In this document: in pieces, positions 1-52,962 of the stretch
Layout: each line of letters starts with the position of its first letter
Numbering within the stretch: the first letter of the stretch is position 1
Source: an uncultured Burkholderiales bacterium
Lineage (GTDB): Bacteria; Pseudomonadota; Gammaproteobacteria; Burkholderiales; Burkholderiaceae_C
Direction of reading: 5' to 3'
Length of the DNA: 52,962 nt
Assembly: GCA_903820745.1 (NCBI GenBank)
Contig: CAIJIT010000141.1
Coordinates: 1-52,962 of the forward strand
Notes under the pieces: model-generated
Seen by the model: only the letters and a program-made list of their open reading frames with translations
Database searches by the model: none
What the model was told of the DNA's origin: nothing
Program-made: the position numbers and the translations under genes

Positions 1-76
1 CCGAATGCCGGTCCGCATGACCAAGCCCTTGCATTAGGTGCGCCATGTAGTCATCGAATTCTTTAGCGATGTCCAT
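1..76 (-). CDS. IS701-like transposase, N-terminal fragment (runs off window)
   Basis: Reading the minus strand from the ATG at 76 gives about 25 codons, beginning MDIAKEFDDYMAHLMQGLGH, before the window ends. The pattern F-x-x-Y-hydrophobic-x-H-L followed by LGHADRH is, as I recall it, the N-terminus of IS701-family DDE transposases. A purine-rich GAAGGG lies just upstream of the start. The rest of the gene, including the DDE residues, is outside the window, so I cannot say whether the element is intact. Its position next to a catabolic cluster is typical of mobile-element flanks. Confidence 0.55.
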   Translation of the reverse strand, partial: MDIAKEFDDYMAHLMQGLGHADRHS

Positions 77-173
77 CTCAGCCCTTCAAAAGGAAAGATG
101 AAAATATTATGCCATTTTTTTATGACACAGTAAGACTAGGCCAAAGCCAAGCCAACGGGCGGATTAAACGCTT

Positions 174-187
174 ATACATATGTGTAT
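174..187. promoter_or_regulatory. Putative GntR operator, site 1 (before CoA ligase)
   Basis: ATACATATGTGTAT is an inverted repeat with 5-bp arms ATACA and TGTAT around TATG. It lies about 100 bp upstream of the ligase start at 288 and overlaps a possible -10 hexamer TATGCT at 185-190. Closely similar 14-mers occur at 3892-3905 and 9802-9815, each in front of another transcription unit of the same cluster. This supports a common operator, presumably for the GntR/UTRA protein encoded at 8980-9738. Binding is inferred. Confidence 0.6.
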
Positions 188-287
188 GCTATGTGAATAT
201 GCGCTGGGATCACTCGGCTGATTCCAGCGCGACAAACTGTGAAGCAGCAGAGCAGGAATCGATACTGAGCAAAGGGCGGGCAAAGAA

Positions 288-1829
288 GTGGCGACCATTG
301 AAAGCGGAGCGACGGTCAGTTCGTTCTTCCGGGAATCGTTATCACGTTTCCCGGGCAACGAGGCGGTGATAGCAGAGGAGGGTGTTCGCCTGAGCTACCA
401 GGACATTGGCAGGGCCGTTTCCTCGTTCGCGACAAAGCTGGCCTTGTTGGGCGTGAAGGACCATCGGGTGGCACTGCTCATGGGCAATGGCGCAGCGATT
501 GTGGTTGCGCTCCATGCGATCTGGGAAGCCGGTGCACAAGCTGTGCCATTGAACCCCGACTACACGGAACGCGAGCTTGACGAGATTCTTGAAGACGCAG
601 ACGTCTTGATCACCATCTGCGGTACAGCCCAGAATGACAGGATTGGTGATCTGCTCAAGCGCCGCAGCCGCGCCCAAGTTCTCGTGCTCGACTCTGTCGA
701 CCTGGCCGACCTGGTCACAGGAACTGGCGAGATCTTGGGCCAACTGCCCCATCCAGATTCGTTGGCAATCCTTCAGTACACCGGCGGAACCACCGGTCGG
801 TCCAAGGGGGTAGCGCTGACTCATCGAACGGTCGCGGTCAACGTCATGCAGCGCGATGAGGCGATTCCTATGGAGCCAGGCAAGGAGCGAATTCTCTGCG
901 TCACGCCGCTCTACCATGCCTACGCTACCGCAATGGCACTCTTCCCCGCGCTCTCGAGCGGAGGGGTGCTGGTCATCCTGACGCGGTTCAAGCCAGAGGC
1001 GGTTTTCGATGCGATCGAACGTGAACGAATCACCCTTTTCGCGGGTGCGCCTTCAATCTACAACGTCATGGTCACGCATCCGGAATTCGAACGCCGAGAC
1101 CTTTCCTCACTGACTGCCAGTTTTTCGGGTTCAGCGCCCTTGGCAGTAGACGTGCTTGAACGCTGGCAGCGTGTGTCGGGTGCGCCGATCCTGGAAGGTT
1201 ACGGGCTCACTGAGGCATCGCCGATCATCACATTCAATCCACGGCATGGCCCCCGCAAGGTGGGGTCGGTGGGTCCAGCCGTTAGCGCTACCCAAGTGGA
1301 GGTCGTGGAGATGGATGGGGGTACCCAACCGCTGGCGGCAGGCATCATTGGCGAGGTGCGGGCGCGCGGTCCGCAGTTGATGAAGGGCTACCGTAACAGG
1401 CCGAAGGAGACTGCCGAGGCGATTCGCGACGGCTGGCTCTATACCGGCGACCTCGGTGAACTCGATGAAGACGGGTATCTTTTCATCCGTGGCCGCAAGA
1501 AGGAAATGGTGATCGTCGGGGGCTTCAATGTCTACCCGTGTGAAATTGAGGAAGTACTGTTCACCCTGGATGGAGTGCTGGACTGCGCAGTTGTCGGCGT
1601 TCAGGATCCGCGCTGGGGTGAAGTAGTGCATGCATTTTTGGTACACGACGGCGCATCGCTCAATGCGGACCTTGTGATGGAGCACTGTTCCCGCAATCTT
1701 GTTCGTTACAAGCTTCCAGCGCGGGTCAATTTTCTCCAAGTGCTGCCGCGAACCGCTGTGGGCAAGCTGGACCGAACAGCGCTCGGGAAGATGGCCGGGG
1801 AACTGGTCCGCACGGGAGAGCCGGAATGA
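288..1829 (+). CDS. Acyl/aryl-CoA ligase (AMP-dependent synthetase family)
   Basis: This 513-residue cytosolic enzyme would activate a carboxylic acid to its CoA thioester through an acyl-adenylate. All core motifs of the ANL superfamily are visible: the P-loop YTGGTTGRSKG at 164-174, YGLTEAS at 305-311, YTGD at 385-388, the hinge RGRKKEMVIVGG at 401-412, and the catalytic lysine K493 in PRTAVGKLDR. The start is GTG at 288 after AAAGGGCGGG/AAAGAA; no better start is seen. It overlaps the next gene by ATGA, so the two are translationally coupled. Residues alone do not separate an aromatic acid from a side-chain fatty acid as substrate. The neighbouring acyl-CoA dehydrogenase favours a substrate with an acyl side chain. 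Confidence 0.9.
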   Translation: MATIESGATVSSFFRESLSRFPGNEAVIAEEGVRLSYQDIGRAVSSFATKLALLGVKDHRVALLMGNGAAIVVALHAIWEAGAQAVPLNPDYTERELDEILEDADVLITICGTAQNDRIGDLLKRRSRAQVLVLDSVDLADLVTGTGEILGQLPHPDSLAILQYTGGTTGRSKGVALTHRTVAVNVMQRDEAIPMEPGKERILCVTPLYHAYATAMALFPALSSGGVLVILTRFKPEAVFDAIERERITLFAGAPSIYNVMVTHPEFERRDLSSLTASFSGSAPLAVDVLERWQRVSGAPILEGYGLTEASPIITFNPRHGPRKVGSVGPAVSATQVEVVEMDGGTQPLAAGIIGEVRARGPQLMKGYRNRPKETAEAIRDGWLYTGDLGELDEDGYLFIRGRKKEMVIVGGFNVYPCEIEEVLFTLDGVLDCAVVGVQDPRWGEVVHAFLVHDGASLNADLVMEHCSRNLVRYKLPARVNFLQVLPRTAVGKLDRTALGKMAGELVRTGEPE

Positions 1830-3571
1830 GTAGCTACAAGGCACCTGTCGACGAGATCGATTTTGCGCTACGCACTTGGGCGAAGCTTCCGGCATTGCTC
1901 AATCCGTCTGCCATCCCCGATTCTTGCGATGCCGAAACCATCTCAGCCGTGCTGAATGGAGCCGGCCGGTTTGCTGCCGAAGTGCTGGCGCCGCTGGATG
2001 TGGTCGGGCACCGCGACGGCTGCGAGTTGCGTCCTGATGGCAGCGTGCGCACGCCGAATGGCTGGAAGGATGCCTACGCGCAGTTCGTCGCTGCGGAGTG
2101 GAATACGGTCAACTTTCCTGCCCATGTGGGTGGCCAGGGCCTTCCCTCTCCTGTGGCCATTGCCGTCGCCGAGATGTTCGAAGGGGCGAATCTGGCGTTC
2201 TCTTTGGCTCTCATGCCCTTTGCTGGCGTGGTGGCATTGCTTGACCGGTTTGGAACTGATGACCAGAAAGGTCGCTACCTTGCGCCCTTGGTCAGCGGGC
2301 GCTGGTCGGCGACGCTGGCGATGACGGAGAGCCATGCCGGCACTGATATTGGCGCTTTGCGCATGTCAGCATCCCCGCTGACCAACGGATTTGGGTTGCG
2401 TGGCCAGAAGGTATTCATCAGTTATGGCGCACACGATTTGAATGAAAACATCCTGCACTTCGTGCTCGCGCGTGATCCTGCTGGTCGCCCAGGGGCGAAA
2501 GGGCTTTCTCTCTACCTTGTGCCAAAGCGACTTGTGAATCCGGATGGATCCCTTGGTGAACTGAACGACGTGCGGTGCATCGCGGTCGAAAGGAAGATGG
2601 GAATACATGGAAGTCCGACGACCACCCTGGTGTTCGGGGCGAAAGACAGCGCCTGGGGCGAGCTTCTGGGCGATCCCTGCAAAGGACTGGACCATATGTT
2701 TGTCGTCCTCAACCGTGCCCGACTCAACATTGGCGTGTTCGGGCTGGCATCTGCGGAGCGTGCTTGGCAGATTGCAAATGCCTATGCCAATGAACGGGTA
2801 CAAGGCCTGGACGCGGCTGGGCGTCCCTGCGTGATTGCCCGGCATCCTGATGTACGTCGAATGCTTCTGGAGATGCAAACCGGCGTGGATGCCATGCGGG
2901 CTGTCTGCTACTACGCAGCCGGCTTGCTTGAGCGGTCGCAGCGCGACGATGCACCGGAAAAGCAGCATCAATGGCGCAGGCGACTCGACTTGCTGACGCC
3001 GGTCGTCAAGGGATGGGTCACCGAATTTGCTTACGAGACAGCCGGGACTGGCGTCCAGGTTGCTGGTGGAGCCGGCTATATGGATGAGTCACCGGCCTCG
3101 CGTTGTCTTCTGGAGGCGCGGGTTCACACCATCTATGAAGGAACGACGGGGGTCCAGGCAATGGACCTGACGCTGCGCAAGGTGGCCAAGGACGGCGGCA
3201 AGGCTGCGGCCGAACTCCTTGATGAGATGGGCTCGATCTGGCCGATCGCTGCCCGCGCTGCCCGACTGGACGGCAATCTGGCGGACATCAAGGACGCCTT
3301 GTCCATGCTCGCAGCGGCCACTGATTGGATTGTCGGACATGCCGCATCAAAGCCGGCTGCTGTTCAGGCGGTCGGCGTTCACTATCTGATGATGTGGGGC
3401 TATGCACTCGGTGCATGGCTGATGACGACTGCGGCCCAGGAGCAGCCGGCAAGGGCTGCCAGGGCGAATTTTTTCCTCAGACACCGGTTGCCCCGCGTGC
3501 AGATGCATTGGCGGGTCATTGAGCATGGTGCGGATGCGGCCGCAGATGGGCTTGTTCAGGACAGCTCGTAG
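1826..3571 (+). CDS. Acyl-CoA dehydrogenase, large DmdC-like type
   Basis: At 581 residues this FAD enzyme is longer than the roughly 380-400 residues of ordinary acyl-CoA dehydrogenases. It matches the subfamily with an extra C-terminal domain that includes DmdC, the 3-methylmercaptopropionyl-CoA dehydrogenase. The flavin/substrate segment AMTESHAGTDIGAL is at 165-178, the conserved VAGGAGYMDE near 412-421, and the probable catalytic base E438 sits in HTIYEGTTGVQAMDL. It follows the CoA ligase with an ATGA overlap, so it probably alpha,beta-desaturates the CoA ester made by that ligase. Its last 16 bp overlap the convergent Dabb gene. The substrate is unknown. Confidence 0.9.
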   Translation: MSSYKAPVDEIDFALRTWAKLPALLNPSAIPDSCDAETISAVLNGAGRFAAEVLAPLDVVGHRDGCELRPDGSVRTPNGWKDAYAQFVAAEWNTVNFPAHVGGQGLPSPVAIAVAEMFEGANLAFSLALMPFAGVVALLDRFGTDDQKGRYLAPLVSGRWSATLAMTESHAGTDIGALRMSASPLTNGFGLRGQKVFISYGAHDLNENILHFVLARDPAGRPGAKGLSLYLVPKRLVNPDGSLGELNDVRCIAVERKMGIHGSPTTTLVFGAKDSAWGELLGDPCKGLDHMFVVLNRARLNIGVFGLASAERAWQIANAYANERVQGLDAAGRPCVIARHPDVRRMLLEMQTGVDAMRAVCYYAAGLLERSQRDDAPEKQHQWRRRLDLLTPVVKGWVTEFAYETAGTGVQVAGGAGYMDESPASRCLLEARVHTIYEGTTGVQAMDLTLRKVAKDGGKAAAELLDEMGSIWPIAARAARLDGNLADIKDALSMLAAATDWIVGHAASKPAAVQAVGVHYLMMWGYALGAWLMTTAAQEQPARAARANFFLRHRLPRVQMHWRVIEHGADAAADGLVQDSS

Positions 3572-3861
3572 TCCGCCATCATCCGTTCTGTCCGCGCTCC
3601 AGCGATAAATGGGAATATGGCCTTGTGCTCGGGATGATCGCGGTAGAGCTCGAGGGCGGCCCGGTCCTCAAACTCGGCGTACAACGCCAAATCGCCGCTG
3701 GTATCTGAGTGCACGAAATCGATACCAACCTCGATTTTGAGCAAGCCCGGAATTTTGCCCTGTAGCGCTTCCAACTTTTCCTTGATCAGCACGGCGTTCC
3801 TGGCCGCCGTGTTGCCATGCGCTTCCGGCTTGAGGCGCCAGATGATGATGTGTTTGACCAA
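3556..3861 (-). CDS. Stress-responsive Dabb (dimeric alpha/beta barrel) domain protein
   Basis: This 101-residue ORF begins VKHIIIWRLKPEAHG, the first strand and histidine typical of the Dabb family (related to EthD and olivetolic acid cyclase). It continues to the second strand near SGDLALYAEFEDRAALELY. I chose the TTG at 3861 because AGAGGGAG lies about 6 bases upstream and the family fold starts there. A longer reading to 3915 would run through the palindrome at 3892-3905. The gene is convergent with the acyl-CoA dehydrogenase and divergent from the DapA-like gene, sharing the operator region. Family members act as small cyclases, mono-oxygenases or binding proteins, so the role here is open. 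Confidence 0.75.
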   Translation of the reverse strand: MVKHIIIWRLKPEAHGNTAARNAVLIKEKLEALQGKIPGLLKIEVGIDFVHSDTSGDLALYAEFEDRAALELYRDHPEHKAIFPFIAGARTERMMADYELS

Positions 3862-3891
3862 TTTTTTCTCCCTCTGATATTTTAAAAGCAT

Positions 3892-3905
3892 AAACATATA
3901 TGTAA
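3892..3905. promoter_or_regulatory. Putative GntR operator, site 2 (divergent promoter)
   Basis: AAACATATATGTAA contains the perfect 10-bp palindrome ACATATATGT (3894-3903). It lies between the Dabb gene (minus) and the DapA-like gene (plus), where it would cover the core promoter of one or both. A weak -10 candidate TAAGAT follows at 3903-3908. It matches sites at 174-187 and 9802-9815 in core and symmetry. Confidence 0.6.
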
Positions 3906-3932
3906 GATAGCGCAATCGTCAAGGAGATTTAA

Positions 3933-4868
3933 ATGTCCCGTCCCTCCATTGGCCGCCACCTTGCGGCTCTGGTCATTCCGTTCAAGGAAAACTTCGACAT
4001 CGACGAATCGGCACTGCGCCAGCTGTGCCAATTCATGCTGAAGGTCGATGGCATTGACGGACTCGTGGTCAACGCCAATGCCGGCGAGGTAGATTCGCTG
4101 ACCGAGGAAGAGCGTCTCCATGTGTTGCGCGTGGTCCGGGACGAGGCGCATGCCGCTGGCAAATTGGTGGTTGGCGGCGTTGTACCCGTCCCGGGTACGA
4201 ACGAGGCGGCGGTACGTACAGCCCGAACGATGCAGGCTGAAGGCGCCGACGCGCTACTTTTGCTCGGCCCGGCCTCTTTTGCTCGGGGCGTGGATGCCAC
4301 GCCGGAAGTTGCCGGCAAGTACGCCCAGGATGTGGCGTCCGCCGTGAAAATACCTGTCATCTATTTCATGCAGGGGCCCATGTCCGGCATCAATTACACG
4401 CCGGAAACTGTCAGGCAGATCTGTAGCGTTGACAATATCGTTGCCATCAAGGACACGATGTGGACGCCGCAAGGATTCGATGCGAACATCAAGTTGCTGC
4501 GCAACCTCGGCCGCGGAACCGTGGTCCTTAGTGGCAATGACAACTGCCTGTTCCATAACTTCGCCTCGGGAGCGCAAGGAACGCTGCTCATCCTCCATTT
4601 GGTCATGGCCAACGCGATCCTTGCAATGGAGGCAGCGATTTTGTCGAACGACCTCGACACAGCGCGCAAGATCCACGAGCGACATGAAGCATTGGTGGGC
4701 CTGCTGTTCGCACGGCCGATGCTGAAGATGCCTAGTCGCGTGAAGTTCGCCCTCAAGCAGATGGGCGTCATCTCCTCGGACCTCACACGTTCGCCCATTC
4801 CGCCGGTTTCGGCCGAAGAGGCCAAGGCCATCTCGATGCAATTGAGAGAGCTCGGCATCACGAACTAA
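3933..4868 (+). CDS. DapA-family lyase (dihydrodipicolinate synthase/aldolase superfamily)
   Basis: This 311-residue TIM-barrel class I aldolase-type protein has the likely Schiff-base lysine K173 in VAIKDTMW and a tyrosine Y144 in VIYF at the place of the DapA catalytic tyrosine. The usual GTTGE loop is replaced by NANAGE near 47-52. Such enzymes split or form C-C bonds with 2-oxo acids, and several meta-cleavage pathways use a DapA-like hydratase-aldolase. True lysine biosynthesis is unlikely in this catabolic setting. The start ATG has a strong AAGGAG ribosome site. It heads the run of genes to the ferredoxin at 8966, with short gaps or overlaps throughout. The exact substrate is unknown. 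Confidence 0.85.
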   Translation: MSRPSIGRHLAALVIPFKENFDIDESALRQLCQFMLKVDGIDGLVVNANAGEVDSLTEEERLHVLRVVRDEAHAAGKLVVGGVVPVPGTNEAAVRTARTMQAEGADALLLLGPASFARGVDATPEVAGKYAQDVASAVKIPVIYFMQGPMSGINYTPETVRQICSVDNIVAIKDTMWTPQGFDANIKLLRNLGRGTVVLSGNDNCLFHNFASGAQGTLLILHLVMANAILAMEAAILSNDLDTARKIHERHEALVGLLFARPMLKMPSRVKFALKQMGVISSDLTRSPIPPVSAEEAKAISMQLRELGITN

Positions 4869-4878
4869 GGAGTGTTGG

Positions 4879-5658
4879 GTGGACCTCGGTATCAGGGATC
4901 AAGTAGCCGTCGTGGCTGCCGGAACACGGGGAATCGGCCTGTCATGCGCCTTGGCGCTGGCCCGTGAAGGCGCGCGCGTTGCTGTGTTCGGCCGTGATCA
5001 GGCATCTTTGGCTAGTTGCGCTCGCGAGATTGCAGCGATTGCGGGTTCGCCATGTCTGGCGCTGCATGGCGACCTGCTGGAGGCCGATTCCGTCGCCAAC
5101 GTATTTGCTCAAGTCCGGGAACGACTTGGCCCCGTGCGGATCCTTGTTGCCAACTCGGTCGGACCACCACCCGGCAGCCTCGATGTGGCAACGGATGAGG
5201 CTTGGCTTCGCGCCTTCGAAGGCGCCTTCCTCTCGACGGTCCGGATGGTCCGTGCCGTATTGCCTCAGATGCTTGAAGCCGGTAGCGGCTCGGTGGTAGC
5301 AGTGCAGTCTAGCTCCGTGAAGCAGCCGATACCCGGAATGTTCCTGTCAAACGGTGTGCGGCCCGGTGTCGCCGGTCTGATGAAATCCCTGACTCAGGAA
5401 TATGCCAGAAAGGGACTGCGCTTCAACGTGGTGTGCCCAGGTCGCATCCACACAGAGCGGTTCATGAACGTAGAAAAGTCGCATGGTGGCGACACGGAGG
5501 CACGCATTGCCCGATCGGCTGCCGAGGTGCCGATGGGCCGCCTGGGGCATCCCGACGAAGTTGCGGACGCCGTTCTTTTCCTGGCATCTGCGCGAGCTTC
5601 GTACATCACGGGATCAGTGCTGTCCGTTGACGGTGGCAATGTACGCGGCCTGTATTGA
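4879..5658 (+). CDS. SDR-family protein with non-canonical active site
   Basis: This 259-residue Rossmann-fold protein has the dinucleotide motif AAGTRGIGLS (13-22) and an ANSVGPPPGS segment in place of NNAG. The catalytic serine region SSS at 144-146 is present. The YxxxK pair is absent: by alignment with the SDR at 14306-15079, Tyr is Ser157 and Lys is Arg161 in LSNGVR. I recall a bacterial SDR subgroup with this SNxxR pattern annotated as 3-oxoacyl-ACP reductases, so this is probably a family trait rather than decay. The start is GTG after GGAGTG, 10 bp behind the DapA-like gene. It could be a reductase or dehydrogenase with altered chemistry, or a non-redox enzyme. Confidence 0.85.
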   Translation: MDLGIRDQVAVVAAGTRGIGLSCALALAREGARVAVFGRDQASLASCAREIAAIAGSPCLALHGDLLEADSVANVFAQVRERLGPVRILVANSVGPPPGSLDVATDEAWLRAFEGAFLSTVRMVRAVLPQMLEAGSGSVVAVQSSSVKQPIPGMFLSNGVRPGVAGLMKSLTQEYARKGLRFNVVCPGRIHTERFMNVEKSHGGDTEARIARSAAEVPMGRLGHPDEVADAVLFLASARASYITGSVLSVDGGNVRGLY

Positions 5659-5667
5659 GGATCAAGG

Positions 5668-5955
5668 ATGACGCTTTACGATCTCGAGAGCTATCTGTTT
5701 AAATTGAAGAATGATCCGCTGTCGCAGCGAGCGCTGGTGGCTGATCCGAAATCGCACCTGGCCGTCCAGGCCATCGATGAGGCTGCAAAGAACGCCATTT
5801 TGAACAAGGACATTGGAGCCTTGTGGCAGATGGGCGTCCATCCTCTTCTGCTGGTGCCCCTCTCGCGCTTCCTCGGAATGACACCATTTGAGTATCGGCA
5901 GCGGCTCGCGCCGCACAAGGGCAGTCGGTCTATCCGTAGCAGTTGGGAAGGATGA
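5668..5955 (+). CDS. Extradiol dioxygenase small (LigA-like, alpha) subunit
   Basis: This 95-residue helical protein resembles the LigA domain of protocatechuate 4,5-dioxygenase. It has an N-terminal helical YDLESYLFKLKNDP segment and the signature GVHPLLLVPLSRFLGMTPFE near 56-75. LigA-type subunits have no metal; they cap the active site of the LigB partner and complete substrate binding. It ends 3 bp before the probable LigB-like start, so the two should be made as a complex. The small free-standing alpha subunit recalls LigAB and the carbazole enzyme CarBaBb. A ribosome site (AGGATCAAGG) precedes the ATG. Confidence 0.85.
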   Translation: MTLYDLESYLFKLKNDPLSQRALVADPKSHLAVQAIDEAAKNAILNKDIGALWQMGVHPLLLVPLSRFLGMTPFEYRQRLAPHKGSRSIRSSWEG

Positions 5956-5957
5956 AG

Positions 5958-6779
5958 ATGAAAGGCGCGATTGTCTTTGCCGCCGGAGTCAGTCACGCGC
6001 CCCACATCACAGGGTTCCCCGACCACGCGCCTGTGGAAAGCAAGTTGCGTTTCTACGCGGCGATGAACGAGGTCGGTGCGCGCCTGCGGGCGGCCCGGCC
6101 GGATGTGGTGGTGGTGGTCTCATCGGATCATTTTCACAACCTCTTTACAGACAGAATGCCGGCCTTTTGCGTAGGCAGGGCTGCCGAGCATCAGGGGCCA
6201 GCCGAACGCTGGATCCGGATTGAGCCTTTTTCAGTGAAAGGTGCCCCGTCGTTTGCGCGTGCTGTGATGCAGCATGCTTTCAGGTTGGGGATGGATCCGG
6301 CTTTTTCGGACCATGTGGTGCTCGAACATGGGTTGGCGGTGCCGCTTTCCTTCCTGACCCCGGAGTTCGACTATCCCGTCCTGCCAATCCTGCAAAACTG
6401 CATGGTGCCGCCCCTGCCACCCCTGCACCGCTGCTATGCCTTCGGCCAGGTGCTTCGCGCAGCAGCAGAAGATCAGGGGCTGCGCGTCGCCGTCGTCGGC
6501 ACGGGAGGCCTGTCGCATGCGCCCGGCTCGCCCGATGCAGGCAGGATTGACATTGAGTTCGATCGAGAATTTCTCGAGATGTTGCGGACGCGGCCGATGG
6601 ACGTCCTCGACCTTGCCGACGAACGAATTGACGCAGCGGGCTTCGGGACCTGGGAGATCCGGCAATGGATTACGGCCTTGGGAGCAGCCGGCGGCGGCAA
6701 GGCGGAAGTACTAGCCTACGAACCTGTTGAAGCTTGGGAAACCGGTTGTGGTGCGGTCGTGTTTTCGCTGGAGCATTGA
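5958..6779 (+). CDS. Class III extradiol ring-cleavage dioxygenase, catalytic LigB-like subunit
   Basis: The 273-residue protein carries the LigB-fold iron and catalytic residues: H13 in GVSHAPH, the histidine pair in SSDHFHN, the histidine of GTGGLSHAPG, and a late glutamate in AYEPVEAWE. It would use Fe(II) and O2 to open a catechol-type ring next to the hydroxyls. I prefer the ATG at 5958 because GGGAAGG lies 6 bases upstream. ATG 5952 (ATGA overlap with the alpha subunit) and TTG 5943 are alternatives. With the adjacent alpha subunit and the Rieske oxygenase downstream it forms a dihydroxylation and meta-cleavage module. The native diol is not predictable from motifs. Confidence 0.9.
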   Translation: MKGAIVFAAGVSHAPHITGFPDHAPVESKLRFYAAMNEVGARLRAARPDVVVVVSSDHFHNLFTDRMPAFCVGRAAEHQGPAERWIRIEPFSVKGAPSFARAVMQHAFRLGMDPAFSDHVVLEHGLAVPLSFLTPEFDYPVLPILQNCMVPPLPPLHRCYAFGQVLRAAAEDQGLRVAVVGTGGLSHAPGSPDAGRIDIEFDREFLEMLRTRPMDVLDLADERIDAAGFGTWEIRQWITALGAAGGGKAEVLAYEPVEAWETGCGAVVFSLEH

Positions 6780-6788
6780 GGAATAAAT

Positions 6789-8051
6789 ATGGAAGCCAGT
6801 CGAATCGACCTGCGCGCGCTGGTCAGGCCCGAAAAGGGCTTGATCGGCAAGACGATCTTCTCTGATGAGGATGTCTATCGCAGAGAGTTGCAACAGGTGT
6901 TCGCGCGCTGCTGGCTGTACCTCGGCCATGAATCTCAATTGCCTCAGGAGCACGATTTTTTCACTACCTACATGGGGGCCGATACCGTCATTGTCACTCG
7001 GTCGGACGGGAAAATCCGGGCCTTCCTTAACGCGTGCACGCACCGCGGCATGAAGGTCTGCCGGACAGACCGCGGCAACGCGGCTGACTTTACCTGCCCA
7101 TACCATGGCTGGTGCTTCTCCTCATCGGGAGATCTGGTGGGCGTCCCTGGCATGCGTGAGGCCTACAACCACCAGCTTGACACCAAGCAATGGGGCCTAA
7201 GGGAGGTCGCGCAACTGGATACCTTCCATGGTCTGATTTTTGCCACATGGTCTGCCGATGCGCCTTCACTGGCGACTTACCTGGGCGACATGAGTTGCTA
7301 CTTGGACCGAATGCTCAACCGAATGGAAGGCGGCGTCGAAATGATCGGCGCCGTGCAGAAATGGGAGATGCCGGTGAACTGGAAGCTGATCGCCGAGAAC
7401 TTTCTGGGCGATTCGTATCATGTGGGGACGACGCATGGGTCGGTGGTCGATATTGGTTTTCGCAAGCGGCCAAAAAAAGACGGCTATCAAATTTCCATCC
7501 GCGGTGGCCATGGATTCGGCTCTGAGCTGGGCGGCTTTGGCGCCAGTGCCGAACCCACGCCCTACGAGGCATACCTGAACACTGTTCGGTCAAAGTTGAC
7601 GGCCGCGCGTAATCCGGTCGACCAGTTCATCCCATTGGGCCACGGCACGATCTTCCCGAATATGTCGTTCCTGGACGGCGTGAAGTTCAGGATGATCCGC
7701 ATGTCGCATCCCAGGGGGCCCGGAATGACCGAGAGTCACACCATGTGTTTTGTCGACAAGGCGCTGCCTGAACACTTGCGCGATGAAGTCCGCAGAAGCT
7801 TCATTCTGGCGTTCGGCCCGAGCGGGATGTTCGAGGTGGAAGATGGTGAGGTTTGGGGAGAGGTCTGCGACGGTCTGCGCGGGCATGTTGCCTCGTCCAT
7901 GGATTTCAATTACCAGATGGGCCTTGGCCAGGACGTGCCTGTCAGTGAAAAGTTCGGCGGAGACCTTCCTGGCCGGGCGGGCTGGTACTGGAGCGAGGTC
8001 AACCAGCGCGAGTATTACCGCCGCTGGCTGGAACTCATGGAGGCGAAATGA
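6789..8051 (+). CDS. Rieske ring-hydroxylating oxygenase, alpha subunit
   Basis: The 420-residue catalytic subunit has the Rieske [2Fe-2S] ligands C83-x-H85 and C103-x2-H106. The mononuclear iron site is in AENFLGDSYHVGTTH, with ligands H211 and H216 and the bridging D208. The third carboxylate is probably D352 in VEDGEVW. Enzymes of this type add O2 to an aromatic ring to give a cis-dihydrodiol. The beta subunit overlaps it by ATGA and a Rieske ferredoxin follows, so it is a multicomponent dioxygenase. No reductase gene occurs in the window. Its length is close to benzoate- and salicylate-type alpha subunits, but substrate range cannot be read from the sequence. Confidence 0.93.
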   Translation: MEASRIDLRALVRPEKGLIGKTIFSDEDVYRRELQQVFARCWLYLGHESQLPQEHDFFTTYMGADTVIVTRSDGKIRAFLNACTHRGMKVCRTDRGNAADFTCPYHGWCFSSSGDLVGVPGMREAYNHQLDTKQWGLREVAQLDTFHGLIFATWSADAPSLATYLGDMSCYLDRMLNRMEGGVEMIGAVQKWEMPVNWKLIAENFLGDSYHVGTTHGSVVDIGFRKRPKKDGYQISIRGGHGFGSELGGFGASAEPTPYEAYLNTVRSKLTAARNPVDQFIPLGHGTIFPNMSFLDGVKFRMIRMSHPRGPGMTESHTMCFVDKALPEHLRDEVRRSFILAFGPSGMFEVEDGEVWGEVCDGLRGHVASSMDFNYQMGLGQDVPVSEKFGGDLPGRAGWYWSEVNQREYYRRWLELMEAK

Positions 8052-8554
8052 GCGGCCTTGGCGACGCACAACTGTATTTCGAAGTTCGCAGCTTCCAGGC
8101 GCGGGAGGCCGTGGCGCTACAGACTGCTGACTACGATACTTGGCTGGCCATGATGATGCCTGATGTGACTTACCGCGTTCCAGTGGTCAGCGTGGGCGAG
8201 GATGTGGCGGCATCCGAATCTGGCACCCGCGAGCTCGCGCATTACGACGACACTTTAGAGACTCTCAGAATCCGGGTGGCACGCATGCGCAGCCGCATGG
8301 CATGGACGGAAATTCCACCGTCGCGGGTTCGTTATTTCGTCGATCCCATCATGATCAGGGCCGAAGGTGAGGATGTCTTCGTCACAAGTAACTTCACGGT
8401 CTACCAAGCCCGCTTGCAACGCGAAGAGAACCGGTATGTTGGCAGGCGCGACGACCGCCTGCGGCGTATCGGGGGCCAACTCCTGCTGGCCGAGCGTGTG
8501 GCGGTCATCGACCGCGCCGTTCTGCCGGGCAAGAACCTCACTGTTTTTATCTGA
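8048..8554 (+). CDS. Ring-hydroxylating oxygenase, beta subunit
   Basis: This 168-residue protein has the SnoaL/NTF2-like cone fold pattern of oxygenase beta subunits. It opens with YFEVRSFQAREAVALQTADYDTWLAMMMPDVTYRVP, includes the ESGTRELAHYDDTLETLRIRVARM segment that usually follows, and ends with the conserved RRIGGQLLLAERVAVIDRAVLPGKNLTVFI strand. It stabilises the alpha3beta3 hexamer and has no cofactor. The ATG overlaps the alpha subunit stop (ATGA), giving tight stoichiometric coupling. No unusual residues or interruptions are seen. Confidence 0.92.
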   Translation: MSGLGDAQLYFEVRSFQAREAVALQTADYDTWLAMMMPDVTYRVPVVSVGEDVAASESGTRELAHYDDTLETLRIRVARMRSRMAWTEIPPSRVRYFVDPIMIRAEGEDVFVTSNFTVYQARLQREENRYVGRRDDRLRRIGGQLLLAERVAVIDRAVLPGKNLTVFI

Positions 8555-8562
8555 AAATTTCA

Positions 8563-8658
8563 ATGCCCACAATCGAACCGGCTGGGGCGCAAGTCCTCGT
8601 CGACCGGATCATCAATCTCTTGACCGCCCGGGCGCACCGGGCTGAGGCGACCGAATGA
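8563..8658 (+). CDS. Small 31-aa ORF of unknown function between oxygenase beta and ferredoxin
   Basis: An ATG at 8563 opens a 31-codon frame (MPTIEPAGAQVLVDRIINLL, then a short charged tail) that fills the beta-ferredoxin gap exactly and stops at TGA 8656-8658, overlapping the ferredoxin ATG as ATGA. This is the same coupling used elsewhere in the operon, so the frame may be translated as a small protein or as a coupling leader. The middle could form one amphipathic helix. No strong ribosome site precedes it, and I recognise no family. It may equally be a chance ORF or the relic of a longer gene. Confidence 0.35.
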   Translation: MPTIEPAGAQVLVDRIINLLTARAHRAEATE

Positions 8659-8966
8659 GTTGGGTACGGGTCGCCGACGAGACGGAGATCTTTGAGGGTT
8701 ATGGGTTCGCTGCGACCGCAGGAATCCGCCACATCGCAATATTCAAGGCGGAAGACAGCTTTTATGCGTGCGACGGGATCTGCACTCATGCGCACGCGTT
8801 TCTTGCCGAAGGTTATGTCGAGGGCGATGAAGTGGAATGCCCGATGCATTTAGGCAGATTCAATTTCCGGACTGGAAAGGCTGTCTGTGCGCCTGCTCGG
8901 GTGGATCTCAACACTTTCCCCGTTGAAGTTCGCGACGGCGGAGTTTTTGTCGATATACCAGTCTGA
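8655..8966 (+). CDS. Rieske-type [2Fe-2S] ferredoxin
   Basis: The 103-residue protein carries the Rieske ligands C43-x-H45 (CTHAHAFL) and C62-x2-H65 (CPMHLGRF) and ends with the usual beta-rich VRDGGVFVDIPV. It is the electron carrier to the oxygenase alpha subunit, as BphF/CarAc-type ferredoxins are. Because no reductase is encoded nearby, the electrons must come from a reductase elsewhere in the genome. The start ATG has GAGGCGA upstream and overlaps the stop of the 31-codon ORF. It is the last gene of the plus-strand run, converging with the GntR gene. Confidence 0.92.
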   Translation: MSWVRVADETEIFEGYGFAATAGIRHIAIFKAEDSFYACDGICTHAHAFLAEGYVEGDEVECPMHLGRFNFRTGKAVCAPARVDLNTFPVEVRDGGVFVDIPV

Positions 8967-8979
8967 CTTCTGCGGCTAT

Positions 8980-9738
8980 CTAGCGAATCCGGGGAGACAC
9001 TTTCGCAATCTTGCCCTTGGTCCTGTCCTGTGTCAGGTCCATGTCGAAGCGAAACTGGAATCGATCACCGCGAAACCAGATTTCCGGAGTGTGAACGAGC
9101 CGGCCGTCGCTGGCAAATAGCGCACCCTTGAAAAGCAGTACTGGTGTAAGCGGGTCGATTTCGAGTAAGCGGGAAATTTGCAGTGGGGGCGTAACAGATT
9201 CCAGGTTGATTTCCACGTTTCTCAGGTCTAACCCGAACTGCTCGCGGAGGATTCGGAACATGGGGTAGCGCCGCAACTTGGCGAGCGTCATTTGCTTGCC
9301 GAATTCGGGCAAGACGTGGTGCACCGAATAGCTCCATGGCCGGCCATCAATGCGGGCGATGCGGCAGATTTCGTAGACCTTGTCAGATTCAAATCGCAAG
9401 CGCAGGTGCGCCGGCGTGTCCACAAGCTTCTTCTCGAGAATCTCCGTACCCGCGTCGAACTCGTCAGAAAACATCAATTCAAGCGCCGATTGGGTATTCA
9501 TCTCCAGCACGGAGATGTCCTTTCGCACAAACGTCCCGCGCCCCCGGTGCCGCTCGATCAGGCCTTCATCCTCAAGTTCGCGCAGGGCGCGCTGCACCGT
9601 GATCACACTTACGGCATAGTCCTCGACGAGTTGAAGCTCAGTCGGCAGTTTGGCGCCTGGCAGGTAGGTCCCCCGGGTGATTTCCGCGCGCAAGAGTTGG
9701 GCGATTTGGTAAGTAATCGGAATTTTTCTTGAGTACAT
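8980..9738 (-). CDS. GntR-family transcriptional regulator (HutC/UTRA subfamily)
   Basis: This 252-residue regulator has an N-terminal winged helix-turn-helix of GntR type (YQIAQLLRAEITRGTYLPG, then LPTELQLVEDYAVSVITVQRALREL and IERHRGRGTFV, about residues 10-72). A UTRA ligand-binding domain follows (about 95-240). HutC-type members are usually repressors released by a pathway metabolite. It is divergent from the ABC importer with a 137-bp gap that holds palindrome site 3. Two similar palindromes front the other units of the cluster, so it is the probable local repressor of uptake and catabolism and of itself. The effector is unknown. Confidence 0.9.
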   Translation of the reverse strand: MYSRKIPITYQIAQLLRAEITRGTYLPGAKLPTELQLVEDYAVSVITVQRALRELEDEGLIERHRGRGTFVRKDISVLEMNTQSALELMFSDEFDAGTEILEKKLVDTPAHLRLRFESDKVYEICRIARIDGRPWSYSVHHVLPEFGKQMTLAKLRRYPMFRILREQFGLDLRNVEINLESVTPPLQISRLLEIDPLTPVLLFKGALFASDGRLVHTPEIWFRGDRFQFRFDMDLTQDRTKGKIAKVSPRIR

Positions 9739-9801
9739 GAACTGAGTTCAGGATTCGGAGCTTGACAGAGAAACTGCGATGTCGGACGATACAATACCTA
9801 T

Positions 9802-9815
9802 ATCCATATATGTAT
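9802..9815. promoter_or_regulatory. Putative GntR operator, site 3 (regulator/importer divergent promoter)
   Basis: ATCCATATATGTAT lies 64 bp upstream of the regulator start (minus) and 61 bp upstream of the binding-protein start (plus). Its 8-bp core CATATATG is identical to site 2 and differs by one base from site 1. A single operator between the regulator and the importer would give autoregulation plus control of uptake. Confidence 0.6.
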
Positions 9816-9875
9816 GAGTTCTCGTTAAAAATTCGGTAACTTTTTTCATTTCATCGCAAGCATTGAGGAGACATC

Positions 9876-11033
9876 ATGATCAATCGCAGAACTTTCGCCA
9901 AACATGCCGGACTGGCCGCGGTTGCCGGCATTGTCCCCGGTATTTCCAGCGCCCAGGCTACCCGCGAACCCCGCCGCATCGGATTCCTCATGCCGCTGAC
10001 CGGTGGTTCAGGCAAATTGGGCCATATGATGCTTGAGGGTGCGACAGTAGGCGTCGATGAGATCAATGCCGGTTCAGGCGCTGGTGGCCGCCTTATCGAA
10101 CTCGTCCAGGAGGATAGTCAGGCCTTAGCCCAACAGGGGATTGCAGGGTTCCGCAAGTTGGTCGACGTCAACAAGACGGATGTCATTTTTACCGGTTGGA
10201 CAGCGGTCGTCTCGGCGATTGCACCGCTTGCCGGTGAATCGAAAGTGATGCTGGTGTCTGCCAGCACGGCATCGCCCGCCGTGCGTGGCATTTCGCCATA
10301 CTTTCAATCGACGTGGATGTTCGACGACGAGACGGTCAAGCTGATTCTGCCGTACGCCAAAGACAAGCTGAAGGTGAAGTCACTGGCTGTCCTGACCGTC
10401 GTGAGTGATCTTGGTACCGCGCTTGCTCAGGCTGTCAAGGCAGACTGGACCCGCATCGGCGAGCAGATCGTCGCGGAAGACGTCCACCAACCCGCCGAGG
10501 CCAACTTCCGCCCGATCTTGATCAAGCTACTGGGTGCCAAGCCGGATGCAATTTACCTCACGAGTTCCAATGGCAAGCAGTTGGCGCAAATCGTCAGACA
10601 AGCCAGAGAAATCGGTTACAAGGGCATCTTCCTGAGTTATGGCGCCTTCGAGGACCCTGAGGTGCTCACACTTGGAACGCAGGCCGACGGCTGCTATTAC
10701 TCCTCACCATCCTACGATGCGGCAAATCCCGGACCGACAGGCCGCAAGTTTGTGGATGCCTTCCAGAAGAAATATGGCCGACTGCCCAATGTTCACCAGG
10801 CCAATCACTACGATCTCGTGCTGCTTTATAGTGCCGTCGCCGACGGCCTGGCCAAGCAGAACAAGGCTTTGACCGGTGCGAGCTTTCGAGACTACCTCAC
10901 CGCCACGATGCCGCAGTACCAGGGTGCAGCGGGTGCGTACAAGTTCAACTTCAAAGACGGCAGCGTGCTTCGGTCGTCAATCGTAAAAGTCGTGCGCGAC
11001 GGCAAGTTTACGAAGATCGATGATCTGAGCTGA
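9876..11033 (+). CDS. ABC transporter substrate-binding protein, branched-chain amino-acid type (Peripla_BP_6)
   Basis: The 385-residue periplasmic protein starts with a twin-arginine-like signal (NRRTFAKHAGLAAVAGIV) and probable cleavage near SSAQA. The mature part begins with RIGFLMPLTGGSGKLG and has the type I periplasmic-binding fold of LivJ-like proteins. ATTGAGGAG precedes the ATG. The four other importer genes follow within 15 bp or less. LivJ-like proteins often bind aromatic acids in catabolic clusters, so this one probably binds the cluster substrate; that is inference from context. The Tat-like signal would mean export of a folded protein but could also function as a Sec signal. 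Confidence 0.9.
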   Translation: MINRRTFAKHAGLAAVAGIVPGISSAQATREPRRIGFLMPLTGGSGKLGHMMLEGATVGVDEINAGSGAGGRLIELVQEDSQALAQQGIAGFRKLVDVNKTDVIFTGWTAVVSAIAPLAGESKVMLVSASTASPAVRGISPYFQSTWMFDDETVKLILPYAKDKLKVKSLAVLTVVSDLGTALAQAVKADWTRIGEQIVAEDVHQPAEANFRPILIKLLGAKPDAIYLTSSNGKQLAQIVRQAREIGYKGIFLSYGAFEDPEVLTLGTQADGCYYSSPSYDAANPGPTGRKFVDAFQKKYGRLPNVHQANHYDLVLLYSAVADGLAKQNKALTGASFRDYLTATMPQYQGAAGAYKFNFKDGSVLRSSIVKVVRDGKFTKIDDLS

Positions 11034-11047
11034 AGTTTGGATGGCGC

Positions 11048-11932
11048 ATGGAGCAGTTCACTCTTTTTCTCAACCTGCTCCTTGATGGACTCGCGACAGG
11101 ATGTCTCTATGCGCTGGCTGGCATTGGTTTTTCTTTGCTGTGGTGGTTGGCGGATATTGTCCACCTTGCCCATGGCGGAGTGATTATTGCCGCAGGCTAT
11201 GCCGGCCACCTTGTTCTTAGCAAGCTTGGCGCTCCACTCTGGCTGGCACTGGCTGCGTCGATGCTGATCGCCGTGATGCTGGGCGTGCTGATCGACAGGC
11301 TGGCTTACCGGCGACTTGCGAAGCGCGGGTCGGGCGAAATGGGTATGTTGACAGCTTCTTTGGGGCTGTTGATTTGCCTTGAGTACGGCGTAACCCTCAT
11401 CTTCGGGCCGGAAGGTGTGCAAGCAGATCCTGGACTGGCTCGAGTACCGCTGTTTCCGAGCTCCGGTGTTTTGCTTGATGTCTACACGCTGGCGGTCGTA
11501 GCTGGCACCTTAGCCGTATTTGCCGGGCTGGCATTCCTGATGCGGTACAGCCAGTTCGGAATAAACATGCGCGCCGTTGCAGAGAACCCGTCGCTAGCCC
11601 ACTCGTTGGGCATCAAGACGCTCCAAGTGACTACCGCTGCCAGTGCCTTGGCGGCGGCTGCCGGCGCGCCAGCGGCGCTTGTCTATCTTTACAGCCGCGG
11701 GCTAACCCCGCACGATGCCATCCACATTGTGCTCATGGGGGCAATCGTCGCTATTTTTGGTGGGCGCGGGTCGATCGCCGGCGCGCTGATCGCTGCGCTG
11801 TTGATCGGCATCGCCGAAAGTGTCATGGTCTGGTTCTTCGACGCGGGCTGGCGCGAGGTCATGACTTTCGGACTCCTCTACCTCCTGCTACTCGTGCGGC
11901 CGGAAGGCTTGCTCGGGGCCAGTTCCCGCTGA
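11048..11932 (+). CDS. Branched-chain-type ABC permease, LivH-like
   Basis: This 294-residue inner-membrane protein has about eight hydrophobic segments. The opening FLNLLLDGLATGCLYALAGI and the ending LLVRPEGLLG are hallmarks of the LivH family, as is the cytoplasmic coupling region around MRAVAENPSLAHSLGI. It would pair with the LivM-like product immediately downstream to form the translocation pore for the substrate delivered by the 9876-11033 binding protein. It starts 14 bp after that gene. It is co-directional and almost certainly in one transcript with the remaining importer genes. Confidence 0.92.
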   Translation: MEQFTLFLNLLLDGLATGCLYALAGIGFSLLWWLADIVHLAHGGVIIAAGYAGHLVLSKLGAPLWLALAASMLIAVMLGVLIDRLAYRRLAKRGSGEMGMLTASLGLLICLEYGVTLIFGPEGVQADPGLARVPLFPSSGVLLDVYTLAVVAGTLAVFAGLAFLMRYSQFGINMRAVAENPSLAHSLGIKTLQVTTAASALAAAAGAPAALVYLYSRGLTPHDAIHIVLMGAIVAIFGGRGSIAGALIAALLIGIAESVMVWFFDAGWREVMTFGLLYLLLLVRPEGLLGASSR

Positions 11933-11941
11933 AACCAACGC

Positions 11942-12817
11942 ATGGGTTACCTCGTCCACATTCTCAGCACAGCAGGTATTTTCGCCATTTTGGCGCTTGC
12001 CCTCGACTTGCTTGTCGGCTTCGGCGGGATGATGTCGCTGGCTTCTGGGGTCTTCTTCGGCATCGGCGCTTACTCCAGTGCGTTATTGCTCAAAGCAGGG
12101 TGGCCGATGCCAGTGGCCATGCTGTTCGGCATGGGGTTCGCCACTGTCCTTAGTTTGGTCATCGCTTTGCCAGCCATCCGAATTCGTGGTGTCTATCTCC
12201 TGATAGTGACAATCGCTGTTCAGATGATCTTTACGACCATCGTTCAGAACTGGCGCTCCGTCACTGGGGGAGACGCAGGCGTTTCCAACATTCCGCCGAT
12301 TTCGATTTTCGACTGGAAACTGCGTGGTTTGCCCTTTCTCGCGCTGGTCATTGCCAGTTGCGTCTTGTTGTTGCTGGTGATGCGAAAGATCGCCGACTCG
12401 CCTTTCGGCCATGTCCTGCGGGCGATTCGCGATGACGAAGTCGGGGCGGCATCTCTGGGCAAGCATTCAGCGGCGGCAAAACTCGCAGCTTTTGGCCTTT
12501 CTGCATGCATTGCCGCTTACGCGGGATCACTCTACGCACACTACACGTCATACATCGATCCGCATTCCTTTAATATCAGCCTTTCCATCATGGTTCTCCT
12601 GATGGTCATGCTCGGCGGGGCGGGAACCTTGGTCGGACCCATGGTCGGCGCGATCGTTCTCACAATCCTCCCGGAAGCGCTCAAATTTCTTCCCCTTCCG
12701 CCCGGCGCAGCCCCAGCGCTGAGGCAACTGAGCTATGGCGGGCTCCTTGTCATCGTCGTTTTCCTGCGGCCTCAAGGGCTGCTCGGTAAAGCCTCGGCGC
12801 ATCGCCGTACCCAATGA
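11942..12817 (+). CDS. Branched-chain-type ABC permease, LivM-like
   Basis: The 291-residue membrane protein shows the LivM pattern: ILALALDLLVGFGGMMSLASGVFFGIGAY near the N-terminus, LRAIRDDEVGAASLGKH as the ATPase-contact loop near 156-175, and VVFLRPQGLLG at the end. It is the second half of the permease heterodimer. It begins 9 bp after the LivH-like gene and ends at the start of the ATPase gene, whose first in-frame ATG overlaps its stop. Nothing is disrupted. Confidence 0.92.
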   Translation: MGYLVHILSTAGIFAILALALDLLVGFGGMMSLASGVFFGIGAYSSALLLKAGWPMPVAMLFGMGFATVLSLVIALPAIRIRGVYLLIVTIAVQMIFTTIVQNWRSVTGGDAGVSNIPPISIFDWKLRGLPFLALVIASCVLLLLVMRKIADSPFGHVLRAIRDDEVGAASLGKHSAAAKLAAFGLSACIAAYAGSLYAHYTSYIDPHSFNISLSIMVLLMVMLGGAGTLVGPMVGAIVLTILPEALKFLPLPPGAAPALRQLSYGGLLVIVVFLRPQGLLGKASAHRRTQ

Positions 12818-12825
12818 GGCTGCGC

Positions 12826-13584
12826 ATGAAAAACAAGCAACCACTGCTGTCGGTACGGAACATCCGCAAGAGTTTTCGAGGCATCAAGGTGCTTGAAGAT
12901 GTGTCGTTCGATGTCGATGCAGGTTCAATTACGGCCCTCGTCGGCTCGAATGGAGCCGGCAAGAGCACATTGGTCAACGTCATCACGGGTGCGATCCAGT
13001 CGGATGGGGGCGAGGTCCGCTTGGCGGGGCGGGACCTTGGCCAACTGCCTGCTTATCAACGGGTACAGGCAGGTCTGCTGCGCACATTCCAGCATCCCCG
13101 CGTATTCGGGTCATTTACCGTGGCAGAAAGTGTCGCCCTAGCCAGAACACCACCGGAACTTGAACGCTTTGGGTCATCGTTGCTTTCGGCACTGACAGGG
13201 AAAGTGGCCGCGCCGGCGTTTGAAGCACGCTATCCGGTCGAGCAACGGCTTGTCGGGTTGGCGGGAATTCCGGCTTCGCTGCTTTCTTATGGTGAGAAGA
13301 AGCTGCTCATGCTTTCGCAACTGCTCGCACTGGATGGTTCGGTCATGTGCTTCGACGAACTCTGTGCCGGGATGGAACTGGCAGTAGTGGCAGATGTGCA
13401 GCATTGCCTGCTTTCGCTGGCGGAGCAGGGTAAAGCGATCGTTTTTGTGGAACATAACCTGGCTCTCGTCCGCTCCCTCGCGACGCGAGTCATCTTCCTG
13501 AACCAAGGCCGGGTCTTCCGCGACGGCCCGGTTGATGAAGTACTGACCGACCCTGAAGTGGTCAGCCTTTACCTCGGAGAGTAG
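12826..13584 (+). CDS. ABC transporter ATPase, LivG-like
   Basis: The 252-residue cytosolic ATPase has Walker A GSNGAGKST, a signature LSYGEKKLLM, Walker B VMCFDE, and the switch histidine in VEHN. Both the signature (normally LSGG-like) and the segment after Walker B (ELCAGM rather than EP-AGL) are slightly unusual. The core residues are present. GAGG at 12816-12819 favours ATG 12826, and ATG 12814 (overlapping the LivM stop) is the alternative. It works as a heterodimer with the LivF-like product next door to power import. Confidence 0.9.
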   Translation: MKNKQPLLSVRNIRKSFRGIKVLEDVSFDVDAGSITALVGSNGAGKSTLVNVITGAIQSDGGEVRLAGRDLGQLPAYQRVQAGLLRTFQHPRVFGSFTVAESVALARTPPELERFGSSLLSALTGKVAAPAFEARYPVEQRLVGLAGIPASLLSYGEKKLLMLSQLLALDGSVMCFDELCAGMELAVVADVQHCLLSLAEQGKAIVFVEHNLALVRSLATRVIFLNQGRVFRDGPVDEVLTDPEVVSLYLGE

Positions 13585-13586
13585 GG

Positions 13587-14306
13587 TTGTCACAACAAGT
13601 CATCACAGCGCAAGGCGTTTACTCAGGATATGGCGACGCGGAGGTCCTTCGTGGTGTGTCGCTGCGACTGGACCAAGGCGAAATCGTCGGTCTGATCGGG
13701 CCGAACGGTGTCGGCAAGACGACGCTCCTGAAATGCATGGCGGGCCTCATGCCGATCGGGTCGGGTCAGCTACGAGTCTTCGAGCGCGACGTTGTGGCGA
13801 GTTCAACGCTTGAACTGCGCTTGGCAGGTCTTGGGTATGTGCCGCAGGAACGCAATGTGTTCCCCAACCTGAGCGTGCGGGAGAACTTGGAGACCGCCTA
13901 CCGGGTAGCCGGCAAAAGGGCCGCTGCCATCGATATTGACGAAAGGATGGCGTTCGTGGAAGCACTCTTTCCGCGACTCGCGGAGCGGCGTAGCCAGCAC
14001 GCCGGACTGATGAGTGGTGGAGAACAACGAATGGTGGCCCTGGGAATGGGCCTGATGCTCAAGCCCCAGGCCCTGCTGCTGGACGAGCCGACAACAGGCT
14101 TGGCGCCCATTGTGGTGTATGAACTGATGAGAGCCATTCGCAAATTGCGGGAGTCCGAAGGCATTTCAATCTTGATCGTGGAACAGAACATTGCGTCGAT
14201 GCTGAAGGTCGTAGACCGGCTGTACATCATGAAGGAAAACGTCTGCAGGGAATTCGAGGGTGAACCGGCAGACCTGGGACGACAGAACATTTGGGAGTAT
14301 CTGTAA
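13587..14306 (+). CDS. ABC transporter ATPase, LivF-like
   Basis: This 239-residue ATPase has Walker A GPNGVGKTT, signature MSGGEQRM, Walker B ALLLDEPTTGLAP and the switch VEQN. All are canonical for the LivF branch, as is the VPQERNVFPNLSV Q-loop. The start is TTG at 13587, directly behind the LivG stop and preceded by GGAGAG. It ends with TAATG, coupling it to the SDR gene. It completes the five-component importer: binding protein, two permeases and two ATPases. Confidence 0.92.
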   Translation: MSQQVITAQGVYSGYGDAEVLRGVSLRLDQGEIVGLIGPNGVGKTTLLKCMAGLMPIGSGQLRVFERDVVASSTLELRLAGLGYVPQERNVFPNLSVRENLETAYRVAGKRAAAIDIDERMAFVEALFPRLAERRSQHAGLMSGGEQRMVALGMGLMLKPQALLLDEPTTGLAPIVVYELMRAIRKLRESEGISILIVEQNIASMLKVVDRLYIMKENVCREFEGEPADLGRQNIWEYL

Positions 14307-15079
14307 TGCACGCATCACAAGGGGGACGCTTTGAAGGGAAAACGGCGCTGGTGACCGGTGGAGCTGCCGGCATCGGTCTGGCAGTCGCGAATGGATTTTT
14401 TGAACAAGGTGCGCGTGTTGTCATCGTAGACATTCGTGGTGCTGAGGAGGCAGCCCGGAAACTTGATGCCAGCGGCTCTCGGGTGCGGGGGGTGACAGCG
14501 GATGTAACTGTGGATTCGCAGGTCGAAGAAGCCGTTAGCAAGGCGACGCAGATTTTCGGGTCCGTGGACATCCTCGTGAACAACGCCGGTATCGCGACGT
14601 CGATTACGCCTCGGCCCTTCGAGGAAATTGGTACCGAGGAATGGCTGCGTGTCTACGACGTCAACGTCATGGGTATCTTCCGTTTTTGTCGCGCGGTGCT
14701 CAAACCAATGAAGGCGGTTGGTGGTGGCAGGATCGTGAACATCGGCTCTGCTGCGGCGTTCAAGGGAGTACCGCTGCTGCTTCACTATGTATCGAGCAAG
14801 GGTGCGGTGCTGGCCATGACGCGCAGTCTCGCCAAAGAACTGGCTCAGTACAACATTCTCGTGAATTGCGTGGCACCCGGCTTCACCATCAGCCCTGCGG
14901 TGCTCGAGAATGAAGGCCAGATGTCGCAGTCGCGTACCATTTCTTTGCAAGGGCGGGCAATCGCGCGAGACCAGTACCCTGAGGATCTTGTCGGTGCCGT
15001 CCTGTTCCTTGCTTCGAACGAAGCTTCTTTCATGACCGGCCAGACGCTCGTCGTCGACGGCGGCACCTACCTGCACTGA
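14306..15079 (+). CDS. Short-chain dehydrogenase/reductase, canonical
   Basis: The 257-residue NAD(P)-dependent oxidoreductase has the full classical SDR set: TGGAAGIG at 17-24, NNAG at 92-95, catalytic S148, and Y161-x3-K165. D42 after the second strand (VIVDI) favours NAD(H). A natural role would be oxidation of the cis-dihydrodiol made by the Rieske oxygenase, or of a hydroxyacyl-CoA; both are inference. The TAATG overlap with the LivF-like gene and GGGAG about 8 bases upstream choose ATG 14306. Downstream lies only a thiolase remnant, so the operon may once have been longer. Confidence 0.9.
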   Translation: MHASQGGRFEGKTALVTGGAAGIGLAVANGFFEQGARVVIVDIRGAEEAARKLDASGSRVRGVTADVTVDSQVEEAVSKATQIFGSVDILVNNAGIATSITPRPFEEIGTEEWLRVYDVNVMGIFRFCRAVLKPMKAVGGGRIVNIGSAAAFKGVPLLLHYVSSKGAVLAMTRSLAKELAQYNILVNCVAPGFTISPAVLENEGQMSQSRTISLQGRAIARDQYPEDLVGAVLFLASNEASFMTGQTLVVDGGTYLH

Positions 15080-15101
15080 TGAACTTCGATAGTGCGGTTT
15101 T

Positions 15102-15251
15102 TTGCAGCGTGCCGTGATACGCGGCCTCGGCTTGGACCTCAGCAAGGTCCATCTGAATGGCGGCGCGATCGCCCTCGGCCATCCGGTCGGTCGCTCCGTT
15201 GCCTTCCTGGCCACCAAGGCGATTTACGAATTGCACCGCACCATCCGGTAA
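15102..15251 (+). pseudogene. Thiolase C-terminal remnant
   Basis: One frame from about 15102 to TAA 15249-15251 encodes the last part of an acetyl-CoA acyltransferase-like thiolase. It contains [17 protein letters not shown], which holds the conserved GHP motif of the active site, and ends YELHRTIR. The first roughly 340 codons are missing and no start is present, so it is the end of a deleted gene. It lies 22 bp after the SDR stop. A thiolase would fit the CoA ligase and acyl-CoA dehydrogenase at the other end of the cluster. A deletion or recombination event therefore appears to have removed part of the pathway here. Confidence 0.75.
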
Positions 15252-15352
15252 GCTTGAGAAGGTATTGCTGCTTATGGGCCCACAGAGTTTGAGCGGCCCA
15301 GCCAAGCGTCTGCCCGCGGCCTCCTGAGGCTGTCTGGATGATGGTCGAGCGG

Positions 15353-16603
15353 TCAGCTCAGGTCCACCGTCATCCCCTTTTGGCCATCTAGCAGTCGGCG
15401 TAGGTGGAAGCTGATGAGGCCATCGTCCCTGGCCTGACCGAGCAGCGAAGCAAAGGCGCCGACAGCAGCGGAATCGGCCGCGTCCGCCAGACGGAAGGCT
15501 TCGGCATAGGCAGCCGTCAAAGGATCTGAAGCGCGAGCCTGGGTGAGCGGCTCGAACGCTTCTACCGGTTCAGAGCGGCCGCGCAGGCGAAGTTGACCGA
15601 CCGGGCGCCCGAGGAAGCCCGGCACCGCCGCCACCACGGCCGCGCTGGCGCAGATCCTTGTACCCAGAAGCTTGTTCGCCCCTTCCAGCCTCGAGGCGGT
15701 GTTGATGGTGTCGCCATAGGCTGTGTAGTCGAAGAAGCCGCTGCCGCCGAAGCTGCCCACCAATGCCGGGCCACTGTGCAGGCCGATGCGGGTGACACCG
15801 AGCGCCACGCCACGCGCAACCCAGTCGGCGCGCACCGCTTCAGCCCTCGCATCCAGCGCCAAGGCACATGCCACGGCGCGGACGGCATGGTCAGGCTGAT
15901 CGGCAGGGGCGCCGAACAGCACATGCAGCGCATCGCCGATGATTTTTATCAAAGTGCCGCCTTGGGCAAACACAACCTCGGTCAGCGCCGAAAGATAGTC
16001 GTTCAGAAGCGCCGCGAATTCCGCCGGCCGCAGGCCCTCAGCCAAGGTCGTGAAGCCGGCGATGTCGGTGAACAGCGCCGTGACCTCGCGCCGCTGCGGC
16101 ACCAACGCTGCCGGGTTGTCGGCAGCGGCCAAACTGGCGGCTACTGCCGGTGAAAAGTAGCGCGCCAGTTGACCGCGTGCGCGCTCTGCCTCCTGCTGGC
16201 GCTGTTGCAATTCGCGCATCAGTTCCAGGCTGCGGAGGGTCTTGGCAATGGTGGCTTCCAGATCGGCGAAGTCGATCGGCTTGGTCAGGAAGTCGAAAGC
16301 ACCGCGGTTCATGGCGGTACGGATATTGGACATATCACCATAGGCCGACACGATGACAGTGGCGCGTTGGTCGGCGCTGGCCTGAATGTGCTGCAGCAAG
16401 GTCAGACCGTCCATGCGCGGCATGTTGATGTCGGTCAGCACCATGTTGATGTCAGCATCTTCTGCCAGCAAGGCCAGCGCCATCACGCCATCGGCGGCAA
16501 AGCGGAAGCTGAGTTCGCCAGCACGCACCTGGCGCCGGAATCGTTGGACGATCAGCGCCTCCAAGTCGGGTTCGTCATCCACCACCAGGATGCAGGCGGT
16601 CAT
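15353..16603 (-). CDS. Response regulator fused to class III nucleotide cyclase
   Basis: This 416-residue protein has an N-terminal receiver domain (phospho-acceptor D58 in VLTDINMP, K108 in FLTKP), a short linker helix, and a C-terminal cyclase homology domain (about 170-365). The metal-binding aspartates D180 (FTDIAGF) and D224 (KIIGDAL) and the transition-state arginine R305 are present. The purine-recognition pair reads K220 and T294, the Lys-Thr signature of class IIIb adenylate cyclases (the CyaC-like, often bicarbonate-responsive group). It should make cAMP under control of the upstream histidine kinase. It overlaps the preceding regulator gene by 4 bp. GTP is possible as substrate but less likely. 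Confidence 0.9.
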
Positions 16604-16998
16604 ACGGGGCCTCGCGCTTCCGATACCACTGCGCTGAATTCGCGCTTCAACGCCGGGAAATCCACCGGCTTGGTGAGGAACTTGCTGGCACCACGGGCCG
16701 CCGCCTGAGCCATGGTCTCGCCATCGCCATAGGCCGAGATCATGAAGACCGGCAGGTCTGGTTTGAGCGCTTTCACCAATGACAATAGCTCAAGGCCGCT
16801 GATGCCGGGCATGTTGATGTCGGTCACCAGCAGGATGATCTCGCCGGCCATCGCATCATCCATTTTTTCCAAGGCGGCGGCAGCCGAAAGGGCGAAGTCC
16901 AGGCTGCACAGTCCGTCACGCAACTCGCGGCGAAATTGCTGGCGGAACAGCGTTTCCACATCGGGTTCGTCATCGACCACCAGCACCCGGAGCATCAC
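16600..16998 (-). CDS. Single-domain response regulator
   Basis: The 132-residue protein is only a receiver domain: acidic pocket VVDDEPD, phospho-acceptor D60 in [10 protein letters not shown] switch in ISAYGD, and lysine in FLTKPVD. It has no output domain. It overlaps the sensor kinase gene (16995-16998) and the REC-cyclase gene (16600-16603) by 4 bp each. It may be a phosphate sink or shuttle between the kinase and the cyclase, or act on an unlinked target. Its receiver is similar to that of the REC-cyclase, so it may have arisen by duplication. Confidence 0.92.
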
Positions 16999-19499
16999 GA
17001 GGCCACCTCCTTGTGCTGGAGCGGTCGGCGCGGCAGACGGACAACGAACTCGGTGAAGTTATCTACCTCGCTCTCGACCTCGATCTGACCGCCCAGTTGT
17101 TTCAAGATGATGTCGTAACTGAGCGAGAGGCCAAGCCCAGTTCCTTCGCCGGTTGGCTTGGTGGTGAAGAAGGGCTCGAAGATCCTATCGCGCACTGCTG
17201 CCGTCATACCGATGCCATTGTCGCGGACGCGGATTTCTATGTGATCGCCCAAGGTGCGCGTCGCCAGCCGCAAAGTCGGCTCGTAATTTGCTGCGCCGCC
17301 GCGCTCCGCGCGCTTGGCCGTGGCGTAGAAGCCGTTGCCAATCAGGTTGAGCAGCACGCGGGTAAATTCCTGTCCGAACAGTTCCACCTGGCCGACAGAG
17401 GGATCAAACGCCTTTTCCATGGTGATATTGAAGCCCGGCATTGAGGCGCGCGCGCCATGATAGGCAAGGTTCAGCGCCTCCTCGGCTACGGCGTTTAGAT
17501 CGACCGCCTGGCGTTCTCCGGAAGCGCCGCGCGAATGTTCAAGCATGCTGCGGACAATCCCGTCGGCGCGCTTGCCATGTTCTGTAATCTTGCGAAGGTT
17601 GCCGGTTAGCATCAAGGAGAGTTCTTCGACCTCGGCGCGCTGGCCTTCATCCAGCGCCGCCAAGCCAGGTGCTACCGCTTCCTGCAGCTCGGCCAGCAGG
17701 TCCGCCGACAAGCTGGCGAAGTTGTTGACGAAGTTCAGCGGGTTCTTGATCTCATGGGCGATGCCGGCGGTAAGTTGACCGAGTGAGGCCAGTTTCTCCG
17801 ACTGTATGAGCCGATCCTGCGCGCGCCGTAGATCGTCGAGCGACCCCGTGAGTTCTTTCGTCCGCGCCTGCAGCGCATCGAAAAGGCGGACATTCTCGAT
17901 GGCAATGACGGCCTGGGCGGCAAAGGTCTGGAGCAGCACGATCTGGCGCGCAGTGAAGGCGCCCGGACCCGGTTTGCGTAGCATGATCACGCCGACCGTG
18001 ACGTCCTTTTGCAGGATAGGCGTGGCGACCCCGGCCCGCCAACCGCGCGCGGGAGACAGCTCGAGGACGTCGGGAAAAGCCGTCGCATCAATCAAATCGG
18101 CATCGGCGATGAGGACCAGTCGTCGGTCGAGGATCGCCCGGCCGTTGATCGTGGTGCGGTCATACGAGCGGCGGTGGCCGATCGACGCGTCGAGCTCACC
18201 TTCATGTGCGGCAGTCACCATCTCTGCGCCGTCACGCAGCACGATCAGTGCGTCCTTGCCGCCGCACAAGCGCAGCGCGGCCTTGGCCACGGCATCGAGC
18301 ACCGGGTGCACATCGTTCGGCGACTGCGAGATCACCCTCAGGATGTCGACCATTGCAGTCTGCCGCTCAAGCGCTTCCTTGGTCTCGTTGAGCATGCCTG
18401 CGTTGCCAATGGCAATCACAGCCTGGGCTGCAAAGATGTCAAGCAACTGCAAGTGATTAGCGGCGAACCGACCGGGTGCTGCACAGGTGACGGAGATAAC
18501 GCCAACAACAGTTTTATTACGGCGCAGGGGAATGTAAACCAGACTCTGGAAACCTCGTAAACGGGCTATTTCAACAAAGTCTGGTGTACCGGCCCAGTCA
18601 GCTTCGACGTCAGGAAACTCGAGAATTTCACCTTTGAGGATCGATTCTCCGAATGGAAAAGAAGACAGCGGTCTAGGAAAGGATGCCTGCAACACCGAAT
18701 CGGCTTCAGGTGTAGATGGAGTGAAGGCTTTCAGATCTATCACGTTGGCAGCAATGCTATAGACCGTGGTCGTCATTCCTCGAACCAACCCGTTGGATCT
18801 GGTCGCAATGGCGTCAAAAACCGATTGCACATCCGATGGCGAGTTGGCGATGGCCTTCAGTATGTCGGCAGTAGCAGCCTGCCGCTCCAGCGCGTACTTG
18901 GTCTCGTTGAAGTTGCGTACATTTGCCAGAGCGATCACCGCCTGGCTTGCGAAAGTTTGCAGTAGGCCCATCAGTTTGTCTGGAAAAAGGCCCGGCTCGT
19001 CTCGCCCTATGCCAATCGCGCCGATCGCATGGCCGTCTTCATGAAGCAGCGGTACCGTGAGCAAGGCGCGATAGTAGTTTTTCTTGGCGTTGGCGCCGAG
19101 TTGATAGGCGGGGTCGAGTTCAATGTCAGGAATTTGCAGCGGCACAGGTCCGGCGATGAACCGCGCGTATAGCGTTTCACTACCTGGACTCGTCGCAAAG
19201 GCCGCTCGCATCTCGGCTTCAACTTCGGTTGAACAGCCACAAACAGCGATCGTTTGCTGCAAATCGTCCTTGACGTGAATGGCGAAGCTGACCCGCGATC
19301 CGCTTATTGTCCGAGCAAGCTTGGCGATGGCTTCAAAGACTGGAGCGACATCGGTCATCGGCCCGCTCATCACCCGAAGAATATCGGCGACCGCGGCCTG
19401 ATGGACTCGGAGTTCGTCCCGTTCAGCCAAGGCCTCAGAAAGCGGAATCTGCCCCTCCTCAGTCATCGACGGAGTTGCAGGAATTGGCAGGGCAGTCAT
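16995..19499 (-). CDS. Soluble sensor histidine kinase with three GAF domains
   Basis: The 834-residue kinase has no transmembrane segment. Three tandem GAF units (about 45-200, 225-372, 395-540) are each introduced by a similar helix of the form DIL-x2-I/M followed by DV-x-PV-F/D-A. A coiled linker leads to the HisKA box with H582 in [11 protein letters not shown] and an HATPase domain with N718/N722, DNGIGM (760-765) and GTGLGL (786-791). It is cytoplasmic and would sense a small ligand or redox state through the GAFs. GGAGG just upstream selects ATG 19499 over the longer frame to 19529. It heads a three-gene operon with two response regulators. Confidence 0.92.
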
Positions 19500-19618
19500 G
19501 GATCCTCCGAGGCACGGCTTGGTCAGCAACGATGTTAAAAAAGAGCGGTCGTCACGATGTTCACCGTCTGGTTGTCAACGGTGGAGCAAACAACCGGATA
19601 GAACCATTCATGAAGCCT

Positions 19619-20032
19619 TCAGGCCCAGCCCAGGTCGTTCAGGCTCATCCCGGAGTGCCATACCTTGGTCAAGTGGCTGATTTTTTCCCCACTGAACTGC
19701 ATGATGTAAACATAATCGGCAACAGCGGTTTTGCCAGTTGGCGACACAGGTCCTCCCGCAAGATGCGATCCAGTAAACACGGCATAGGCGGCAACATTGT
19801 GGCGTTCTTTGTCAGTTGCGAAGGACTTGATTTCGTAGCTCCCATCGGTCAAGACGGTCAGCAGGTCACGCATCCAATCGCAATAGGCTGAAAGAGATGT
19901 GATATCGGCCAGAACCTCGCTATGGGCGGAGAAAGTGGCGTTTGTCGTGCAGTACTGCTGACAATCGTCCCAGCCTTTTCCAGTTTCGCAGGCGGTAAAG
20001 AAACTTTGGGCTGTGGAGGTGATGTTGGACAT
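19619..20032 (-). CDS. SnoaL/NTF2-like small protein
   Basis: The 137-residue product has the helix-then-curved-sheet profile of the SnoaL-like superfamily: SNITSTAQSFFTACETGKGW, then CTTNATFSAHSE, a central YCDWMRDLL, and late strands AVADYVYIMQFSGEKISHLTKVWH. Such proteins are isomerases, hydrolases or carriers for small molecules. Members of this general kind are annotated only as nuclear transport factor 2 family. AAAGGA about 7 bases upstream favours ATG 20032 over 20038. It lies 120 bp upstream of the histidine kinase on the same strand and might be co-regulated. Function is unknown. Confidence 0.8.
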   Translation of the reverse strand: MSNITSTAQSFFTACETGKGWDDCQQYCTTNATFSAHSEVLADITSLSAYCDWMRDLLTVLTDGSYEIKSFATDKERHNVAAYAVFTGSHLAGGPVSPTGKTAVADYVYIMQFSGEKISHLTKVWHSGMSLNDLGWA

Positions 20033-20628
20033 ATGCATTCCTTTGCGTTATTGATCAACTTTTTTCGTAAAAATCAGGTCTGGCGGATGCTGGATGCTCC
20101 GTTGGTGCGGTGACAACCGGTCGCCCGGTCCAGGAGGTTCATTTGGGTGCAAGGTAGTCGCACAGGTATATGTTCCCGCAACAGTGCGCCTAAATCCGTT
20201 TGATTGGAGTGCGGGCCCTTGGCGGTGTTTTGTGAGTCTTTGAGGTGACGGATTCAGCGGCGCGACTTCTAAACACTTGCATCTATCGGCACAACCATCC
20301 TCTTGTTTGTTTCGCCACCAAATTGCACAAGCAACTTGCCGCTTGATCGTCAAGCCAACTTGTCCGCATCTATCGTCGCCATCAACTAGCTTTCAGGCCG
20401 TTCCAACAACGGAAGGTGGGTGCTTATCTGCCACTTTCGTTCCCGCTGCTGTACGCCCGAAACCTTCATTTGACTTGGTAGACATAGTAAAGCGATAAAA
20501 CGACGTTTTTTTTCAGTGTTTACTCTGATCTGCAGGGGTTTCACAATTTCATTGGAACCATAATTCGCTCCAAAAGAAAATCCTGTTACTTCCGGGTAAT
20601 CGCCCCAAGCCAACCGGCCGATTCGAGT
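20033..20628. other. Intergenic region without recognisable gene
   Basis: About 600 bp separate the SnoaL-like and DUF1330 genes. The ORFs present are short, lack a ribosome site, and match no family I know. The stretch is somewhat AT-richer near 20480-20600 and includes AAAACGACGTTTT followed by more T's at about 20497-20513, a weak hairpin. It may hold the promoter of the SnoaL-like gene or be the trace of an old insertion. I see no transposase signature. Confidence 0.5.
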
Positions 20629-20916
20629 TCAAATGCCTTGCACGGTGACCAGTCTGGCGGAACTGCATTCGTCCCTGACGACTTTCAGGCCCTGGTAGAC
20701 CGGACCGTTATAAAAGCCTTCCCAGGCTTCAATGCTGGGGAACTCCAAGATCACGATTCGGCGCGGAGTCCAATCGCCTTCGTAGATTCTGTGCTCGCCA
20801 CCGCGGGCCAAATACTTGGCGCCTGCGGCTGCCAAGGCTGGTTTCACCTGATTCATGAAGTCTTGGTAACGGTCCAAATCACGAATTTCGACGTCAAAAA
20901 TCACCAAGGCTGCCAT
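20629..20916 (-). CDS. DUF1330 family protein
   Basis: The 95-residue protein fits DUF1330, a dimeric alpha/beta-barrel (ferredoxin-like) fold. It has AALVIFDVEIRDLDRYQDFMNQVKPAL at the start, then the GGEHRIYEGDW and RIVILEFPSIEAWEGFYN segments, with the family's conserved R-x-V-x-x-E-F-P-S. Biochemical function is not established. It stands alone between a gene-poor gap and tRNA-Ala. The plus-strand ATG-like ORF over the same span is its shadow. Confidence 0.88.
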   Translation of the reverse strand: MAALVIFDVEIRDLDRYQDFMNQVKPALAAAGAKYLARGGEHRIYEGDWTPRRIVILEFPSIEAWEGFYNGPVYQGLKVVRDECSSARLVTVQGI

Positions 20917-21005
20917 TCGAAAATTCTCTGATGAGCGAGTTGGTCGGCATGTTCAGGCAAAGCTGCGCAGCCGCAGTGAAGGCCATGAATAGAAAGACAT
21001 CAAAA

Positions 21006-21032
21006 TTAAACCATTATGAATCAATGGTTTAA
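21006..21032 (-). terminator. Terminator hairpin after tRNA-Ala
   Basis: A perfect 10-bp stem (TTAAACCATT with AATGGTTTAA, loop of 7) lies 17 bp past the tRNA 3' end. Read on the minus strand it is followed by a T-rich stretch (TTAATTTTG), consistent with intrinsic termination of the tRNA transcript. Confidence 0.65.
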
Positions 21033-21048
21033 ACTGTATTCTTAATGT

Positions 21049-21124
<76 letters not shown>

Positions 21125-21256
21125 ACGAGTCGTGGAAAGTATAGCCAAAAGGCTGGCATGGCCGACCTGAATCTGGCCGGACCGGGGGTTTTCATCGAGG
21201 GCATAACGGCCAGGATTGGCTACCGTTGCAGCTTCTTCATGTTCGCAAGGAATTCC

Positions 21257-22129
21257 ATGCCCCGCCATCCTGCCGCCTGGTACGACGCCCAGTACAACAA
21301 CCGCGCGCTGGTCACCGACCATGCGCTGATATTGAAGCACTGGGCCGTCGATTCGAAGCTTGCGCGCGAGCGAGCCGTTTGTCAGCTGGATCTGCCTTAT
21401 GCCAGCCCGACGTCGAGCGAGGCAGCGTTCGAGCGTCTCGACCTGTTCGCTTCGGCCGCTGGTACTGCCCCTGCCGCGCCGGTGCTGGTGATCATTCATG
21501 GTGGCTACTGGCGCTCGCTCGACAAGTCGGATATGTCGTTCCTGGCCAAGGGCTTTACCGATGCCGGTGCTTTGGTGGCGATTCCGAATTACTCGCTCTG
21601 CCCGGCGGTAGGCATCGACCGGATTGCCCTGCAACTGGCTGAGTCGCTGGCCTGGGTCTGGCGCCATGCCGCCGAGCATGGTGGCGACCCCCGGCGCATC
21701 GTGCTGGTCGGCCACTCGGCGGGCGGTCATCTGGCGGCCATGCTGAGTTGTTGCAACTGGCGGGCAGTAGGCGCCGATCTGCCGCAGGACCTGGTCAAAG
21801 GGGCAATGTCGATCTCGGGCTTGCATGACCTGGAGCCACTGCTGCACACGCCTTTCGTGCAAGCTGACCTGCAACTGAATGCTGCGCTGGTGAAAAAAGT
21901 CAGTCCGGTGTTGTTCCCGCCGCCGGCTTCGCCGTTTTATGCCTTGGCCGGCGGCAGCGAAAGCGCGGAATTCAAGCGCCAAAACCGCATCATTCAACAG
22001 TCCTGGGGTAAGCGTGCTGTGCCAATCTGCGAGGAGATTGCTGGGCGCAATCACTTCGACATCCTCGATGATCTGGCCGCGATCGATGGCCGGTGCCATC
22101 AGTTGACGCGCCGCTTGCTCGGCCTGTGA
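21257..22129 (+). CDS. Alpha/beta hydrolase, arylformamidase (kynurenine formamidase)-like
   Basis: The 290-residue protein has the oxyanion motif HGGYWRSLDKS and the nucleophile elbow GHSAGGH (catalytic serine). A late D-x-L plus histidine in GRNHFDILDD completes the triad typical of the BD-FAE/arylformamidase group. The N-terminal AAWYDAQYNNRALV is characteristic of these enzymes. The likely reaction is hydrolysis of N-formylkynurenine or a related formamide or ester. No other tryptophan-catabolic gene is adjacent. AAGGAA before ATG 21257 selects this start; 33 extra codons upstream in the frame look non-native. Confidence 0.85.
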   Translation: MPRHPAAWYDAQYNNRALVTDHALILKHWAVDSKLARERAVCQLDLPYASPTSSEAAFERLDLFASAAGTAPAAPVLVIIHGGYWRSLDKSDMSFLAKGFTDAGALVAIPNYSLCPAVGIDRIALQLAESLAWVWRHAAEHGGDPRRIVLVGHSAGGHLAAMLSCCNWRAVGADLPQDLVKGAMSISGLHDLEPLLHTPFVQADLQLNAALVKKVSPVLFPPPASPFYALAGGSESAEFKRQNRIIQQSWGKRAVPICEEIAGRNHFDILDDLAAIDGRCHQLTRRLLGL

Positions 22130-22137
22130 TGCCGGGC

Positions 22138-22761
22138 TTAGCCAATCGCCAGATAGCGCCCGGGCTTATGGTTGATCGCCAGTGCGGCGTTGATTGCTGC
22201 CATACCCAGCAGCGACAGGCCGAGTCGGGGCAATGACACAAAGGGCAGCGCGCTGAGCAGGATCACGGTGTCGAGTCCGGCTTGCACATAGCCGGCGCGC
22301 CAGCCTTTTTTGTCCTGCAGGTATTGCACCAGCAAGTTGATGCCGCCCAGCGAGGCCTTGTGCCTGAACAGGATCAACATGCCGGCGCCAGTCAGCAAGC
22401 CGCCGGCCATTGCGGCAAACCATGGGTTCAACTGCATGAACTGCAACCAGCGCGGCAGGACCTCGGACAGAACGGCCAGCAGGCTGACTGCGGCCAAGGT
22501 TTTCAGCGTGAAAGGCAGGCCCATGCGGCGATAGGCGAGCCAGTAGAAGGGCAGGTTGACGCAGAAAAACAGGCTACCAAATGACAGGCCGCTTGCGTAA
22601 TGGATCAAAAAGGCGATCCCGACCGTGCCACCGGTCACCATGCCGGCTTGTCGGAACATGGCCAAACCGATGGCGACAAACAAGGTGCCGGTCAGCAGAC
22701 CCTGGGCGTCTTCCAGCAATGAATGGCGGAAGCTGCGGCTGACAGGAAGGTCAGATGCCAC
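22138..22761 (-). CDS. YitT-family membrane protein
   Basis: This 207-residue integral membrane protein has five to six hydrophobic segments and the YitT/DUF161 features TGGTVGIAFLIHYASG near 43-58 and HKASLGGINLLVQYLQDKKG near 134-153. The C-terminal DUF2179 domain found in Bacillus YitT is absent, as in the short proteobacterial form. Function is unproven, although transport or membrane homeostasis has been proposed. It is the last gene of the minus-strand run and overlaps the DUF2788 gene by 11 bp. Confidence 0.88.
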   Translation of the reverse strand: MASDLPVSRSFRHSLLEDAQGLLTGTLFVAIGLAMFRQAGMVTGGTVGIAFLIHYASGLSFGSLFFCVNLPFYWLAYRRMGLPFTLKTLAAVSLLAVLSEVLPRWLQFMQLNPWFAAMAGGLLTGAGMLILFRHKASLGGINLLVQYLQDKKGWRAGYVQAGLDTVILLSALPFVSLPRLGLSLLGMAAINAALAINHKPGRYLAIG

Positions 22762-22963
22762 TCATCCACCATTTGATCAATCCTTTGGCGAGGAATCCGA
22801 CCAGGCCGAAGCCCAGGCCCAGCAGCAGGATGAAGGTGCCGAAGCGCCCGGCTCTGGATTCACGCGCCAGCTGCAGGATGATGAAGACCATATAGAGCAT
22901 GAAGGCGCCGACCCCGTAGCTCAGGCCGAACTGGGCAATCTGCTGCTCGGTGTAGCCGAACAT
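22751..22963 (-). CDS. DUF2788 small membrane protein
   Basis: The 70-residue product has one N-terminal amphipathic part and two transmembrane helices (about 15-32 and 40-60), matching DUF2788, a small protein family that I associate with beta- and gammaproteobacteria. It starts MFGYTEQQIAQFGLSYG. The ATG is 1 bp past the stop of the upstream DUF2189 gene, so translation is probably coupled. No function is known. Confidence 0.82.
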   Translation of the reverse strand: MFGYTEQQIAQFGLSYGVGAFMLYMVFIILQLARESRAGRFGTFILLLGLGFGLVGFLAKGLIKWWMSGI

Positions 22964-22964
22964 G

Positions 22965-23738
22965 TCAGTCCCGCATCGACACCAGGTCGCGATAGGCATG
23001 CCAGCTGGCATGACCGAGCCAAGGCAAGATCACCACCATCCCGACCATCAAACTGGCCATTCCGAGCAACGTCAGGCCGATCAGCAGTGAAGCCCATAGG
23101 GCCAGCGGTGCCGGATGCGCCATCACGACGCGCCAACTGGTCAGCACGGCGGCCATCACGCTGATCCTGCGATCGAGCAGGATCGGAATCGTCACGACGC
23201 TGGACGCAAACATCGGCGCCGCCAGCAACGCCCCAAGAGCGAGCCAGCTGGGAAACAGCAAGGAGTCATCACCCAGCACGACCAGTCGGATGAAATCTGC
23301 TGGGCCATTGACCGAGGCTGGCGCAAACCCGGTGATCAGCGCGGCCGAGCAGAGTATCCAGCCGGCACCGGACAGCGCCAGCAGCAGACCGAACTTGACC
23401 AGCCGGTTGTCCTGCGGCTGCCACGCACGCAACAGAGTTTTTATCGCAACCGGCCGGCCTTCGGCCAAGTCACGGCTGATGGCGTAGAAGCCGGTAGCCA
23501 GGATCGGTGCGACCAGTAAAAAAACGCTGAACAGGACGGCCAGCAACCAGAATTGATGCCTTGCCAGCAACAACAGCAAGGCGCCGGGCAGCGCCAGCAT
23601 CAGGCCCTGCAGCAGCGATAGCCCGGGGCAGCGACGCAAATCGCCCCAACCGCGCGCCAGCCAACCCAAGGGCCGCAACAGCGGCACCTGCTTGACGCCA
23701 AAACAGCGCGATTCCTGTAAAGATTGATCAGTGAACAT
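22965..23738 (-). CDS. DUF2189-like (BPSS1780-type) multi-pass membrane protein
   Basis: The 257-residue protein has six or so hydrophobic segments. It has the recurrent start VKQVPLLRPLGWLARGWGDLRRCPGLSLLQGLMLA and the GFYAISRDLAEGRPVAIKTLLRAWQ loop of the DUF2189 family. The family is uncharacterised and confined to the inner membrane. ATG 23738 is chosen because the 21 codons upstream read through the mnmH end region without hydrophobic character. It is 19 bp after the mnmH stop on the same strand. Confidence 0.8.
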   Translation of the reverse strand: MFTDQSLQESRCFGVKQVPLLRPLGWLARGWGDLRRCPGLSLLQGLMLALPGALLLLLARHQFWLLAVLFSVFLLVAPILATGFYAISRDLAEGRPVAIKTLLRAWQPQDNRLVKFGLLLALSGAGWILCSAALITGFAPASVNGPADFIRLVVLGDDSLLFPSWLALGALLAAPMFASSVVTIPILLDRRISVMAAVLTSWRVVMAHPAPLALWASLLIGLTLLGMASLMVGMVVILPWLGHASWHAYRDLVSMRD

Positions 23739-23757
23739 CGGGCGAGGATGTTGGCAG

Positions 23758-24849
23758 CTAGACCGAGGGCCAGACTTGATCCTCGACAAGCTTGTGGCCA
23801 TGCAGCTGGCGCGCCATTTCGGTCATGCAGACTTGGCCCCCGTCGACCAGGTTCAGGCGCTGCGCCTGGTCGAGCTGCGGATAATGCCCGCGCAGCGAGC
23901 GCTCATAACCAGGGTCGTAATGCTCGCGCATCAATTCACCGAAGACTGCAGCCCAATCGCCGGTCAGTGCCTGGGTCTGCCAACGCAGCACCTTTTCGCG
24001 GCCGCGCAGCGTGATCAGGATTTCGAGCAGGGCGCAAAAGGCCTCGGGCCTGAGCTTGAAATGACCATAGTCCTGCAGCAGCAGCTCGATTCTTGCGGCC
24101 TCGTTCATCTCCAACCAATAGCAGTTCGGGCTGGCCCGCATCGCTTCGTGCAGCGCCTCGGGCACCCGTAACTGGCCGATCTTGCGGCTTTCGCTTTCGA
24201 TGAAAACCGGTTTCGTGCTGTCCAGGCTGCGTAGGAGTTCCCACAACAGACTGTCGAAATGTTTTTGGCTCGGCTGCGGCTGGTCGGGCAGGCCGCCGAG
24301 CACCGAGCCGCGATGCGCGGCCAGGCCTTCGAGGTCGAGAATCTGTGCACCTTGCGCGGCCAGCGCCTGCAGCAATCTCGTCTTCCCGCAGCCGGTGCGT
24401 CCGCAGATCACATGCAGTTGGTGGTTTGTCGGCAACTGGCTCAATTGCTCGCGCACCAGGCCCCGGTAAGCCTTGTAACCGCCTTCAAGCTGGCGCGACT
24501 TGAAGCCGATCTGGCTCAGGAACCAGTTCATCGCCCCCGAACGCTGGCCGCCGCGCCAGCAATAGACCAACGGTCGCCAAGTCTTTGGCAAAGCGACGGC
24601 ATGAAGGTCGAGGTGGCGGGCGATATTGCGCGCAATGATGGCCGCACCCATTTTGCGTGCCTCGAAAGGCGAGCCGTTGTAGAGCGTGCCGACAACGCGC
24701 CGCTGCTCGTTGTCGAGCACCGGCCAGTTCAGTGCGCCGGGCAGATGGTCTTCCGCAAATTCGGCGGGTGAGCGTACGTCGATGATTGCGTCAAAAGCGC
24801 CGAGATCGGACAACGCGTCGGGGGTGCTGATGCAATGCGAAGGCGTCAT
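23758..24849 (-). CDS. mnmH: tRNA 2-selenouridine/geranyl-2-thiouridine synthase MnmH
   Basis: The 363-residue enzyme replaces sulfur by selenium at wobble position 34 of certain tRNAs, through a geranylated intermediate. It has an N-terminal rhodanese domain with catalytic C97 in [12 protein letters not shown] and a C-terminal P-loop domain starting at GRTGCGKT. Length and order match E. coli SelU. It overlaps glnD by 4 bp. MnmH needs selenophosphate, so the genome should also encode SelD; that is not in this window. Confidence 0.92.
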
Positions 24850-27491
24850 GCGGGCAGCGCGATGGCGTCGAGCAATTCGTTTTCGATCTGCAACTGCACC
24901 TTGTTTTGCTGCAGCGCTTCGCCGTCAACAAGGAAGGTGTCTTCAACCCTTTCGCCCAGCGTTGAAATCTTTGCCAACTGCAGGTTGATGCCATGCCGCG
25001 CCAGCACCAGCGCGATGGCATAGAGCAGTCCTGTGCGGTCGCTGCTGCTGATCGAGAGCAACCAGCGCTGCGCGCGCTCGTCCGGGCGCAAGGTGATGCG
25101 CGGCGTGAAGGGGAATGACTTGACCCGGCGTGACAGGCGGCCGCGGCGCTGTTCAGGCAAGGGATCGGTCGAAGCCAGCGCCTGGGTCAACTGGGTCTCG
25201 ACCAGCGAGACCAGGTCGCGGTGCTGCTGGTCGTGGTCGGGGCTGATGATCTGGAAGGTATCAAGGGCGAAATCGCTGCGCGTCGTGTGCACCTTGGCAT
25301 CGAGAATATTGAAGCCGGCGCTGTCGAAATAGCCGCAAATTCGCGCAAACAGGTCCTGCCGATCAGAGCCATAGACCAGCACCTGCAAGCCTTCACCGAT
25401 CGGCGATGGCCTTGCCCGCACGATGGCTTGGCTGGCATTGACATGGCGCCACAGCGACCTTGCATGCCAGGCCAGATCGGCCGGGTCATGGCGTGCGAAA
25501 TAGCTGATTTCGAGCGTTTCCCACAGAGAGGTTTCGGTTCCGGGCAGCATCGAATGAAGGGCCAGCAGCTGCCGGGCTTCCTGCTTGCGGGCCTCGATGT
25601 CGGTATCCAGATTTGGTTTTGTTCCGCCCAAGGCGCGCAATGTCAGCCGGAACAGGTCTTCCAGCAGCTTGCCCTTCCAGGCATTCCAGACCTTGGGGCT
25701 GGTGCCGCGGATGTCGGCCACGGTCAACAGATACAGCCCGGTCAGGTGGCGCTCATCGCCGACCATTCTGGCAAATGATTCGATCACTTCCGGGTCGGAG
25801 AGATCTTCCTTCTGAGCCACGCGCGACAAGGTCAGGTGATGCTGAACCATGAAGGAGACCAGTTCACCATCGGCCCGGCTTAGGCTATGGTCGCGGCAAA
25901 AGCGCTTGGCTTCGACCGAACCCAGGTCCGAGTGGTCGCCGCCGCGACCCTTGGCCACATCGTGGAAGAGCGCGGCGATATAAAGCAGCTCTGGCCGGTC
26001 CCATTGCGCGGCCAGCTGCGAACAAAAGCGGTACTCATGGGCATGCTCAGGGATGAAAAAGCGCCGGATATTGCGCAGCACCATCAGGATATGCTGGTCC
26101 ACCGTATAGACATGGAACAGGTCATGCTGCATCTGGCCGACGATGCGGCGGAACACCCAGAGATAGCGGCCCAACACCGAGGTCTGGTTCATCAACCGCA
26201 GCGCATGGGTCTGGCCTTCATGCTGGCACAGGATCTGCATGAAAGTAGCACGATTTACCGGGTCACGGCGGAAGGCGCCGTTCATCAAGCCGCGGGCGTT
26301 GTAAAGCGCCCGCAACGTTCGAGCTGACAGGCCCTGGATGCCGGGGGTCTGCTGGTGGACCAGGAAGGTCCGCAGAATCGCATGCGGGTCACGCTGATAC
26401 AGGTCGTCGCTGGCAACTTCGAGCATGCCGGCACGGTCAAGGAACTGCTCGTTGATCGGCCGCATCAGGCCCTGTTGCGATCCGTTGACCTGTTCTTCCA
26501 GGTTCAGCAAGAGGATCTGGTTCAGTTGGGTCACCGCCTTGGCCGCCCAGTAATAGCGCTTCATCAACTCTTCCGAGGCGCGCTGGTTGCCGCTGCCGCT
26601 GTAGCCAAAGCTCTCGGCCACGGCGGTCTGGAGGTCGAACACCAATCGGTCTTCACGACGCCCAGCGGCCAGATGCAGGCGGGCGCGGATCATCTCGAGC
26701 ACGCCCTGGTTGTGATGCAACTGGCGGCTCTCGAAAGCAGTGATCAAGCCGCGCGCTGCCAGTTCTTTCCAGGTCTTGCCAAGCCCGACAGCGCGTGCGA
26801 TCCAGATCAGGACTTGCAGGTCGCGCAGCCCGCCCGGACTTTCCTTGCAATTGGGTTCGAGCGAATAGGGCGTTTCGTCAAACTTGGTGTGACGCTGGCG
26901 CATCTCGAGCGTCTTGGCCCGCAGATAGGCACTGGCATCCATCGCCTCGGCCAAGGCTTTTTCAAGTCCCGCATAGAGCGGGCGATGGCCGGTCAACAGC
27001 CTTGATTCGAGCAAGGCGGTCTGCACGGTCACATCGGCCGCGGCTTCGTGCAGGCATTCGTCAACGGTGCGAACCGAACTGCCGATTTCCAGACCGATGT
27101 CCCAGCAGGCCGTGATGAAGGCTTCGATGCTGGCCTTGTCGGCACCCTCCTGATGGGCTTGTGTGTCTTGTGGCAACAGCACCAGGACGTCGACATCCGA
27201 GTAGGGGAACAACTTGCCCCGTCCATAGCCGCCTACGGCGATCAGGCAAGCGCCCGTAGGCATCGAACCCTGCTCCCAGAGGGTTTTCAGGCAGTTGTCG
27301 ACTTGTTGTGCGAGATTGCGCAGCAAGCTTGAGGTCTTGGCCTGGCTTGCAGTTGCCTTGCGGAAGGCTTCAAGCAATTCCTGTTTACCTGCCTTGAAAC
27401 CCTGCCGCAACTCGGTAACGCTGACCACGCGTTTGGTGCCGGGCAAGGCCATGGGGCCGATGGGAGCGACCGCTTTGACCTGGGCGCCCAT
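24846..27491 (-). CDS. glnD: Bifunctional PII uridylyltransferase/uridylyl-removing enzyme
   Basis: The 881-residue GlnD is the glutamine sensor of the nitrogen cascade, adding or removing UMP on PII. Domains run in the usual order: a nucleotidyltransferase site [17 protein letters not shown] (87-103, D99 and D101 metal ligands), an HD hydrolase domain with [15 protein letters not shown], and two C-terminal ACT domains ([19 protein letters not shown] and [18 protein letters not shown]). The frame has a TTG one codon earlier, and I prefer ATG 27491. It starts 4 bp past the map stop and overlaps mnmH by 4 bp. Confidence 0.95.
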
Positions 27492-27495
27492 CAAC

Positions 27496-28299
27496 TCAGG
27501 CGCCGACGAAAGCGGGTATCGCAGGGCTACCTGCCGACAAGGTGAAGACCTCGTAGCCGGTCTCGGTGACGATGATGGTGTGCTCCCATTGCGCCGACAG
27601 TGAACGGTCTTTGGTCACGATGGTCCATCCATCACCGGTTTCCTTGATGTCGCGTCGGCCGGCATTGATCATTGGCTCGATCGTGAACACCATGCCCGGT
27701 ACCAACTGGGTCAAGGTGCCAGGGCGGCCGTAGTGCAGAACTTGCGGGTCTTCGTGAAAAACCCGGCCTATGCCATGACCGCAGAACTCACGCACGATCG
27801 AGAATCCGGCGTTTTCGGCGAAAGTCTGGATCGCGTGGCCGATGTCGCCAAGGTAGGCGCCAGGCTTGACCTTGACGATACCCTTCCACATGGCTTCATA
27901 GGTGAAGGCGCAAAGCCGCTTGGCCGCGATCGAGCCGTCACCGACGATGAACATCCGGCTGGTGTCACCATGCCAGCCATCCTTGATGACGGTGACATCG
28001 ATGTTGACGATGTCACCGTTCTTCAAGCCGCGATCATTCGGAATGCCATGGCAGACCTGATGGTTGATCGACGTGCAGATCGACTTGGGGTAGGGGATAT
28101 ATCCCTGCGGTGTGTAGTTCAGCGGTGCCGGAATGGCCTGTTGCACATTGACGATGTAGTCATGGGCAAGTTTGTCCAGTTCCTCGGTGGTGACACCAAC
28201 GCGGACATGCGGCGTCAGCATGTCCAGCACTTCGGAGGCCAGTCGCCCGGCAATGCGCAACGCAGGAAGGTCGTCGCCTGATTTGATCGAAATAGTCAT
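27496..28299 (-). CDS. map: Methionine aminopeptidase, type I
   Basis: The 267-residue metalloprotease removes N-terminal Met from nascent chains. The five metal ligands are recognisable: aspartates in VNIDVTV and HGDTSRMF, histidine in [11 protein letters not shown], and glutamates in FTIEPM and WEHTIIV. The substrate-site histidine is in NHQVCHGIP. It has no N-terminal zinc finger, as expected for bacteria. It lies 27 bp downstream of uppP and upstream of glnD on the same strand. In many genomes map sits beside rpsB or tsf; here it sits with glnD, as in enterobacteria. Confidence 0.95.
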
Positions 28300-28326
28300 C
28301 CTGCGATTATCTCATCGCATCGGAAT

Positions 28327-29157
28327 TCAAGCGGCCCAGACCACCAACCCGCTCCAGGCTGTGGTCAGCACGACGATACCGAAGGCGATGCGGTACCAGG
28401 CGAAGGGAACAAAGTCATGGCTGGCGATATAGCGCAGCAACCAGCGCACACAGAGCCAAGCGCTCAGGAAACTGACCACAAAGCCAACCGCAAACAAGGG
28501 CAGGTCGTGCAGACTGAGCAGGGCACGCTCTTTCCACAGGCTGTAGGCGCCCGCGGCGAACAGGGTCGGAATTGCCAGGAAAAACGAGAAATCGGTGGCT
28601 GCTTTGCGCGACAAGCCGAGCAACATGCCGCCGATGATGGTGGCGCCCGACCGACTGGTGCCGGGAATCATGCCCAGGCATTGAACCATGCCGACCTTCA
28701 ATGCATCCCATGCGGTCATATCGTCGATGTCATGGATGCGCACGACTGGTTTGGCGCGCCTCTCCACCCAGAGGATGATCAGTCCGCCGACGATGAAAGC
28801 CGTGGCGACCACCGGGCCGTTGAATAAATAGGTCTTGATCTTCTTGTAGACGAAGAATCCGATCACGCCCGCCGGCATGAAACCGATGGCCACGTTGAAG
28901 ACAAAGCGCCGGGCTTTGTCGCTGCTGCTGAACTCGCGCAAGGCGCCTGAAATCCGCTGCCAGTAGACGATGATGACCGCCAGGATCGCGCCAGTTTGGA
29001 TCGCAATGTCGAAGACCTTCGACTTGTCGTCGGTCATGCCCAACAAGGTGCCAGTCAGGATCAAATGCCCGGTTGAGGATATCGGCAGGAATTCGGTCAG
29101 GCCTTCAACGATGCCCATCACGGCGGCCTTCAACAGCAGTACGAGGTCCAAATTCAC
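28327..29157 (-). CDS. uppP: Undecaprenyl-diphosphatase UppP (BacA)
   Basis: This 276-residue integral membrane phosphatase recycles undecaprenyl diphosphate to the lipid carrier for peptidoglycan and confers bacitracin tolerance. The two signature loops are [17 protein letters not shown] (18-34) and [16 protein letters not shown] (about 168-183). GTG at 29157 is the start, with a purine-rich GGGAG nearly adjacent. It is divergent from the TetR/efflux locus, with fewer than 100 bp between the genes. It heads the seven-gene minus-strand run to 22138. Confidence 0.94.
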
Positions 29158-29219
29158 TCCCGGGGTTTTAAGTTGGGCTTGATGATAGCTTGCGAATATT
29201 GGGCATTTGGCGAAGTGGC

Positions 29220-29248
29220 TTGACCCGGAATGTTCTTGCGCTTATATT
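29220..29248 (+). promoter_or_regulatory. Sigma-70 promoter of the TetR-RND operon
   Basis: TTGACC (29220-29225) and TATATT (29243-29248) are separated by exactly 17 bp, close to the consensus. Initiation would be expected at about 29255, inside the adjoining palindrome. The spacing, match and overlap with an operator make this one of the most convincing promoters in the window. Confidence 0.75.
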
Positions 29249-29268
29249 ACTGACTGTGCAGTCAGTAA
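29247..29268. promoter_or_regulatory. TetR-type operator, perfect 22-bp palindrome
   Basis: TTACTGACTG, a TG centre, and its exact inverted copy CAGTCAGTAA overlap the end of the -10 element and the predicted transcription start. Similar CTGACTG-CAGTCAG palindromes are, as I recall, common operators of AcrR-like TetR regulators that control RND pumps. Binding here would block RNA polymerase and give autorepression of the whole tetR-pump operon. Confidence 0.75.
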
Positions 29269-29918
29269 ATTCAAATCCAACGCGACACAGGCGGAAACAG
29301 GCGCGCCCTCAAGAGCTCCTCCAAGCCGGCTTGGCCCTTTTCGTCGAAAAAGGCTTTGCGGCCACAAAATCCGAAGAAGTCGCTGCACTTGCCGGTGTCT
29401 CCAAAGGCACGCTCTATCTCTACTACCCGAGCAAGGAAGAATTGTTCAAGGCAGTGGTGCGAGAGAGCCTGTCAGCCAGAATCGCCGAGGGCGAAGCGCT
29501 TTTCGCCAATCATCAAGGCAGCATGGCTGACTTGCTGACGTTGGTGATGAACGAATGGTGGCGACGGGTCGGGCAGGGCAATGCCGGCGGGATCAGCAAG
29601 ATCATGCTGGCCGAAGCCCGTCATTTCCCGGATCTGGCCCGCTTTTACGTGGATGAAGTGGTGCTGCCCACACATCGTTTGCTCGGGCGATTGATCGAAC
29701 GCGGTATTGAAAGTGGTGAATTCAGGTCTGTACCTGTCGCCGAGACTGTGCATGTGCTGATTGGTCCGATGCTGTACATGATGCTTTCCGAACATTCCTT
29801 CAGTGCTTGCAAGACGCTATTGCCGGTCATCGACCCCCCGGTCGTTCTGGCAGTGCAACTGGACCTGATTCTGCGTGGCTTGTTGGCCGCGCCCCAACCT
29901 ACGAAAACGACTGACTGA
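29256..29918 (+). CDS. TetR/AcrR-family repressor of the RND pump
   Basis: The 220-residue regulator has the TetR N-terminal DNA-binding domain ([44 protein letters not shown], about 20-63) and an all-helical ligand domain with AcrR-like C-terminal features. The most plausible start is GTG 29256; the frame stays open upstream to 29190, but that would lie ahead of the promoter. GTG 29256 coincides with the predicted transcription start, so the mRNA may be leaderless. The last base of its TGA is the first base of the next ATG (TGATG), so repressor and pump are co-transcribed and co-translated. The pump substrate and inducer are unknown. Confidence 0.88.
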
Positions 29919-31051
29919 TGAAAACCTGGTTGAAAGTATCACTGGCGATGGCGGCGCTGGGTCTGGTCGGCGGCGCCGCGTTGCGCTTGATGGTGCCGCG
30001 CAATGCAACGCCTGCGGCGCCTGCCAAAGTCGAGGTCGCGCTGGCTTTGACCGACATCGATGTGGTGACCTTGCAGCGGCAAAGTTTTGCCAGCAGTGTT
30101 GAGGTTTCGGGCAGTCTGCGTGCTGTTGACAACGCCGTCATCAAGGCCAAAGTCGCGGCCGAATTGGCGCGCTTGTCCGTTCGTGAAGGCGATAGCGTGC
30201 GCGCCGGACAGTTGCTGGGTCAACTCGACACGAGCGAGTTCGACATGCGCTTGCGCCAGGCAGAACAAACGGCAGCGGCAGCCAAATCGCAACTCGATAT
30301 TGCCCGGCGCAATCTCGAAAACAACCGTTCGCTGGTGACCCAGGGGTTCATTTCTTCCACGGCGATGGAGACTGCCAGCGCCAGCGAAGCCGGTGCCGCG
30401 GCGACGCTGATGGCTGCGCAGTCAGCCGTCGATCTTGCCCGCAAGGGGCTGAATGACACTCGCCTGGTCGCGCCGATCTCAGGCCAGATTTCGCAGCGGA
30501 TGGCGCAAGCCGGCGAGCGCGTGGCAGTCGACGGCCGGGTATTGGAAATCGTCGACTTGTCCAGGTTGGAATTGGAAGCTGCGCTCGCGCCCGAACTTGC
30601 CGCCGGTCTGAAACCGGGCGCGCGCGCGCTGCTGCAGGTTGAGGGCATCCCGAACGAAGTGGTGGCGACGGTCGCTCGCATCAACCCAGCGGCTCAGGCC
30701 GGATCGCGTGCCGTCCTGGTCTATCTGTCGGTGGCCGGTCAGCCGGGTCTGCGCCACGGAACCTTTGCTCGCGGCCGCTTGCTGACCGATCAACGCCAGG
30801 CTCAGGTGCTGCCCTTGTCGGCGGTCAGGGTCGACAAGGCCAGGCCTTATGTGCTGCAGATCTTCGAAGGCCGGACCAAGGCGGTGACCGTCGTTCTCGG
30901 TGCGGTCGGTGAAGCGGCAGGTCAGCCCGCGGTTGAACTGCTGTCAGGTCTTGAAAGCGGGGCGCAGGTTTTGACCAGTGCTGCAGGCCAGGTACCCGAT
31001 GGGACGCCGGTCAAGCAAGCGCCCCCAGCGGCTGCGACTGCCCAGCGCTGA
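29918..31051 (+). CDS. RND efflux periplasmic adaptor (membrane fusion protein)
   Basis: The 377-residue AcrA/MexA-like adaptor has an N-terminal signal-anchor without a lipobox cysteine. It has a lipoyl half-motif around [32 protein letters not shown], a long helical hairpin (about 110-180), the second lipoyl half [20 protein letters not shown], and a beta-barrel region. It bridges the inner-membrane pump to an outer-membrane TolC-type channel. It follows tetR with a 1-bp overlap (TGATG) and precedes the pump gene by 14 bp. A C-terminal Pro/Ala/Gln tail is low complexity. Confidence 0.92.
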
Positions 31052-31065
31052 GTCGGGACCCGATC

Positions 31066-34000
31066 ATGTGGTTCACCCGAGTTTCAATTCAAAATCCCGT
31101 CATGGCTGTGATGGTCATGCTCGCCTTCGTTGTGCTGGGCTTGTTCAGCTACCAGAGGCTGTCGGTCGACCAGTTCCCGAATATCGACTTCCCCACCGTC
31201 GTGGTGCAGATGGACTATCCTGGTGCATCACCGGAAATCGTTGAGAGCGAAGTCACCAAGAAGGTCGAGGCGGCGGTCAACACGGTCGCAGGTATCAGCA
31301 CGCTGACTTCCCGCTCTTATGAAGGCACTTCGGTGGTCATCATCGAGTTCAATCTGGAAGTTGACGGCCGCAAGGCGGCTGATGATGTGCGCGAGAAGGT
31401 CGCGCTGATCCGGCCCTTGTTGCGAGACGAGGTCAAAGAACCGCGCATTTCGCGTTTTGATCCGCAAAGCTCGCCGATTTTCAATGTGGCGGTGCTTTCG
31501 ACCGATGGCAAACGCAGCACCCAGGAATTGACGACCTGGGCCACGCAAGTCTTGCAGAAGCGACTCGAGAATGTTCGCGGCGTTGGTTCGGTGACGGTGG
31601 TCGGCGGTTTGCAGCGCCAGATCCAGTTGCGTCTGCGCCCCGATTCCATGGAAGCGCAAGGCCTGACGGTCGACCAGGTACTGGCGGCGGTGAAGAGCGA
31701 GAACCAGGAATTGCCGCTCGGCAGCATCCGTAATGCGGAAAAGGAACAGGTGGTGCAGATCAACGCCCGCGTGAAACGCCCGGAAGACTTTCGCGACATC
31801 GTGGTGGCGCACCGCGGCGGCAATGTCATCAAGCTCTGGCAGGTCGCTGACGTCGTCGATGGTCCGCAGGAAATCGACAGTCTGGCGCTCTACAACGGTC
31901 AGCGCACGGTACTGCTGAGCGTACAGAAGAGTCAGGGTGAGAACACCATTGCCGTGGTCGACGGCTTGCTGTTGGCCTTGAAGGAATCGGCTGCGGTCAC
32001 CCCGGACGGCCTGCGCACCGAGGTGAACCTCGACAACTCGCGCTCGATCCGGGTGTCGGTATCCAACGTCACCCGCACAATGTTCGAAGGCGCGGCCTTG
32101 ACGGTGCTGATCGTCTTCCTGTTCCTGAATTCCTGGCGCTCGACCGTGATCACCGGGCTGACGCTACCGATCTCATTGATCGGCACCTTCTTGTTCATGT
32201 ACATGTTCGGCTTCACCATCAACATGATCACGATGATGGCCTTGAGCTTGTGCGTTGGCCTGCTGATCGATGACGCGATCGTCGTGCGTGAAAACATCGT
32301 CCGGCATGTGAGGATGGGCGTCTCGCCCAGACAGGCTGCGCTCGACGGCACGGCCGAAATCGGGTTGGCGGTGCTGGCCACCACGCTGTCGATCGTTGCG
32401 GTTTTCCTGCCGATCGGCTTCATGGGAGGCATCGTTGGCAAGTTTTTCCACGAATTCGGCATCACCATCGTCGCCGCTGTGCTGATTTCGATGTTCGTCA
32501 GCTTTACGCTCGACCCCATGCTGTCAAGCGTGTGGAACGACCCGCAGTCGCATGGTGTTCGTCAGGGCCCGCCGGTGACGCTGTATGAAAAGACCCTCGG
32601 ACGCATTACCGGTGCAGTCGATCGATTCACCGAATGGCTGTCCGGTGCCTACCAACAGATCCTGCGCTGGTCATTGCGACACAAGCTGACGACTCTGGGC
32701 ATTGCCTTGTTGACTTTGTTGCTCAGCTTCTTCCTCCTGTCCGGCGTCGGCAAAGAGTTCACGCCCAAGGCTGACATGTCGGAAACGCAGATCAATTTCT
32801 ACACCCCGGTCGGATCAGCTCTCGATGTCACCGAGGCCCGGGCCAAGCAGATCGACGTCTTGTTGCGCAAGATGCCCGAAGTTCGCTACACGGTGGCAAC
32901 CATCAATAGTGGCTTTGCAGCCGGTAAGATCTATGGCGCGGTCTATGTGCGCTTGGTCGACCGCAAGGATCGTCAACGCAGCGTCAATGATCTGGTGACG
33001 CCGATGCGCCAAATGCTCGCCTCCATTCCTGGCATCACGATCACCAATATCGGAGCGGCCGAGATCGGTGGCGGCAAGAGCCTGCAGTTCTCGCTCCAGG
33101 GGCCTGACCTTGGCGAATTGAACCGCATTTCCAAACAGGTCCTGACCCGGTTGCAGAAAATCCCCGGATTGGTCGATCTGGACAGTACATTGAAGGCCGA
33201 CAAGCCGACGCTCTCGATCGATGTCAAGCGGGCCGCTGCTGCCGATGTGGGGCTCAATGTCAATGCTTTGGGGAGCACGCTGCGCACCTTGTTGGCCGGC
33301 ACGACGGTCGGCAACTGGCGTGCGCCGGACGGCGAAAACTACGATGTGCTGCTGCGCCTGGCACCCGAAAACCGCAGTCAGGCTGCGTCGCTGCAGAACC
33401 TGCCGATCAATGTAGCCCCCGCAGCAGACGGCTCGCCGCGTGTTGTCAGGCTCTCGCAGGTCGCCGATGTGCAGCCTTCAACCGGCCCCAACCAGATCAA
33501 TCGTCGCGATATGAGCCGCGAAATCACCATCGATGCCAATACGCTCGGTCGCAGCGCGGGTGAGGTCTCGGCCGACATCCAGAAGGTTCTGCAGAGCACG
33601 GGTTTCCCGCCGGGCTACCGTTTTGTCTTTGGCGGATCGACCAAGAGCATGAATGAGTCCTTCACTTATGCGCTTGGCGCCCTGGGTCTGGCCGTCGTGT
33701 TCATCTACATGATTCTGGCTAGTCAGTTCAGGAGTTTCCTGCAGCCGCTGGCTTTGATGAGTTCGCTGCCTTTGACCCTGATCGGCGTGGTGCTGGCACT
33801 CTTGATGTTCCGCTCGACCCTGAACATGTTCAGCGTTATCGGCATCGTGATGTTGATGGGGCTAGTGACCAAGAACGCGATTTTGTTGATCGACTTCGCG
33901 ATCCGCTCACGGGCTGGCGAGCATGGCAATGGCATCGATTCCGAGCCAATGGCCCGCGAAGAGGCCTTGCTGCATGCGGCTAAAGTGCGTTTGCGGCCGA

Positions 34001-34236
34001 TTTTGATGACGACGCTGGCGATGGTCTTCGGCATGGTACCGCTGGCCTTTGCCCTCAGCGAGGGTTCGGAACAACGCGCGCCGATGGGGCAGGCCGTGAT
34101 TGGCGGGGTGATCACCTCGTCGCTGCTGACCCTGGTCGTCGTGCCGGTAATCTATTGCTACCTTGACGACCTCGGCGAATGGTGCAAACGCAAGTTGCTT
34201 GGCAAGCATCAAGCCGAGCCGGCGCTCAGCCAATAG
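31066..34236 (+). CDS. RND multidrug efflux permease (HAE1/AcrB-like)
   Basis: The 1056-residue proton-driven exporter has the AcrB plan: an N-terminal TM helix after FTRVSIQNPVMAVMVML, two large periplasmic loops, and 12 TM segments. The proton-relay aspartate pair is D402-D403 in GLLIDDAIVVREN. The second-half signature GLVTKNAILLIDFA is present near 923. It forms a tripartite pump with the adaptor upstream and, probably, the TolC homolog at 35341. Drugs, solvents or aromatic compounds are possible substrates. Sequence alone does not choose among HAE1 members such as MdtB/C- or AcrB-type. Confidence 0.94.
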   Translation: MWFTRVSIQNPVMAVMVMLAFVVLGLFSYQRLSVDQFPNIDFPTVVVQMDYPGASPEIVESEVTKKVEAAVNTVAGISTLTSRSYEGTSVVIIEFNLEVDGRKAADDVREKVALIRPLLRDEVKEPRISRFDPQSSPIFNVAVLSTDGKRSTQELTTWATQVLQKRLENVRGVGSVTVVGGLQRQIQLRLRPDSMEAQGLTVDQVLAAVKSENQELPLGSIRNAEKEQVVQINARVKRPEDFRDIVVAHRGGNVIKLWQVADVVDGPQEIDSLALYNGQRTVLLSVQKSQGENTIAVVDGLLLALKESAAVTPDGLRTEVNLDNSRSIRVSVSNVTRTMFEGAALTVLIVFLFLNSWRSTVITGLTLPISLIGTFLFMYMFGFTINMITMMALSLCVGLLIDDAIVVRENIVRHVRMGVSPRQAALDGTAEIGLAVLATTLSIVAVFLPIGFMGGIVGKFFHEFGITIVAAVLISMFVSFTLDPMLSSVWNDPQSHGVRQGPPVTLYEKTLGRITGAVDRFTEWLSGAYQQILRWSLRHKLTTLGIALLTLLLSFFLLSGVGKEFTPKADMSETQINFYTPVGSALDVTEARAKQIDVLLRKMPEVRYTVATINSGFAAGKIYGAVYVRLVDRKDRQRSVNDLVTPMRQMLASIPGITITNIGAAEIGGGKSLQFSLQGPDLGELNRISKQVLTRLQKIPGLVDLDSTLKADKPTLSIDVKRAAAADVGLNVNALGSTLRTLLAGTTVGNWRAPDGENYDVLLRLAPENRSQAASLQNLPINVAPAADGSPRVVRLSQVADVQPSTGPNQINRRDMSREITIDANTLGRSAGEVSADIQKVLQSTGFPPGYRFVFGGSTKSMNESFTYALGALGLAVVFIYMILASQFRSFLQPLALMSSLPLTLIGVVLALLMFRSTLNMFSVIGIVMLMGLVTKNAILLIDFAIRSRAGEHGNGIDSEPMAREEALLHAAKVRLRPILMTTLAMVFGMVPLAFALSEGSEQRAPMGQAVIGGVITSSLLTLVVVPVIYCYLDDLGEWCKRKLLGKHQAEPALSQ

Positions 34237-34277
34237 AATCCGTGCTGGCACCAACACAGCCGAGTCGAGGAATTGAG

Positions 34278-34931
34278 ATGAATATCGAACAAGCCCGCTT
34301 CAATATGATCAAGCAGCAGATCCGCCCCTGGGATGTGCTGGATGCGGGCGTGCTGTCGCTTTTGGCGGTGGTGAAACGCGAGGACTTCGTGCCCGCTGCC
34401 TTTCGCGCGCTGGCTTTCGTCGACACCGAAGTGCCATTGCCAGCGGGCCAGCAGATGCTGGTGCCTCGCGTCGAGGCCAGGCTCCTGCAGGAATTGAAAG
34501 TCGCCCGGCATGAAAAAGTGTTGGAGATCGGCACCGGCAGCGGCTTCATGGCCGCCTTGCTGGGACATCGCGCACAACGCGTTTTCTCGCTCGAGATCGA
34601 ACCTGAACTGGTCAGCCTGGCGACCGAAAATTTGAAGCGTGCTGGTGTGATGAACGTGACCGTTCTGGCGCAAGATGGCGCCCAGGGCCTGCCTGAAGAA
34701 GAGCCTTTTGACGTGATCCTGCTTTCCGGCTCGGTCGCCGAAGTTCCTGTCAGGCTGCTGAATCAGTTGAAGGTCGGCGGACGTCTGGCCGCCATCGTCG
34801 GCGACGAACCGGTCATGCGCGCGCAGTTGATCAGCCGGGTCAGCGAGAGCGATTTCAGCACCAGAGACCTGTTTGACACTCTGGCGCCGCGCTTGAGCGG
34901 CTTCGCGGCGCACAGCGCCTTCGTCTTCTGA
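34278..34931 (+). CDS. PCMT-like SAM-dependent methyltransferase
   Basis: The 217-residue protein has the Rossmann SAM motif EIGTGSGFMAALLG and the acidic strand end FSLEIEPE of the protein-L-isoaspartate O-methyltransferase family. The catalytic QTxS segment of true PCMT is not evident; the equivalent stretch reads AGQQMLVPRVEARLL. It may therefore methylate something else. GAGG 7 bases upstream selects ATG 34278. It starts 41 bp after the pump gene and is followed within 6 bp by the rhodanese, so it could be co-transcribed with the efflux genes. Confidence 0.85.
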   Translation: MNIEQARFNMIKQQIRPWDVLDAGVLSLLAVVKREDFVPAAFRALAFVDTEVPLPAGQQMLVPRVEARLLQELKVARHEKVLEIGTGSGFMAALLGHRAQRVFSLEIEPELVSLATENLKRAGVMNVTVLAQDGAQGLPEEEPFDVILLSGSVAEVPVRLLNQLKVGGRLAAIVGDEPVMRAQLISRVSESDFSTRDLFDTLAPRLSGFAAHSAFVF

Positions 34932-34937
34932 ATCGCC

Positions 34938-35282
34938 ATGGGTCGAATCGATGTCGGTCAATTGCGCGAATTTTGTTCGCAGCCCTTGCCGCCCCTGCTG
35001 CTCGACGTGCGCGAGCCCTGGGAGGCCGCGTTGGCCAGCATCACGGTTGACAATGCGCCGATGCTGCTGATGCCGATGGCGCAGGTGCCGCAGCGGCTTT
35101 TCGAGCTCGATCCAGCGCAGCCCGTCGTTTGTTATTGCCATCACGGCATGCGCAGTCAGCAAGTCGTCGCATTTCTGCAGCGGCAGGGCTTCGAATCGGT
35201 TTATAACCTCACCGGCGGTATCGACGCCTGGTCCCTGCTGCTAGAAGCCGAGCACCATGCACCACCTGTGCCCAGATATTGA
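34938..35282 (+). CDS. Single-domain rhodanese
   Basis: This 114-residue protein has one rhodanese domain. It starts with LLLDVREPWEAALASI and has the active-site loop C67-HHGMRS, the sulfur-carrier cysteine followed by a cationic loop. It is the GlpE-like small form that transfers sulfane sulfur to acceptors. It is 6 bp after the PCMT-like gene and 58 bp before the TolC-like gene. As I recall, this PCMT-rhodanese-TolC order recurs in betaproteobacteria. No signal peptide is present, so it is cytosolic. Confidence 0.92.
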   Translation: MGRIDVGQLREFCSQPLPPLLLDVREPWEAALASITVDNAPMLLMPMAQVPQRLFELDPAQPVVCYCHHGMRSQQVVAFLQRQGFESVYNLTGGIDAWSLLLEAEHHAPPVPRY

Positions 35283-35340
35283 CTAGCGGACGCAAGCTGC
35301 GGCCGTGCGAAACATCACTTACAAGCTGACAAGGAACTTC

Positions 35341-36705
35341 ATGCCAAACCAAACTGTATCCAAATCACTCCCGACATGCCTTGGCCTGGCCTTGATGTTG
35401 GCCTTCGCGGCAACCCATTCAGCCCAGGCACAAAGCCTGCAGGAGCTCTATGACGCAGCTCGCAACTACGACGCGCTGTACCTGTCGGCCAGCGCATTGG
35501 CTGATTCGGCCCAGTACAAGGCGGCGCAAAGCGATGCCCTGGCCCGGCCCAGCGTCGGCCTCGGTGTGACTGCGACGGAAACCCAGGTCGTGCCGCCGAA
35601 TCGTTATGTGTCGGGCGTCAAGGTTGCCGGGGACCGCGTTGGTTCAACCACCTACCAATCCGGTCTGACCGCTCGCTATGCAGTCTTCAATCCGGCCAAT
35701 GCCTTGACCATTGAACAGGCCCAGCGCGGCCTGAGCTCATCCAAGGCGGATTTGGAAGCTGCCGAGCAGGACCTGATCGTGCGTGTCTCGCAAGCCTATT
35801 TTGATGTGCTGGCGGCCAAGGATGCACTCGGCACGACGCTGTCAAGCAAGGCCGCCATCGCCGAGCAACTGGCTTCGGCGAAGCGCAATTTTGAAGTCGG
35901 TACCGCCACCATCACCGACACCCGTGAAGCGCAAGCGCGTTACGACCTTGCCAATGCCGCCGAAATCGCCGCTGACAACGATCTGCGCATCAAGGGTGTG
36001 ACCTTGGATCAACTGGTAGGGCGCAGTGGTGTGGCGCCAAAACCATTTGCCGTGCCGGTGGCCTTGCCCGCGGTGTTGCCGCTCAATATCGACCCCTGGG
36101 TCACTCAGGCTGACGAGATGCACCCGCTGGTTCGCAAGGCACGCCTTGGGCTTGAAGTGGCCAAGCTGGAGACCGCGAAGGCGCGTGCCAGCGAAGGACT
36201 TTCGGTCGACCTGACCGGCACCCTTGGTGCTCTCAATTCCCATGGCTCGGCTTCGACCACCGGCCAAGGCACGACTGCCAGCGGCAGCATGGTGGTGTCG
36301 ATCACTTATCCGCTGTATAGCGGTGGCGCGATGCAGAGCCGCATCAAGGAAACGCTGTCCCTTGAAGAAAAGGCCCGCAATGACCTCGAATATGCGCGCC
36401 GCAGCGTTGCCGAAGGCACGCGCCGCGCTTTTCTGGGCGTGCAGTCGCTGACTGCGCAGGTGAAGGCGCTCGAGGCGGCCGAATCGTCAAGCAAGTTGGC
36501 CCTGGACGCCACGCAATTGGGCTACAAGGTCGGCGTGCGTGTCAATCTTGATGTGCTGAATGCCCAGACCCAGCTGTTCACGACCCAGCGCGATCTGGCC
36601 AAGGCGCGCTATGACGTGGTTCAAGGGAGCTTGAAACTGCGCCAGGCCTCTGGCCAACTCAAGCCTGCTGATGTGACTGCGGTGAATCAGTTGCTGTCTA
36701 AATAG
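35341..36705 (+). CDS. tolC: TolC-family outer-membrane channel
   Basis: The 454-residue precursor has a Sec signal peptide (hydrophobic core LGLALMLAFAATHSA, cleavage near AQAQS). It has two repeats of the outer-membrane efflux protein domain with long helices (about 60-240 and 270-440). The motif LQELYDAARNYDALYLSA opens the mature protein and LNAQTQLFTTQRDLAKARYDVVQGSLKLR closes it, as in TolC. AAGGAA 6 bases upstream selects ATG 35341 over GTG 35305. It is a likely exit duct for the RND pump upstream and possibly for type I secretion. An intrinsic terminator follows. Confidence 0.92.
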   Translation: MPNQTVSKSLPTCLGLALMLAFAATHSAQAQSLQELYDAARNYDALYLSASALADSAQYKAAQSDALARPSVGLGVTATETQVVPPNRYVSGVKVAGDRVGSTTYQSGLTARYAVFNPANALTIEQAQRGLSSSKADLEAAEQDLIVRVSQAYFDVLAAKDALGTTLSSKAAIAEQLASAKRNFEVGTATITDTREAQARYDLANAAEIAADNDLRIKGVTLDQLVGRSGVAPKPFAVPVALPAVLPLNIDPWVTQADEMHPLVRKARLGLEVAKLETAKARASEGLSVDLTGTLGALNSHGSASTTGQGTTASGSMVVSITYPLYSGGAMQSRIKETLSLEEKARNDLEYARRSVAEGTRRAFLGVQSLTAQVKALEAAESSSKLALDATQLGYKVGVRVNLDVLNAQTQLFTTQRDLAKARYDVVQGSLKLRQASGQLKPADVTAVNQLLSK

Positions 36706-36729
36706 CCCAGCCTGGCGTTCAAAAAAGCG

Positions 36730-36769
36730 ATGCCGGTCAGCGGGAGAATCTCGCTGCCGGCATTTTTTT
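36730..36769 (+). terminator. Intrinsic terminator after tolC-like gene
   Basis: ATGCCGG-T-CAGCG-G-GAG is mirrored by CTC-GCTG-CCGGCAT around a 3-base loop, followed by TTTTTTT. The strong stem with a T run 25 bp after the stop marks the end of the efflux locus transcript. Confidence 0.85.
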
Positions 36770-36794
36770 GGGCTTGATGCAGCGACAATCCAGC

Positions 36795-37577
36795 ATGATC
36801 TTCCTGCTTTCTCCCGCCAAGTCGCTTGACTATGAGACGCCACTGCCGGTCGGTGTTGCCTCGCTCGCCAGTCAGCCGCAGTTCATGCCACAAGCGGCGG
36901 CCTTGATCAAATTGCTCAAGCCGATGAAGTCAGACGACATCGGAGCATTGATGGATTTGTCGACTCCACTGGCAACGCTCAACCTGGCGCGCTACAAAAC
37001 CTGGAGTCGGGAATCAACGGCCGCCAACAGCCGACCGGCCTTGCTGGCTTTCAATGGCGATGTCTATGACGGACTGCAGGCAGCCAGTCTCGCCTTGCCG
37101 GACCTGCAATGGGCACAGGATCACCTGGCGATCCTTTCGGGACTCTATGGCGTCTTGCGACCGCTCGACCTGTTGCAGCCCTACCGGCTCGAGATGGGAA
37201 CAAGATTAGCCAATCCGCTGGGCGCCAATCTCTACAACTTCTGGGGCGATCGTCTGGCCCGCCAGTTGGACCTTCTTGCCAAAGCGAGCCAATCGAACGT
37301 GATCGTCAACCTGGCGTCGCAGGAATATTTTCGGGCAATCGACCGGCCTTGCTTGAAGACCCCGGTGATCGAATGCGTTTTCGAAGATTGGAAAACAGAT
37401 CGGTACAAGATCATCAGTTTTTTTGCCAAACGCGCCCGTGGCTTGATGGCCCGTTATGCGATTACCAACCGGATCGACGATCCGCAAGCCCTGTCCGGTT
37501 TCGATCTGGATGGCTACAAATATGCCGGCGAGTTGTCGATACCATCGCGACTCCTGTTCAGGCGCCGGCAGAACTGA
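36795..37577 (+). CDS. yaaA: Peroxide-stress protein YaaA (DUF328/UPF0246)
   Basis: This 260-residue protein starts MIFLLSPAKSLDYETPL, the near-universal start of YaaA, and has the conserved FNGDVYDGL (about 91-99), LSGLYGVLRPLDL (115-127), and NLASQEYFRA segments. In E. coli YaaA lowers unincorporated iron during H2O2 stress and binds DNA. ATG 36795 is chosen to match the family start, although its ribosome site is weak. It lies 25 bp past the upstream terminator, so it needs its own promoter. Confidence 0.92.
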   Translation: MIFLLSPAKSLDYETPLPVGVASLASQPQFMPQAAALIKLLKPMKSDDIGALMDLSTPLATLNLARYKTWSRESTAANSRPALLAFNGDVYDGLQAASLALPDLQWAQDHLAILSGLYGVLRPLDLLQPYRLEMGTRLANPLGANLYNFWGDRLARQLDLLAKASQSNVIVNLASQEYFRAIDRPCLKTPVIECVFEDWKTDRYKIISFFAKRARGLMARYAITNRIDDPQALSGFDLDGYKYAGELSIPSRLLFRRRQN

Positions 37578-37586
37578 GACCGACCG

Positions 37587-38429
37587 ATGAGCGTAGACGG
37601 AATCACCGCCGAATTGCGCCATTGGCTGACCCAGCAGGCCCTGGCGGGTCAAACCGACCTGCAGTCGATCGCGGCAATGCTTGCAAGCGGTTGGGGGCAA
37701 GAAGACGCCGTGCGGGCACTGCAGATATTTCAAACTGACGAGGCCATTCCTGAGGCAAAACGCCAAGGGATGCCCGAACCGATCCGGCCGGATGCGCAGC
37801 TGAATTCAGGAACGCTCTGGGCCGGCGATCGCGAGGTCAGGGTGCTGCTGACTATGCGAACGCCACGCCTCGTGGTGCTTGGCGGGCTGTTGTCTGATGA
37901 GGAATGCGATACATTGATCGCGACTTCTGCGCTGCGTATGGTGCGTTCCGAGACCATTGCCACCAACCGCGAGGGTGTCGAGTTCAACCCGGCGCGCACC
38001 AGCGATGGCATGTTCTACGCCAGGGGCGAGAATGAAATCGTGCAGCGCATCGAGGACCGCCTTGAAGCCTTGCTGGCCTGGCCGCTTGAGCATGGCGAAG
38101 GCTTGCAGGTGTTGCATTACCGGGCGGGCGCTGAGTACCAACCGCATTTCGACTATTTCAACCCCGAACATCCGGGAACGCCGGAAATCCTTCAGCGCGG
38201 CGGACAGCGGCTGGCGACGGTAGTCATGTATTTGAGCAATGTGACCGCTGGAGGTGCGACGATATTCCCTGATGCAGGTCTTGAAATCATGCCGGTCAAG
38301 GGCAATGCAGTCTTTTTCAGTTATGACAGGCCGCACCCGAGCACTGGAACCTTGCATGGCGGCGCTTTGGTTCTCACCGGACACAAATGGGTGGCGACGA
38401 AATGGTTGCGCGAGGGCATATTCGACTGA
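37587..38429 (+). CDS. 2-oxoglutarate/Fe(II) oxygenase, prolyl 4-hydroxylase-like
   Basis: The 280-residue protein has a helical N-terminal part with UBA-like GWGQEDAVRAL and a C-terminal P4Hc domain. Iron ligands are H187 and D189 (PHFDYF) and H257 (LHGGALV). K267 (GHKWVATKW) is placed to bind the 2-oxoglutarate carboxylate. Family members hydroxylate prolines in proteins, EF-Tu being one bacterial target in Pseudomonas. It is 9 bp after yaaA and likely co-transcribed, which hints at a shared iron/oxygen-stress theme. The substrate is not known. Confidence 0.9.
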   Translation: MSVDGITAELRHWLTQQALAGQTDLQSIAAMLASGWGQEDAVRALQIFQTDEAIPEAKRQGMPEPIRPDAQLNSGTLWAGDREVRVLLTMRTPRLVVLGGLLSDEECDTLIATSALRMVRSETIATNREGVEFNPARTSDGMFYARGENEIVQRIEDRLEALLAWPLEHGEGLQVLHYRAGAEYQPHFDYFNPEHPGTPEILQRGGQRLATVVMYLSNVTAGGATIFPDAGLEIMPVKGNAVFFSYDRPHPSTGTLHGGALVLTGHKWVATKWLREGIFD

Positions 38430-38488
38430 AGCCGGCCCTAGAATCCACGCAGTAATTTGCCTTCAATAATTCAAACCTGGAGTCCAGC

Positions 38489-38779
38489 ATGAACAAGACC
38501 ACCGCAGTGATCCTTTCTATTCTTCTGAGCGGTGCTGCATTGGCCCAGACGACCACGCAGGCAGTCCTACCCGCGCCACCGGCCGCACCGGCCGTGATCG
38601 GCCGTGTCGCACCAACCCCGGCGGTCCAACCTGCAGCTCAAGCGCCAGCCGCCCAGGCGCCGGCTCCTGCCAAGGCTACAGACAGCAAGACTCCTTCTAC
38701 CAAAAAGGCCAGCAAGAAGAACAAGAAAAACAAGAAGAGCAAAAAGAACAGCGCTGCAGCCAAGGCTGATGCCAAGTAA
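38489..38779 (+). CDS. Small secreted Pro/Ala-rich protein with Lys-rich tail, unknown
   Basis: The 96-residue product has a Sec signal peptide (MNKTTAVILSILLSGAALAQ, cleavage after ALA). It then has a Pro/Ala-rich linker with tandem PAAQAPAAQAPAP units, and a strongly basic end where lysine alternates with Asn, Ser and Ala (KKNKKNKKSKKN near 78-89). It is likely periplasmic and disordered. The basic tail could bind nucleic acid, LPS or peptidoglycan. GGAG lies about 8 bases before the ATG, and a possible -10 TAGAAT is about 45 bp upstream. A terminator follows. I recognise no family. Confidence 0.75.
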   Translation: MNKTTAVILSILLSGAALAQTTTQAVLPAPPAAPAVIGRVAPTPAVQPAAQAPAAQAPAPAKATDSKTPSTKKASKKNKKNKKSKKNSAAAKADAK

Positions 38780-38811
38780 AGACTGAAAATCCGGCAAGAA
38801 TCGCCAGCAAC

Positions 38812-38838
38812 AAAAAAAGCACCCTCGGGTGCTTTTTT
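38812..38838. terminator. Bidirectional intrinsic terminator
   Basis: AAAAAAA, GCACCC, TCG, GGGTGC and TTTTTT form a short symmetrical hairpin with A and T runs. It can end both the plus-strand small secreted-protein gene and the minus-strand efp transcript. Confidence 0.85.
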
Positions 38839-38872
38839 CGGACCGTGCTGCCTGATGCAGCTCCCAGAGCGT

Positions 38873-39427
38873 TCAGACGCGTTTGCGGTACTCGTGGGTA
38901 CGGGTGTCGATTTCGATCTTGTCCCCCTGGGCAACGAAGATAGGCACCGGAATTTCAAACCCGGTCGCCAGCTTGGCGGGTTTCAGCACTTTGCCTGAGG
39001 TGTCGCCCTTGACGGCAGGTTCGGTCCAGACGACTTCGCGCACGACCGAGGTCGGCACTTCAACCGAAATTGCCTTGCCGTCGTAGAACACCACTTCGAC
39101 TGCCATGCCGTCTTCCAGATATTGGATCGCGTCACCCATGTTGTCGGCTTCAACTTCGAACTGGTTGTATTCCTCGTCCATGAACACATACATCGGATCA
39201 GCGAAGTAGGTGTAGGTGCAGTCCTTCTTCTCCAGCATGACCTGGTCGAGCTTGTCATCGGCCTTGAAAACGACTTCAGTGCCTGAGTTGCTCAACAGGC
39301 TTTTCAGTTTCATGCGCACGGTGGCAGCATTGCGGCCGCCGCGGCTGTATTCAGTCTTCAGCACGACCATCGGGTCCTTGCCGTGCATGATCACATTGCC
39401 GGCGCGAAATTCTTGAGCGATCTTCAT
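38873..39427 (-). CDS. efp: Translation elongation factor P (Arg32 type)
   Basis: The 184-residue three-domain protein relieves ribosome stalling at polyproline runs. The tip of domain I reads [10 protein letters not shown], putting arginine at position 32 instead of the lysine found in E. coli-type EF-P. Arg32 is the residue rhamnosylated by EarP in Pseudomonas and Neisseria, and earP is the adjacent upstream gene. ATG 39427 is the family start; the longer frame to 39532 has no support. The ribosome site is weak. Confidence 0.95.
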
Positions 39428-39548
39428 GAGATGTTCCGATATGGCGAAAGGTTCTTCGGGGCTTGACGGCCAACGCCGCCAGCGATTTCGAGCTTCGGGG
39501 GCGGCTGCAGCAGCTCGTATGCCCCAAGACACGGCAAAGCCGTAGATT

Positions 39549-40616
39549 TTAGCTTGAATCGCGAACTGCTTTCAGCAGTTGTCCGCTCAAATCTGCTTGA
39601 CCCAGCAAATGTTGGCGCCAGACCAGGGCGTGGGCTGTGGCCGCAGGGGCCTCAGGCAGGTCGATCGAAACCCAGGGCTGAAGGCCGTTCCAGGCCCGCC
39701 ACAATTGCCTCGACCGATGTGCCAGTTCAGGATCGGCCAAGTCCAGCCATTGTTCGAGGAAGGCCGTCAGCTTCAGCTCATGGGCGCCGTCGAGCTGCGG
39801 GTAGATCTGCCAGACAAAGGGCTTGGCTGCCCATTGAGCGCGGATGAAACTGTCCTCGCCACGGACAAAGTTCAAGTCGCTCGCCCACAACAAATGGTCG
39901 TAGTCGGGTTGACTGAGGTAGGGCAGCGCATGACAGCGCAAGGTCTTCGGCAAATTCATGCGCGCAATCTGTTGCTGGGCCGCTCCTGGACAAACCAACA
40001 GCAAGGTTGGCTGGCCGGCAAGCAGTTCGAGCAGCGCAGGCAGCGCCTTGTTCGGATAGGCAAAGAGCGAAACCACACGCTCCTGGGCAAGGCGCTGCAG
40101 GCCTTGCCCGGCCAGCCAGGCCTGCGGGTCGAACATTGCCTGCATCGCCAGAAGTCCCGGCTCGCGCAGCAGGCCACCAGTCCGCGGGGTGAAGCCAGGG
40201 TAGAAAAAGCGCTTGATCAAGCCCAGACCCGGTCCGCTGAATTGCGGTGACTGCAGGCCATGGCTGCGCTCGACATAGGACTCGGCGCTCAGGTATTCGA
40301 GGTTGATCCAATGCGGCGGTTTCGGCCTTGCTGCCATGCGGGCGATAACCGCATCGGGCAATTGGCAGCCAAAGGCTTCGATCACGACATCGCCCGGTGC
40401 TTCGGCACCCAGCAGGTTGGATTGGGCAGGCCAGGCCAGTAGTTGTACTGCCGGCGGCGGACCGGCAGGCGCCATCCATTCAACCGCGCTGGCATCGTCA
40501 AGCCAGAGTCGCACTTGCTCGCCGCGAGCCGCCAAATCGCGCGCCAGGCGCCAGACCACACCGACATCGCCGAAGTTGTCGACCACCCGGCAGTAAATAT
40601 CCCAATTCATCCCCAT
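39549..40616 (-). CDS. earP: EF-P arginine rhamnosyltransferase EarP
   Basis: This 355-residue GT-B glycosyltransferase (formerly DUF2331) moves rhamnose from dTDP-beta-L-rhamnose to Arg32 of EF-P. The catalytic aspartates fall at D13 and D17 in [10 protein letters not shown] if translation starts at ATG 40616, the same numbering recalled for the Pseudomonas enzyme. The nucleotide-site [10 protein letters not shown] is also present. A second ATG (40610) is possible. It is 121 bp upstream of efp on the same strand. The 169-bp inverted-repeat element begins only 21 bp upstream of the start, so its promoter may lie inside that element. Confidence 0.93.
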
Positions 40617-40636
40617 CGCTGAATTATCCGGCTCCT

Positions 40637-40805
40637 GGGATGCTCTGCATAACTCATCGCGAGCGGGTGCGGTGCGGATCGGGATGGGATGGGATGCAAG
40701 GCGCATTTTGCGGCCAATAGCGCGTGCTATTGGCAAGAAATCCAACGCCGCAGACCGCCCGAGGCAGCACTTGCACAAGCGGTGAGGGGTTATGCGGAGC
40801 GTCCC
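40637..40805. repeat. MITE-like element with terminal inverted repeats
   Basis: The left end GGGATGCTCTGCATAAC matches the inverted right end GGGACGCTCCGCATAAC in 15 of 17 positions, and the similarity continues weakly inward (TCATCGC against the inverted TCACCGC). The 169-bp interior has no gene but holds a perfect 9-bp hairpin, GCCAATAGC-GCGT-GCTATTGGC, at about 40714-40735. It fills most of the earP-uvrC divergent region. No clear target-site duplication is visible. I read it as a non-autonomous miniature transposon or similar dispersed repeat. No second copy is in this window. Confidence 0.6.
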
Positions 40806-40844
40806 AAGCGGAATGACCGCATCGGCACGGCACAATCACGGTCC

Positions 40845-42884
40845 ATGAAAGGCAATGAAAAATCGCGCATCAAGTCGCTGCTTCAAACTGAAGCGGGCGT
40901 CGCCAATTCGGCCCCTGACTCAGGGAATGCCGAACGCGCCCTGATCGAAACGGCTGAAATTAAGCGCGTGGCCGAAATCGAACAGGCCGCGCTGGACGGG
41001 CGCGAGCGCCTGCTGGCCGAGGTCGCCGCGCTGCCCGGGATGCCCGGTGTCTATCGCTATTTCGACGCCCAGGATCAGGTGCTTTATGTCGGCAAGGCCA
41101 AACATCTGAAAAAACGCGTCTCGAGCTATTTCCAGAAGGACCATGGCGGCAGCCGCATCGGCATGATGGTGGCGCGCATCGCCAGGATGGAAACGACGGT
41201 GGTACGCACCGAGTCCGAGGCCTTGCTGCTGGAAAACAATCTGATCAAGGCTTTGAACCCCAAGTTCAATATCTTGTTCCGCGACGACAAGAGTTATCCC
41301 TATCTGAAGCTCAGCGGTCAAACCTATCCGCGCATCAGCTATTACCGCGGCGCGGTCGACAAGCGCCACCGCTACTTCGGGCCCTTTCCGAGTGCCTGGG
41401 CGGTGAAGGAGTCGATCCAGTTGATCCAGAAGGTTTTCAAACTGCGCACCTGCGAGGACACGGTCTTCAACAACCGCAGTCGGCCCTGCTTGCTCTACCA
41501 GATCAGGCGCTGCACCGGGCCTTGCGTGCCCGAAGGGCAGGGGGAAGACTATGCCCGCAATGTCCGCAATGCCGAGCGCTTCCTGGCTGGCGAAACGCAG
41601 GAAGTGATGGACGGTTTGCAAGTCCAGATGATGGCTTATGCCGATGCTTTGCAGTTCGAATTGGCGGCCGAGCTGCGCAACCAGATCACCGCGCTGTCCC
41701 GCGTGCTGCAGCAGCAGTCGGTGGATGAAAACAGCGCCTCAGGCCGCGACCGCGATGTCGACATCCTCGCCGTCAAGTTGCAAGGGGGGCGCGCCTGCGT
41801 CAATCTGGCAATGGTGCGTGGCGGCCGTCATCTGGGCGACCGGGCTTATTTTCCCAAACATGTCGAAGAAGCCACCGCAGTCTTGCTGGCCGATTTCGAG
41901 GACGAACAGCAAGCCCGCCCTTCGCCCGAGCAGCAGGTGCTCGAAGCCTTCATCGGCCAGCATTATCTGGACTTGCCGGTACCGGCCTTGATCGTCACCA
42001 GCGATCTGGTCGATGGCGCCTTGGCCGAGGCGCTGAGCAGCCAGGCTGACCACAAAGTGGCGATACAGTCGCATCCGCGCGGCCAGCGCCGCATTTGGCA
42101 GGAAATGTGCGTCAAGGGTGCCGGTCTGGCGCTGGCACGTTTGTTGTCGGAAGAGGGCTCGCAGCAAGCGCGAACCCGAGCCTTGGTTGAAGCACTCGAT
42201 CTGTCGGTGCCTGAGCTCGACAAGTTCCGTATTGAATGCTTCGATATCAGCCACACCGCAGGCGAGGCAACGATGGCGTCCTGTGTAGTCTTCGAGACAC
42301 ACCAGATGCAGAGCAGCCAGTACCGGCGTTACAACATCAACGATGTCACCGGAGGCGACGACTATGCGGCGATGCGTCAGGTGTTGACAAGGCGCTACAG
42401 CAAATTGGTCGAGGCAGTGCAACTGGGAACCGGCCGATTGCCGGATCTTGTGCTGGTTGACGGCGGGCGCGGCCAGGTGTCGATGGCGCGCGAGGTGTTC
42501 GAGGAACTGGGGCTCGACTTGGCCCTGATCATCGGAGTTGAAAAAGGCGAAGGCCGCAAGGTCGGGCTTGAAGAATTGCTGTTTGCTGATGGTCGTGAAA
42601 AGGTCTATCTGGGACGCGACTCCGCAGCGTTGATGCTGGTGGCGCAGATCCGCGATGAGGCGCATCGTTTTGCGATTACCGGCATGCGTGCCAAGCGCGC
42701 CGCGGTGCGCACCGGCAGTTCGCGCCTCGAGGATGTAGCCGGCATAGGCCCGAAAAAGCGCGCCCAGTTGCTGCAGCGCTTTGGTGGTGTGCGCGGCGTG
42801 GCCGACGCAAGTGTCGACGAGATCGCCAGCGTCAAGGGCTTGTCCAAAGAACTGGCAGAAGAGATTTACCGTGTCTTGCATTGA
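40845..42884 (+). CDS. uvrC: Excinuclease ABC subunit C
   Basis: UvrC makes both incisions in nucleotide-excision repair. This 679-residue protein has a GIY-YIG domain ([27 protein letters not shown]), the Cys-rich region [15 protein letters not shown], a UVR motif near 250-290, and the RNase H-like endonuclease domain with [15 protein letters not shown]. It ends with tandem helix-hairpin-helix motifs ([30 protein letters not shown]). The start is uncertain: ATG 40845 is the first reasonable one after the inverted-repeat element, yet about 60 residues precede the GIY-YIG core, more than in E. coli, so a later GTG is possible. Confidence 0.93.
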
Positions 42885-43398
42885 AATTCGCCTGGCGCCT
42901 TGTCTTGCCGCCTGTCTGGCCTTGCTGGCCGGTTGTTCAAATGGCCCGAATCACGCGGTGGTTGTTTCTCGATCGGTGGTCGAACCTACAGCCTTGCACC
43001 ATGACCCCTTGCCCGCTGGTGGTCAGGCTGGGGCAGCACCGCAGCCAATGGCCACCTTGCCCGCGCCGAAGGCTGTGCATAGCCACGACCAACTGCGCCG
43101 GCAGGCGGCAATGCGTTTGGTTGCAGCCAACCCGGACCGCGTCTACCTAGGCCAGGTCCCGGCCGTGCTACTGGCAATCCCGGTGCTCGAGGTTGAACTG
43201 CATCGCAACGGCAGCATCAAACGCATCAAGGTTCTCAGGCGCCCGGGGCAAGCGCCGGAGACGCTGCAATTGGCGATCGAAGCCCTGTACCGCGCAGCGC
43301 CCTTTGGCAATTTGCAGCATCTGCCCGAGCCCTGGGTTTTCAGCGAAACCTTTCTTTTCAACGACGAACGCCGTTTCAAACCGCGCAGTCTTGACTGA
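42871..43398 (+). CDS. Predicted lipoprotein with TonB-C-like domain, unknown role
   Basis: The 175-residue protein starts at GTG 42871, inside the end of uvrC (14-bp overlap), after AGAAGAGA. It has a lipoprotein signal with lipobox LLAGC. After a low-complexity Pro/Ala-rich linker, the C-terminal 80 residues resemble the TonB C-terminal fold: [36 protein letters not shown], and a final [16 protein letters not shown]. Unlike TonB it would be lipid-anchored rather than spanning the inner membrane. It may be a periplasmic peptidoglycan- or partner-binding module. I know no named family, and function is unassigned. Confidence 0.78.
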
Positions 43399-43454
43399 AA
43401 AAATCTTTGCGGGTTCAGGCCCGACTTGAAGCCTTTGTTGGGCACAATCCCGCT

Positions 43455-44021
43455 ATGTTCTTCACTCTGCCAACTTTATTCACTTGGGCCCGAATCCTGG
43501 CTATTCCGCTGGTTATCGGGGTCTATTACCTGGACTTGAGCGTTGCGACCCAGAATCTGTTTGCCACCGTGCTGTTCGTGCTGGTGGCTCTGACTGATTG
43601 GCTCGACGGTTATCTGGCTAGGCGACTCAATCAGGCTTCAGCATTTGGCGCCTTCCTCGATCCAGTGGCCGACAAAATCCTTGTCTGCGCGGCGCTGCTG
43701 GTCTTGTTGAAACTGCAGCGGGTCGATGTTTTCGTTGCCCTGGTGATCATTGGGCGTGAAATTACCATCTCGGCTTTGCGTGAATGGATGGCGCAAATCG
43801 GCGCCTCGCGCAGCGTGGCCGTACACCTGGTCGGCAAGCTCAAGACCACGGCGCAGATGGTGGCGATTCCGTTTCTGCTTTTCGACGGGCAGCTGTTCGG
43901 CTTGATTTCGACCCGTTTCTGGGGCGATTGGCTGATCTACGCTGCCGTCGTGTTGACCATCTGGTCAATGGTCTATTACCTGCAAAAAGCGCTCCCTGAA
44001 ATTCGCGCCAAAGCTAGGTGA
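43455..44021 (+). CDS. pgsA: CDP-diacylglycerol-glycerol-3-phosphate phosphatidyltransferase
   Basis: The 188-residue membrane enzyme makes phosphatidylglycerol phosphate from CDP-diacylglycerol and glycerol 3-phosphate. The CDP-alcohol phosphotransferase signature D-G-x2-A-R-x8-G-x3-D-x3-D is intact in DGYLARRLNQASAFGAFLDP and the following VADK. It starts with the typical LPTLFTWARILAIPLVI. ATG 43455 has a weak ribosome site but fits the family length. The uvrC-pgsA pairing is widespread in proteobacteria; here the lipoprotein gene is inserted between them. Confidence 0.94.
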   Translation: MFFTLPTLFTWARILAIPLVIGVYYLDLSVATQNLFATVLFVLVALTDWLDGYLARRLNQASAFGAFLDPVADKILVCAALLVLLKLQRVDVFVALVIIGREITISALREWMAQIGASRSVAVHLVGKLKTTAQMVAIPFLLFDGQLFGLISTRFWGDWLIYAAVVLTIWSMVYYLQKALPEIRAKAR

Positions 44022-44899
44022 GGGCGCTCGAATCGCGCTGGATCAGCGCCATGCCGATGCTGTTTGTCGGCTTGTGGAGTACCGGTTTCGTGACTGCAAG
44101 ATTGGGCATGCCGCATGCGCCCCCGATCGCTTTCCTCTTCATGCGTTTCGGCCTGTCCGCTGCCGGTTTTGCGATCTGGGTCTGGCTTGCCGACGCAACC
44201 TGGCCAAGTGGCATCCGCCAATGGTTGCATCTGTGCGTGTTGGGTCTGACGACTCAGGCGGCTTACCTGATCTGCGGTTGGGCCGCGATCAAACATGGCA
44301 TGGGTGTCGGAACGATGACCCTGCTGGTCGGTTTGCAGCCGCTGCTGACCGCCATGTGGATGGATCGCCAGAATTCGCAAACCATCGCCCGACTGGGTGG
44401 CCGGCAATGGGCCGGGCTGCTGCTGGGTTTTCTGGGTCTGTTGCTGGTGGTCAGTCACAAGCTCGGAAAGGGCGAACTCGGTCCTTTGAACCTGGGGCTG
44501 GGTGTGGCCGCCTTGCTGGCCATCAGCTTCGGTTCGATCTACCAGAAACGCTATGTAAAGAGCGCCGACGCCCGCACCGCGATGCTGATCCAGTTGCTGG
44601 TGGCATTTTTGGTCAGTGCACCGTTGGCGCTGCTCGAGACTGAGTCGATCATCTGGCACCGCGACCTCTTTATCGCATTGGGCTGGTCGGTTCTAGGGTT
44701 GACCATTGGCGCCAGTTCCTTGCTCTTCGTTCTTTTGCAGCGCGGTGTCGCGACCCAGGTGACCAGCCTGATGTACTTGATCCCGCCTTGTGCCGCCTTG
44801 CTGGCCTGGGCGCTGTTTGACGAGCCGATCGGGACGCTGGTGTGGCTCGGCATGGGTTTGAGCGCATTGGGCGTGTTCTGGGTCGTCAAACGCGTTTGA
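44018..44899 (+). CDS. DMT/EamA-family transporter
   Basis: The 293-residue protein has ten hydrophobic helices in two EamA repeats (about 10-135 and 150-290), as in RhaT/YdcZ-like metabolite exporters. FVGLWSTGFVTARLGMPHAPPIAFLFMRF is the usual first-repeat start and FDEPIGTLVWLGMGLSALGVFWV the last. The start is GTG 44018, overlapping the pgsA stop (GTGA), so it is translated with pgsA. The cargo is unknown; amino acids or small metabolites are common for the family. Confidence 0.9.
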   Translation: MRALESRWISAMPMLFVGLWSTGFVTARLGMPHAPPIAFLFMRFGLSAAGFAIWVWLADATWPSGIRQWLHLCVLGLTTQAAYLICGWAAIKHGMGVGTMTLLVGLQPLLTAMWMDRQNSQTIARLGGRQWAGLLLGFLGLLLVVSHKLGKGELGPLNLGLGVAALLAISFGSIYQKRYVKSADARTAMLIQLLVAFLVSAPLALLETESIIWHRDLFIALGWSVLGLTIGASSLLFVLLQRGVATQVTSLMYLIPPCAALLAWALFDEPIGTLVWLGMGLSALGVFWVVKRV

Positions 44900-45065
44900 G
44901 TGACAGCGAGGCTGCAACTTGTGGTGTCCCATTCCGGTCCTCGTTGGCGTCATCGGGCTTTCCCCATTCAGCGGCGCCAATGAATGCGCATAGAATCCGC
45001 TTCCCTTCATGCTTTGATCGAGCTGTGTCGGGATGGCCGATGCATAATTTTGATGGGAATTTCAA

Positions 45066-45338
45066 GTGAACAAGTCTGAACTGATCGAACATATCGCCAT
45101 CCAGGCTGACCTTTCCAAAGCTGCGGCTGGCCGCGCCTTGGAAGCGTTGATCGGCGGAATCGAGATCGGTCTGAAACAGAACGGGAACGTTTCTCTGGTA
45201 GGCTTCGGTACGTTCATTTTGTCCGAGCGCGAAGCCCGTACAGGGCGCAACCCGCGCACCGGCAACTCGATCCAGATCGCAGCCGCCAAAGTGCCCAAGT
45301 TTCGTCCCGGCAAGGCTCTGAAAGATGCAGTGAATTGA
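45066..45338 (+). CDS. hupB: DNA-binding protein HU
   Basis: The 90-residue histone-like protein begins [27 protein letters not shown] and has the DNA-embracing arm [12 protein letters not shown] with the intercalating proline (RNP). It compacts and bends DNA as a homo- or heterodimer. GTG 45066 is the start, preceded by GGGAATTTC. TAGAAT at 44991-44996 is a reasonable -10. Only 15 bp separate its stop from tRNA-Val, so both may be on one transcript ending at the hairpin near 45500. Confidence 0.95.
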
Positions 45339-45353
45339 TTTCCGGAATTTCCC

Positions 45354-45429
45354 GGGTGCTTAGCTCAGTTGGTAGAGCATCGCCTTTACACGGCGCAGGT
45401 CGGCGGTTCGAGCCCGTCAGCACCCACCA
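45354..45429 (+). tRNA. tRNA-Val (anticodon TAC)
   Basis: The cloverleaf has acceptor GGGTGCT/AGCACCC, D arm GCTCAGTTGGTAGAGC, anticodon loop TTTACAC (anticodon TAC, reading GTN), T arm GTTCGAGCC, and an encoded CCA at the 3' end. The first anticodon-stem pair (T27-C43) is mismatched; the other four pairs are good. Confidence 0.95.
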
Positions 45430-45488
45430 ACAAGGGTCAGGCTTCTATGCCAACTCTGCTCTGGTGCTTGAGTTGCAGGTCCGACAAG

Positions 45489-45514
45489 CAAAGGCGAACC
45501 CAGGTTCGCCTTTG
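45489..45514 (+). terminator. Hairpin terminator after hupB-tRNA-Val
   Basis: CAAAGGCGAAC and GTTCGCCTTTG form a perfect 11-bp stem with loop CCAG. The T run that follows is short (TCGTATTTCC), so termination may be partial. It lies 60 bp past the tRNA and 49 bp before ppiD. Confidence 0.6.
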
Positions 45515-45562
45515 TCGTATTTCCTTTGACATCTGCCCGTCAACGCTTTCCTGAGGTTTTCG

Positions 45563-47470
45563 ATGTTTGAATTTGTCCGCACGCACAACCGTCTGTTTCA
45601 GTTCATCTTGCTGATTCTGATCCTGCCGTCCTTTGCGCTCGTCGGTATGCAGGGCTACAGCAGCTTCATGGATGGTTCGAATCCATCCGTTGCGACGGTT
45701 GACGGACGCAAGATCACCCAAGCCGAGTGGGATGGAGCGCACAAGGAGCAGATCGAGCGCTTGCGCCGGCAGATGCCCAATCTTGATGCCAAGCTTTTCG
45801 ACTCGCCCGAGATCAAACGCGAAGCCCTCGACACATTGGTTCGTGAGCGGGTCTTGCGCGCTACGGCTTCGGCTCAGCATCTGGTCATCAGCGACGAGCG
45901 CGTCCAGAGAACCTTCCTCAACGATCCGCAACTGGCTTTTCTGCGCAACGCCGATGGCAGCGTGAACAAGGCCGTATTGGCGGCGCAAGGCATGAACTCG
46001 CAGATGCTGATCGAGCGCTTGCGTCAGGACATGACCATGCAACAGGTTGTCGGCGCGGTCTCTGGTTCCGTGTTGGCAACCAGCGCCAACGCCGAGTTGG
46101 CGTTTGACGCCTTGCTGCAGCAGCGCGAAGTCCAGTTGCAGCGCTTCGACGCGAAGGATTTCGCCGCTCGCATCGAACCTGGCGAGGCCGAACTCGAAGC
46201 TTTCTACAAGGATTCAGCCAACAGCGCCCAGTTCCAACTGCCCGAGAGTGCACAGATCCAGTATCTGGTGCTCGACCTCGAGGCTTTGAAGAAGCAAGTG
46301 ACCTTCAACGACGACGATCTGCGCAAGTATTACGACGAAAACGCGGCTCGCTACACCGTGCCCGAAGAGCGCCGTGCCAGTCACATCCTCATCAAAGCCG
46401 ACAAGGCTGCGAGCGCGGCTGACAAGGCCAAGGCCAAGGCCCAAGCCGAAGAATTGCTTGCGCGGGCTCGAAAGAGCCCGGCCGGATTTGCCGATCTGGC
46501 ACGCAAGAACTCGCAGGACGATGGTTCGGCGCCAAGTGGCGGTGACCTCGACTTTTTCGGCCGTGGTGCGATGGTCAAGCCCTTCGAAGAAGCGGCTTTC
46601 AACCTAAAGCCAGGCGAAATCAGCAATGTGGTCGAGTCCGACTTTGGTTACCACGTCATCCAGTTAACCGGCGTCCGAGGTGGCAGCAAGAAGAATTTCG
46701 AGTTGGTGCGCAATGAAGTCGAACAGGAGGTTCGCAAGCAACTGGCCCAGAAACGCTTTGCGGAAATTGCGGAACTTTTCACCAATACCGTCTATGAGCA
46801 GTCCGACAGCCTGCAGCCCGCTGCCGATAAATTCAAACTGGCCTTGCAAAACGCTACCGTGCAGCGCACACCGGCGCCGGGTGCTGCCGGACCACTGGCT
46901 TCGGTCAAGTTGTTTGAAAGCCTGTTCAGCAGCGAAGCCTTGCGCAACAAACGCAATACTGAAGCGGTTGAAACGGCTGCAAACCAACTGACCGCTGCAC
47001 GAATCGTGCAGTACAGCCCAGCGCGCCTGCAGCCGCTCGCCGATGTGAAGACGAAGGTGCGCGAGCAACTGGTGCGCAAGCTTGCCACTGCACAGGCCGT
47101 CAAAGCCGGGCAGGACAGGCTCGCCGCGCTGAAAAAAGGCGAACTCAACGGGCTTGGTGAGCCGGTGATCTTGTCGAGGCCGCTGGCCCGTGATCTGCCG
47201 CGCAAGGTAGTCGAGGCGATCCTGGCTGCTGACGCCAGCAAGCTTCCTGCCGACGTTGGCGTCGATGCGGGTGCCGGCACTTATGTCGTGTCGCGTATCC
47301 TGAGGTTGCTGCCGCGCGATCCCGCCGTCATCGATGAAAAGCGTGCGGCACAGCAATATGCCCAAGCCTGGTCCAATGCCGAAACCCTAGCCTATTACGA
47401 AGCCTTGAAAACGCGCTTCAAAGCCGTCGTCAAAGCACCCCAGGCTGCAGTCTCCAGCGCTGCACCCTGA
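45563..47470 (+). CDS. ppiD: Periplasmic peptidyl-prolyl isomerase/chaperone PpiD
   Basis: The 635-residue protein is anchored by one N-terminal TM helix ([19 protein letters not shown], about 11-29). A SurA_N chaperone domain (about 30-230), a parvulin domain (about 260-360, with [35 protein letters not shown] and [10 protein letters not shown]) and a C-terminal SurA_N_3-like region follow. It assists folding of proteins emerging from SecYEG. GAGG 6 bases before the ATG supports the start. The hupB-ppiD order is a standard proteobacterial arrangement; here tRNA-Val lies between them. Confidence 0.94.
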
Positions 47471-47510
47471 CATCTGGTTCGCGCAGCAAGGCATGCGCGA
47501 ACGCTGTCAG
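47467..47510. other. Two-tier hairpin overlapping the ppiD stop codon
   Basis: Outer arms CTGACA and TGTCAG and a perfect inner 9-bp stem GTTCGCGCA/TGCGCGAAC with an 8-base loop surround and include the ppiD stop. No T run follows, so it is not a typical intrinsic terminator. It might stabilise the 3' end of the mRNA or block exonucleases. Confidence 0.55.
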
Positions 47511-47581
47511 GCAAGATTTGCTGAAAGCGACTTGATGACTGGATCCTGCTGAAATTTTCACGTTACAATGCAAGGCTCAGC

Positions 47582-47658
47582 GGTGGTTGTAGCTCAGTTG
47601 GTAGAGTCCAGGATTGTGATTCCTGTTGTCGTGGGTTCGAGCCCCATCAGCCACCCCA
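47582..47658 (+). tRNA. tRNA-His (anticodon GTG)
   Basis: The gene encodes the extra G-1 opposite C73, the mark of tRNA-His. It has acceptor GTGGTTG/CAGCCAC, D arm GCTCAGTTGGTAGAGT, anticodon loop TTGTGAT (GTG), T arm GGTTCGAGCCCC and an encoded CCA. A TACAAT -10-like element is at 47564-47569. Decayed insertion sequences begin within 400 bp downstream, suggesting that this tRNA marks an integration hotspot. Confidence 0.95.
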
Positions 47659-47678
47659 AGAAACGTTAATGAAATCAG

Positions 47679-47710
47679 GCACTTACCGGAAGCGGCTAGG
47701 TGCTTTTTTT
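47679..47710 (+). terminator. Terminator after tRNA-His
   Basis: GCACTTACCG pairs imperfectly with CGGCTAGGTGC across GAAG and is followed by seven T's. It lies about 20 bp after the tRNA. Confidence 0.7.
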
Positions 47711-47730
47711 CTGTTTGCTCGTGTTTGGTT

Positions 47731-47757
47731 GTTGCCTGTAGGCAATCTGTAGGCAAC
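47731..47757. repeat. Short direct/inverted repeat cluster downstream of tRNA-His
   Basis: Two copies of TGTAGGCAA lie 11 bp apart, and GTTGCCT (47731-47737) with AGGCAAC (47751-47757) form inverted arms. Small symmetrical clusters next to a tRNA can be relics of recombination sites. No integrase or second att-like copy is seen in the window. From here to about 48033 I find no gene. Confidence 0.4.
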
Positions 47758-48033
47758 TTGCCCAGATGCAGCGCCAGCAGAAACCACATCTCCACCAAAG
47801 TAGGCACGGATGCCGACGCGTGCGAACGTATTGCGAAGGGGGAAGGTAACCCTTCTAGCGGTACAGGTTCACACTGATGCTCCAGCCAGCGCTGCGTCGT
47901 TCTGGTTGGATACACAACAGGCATCGCTTCTGGCGACTAGCAAATGCTGACCCTCAAAGAATCCGGTTTGTACGTCGCTTTCTCAGCAGTCGTCGTCCAC
48001 ACCCACACCGCCATTCAGATCAAAAGCAAGGGT

Positions 48034-48186
48034 AAAGCGCTGACCGTGAAGCCTCTCAACCTTTAGTGAACCGAATAGAGTCTCGCTGCGGGCGTCATTC
48101 CAGCGATCTCCCTTGCGACTCATCGAACTCGCGATGCCGTACTCTTTAAGCACATCGCGAAGGTCGTTGCTGGCGTATTGGGCGGA
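48034..48186 (-). pseudogene. IS3-family transposase (OrfB) fragment
   Basis: On the minus strand, one frame encodes about 51 residues from the C-terminal half of an IS3-type DDE transposase. YASNDLRDVLKEYGIASSMS matches the segment after the second catalytic aspartate. The following SRKGDRWNDARSETLFGSLK corresponds to the usual SRKG-x-C/P-x-DNA-x-x-E-S-F-x-x-x-LK with the final glutamate. Sequence on both sides diverges, no start or ends are present, and the DNA is a deletion remnant. Confidence 0.75.
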
Positions 48187-48248
48187 TTCAACTGGTCGTC
48201 GCGTGGTCGGCGTCAACTACCTTGGCCGGTTCGAGTCGGGGAATGGTT

Positions 48249-48436
48249 GTAAGCGCTCCATAAACCCCATCCTTGGCAGGCGGCCTGATCGGCGGTCTAC
48301 TCGGTCAGATGGAAATTCCAAGGCAGCAAGGCTTCGAAGTCGTCAGCGGTTCGTGCGGTGGGCAGGCCGTCAAGCGCTCGTTTGAGCCAGAGATAGGGCT
48401 CGATGCGATCGTGGATTTCACATTCAATTTTGGTGG
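48249..48436 (-). mobile_element. IS66-family remnant: terminal repeat plus transposase C-terminus
   Basis: Read on the minus strand, a frame ends at TAG (48297-48299) with IEPYLWLKRALDGLPTARTA and then the DDFEALLPWN motif that typically ends IS66 TnpC proteins. About 40 bp further, GTAAGCG at 48249-48255 matches the characteristic tip of IS66 inverted repeats. The similarity stops near 48436, so only one end of the element survives. TnpA, TnpB and most of TnpC are missing. Confidence 0.7.
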
Positions 48437-48795
48437 GGGACGGCTTCAGACTTCAACGCTGCGGCGGCGGGTCAATCAACGGGACTGGCTAGCGTGAGCG
48501 GCGGAACTCAGAAGATGGATCTACAGTGCCGGAAAGGTATTGCCAGGTCTGGTGGCAAGGCGGAGGGCCGAGTCGGCGCTGCTGTGTGAGCTTTTTCCAG
48601 AAATAAAGGTACGTCAATGACGTTCACGATTGCATTGAGATCGCTGACCGGTCAAGCTATTAACGTCCGCCAGGCTTCGAGTCGCATCGTCTACACTCGC
48701 TTTCATGAATCTATTTGAGTCCCGATCCATCTTTTTGTCGGGTGGAGGACTCATGGAATGTGACATAAATCGATTTCCAATCGCTCCAAGTCCAT
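48437..48795. other. Intergenic stretch between IS66 remnant and LysR gene
   Basis: No convincing coding frame is seen in these roughly 360 bp. A hypothetical frame from 48705 overlaps the LysR gene out of phase and looks like a shadow. The region should contain the LysR promoter and includes the left arm of the inverted repeat at 48759-48767. Confidence 0.5.
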
Positions 48796-48803
48796 ATGTC
48801 ACA
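48759..48803. promoter_or_regulatory. Inverted repeat overlapping LysR start, possible autoregulatory site
   Basis: TGTGACATA (48759-48767) and its exact inverse TATGTCACA (48795-48803) are 36 bp apart centre to centre, about 3.4 helical turns. The right arm covers the ATG of the LysR gene. Two half-sites at such spacing could bind a LysR tetramer or another dimeric regulator. The role is inferred only from symmetry. Confidence 0.4.
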
Positions 48804-49710
48804 GCTTGCCGGCCTCCGCTATTTCCACCATGTATCAAAGTTAGGTTCTGTCCGGGCGGCGGCACTTGCGCTGCACATTTCCCCGTCGGCCGTAAGCCGG
48901 ATGATTGCGAAGCTGGAGCACGAATACGATACGGAGCTCTTCGAGCGGAGGAAGCATGGTGTAAGGCTCACCGAGGCTGGGGAACTGCTGGCAGCACAAC
49001 TGGAGTCGGTGTTTCTTCAACTGCGAGACGTTCGCAGCCAGATCGACGAACTGCGCGGCCTTCGACGCGGTGAGGTCAGGCTGTACTGTATCGAAGGTAT
49101 CGTCAGCGACGTCGTACCGTCGTTCCTCGCGGCCCTGCACCGGAAACATCCTGAGATCTCCTTCATCGTCCATGCAGTAGGGTCGGACCGGATAGCCGAG
49201 GCAATCGCCCGGGACGAGGCTGATGTCGGGATAACCTTCAACATGCGACGGCGCCCGGACCTTACAGTGGTGGCATCGCACCAAGAACCGCTGTGTGCGG
49301 CGGTCGCGCCTAGCCATGCCGCCGCCCGACTTGGGAGGGTGTCTCTAAAGAGCCTGATGCAGTACCGCATCGCGATGCCCGATCAGTCCTTCGGAGTGCG
49401 GCGGCTTCTCGATGGAGCTCTGGAATCAATGCGGCTCACCCCGGCCTTGCTCCTCACCACAAACTCGATCGAACTGACACGAGGGATGGCACGCTCGGGT
49501 GAGGCTATCACCTTCATGCCCTCTTTCGCCGCGAGCCGCGAGTTAGCCTCCGGTGATTTGATCGCGCTCGAGATCCAGGAGCAGAAGATGTTGATGGGCA
49601 GGCTGGACGTCTGCATCCGCAAGGGAAGGAATCTTTCCGCCGCCGCCGCGGAGCTCGTAGAAGTTATTCGAAGCGCCCTCGGCGGGCTCAAGCCCGTTTC
49701 CAGACCGTAA
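48796..49710 (+). CDS. LysR-family transcriptional regulator
   Basis: The 304-residue protein has the N-terminal winged HTH (LRYFHHVSKLGSVRAAALALHISPSAVSRMIAKLEHEYDTELFERR, 7-52) and a LysR substrate domain with GEVRLYCIEGIVSDVVPSFL from about 91. It sits upstream of, and in the same direction as, the RidA-hydrolase-ABC genes, an arrangement less common than divergence. It probably controls them in response to the pathway substrate. The ribosome site is weak. It marks the start of a second catabolic module after the IS remnants. Confidence 0.9.
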   Translation: MSQLAGLRYFHHVSKLGSVRAAALALHISPSAVSRMIAKLEHEYDTELFERRKHGVRLTEAGELLAAQLESVFLQLRDVRSQIDELRGLRRGEVRLYCIEGIVSDVVPSFLAALHRKHPEISFIVHAVGSDRIAEAIARDEADVGITFNMRRRPDLTVVASHQEPLCAAVAPSHAAARLGRVSLKSLMQYRIAMPDQSFGVRRLLDGALESMRLTPALLLTTNSIELTRGMARSGEAITFMPSFAASRELASGDLIALEIQEQKMLMGRLDVCIRKGRNLSAAAAELVEVIRSALGGLKPVSRP

Positions 49711-49720
49711 CGACCGGACC

Positions 49721-49741
49721 GTGTTGCCTTTTCGGCAACAC
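49721..49741. other. Perfect hairpin after the LysR gene
   Basis: GTGTTGCC-TTTTC-GGCAACAC is an 8-bp perfect stem with a 5-base loop, 11 bp past the LysR stop and upstream of the ridA promoter. It lacks a following T run. It could be a weak terminator, or an operator for the LysR protein or another factor. Confidence 0.45.
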
Positions 49742-49760
49742 CCAGTAGCCCAAATTCTTG

Positions 49761-49789
49761 TTTACCGTGTCGTCGATTGCGACCATACT
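49761..49789 (+). promoter_or_regulatory. Possible promoter of the RidA/hydrolase/ABC operon
   Basis: TTTACC (49761-49766) and CATACT (49784-49789) are spaced by 17 bp, each matching 4 of 6 consensus positions, and lie 28 bp before the RidA start. An activator, presumably the LysR protein, could aid this moderate promoter. Confidence 0.45.
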
Positions 49790-49817
49790 GCGGCGCATCA
49801 ATGCAGGAGACACGAAA

Positions 49818-50198
49818 ATGGCACGCAAGGTCATCCTTCCCCAGGGCTCACCACCCCCGCTGGCTCCGTATTCGCCCGGAATCAGCGTCGATAACGTCCT
49901 CTATGTATCAGGGATGCTCTCGATGGATGCCACGGGCGCGACGGTGGGCGTTGGCGACATCAAGGCACAGACTCGGCAGGTACTGGAATCAATTCGGTCG
50001 GTAATTGAGGCGGCTGGCGGCACGATGGCGCAGGTGGCTCACAACATGATTTTTCTTAAAGATCTCGACGACTACAAGGCCATGAATGAAGTCTACAAAC
50101 AGTACTTCCCAAGTAGCCCGCCAGCTCGTTTCTGCATTCGCGCCGACCTGGTGAAGTCCGAATTTCTGGTCGAGATCAGCTCGATCGCACATCTTTAG
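49818..50198 (+). CDS. RidA/RutC-like imine-enamine deaminase family protein
   Basis: The 126-residue YjgF/RidA-fold protein starts MARKVILPQGSPPPLAPYSPGISVDNVLYVSG and has the arginine of the C-terminal motif PARFCIRADL that binds the substrate carboxylate in RidA. Family members hydrolyse reactive enamines and imines or act in pathways such as pyrimidine breakdown (RutC). The neighbouring RutD-like hydrolase supports a Rut-type pairing, but no RutA or RutB is in the window. AGGAGA upstream selects ATG 49818. It is the first gene of a tightly spaced run. Confidence 0.88.
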   Translation: MARKVILPQGSPPPLAPYSPGISVDNVLYVSGMLSMDATGATVGVGDIKAQTRQVLESIRSVIEAAGGTMAQVAHNMIFLKDLDDYKAMNEVYKQYFPSSPPARFCIRADLVKSEFLVEISSIAHL

Positions 50199-50209
50199 GC
50201 GGCGCGGCC

Positions 50210-51007
50210 ATGTCTCTTGCACCAATCGGCGACTGCGACATTCACTACGAGATTCATGGTGACGGCAGCGAAACCGTGCTGCTCGTCGCGGGACTTGGCG
50301 GAGTTGCCAGTTACTGGAACCCGAACCTATCCGCGTTCAGCAAAAAGTATCGGACGGTGCTTCACGACCATCGCGGTACCGGGCGGAGCACGCATTCAAG
50401 GATAACGTACTCGATCGAACAGATGGCGGACGACCTCGTACGCCTAATGGATCACTTGAAGATCGAGCGCGCGCATCTGGTGGGACATTCAACGGGCGGC
50501 GCGATGGGACAGGTCATTGCTGTGAAGCACCCAGACCGCCTGAAGAGCATGGTCCTGTATGCAACCTGGATCAAATCCGATCCGTTCATGCGGCGGGTGA
50601 TGGAAGCTCGCAAGACACTGCTCCTTGCGTCCGGTGCCGCCGCATACGCCCGGGCAACGCCGGTATTCCTATACCCTGACTGGTGGATTAATGAGAACGA
50701 AGAACTTCTGCAGGAGCGTGAGGCGCGGTCCATCCCGTCTTTCCCGCCCGCAGAGATCGCCGCCAGCCGTGTCGATGCCGTAGTGGCCTTCGATCGCACC
50801 GCAGATCTAGGCAGAATCCGAGTGCCAAGCTTGGTATTGTGTGCAAAGGATGACTTTCTCACGCCGGCATATTGCTCGGAGCAACTCAAAGAGGCCATTC
50901 CCGGCTCAGTTCTGAAGTTTATTGAGCGTGGCGGTCACGCGTGCTCTGAAACTGCTCCTGACGAATTCAATGCGATCGTCTTCAACTTCATTGACGCGCA
51001 TCGGTAG
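50210..51007 (+). CDS. Alpha/beta hydrolase, RutD-like
   Basis: The 265-residue hydrolase has the HG-loop-like GLGGVASYWNPNL, DHRGTGRST, and the nucleophile elbow GHSTGGAMG with the catalytic serine. The acid is probably an aspartate in CAKDDFLTP and the base the histidine of ERGGHACSE. The GLGG-x-x-x-YW and RGTG pattern resembles RutD, which acts on aminoacrylate or related intermediates in uracil breakdown. It starts 11 bp after the RidA gene and its stop overlaps the permease start. Other small-acid hydrolases of meta pathways share this outline, so the substrate is uncertain. Confidence 0.85.
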   Translation: MSLAPIGDCDIHYEIHGDGSETVLLVAGLGGVASYWNPNLSAFSKKYRTVLHDHRGTGRSTHSRITYSIEQMADDLVRLMDHLKIERAHLVGHSTGGAMGQVIAVKHPDRLKSMVLYATWIKSDPFMRRVMEARKTLLLASGAAAYARATPVFLYPDWWINENEELLQEREARSIPSFPPAEIAASRVDAVVAFDRTADLGRIRVPSLVLCAKDDFLTPAYCSEQLKEAIPGSVLKFIERGGHACSETAPDEFNAIVFNFIDAHR

Positions 51008-51882
51008 TGGAAATGCTGCTTCAACTGCTCGTTTCAGGGTTGGCGGTGGGGAGCATTTATGCTCTTCTCGGGCTCGCGCTGGTACTGATTCACAAGGCTA
51101 CCGATGTGGTGAACTTTGCCCAGGGCGAGATGGCGATGCTGCTTACCTTTGTTGCGTTCGTGCTCGTCACGAAGGTCGGCGTTCCGCTGCCCCTGATGTT
51201 CCTGCTTGCAATGCCAATTGGCGGCCTATTCGGCGCATTTCTGCAGCGTTGGGTGATCCGACCTACCTCCGGCGGTCCAAGGATCAACGCACTGATCGTC
51301 ACGATCGGCCTTTGGATTGTTCTGCATCACACGGCAGGCTGGGTCTGGGGCTACGACCCGTATCGATTTCCGTCGCTTTTCCCGAGCGCGCCCGTGGATA
51401 TCGCAGGCGCTCGGCTTTCGGCTAGCAGTCTCGGTGTGCTAGGTGTGTCGCTGTTGGTGATGGGCGGACTCTATATATTTTTTGAGTACACCAGGGAAGG
51501 GACGGCCATGCGGGCCTCGAGCATGAATTCGATGGCAGCCCAGCTCATGGGAGTTCGGGTGCAACGAGTTGCAATGATTGCTTGGGCTCTCGCGGGTGCT
51601 ATCTCGATGATCTGCGGCATGCTCGTGGCGCCCCTCACGTTTCTCGATTTTGAGATGATGGTTACGGTGCTACTTAGCGCATTCGCTGGCGCTGTACTGG
51701 GCGGCTTCAACAGCTTGCCCGGAACGGTTCTCGGCTGCTTGCTGATCGGACTCGTGCAGAATTTGCTTGGCGCGTACGTATCCTCGGCCTTTAAGGAGGC
51801 GGCCGCCTTCCTCATCATCGTAGGGGTGCTCATGTTTCAGCCGCAGGGCATCTTCACCCGCGCGACGGTGAGGAAGGTATGA
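51007..51882 (+). CDS. Branched-chain-type ABC permease, LivH-like (second importer)
   Basis: The 291-residue permease has about eight TM segments, starting LLQLLVSGLAVGSIYALLGLAL. The coupling loop is AMRASSMNSMAAQLMGV and the end LMFQPQGIF is typical of LivH. GTG 51007 overlaps the hydrolase stop (TAGTG); ATG 51013 is possible. It belongs to a second importer distinct from that at 9.9-14.3 kb. No substrate-binding protein appears upstream, so that gene must lie beyond the window or elsewhere. Confidence 0.9.
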   Translation: MEMLLQLLVSGLAVGSIYALLGLALVLIHKATDVVNFAQGEMAMLLTFVAFVLVTKVGVPLPLMFLLAMPIGGLFGAFLQRWVIRPTSGGPRINALIVTIGLWIVLHHTAGWVWGYDPYRFPSLFPSAPVDIAGARLSASSLGVLGVSLLVMGGLYIFFEYTREGTAMRASSMNSMAAQLMGVRVQRVAMIAWALAGAISMICGMLVAPLTFLDFEMMVTVLLSAFAGAVLGGFNSLPGTVLGCLLIGLVQNLLGAYVSSAFKEAAAFLIIVGVLMFQPQGIFTRATVRKV

Positions 51883-52823
51883 ACGGCGGACGCCCGTGGG
51901 CCGTGCCCCTGCTCGTGGTGGCTATCGGGCTCGTGCTACCAAACTTTTTCGGGCAATACGGCAATTTTATCTTCGCCTCGATCCTTATCTATTCGCTTGT
52001 TGCGCTCAGCCTGACAATACTGATTGGATATGGAGGTCAGATTTCCATCGGCCATGCTGGATTCTGGGCGCTCGGTGCGTACGGATCGGCGCTCGTGGTC
52101 ACAAAGCTCGGCGCTCCTTTCGCTCTAGGTGTTCTATCGGGCGGGGTAATCGCGGCGTCTTTCGGGGCGATTGTGGCGCTGCCTGCTCTGCGCGTTCAGG
52201 GCCACTATCTAGCGATCGCGACACTGGCATTCGCGCTCGTCGTCCAGCAGGTGCTATTTGAGTGGGAGTCGCTGACCGGCGGCCGTTCTGGACTGTCGGT
52301 GCCGCGCCCGTCAATTGCCGGCTACGAGTTTGCGAGCGACTACGCCTACAACTACTTGCTGCTTGGAATTGTCATCCTGCTTGCATGGATTTCCGAGAAC
52401 TTCCGAAAGTCGCACTCCGGGCGTGCGCTCATCGCACTGAGGATGAGCCCTATCGCGGCTCAAACTGCTGGCGTCAGCCGGCCTCGACACATAATCCTTT
52501 GTTTTGTACTAAGCGCGTTTTTGACTGGGATCTCGGGCGGTCTATATGCCCACCTCATCGGCTTTCTTAGCACGGATGCCTTCACCCTGACAACTTCGCT
52601 CGCATTTCTGACGATGGCGGTAATCGGTGGTGTTCGCTCGTACTTAGGCGCTGTGCTCGGCGCCATTTATCTGACGCTCGCGCCCGAGGTGTTCCGCCAG
52701 CTCAAAGATGCTGAGATGGTGGTGTACGGCACCTCGCTGATTCTGTGCCTTGCTTTCTTGCCTAGTGGTTTGGTGTCTCTGCCCGAGCGACTGTCGACGC
52801 TTAGGCGCCGGGGGCGCCTATGA
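51879..52823 (+). CDS. Branched-chain-type ABC permease, LivM-like (second importer)
   Basis: The 314-residue membrane protein overlaps the LivH-like gene by ATGA. It shows the LivM motifs [34 protein letters not shown] in the first third, [14 protein letters not shown] as the ATPase-contact loop, and [15 protein letters not shown] at the end. It forms the permease pair with the preceding product and is followed by an overlapping ATPase gene. Confidence 0.92.
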
Positions 52824-52962
52824 GCAGTTTGCTCGTGGTCGAAAACTTGTCAGTGGCCTTCTCGGGTCTGCGGGCTCTCTCCGATGTTACTTTTAGCGTC
52901 AGCGAACACGAAATTGTAGGTTTGATCGGACCGAACGGAGCCGGCAAGACGACGCTGCTGAA
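52820..52962 (+). CDS. ABC transporter ATPase, LivG-like, 5' part (runs off window)
   Basis: Only 47 codons are present, starting [20 protein letters not shown] and reaching Walker [10 protein letters not shown]. The ATG overlaps the LivM-like stop (ATGA). The spacing and motif place it as the first ATPase of the second branched-chain-type importer. The remainder, and presumably a LivF-like and a binding-protein gene, lie past 52962. Confidence 0.9.

Follow-up and report, generated by a model that had tools for sequence, protein, structure and literature searches.

The described gene clusters with which the locus analyzed here was compared are hca/mhp of Escherichia coli K-12, a cluster on plasmid pDF02 of Rhodococcus p52, to which we assume the fln/dfd gene names apply, homoprotocatechuate (hpa)-type operons, nah, and the ipf genes of plasmid pIBU218. 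The substrates of the p52 system and of CarB are presumably of the fluorene, dibenzofuran, and carbazole type. In published work, ibuprofen is reported to be activated with CoA ahead of the dioxygenase step (PMC9195938), the ligase IpfF to form the CoA ester of 3-phenylpropanoate (PMC9956071), and the iad oxygenase of Variovorax to work with a reductase, IadC (PMC10374108).

We analyzed a 52,962-nucleotide stretch of DNA (hereafter, the window) from an uncultured Burkholderiales bacterium, which encompasses a cluster of 17 genes. Judging from the encoded protein families, this cluster probably imports and degrades an aromatic acid, using known enzyme types in a combination for which we found no matching named pathway.

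Gene content and conservation of the cluster

A Pfam search confirmed every gene named in the original prediction, all within positions 288–15079, with two amendments: the Dabb gene lies on the minus strand, and a GntR/UTRA regulator had been omitted. The end of the cluster, previously placed at 15251, is corrected as well, given that the last gene, SDR2, stops at 15079 and is followed by the relic of a thiolase gene. The features are as follows:

288..1829, plus strand: AMP-binding acyl/aryl-CoA ligase, GTG start (PF00501/PF13193)
1826..3571, plus strand: acyl-CoA dehydrogenase (ACAD) of the 581-aa type (Pfam)
3556..3858, minus strand: Dabb A/B-barrel protein (PF07876, 75.9 bits)
3933..4868, plus strand: DapA/DHDPS-superfamily lyase (PF00701, 131.6 bits)
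4879..5658, plus strand: SDR1, atypical, with SxxxR replacing YxxxK (Pfam and motif)
5668..5955, plus strand: LigA-type small subunit, 95 aa (PF07746, 23.6 bits, against a cut-off of 25.3)
5943..6779, plus strand: LigB-type class III extradiol dioxygenase, catalytic subunit (PF02900, 149.7 bits)
6789..8051, plus strand: Rieske oxygenase alpha subunit (Pfam)
8048..8554, plus strand: Rieske oxygenase beta subunit (PF00866, 109.4 bits)
8655..8966, plus strand: Rieske-type ferredoxin, HcaC-like (47% identical to HcaC over 77 aa)
8980..9738, minus strand: GntR/UTRA regulator, HutC-like (Pfam, NCBIfam)
9876..11033, plus strand: periplasmic substrate-binding protein, Peripla_BP_6 (Pfam)
11048..14306, plus strand: LivH, LivM, LivG, and LivF importer genes (Pfam)
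14291..15079, plus strand: SDR2, with YxxxK present, a candidate dihydrodiol dehydrogenase (Pfam and motif)
15110..15241, plus strand: relic of a BktB-like thiolase gene, not counted in the pathway

The same 17 genes, all intact and in the same order, are present in one related genome (locus L063), with 93.8% DNA identity over 14,965 bp. None of the 17 genes contains an internal stop in either the window or L063, and the dN/dS values, computed with codons facing gaps excluded, range from 0.01 to 0.28, indicative of purifying selection. The value is 0.01 for the regulator (99.6% amino-acid identity), 0.13 for the LigA small subunit, which is thus conserved, 0.14 for the ACAD, and 0.28 for the ligase. 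Given the lack of internal stops, the identical gene order, and these dN/dS values, the cluster appears to be more than a chance assemblage. In L063, a BktB-like thiolase gene adjoins the cluster, but in the window's own genome this thiolase lies on another contig, C222, where no palindrome match (see below) was found; we set it aside as a pathway gene.

Candidate operators and the CoA ligase–dehydrogenase pair

A palindrome, as a candidate operator, precedes each of the three transcription units of the cluster:

173..187, no strand assigned: palindromic operator candidate 1, upstream of the ligase and ACAD genes
3891..3905, no strand assigned: palindromic operator candidate 2, between the Dabb and DapA-like genes
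9801..9815, no strand assigned: palindromic operator candidate 3, between the regulator and binding-protein genes

When the palindrome was used as query, 3 places accounted for 7 overlapping matches (one being the query itself), against 0.14 matches expected, and the pattern derived from the three sites has exact matches at those sites only, in the available sequence of each of 2 genomes. Relative to L063, candidate 1 is unchanged, and the intergenic sequence around it is 82% identical. A one-mismatch match at G000:C178 and G690:C3 adjoins what looks like a toxin-antitoxin gene, and we left it out of the regulon. Because the palindrome is common to the three transcription units, with exact matches nowhere else in the available sequence of either genome, the cluster looks like one regulon that includes the ligase and the ACAD, which agrees with the earlier assignment of these two enzymes to the pathway. 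The GntR/HutC-type regulator is a candidate for binding the shared palindrome as a putative operator. The palindrome would then offer a handle on the substrate, in that the ligand releasing the regulator would name it.

The ligase has two best PDB matches with equal scores, 8weu (‘Fatty-acyl-CoA synthase’) and 8wev (‘Feruloyl-CoA Synthetase’), and the best PDB matches of the ACAD are 6ijc, 8pns, and 8png. The substrates of acyl-CoA dehydrogenases carry a saturated acyl chain.

Ring oxygenation, ring cleavage, and the lower pathway

The analysis supports the earlier claim of one aromatic pathway, equipped with genes for forming a diol on the ring and for cleavage by LigAB. The alpha subunit contains, in alignments, the Rieske motif and the mononuclear iron site and is accompanied by the beta subunit and the ferredoxin; no ferredoxin reductase was detected among the cluster proteins by Pfam. 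The matches to HcaD in the window's own genome are both partial (28% identity over residues 1–279; 35% over 103–277). In LigB, the metal-ligand and catalytic residues, including the catalytic His, are kept in the alignment. The adjoining LigA, at 95 aa, compares with 90 aa each for CarBa and the p52 small subunit, and the gene order is that of CarBa-CarBb.

The original prediction posed the question whether the ring is attacked as a CoA ester or as a free acid, and the evidence points in two directions. Among PDB entries, the alpha subunit scores best (306–327 bits) against dioxygenases for biphenyl, phenylpropionate, cumene, and benzene, which we take to act on unesterified substrates, compared with 233 bits for naphthalene dioxygenase of the Pseudomonas type and 118 bits for terephthalate dioxygenase. 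The alpha subunit is 36–41% identical to NdoB, HcaE, a biphenyl dioxygenase alpha subunit, and the Rhodococcus p52 alpha subunit, whereas identity to the ibuprofen-CoA oxygenase IpfA, as presumed from the plasmid annotation, is 26% (in these comparisons, the L047 frame was trimmed by 80 front residues, and the L090 gene starts were chosen by us). In a midpoint-rooted tree of 11 chosen sequences, as opposed to all homologs, the deep branching is open and the presumed IpfA sits on a long branch; accordingly, the resemblance of the alpha subunit to biphenyl and phenylpropionate dioxygenases is more firmly based on the PDB ranking. Because of this resemblance and the mere 26% identity to the presumed IpfA, the balance leans toward ring attack without a CoA ester. 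The entrance loop leans the other way: the corresponding stretch contains 6 K/R among 22 residues, in the window and L063 alike, compared with 1, 0, and 0 in three relatives other than HcaE, BphA1, NdoB, and IpfA, and such a basic loop could suit CoA or another anionic substrate.

The DapA-like protein retains the aligned Schiff-base Lys and Tyr, in line with the predicted DapA-like lyase, and carries NANAGE at the position of GTTGE in E. coli DapA. It scores below the cut-offs of both the dapA equivalog TIGR00674 (120.6 bits against 206.15) and the HpaI-type DapA-family aldolase TIGR02313 (76.2 against 396.7), is 24–27% identical to the three aldolase-family proteins compared, shows at most 31% identity among the plasmid matches listed, and could not be matched to NahE of NAH7 by blastp at E 1e-2. 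An AlphaFold model of the lyase built from two sequences has a mean pLDDT of 55.4. SDR1 has SxxxR at the YxxxK position, a feature that it shares with 2z1n, 5vps, and 5va8. Five of the 12 listed SDR1 neighborhoods were examined, two of them for their DHDPS gene, so that the apparent SDR1-DHDPS pairing is biased. SDR2, 29% identical to HcaB, is the sole SDR in the cluster with YxxxK. Pfam detected among the cluster proteins no family of meta-cleavage hydrolases, hydratases, or aldehyde dehydrogenases, which leaves the lyase and the tyrosine-less SDR1 as candidates for the lower-pathway enzymes. It is possible, if short of probable, that meta-cleavage proceeds here without a C–C hydrolase, a hydratase, or a class II aldolase, with the NANAGE class I lyase and the SxxxR SDR splitting the LigAB product and the ligase and ACAD leading into beta-oxidation. 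Should the pathway work as inferred, a function would be assigned to SDRs of a type without the catalytic Tyr and Lys, and a LigAB meta-cleavage route would have a different ending.

With somewhat better than even confidence, we read the cluster as a GntR-controlled regulon of three units that serves to take up an aromatic carboxylic acid and degrade it aerobically, the ring being attacked without a CoA ester. The gene set, its conservation, and the palindrome before each unit are the sequence-based part of this reading; for the remaining steps, we infer the following scheme. The Liv-type importer would bring in the aromatic acid, and the Rieske alpha and beta subunits with the ferredoxin, together with a reductase encoded elsewhere, would convert the unesterified compound to a cis-dihydrodiol, which SDR2 would rearomatize. 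LigAB would open the resulting substituted catechol by extradiol cleavage. The Schiff-base lyase and SDR1, perhaps with the Dabb protein, may convert the cleavage product to pyruvate and an acid or aldehyde, and the ligase and ACAD could channel the remaining chain, of at least 3 carbons, into beta-oxidation, with the CoA steps coming either before or after ring opening.

Rather unlikely, in our assessment, is an ibuprofen-like order of events in which, as originally proposed, the ligase and ACAD come first and produce an unsaturated aryl-acyl-CoA. This CoA ester would then be the substrate of both the Rieske system and LigAB, just as a CoA ester undergoes dihydroxylation in the ibuprofen route. 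The presence of the shared palindrome at the ligase and ACAD genes, the feruloyl-CoA synthetase among the two equal best matches of the ligase, the basic entrance loop, and the ibuprofen and IpfF precedents cited above are all consistent with this order, but the affinities of the alpha subunit argue against it, and the cluster has neither a blastp match to IpfD nor an OB-fold family detectable by Pfam. If the pathway works, it would show whether a biphenyl/phenylpropionate-like oxygenase can serve a CoA-dependent route.

We assign a low probability to prior shortening of the side chain, whereby the ligase and ACAD would start beta-oxidation of a longer omega-arylalkanoate, followed by thioester hydrolysis and ring attack on the short free acid. 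The ligase and ACAD do form a separate transcription unit with its own palindrome, and the saturated-chain specificity of acyl-CoA dehydrogenases fits, but enoyl-CoA hydratase, thiolase, and thioesterase families are absent among the cluster proteins (Pfam), and the thiolase that adjoins the cluster in L063 is found in the window's own genome on a different contig, C222, which has no palindrome match. A pathway for a biaryl or polycyclic acid, fluorene-, dibenzofuran-, or carbazole-like, with the DapA-like protein as a hydratase-aldolase, seems similarly improbable. LigB is closer to the p52 extradiol enzyme (35% identity) and CarBb (33%) than to MhpB (27%), the small subunits are of similar size, and the p52 alpha subunit is the 41% match; however, the cluster lacks an alpha/beta-hydrolase family (Pfam), the lyase lacks a blastp match to NahE, and LigB is closer still (40–44%) to LigB of homoprotocatechuate-type operons. 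Such an operon surrounds 3 of the 5 LigB relatives that were compared in context (G493, G133, and G424), the exceptions being G272 and G571; the LigB tree of 14 sequences likewise comprises chosen relatives, as opposed to all homologs.

Comparison with known systems

The original statement that the gene set matches no named pathway stands among the hca/mhp, p52 fln/dfd-type, hpa, nah, and ipf clusters compared. In the plasmid search, no record reached at least 60% identity to LigB, the lyase, the alpha subunit, or the ligase, nor, among the 5000 matches listed, to SDR1. None of the annotated regions examined contains this gene set, and two unannotated regions matched LigB or LigA only. No published account of the same cluster was recognized in the literature, judging from listings and abstract openings. 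The iad system of Variovorax was considered and rejected; its oxygenase uses the reductase IadC, whereas the cluster analyzed here encodes a ferredoxin but no reductase.

The cluster in G484 (L090), from the family of the window's genome, shares LivG, LivF, a CoA ligase, LigB (33%), LigA, the Rieske alpha (51%) and beta (37%) subunits, and an SxxxR SDR (32%). It differs in the ligase, which is only 26% identical, and in additional genes for an HcaB-like SDR and a protein resembling aspartate dehydrogenase; the lyase, ACAD, and ferredoxin had no tblastn match in the first 17 kb of the contig, the part covered by the search. Given that this cluster also has a ligase, CoA activation may be an early step. 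The ipf plasmid pIBU218, with gene labels that we assigned from the annotation, shares a CoA ligase (31%), Rieske alpha and beta subunits and, elsewhere on the plasmid, a same-type acyl-CoA dehydrogenase (36%), but the alpha subunits are distant and the pIBU218 extradiol enzyme is of the VOC type.

The hpa-type operons resemble the window in LigB and the adjoining LigA but contain HpaE, HpaG, and HpaH (NCBIfam) and a CHMI isomerase, all missing from the window cluster. The p52 cluster shares the Rieske alpha and beta (29%) subunits, an SDR, the LigB-type extradiol enzyme, and the 90-aa protein beside it, which itself has no Pfam match. The two differ in the alpha/beta hydrolase and MFS transporter of p52 and in the Liv importer, the ligase, the ACAD, and the DapA-like lyase of the window.

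With hca/mhp, the window shares class III extradiol cleavage and homologs of HcaE (38%), HcaF (31%), and HcaC, all scoring below the NCBIfam cut-offs (365 against 830 bits, 89 against 230, and 95 against 150, respectively; the beta subunit also falls short for PRK10069, 132 against 145). The window cluster lacks HcaD and the MhpC, MhpD, MhpE, and MhpF families, has the two-subunit LigAB in place of MhpB, and adds the ligase, the ACAD, and the DapA-like lyase.

Gene content and surroundings of the cluster

Pfam and NCBIfam scans bear out all the cluster genes named in the original prediction of an aromatic pathway combining CoA ligation, Rieske dihydroxylation and LigAB-type meta cleavage; LigA (95 aa), which adjoins LigB and is conserved, falls short of its cut-off (23.6 versus 25.3 bits). 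Two corrections are due, namely, that the Dabb gene lies on the minus strand and that the gene list lacked a GntR/UTRA regulator. The final gene of the cluster, encoding SDR2, an SDR with the YxxxK motif, ends at 15079.

3556-3858, minus: Dabb gene
8980-9738, minus: GntR/UTRA regulator, between the ferredoxin and importer genes
15353-19529, minus: histidine kinase with GAF domains, receiver protein and receiver-guanylate cyclase
48796-52820, at the contig end: LysR regulator, alpha/beta hydrolase and two Liv permease genes

The stretch 15107-20613, which holds the three signalling genes, is missing at the corresponding place in L063, the locus of a related genome that carries the cluster, and the genes at 48796-52820 are possibly a second catabolic operon. 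Just 3' of the cluster, 15110-15241 is a relic of a BktB-like thiolase gene (90% identical). An intact copy precedes the cluster in L063 and another sits on contig C222 of the own genome; this arrangement hints at an earlier rearrangement.

A palindrome shared by three intergenic sites

A search of the whole window with the palindrome that precedes the ligase gene, allowing up to three mismatches, gave 7 overlapping matches at three places, the query itself included, with 0.14 expected from shuffles.

173-187: candidate operator 1, upstream of the ligase and acyl-CoA dehydrogenase (ACAD) genes
3891-3905: candidate operator 2, between the Dabb and lyase genes
9801-9815: candidate operator 3, between the regulator and binding-protein genes

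The pattern built from these sites matches exactly at these sites only, both in the own genome, where exact matches arise by construction, and in the genome of L063; one mismatch adds one site per genome, and the reversed control pattern has 2 matches in each. The pre-ligase region is only 82% identical between the two species, yet neither the 15-bp site nor the adjacent positions differ, whereas the palindromes in the other two intergenic stretches are less informative because those stretches differ so little (97-98% identity). The shared palindrome links the ring-cleavage genes with those for the ligase and ACAD in what looks like one regulon, and is a candidate binding site of the GntR protein.

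Ring attack, ring cleavage and the order of steps

The residues of the Rieske centre and of the mononuclear iron site are conserved in the oxygenase alpha subunit. Dioxygenases for biphenyl, phenylpropionate, cumene and benzene are its best matches among PDB sequences, and it is 51% identical to the alpha subunit of G484 (a genome of the same family with a parallel cluster), 43% to one from Rhodococcus WAY2, 41% to those of p52 and pBD2, 38% to HcaE, 36% to NdoB and 26% to the protein taken to be IpfA, of the ibuprofen-CoA oxygenase. In the tree of these sequences, the deep branches are unsettled and IpfA sits on a long branch. AromaDeg states that oxygenase family clustering generally correlates with native substrates (PMC4250580), and in the ibuprofen route CoA ligation precedes the dioxygenase (PMC9195938). 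Taken together, these comparisons lean towards an oxygenase that would attack a ring not carried as a CoA ester. The entrance-loop stretch of the alpha subunit counts against a ring without CoA: K or R make up 6 of its 22 residues, as they do in L063, and the counts in three relatives are 1, 0 and 0. There is no reductase gene within the cluster, and the own-genome matches to the reductase HcaD are partial (28% and 35%).

The two best PDB matches of the ligase tie in score and are labelled fatty-acyl-CoA synthase and feruloyl-CoA synthetase; that of ACAD is 6ijc, presumably DmdC. Either the parent acid or what is left of the chain after ring opening could be the substrate of these two enzymes, and the oxygenase evidence leans towards the latter. 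The route originally proposed, running from side-chain activation and desaturation through diol formation and LigAB cleavage to C-C splitting by the DapA-like lyase, is supported in part: the enzyme families are in place, the oxygenase evidence leans away from an early activation, and the C-C splitting is a candidate role of the lyase.

LigB keeps the aligned residues that we presume to serve as metal ligands and catalytic His, and is 35% identical to the p52 enzyme, 33% to both CarBb and the G484 LigB, 30% to a plasmid-borne LigB whose annotated neighbour is ligA and 27% to MhpB. Among five LigB relatives compared in genomic context, three (G493, G424 and G133; LigB 40-44% identical) share an operon, the G493 copy of which encodes HpaE, HpaG and HpaH (NCBIfam) and CHMI isomerase; it was not seen around LigB in the other two (G272 and G571). 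A contig of a Lacisediminimonas MAG begins inside a LigB gene (49% identical) and continues with genes for a Liv importer and an SDR2-like protein; this truncated LigB joins the window LigB in a 14-row tree (support 89/97), the deeper forks of which are weak.

The Pfam scans of the cluster proteins found no family of hydrolases, hydratases, aldehyde dehydrogenases, decarboxylases or tautomerases. The DapA-like lyase is 27% identical to NanA and 24% to DapA, and NahE gives no hit with it at E 1e-2. Its Schiff-base Lys and Tyr are conserved in the alignment, with NANAGE in place of GTTGE of E. coli DapA. In SDR1, SxxxR replaces YxxxK, as it does in three PDB SDRs (2z1n, 5vps and 5va8), an Alloyangia SDR adjoining a DHDPS-family gene and one of the SDRs in the G484 cluster, so that this type recurs; we know of no function for it. 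The lyase and SDR1 may act on the LigAB product. On the Alloyangia plasmid (L065, 1655-3330), the SxxxR SDR lies directly 3' of the DHDPS-family gene, and on a Microvirga plasmid (L068, 5072-6779), an unannotated SDR1-like stretch in two matched pieces follows such a gene.

Distribution and comparison with other clusters

The own genome (5.1 Mb, 99% complete, 4% contamination) shares the entire cluster with L063, from a MAG named 'Paucibacter toxinivorans', a species now placed under Roseateles in the NCBI listing; the two align across 14,965 bp with a DNA identity of 93.8%. Given the low counts in the genus, order, family and phylum searches, the last three of which covered samples, the cluster is rare within these genomes: the lyase was detected in 2 of 18 genus genomes (E <= 1e-30; the own genome and one taken to be that of L063) and in 1 of 399 of the order (E <= 1e-40; own only), and the alpha subunit (E <= 1e-100) in 2 of 398 family genomes (the own one and G484) and, among 398 genomes from the phylum, in the own genome alone. 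LigB was found in 32 of 399 family genomes, own included (E <= 1e-40). The named-genome scan, which detects close relatives only, gave 2 loci out of 18 pattern matches.

None of the 17 genes contains internal stops in either genome; dN/dS between them ranges from 0.01 (regulator) to 0.28 (ligase), and dS is lowest for the beta subunit (0.07) and highest for LivH (0.34). Because the identity of the cluster resembles that of two further shared stretches (92.5% and 93.8%), nothing in this comparison suggests that either genome recently passed the cluster to the other.

The parallel G484 cluster (L090) includes LivG, LivF, CoA ligase, an HcaB-like SDR, Rieske alpha and beta, LigB, LigA and an SxxxR SDR. 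A decayed relative of it lies in the own genome (L047, contig C229, 5832-12839), with open alpha and beta frames, LigB matched only at residues 1-27 and both SDRs matched in part. Across the clusters compared and the literature searched, the label 'unassigned' holds: the cluster combines known enzyme families, with a putative lower pathway, in an arrangement unmatched among them.
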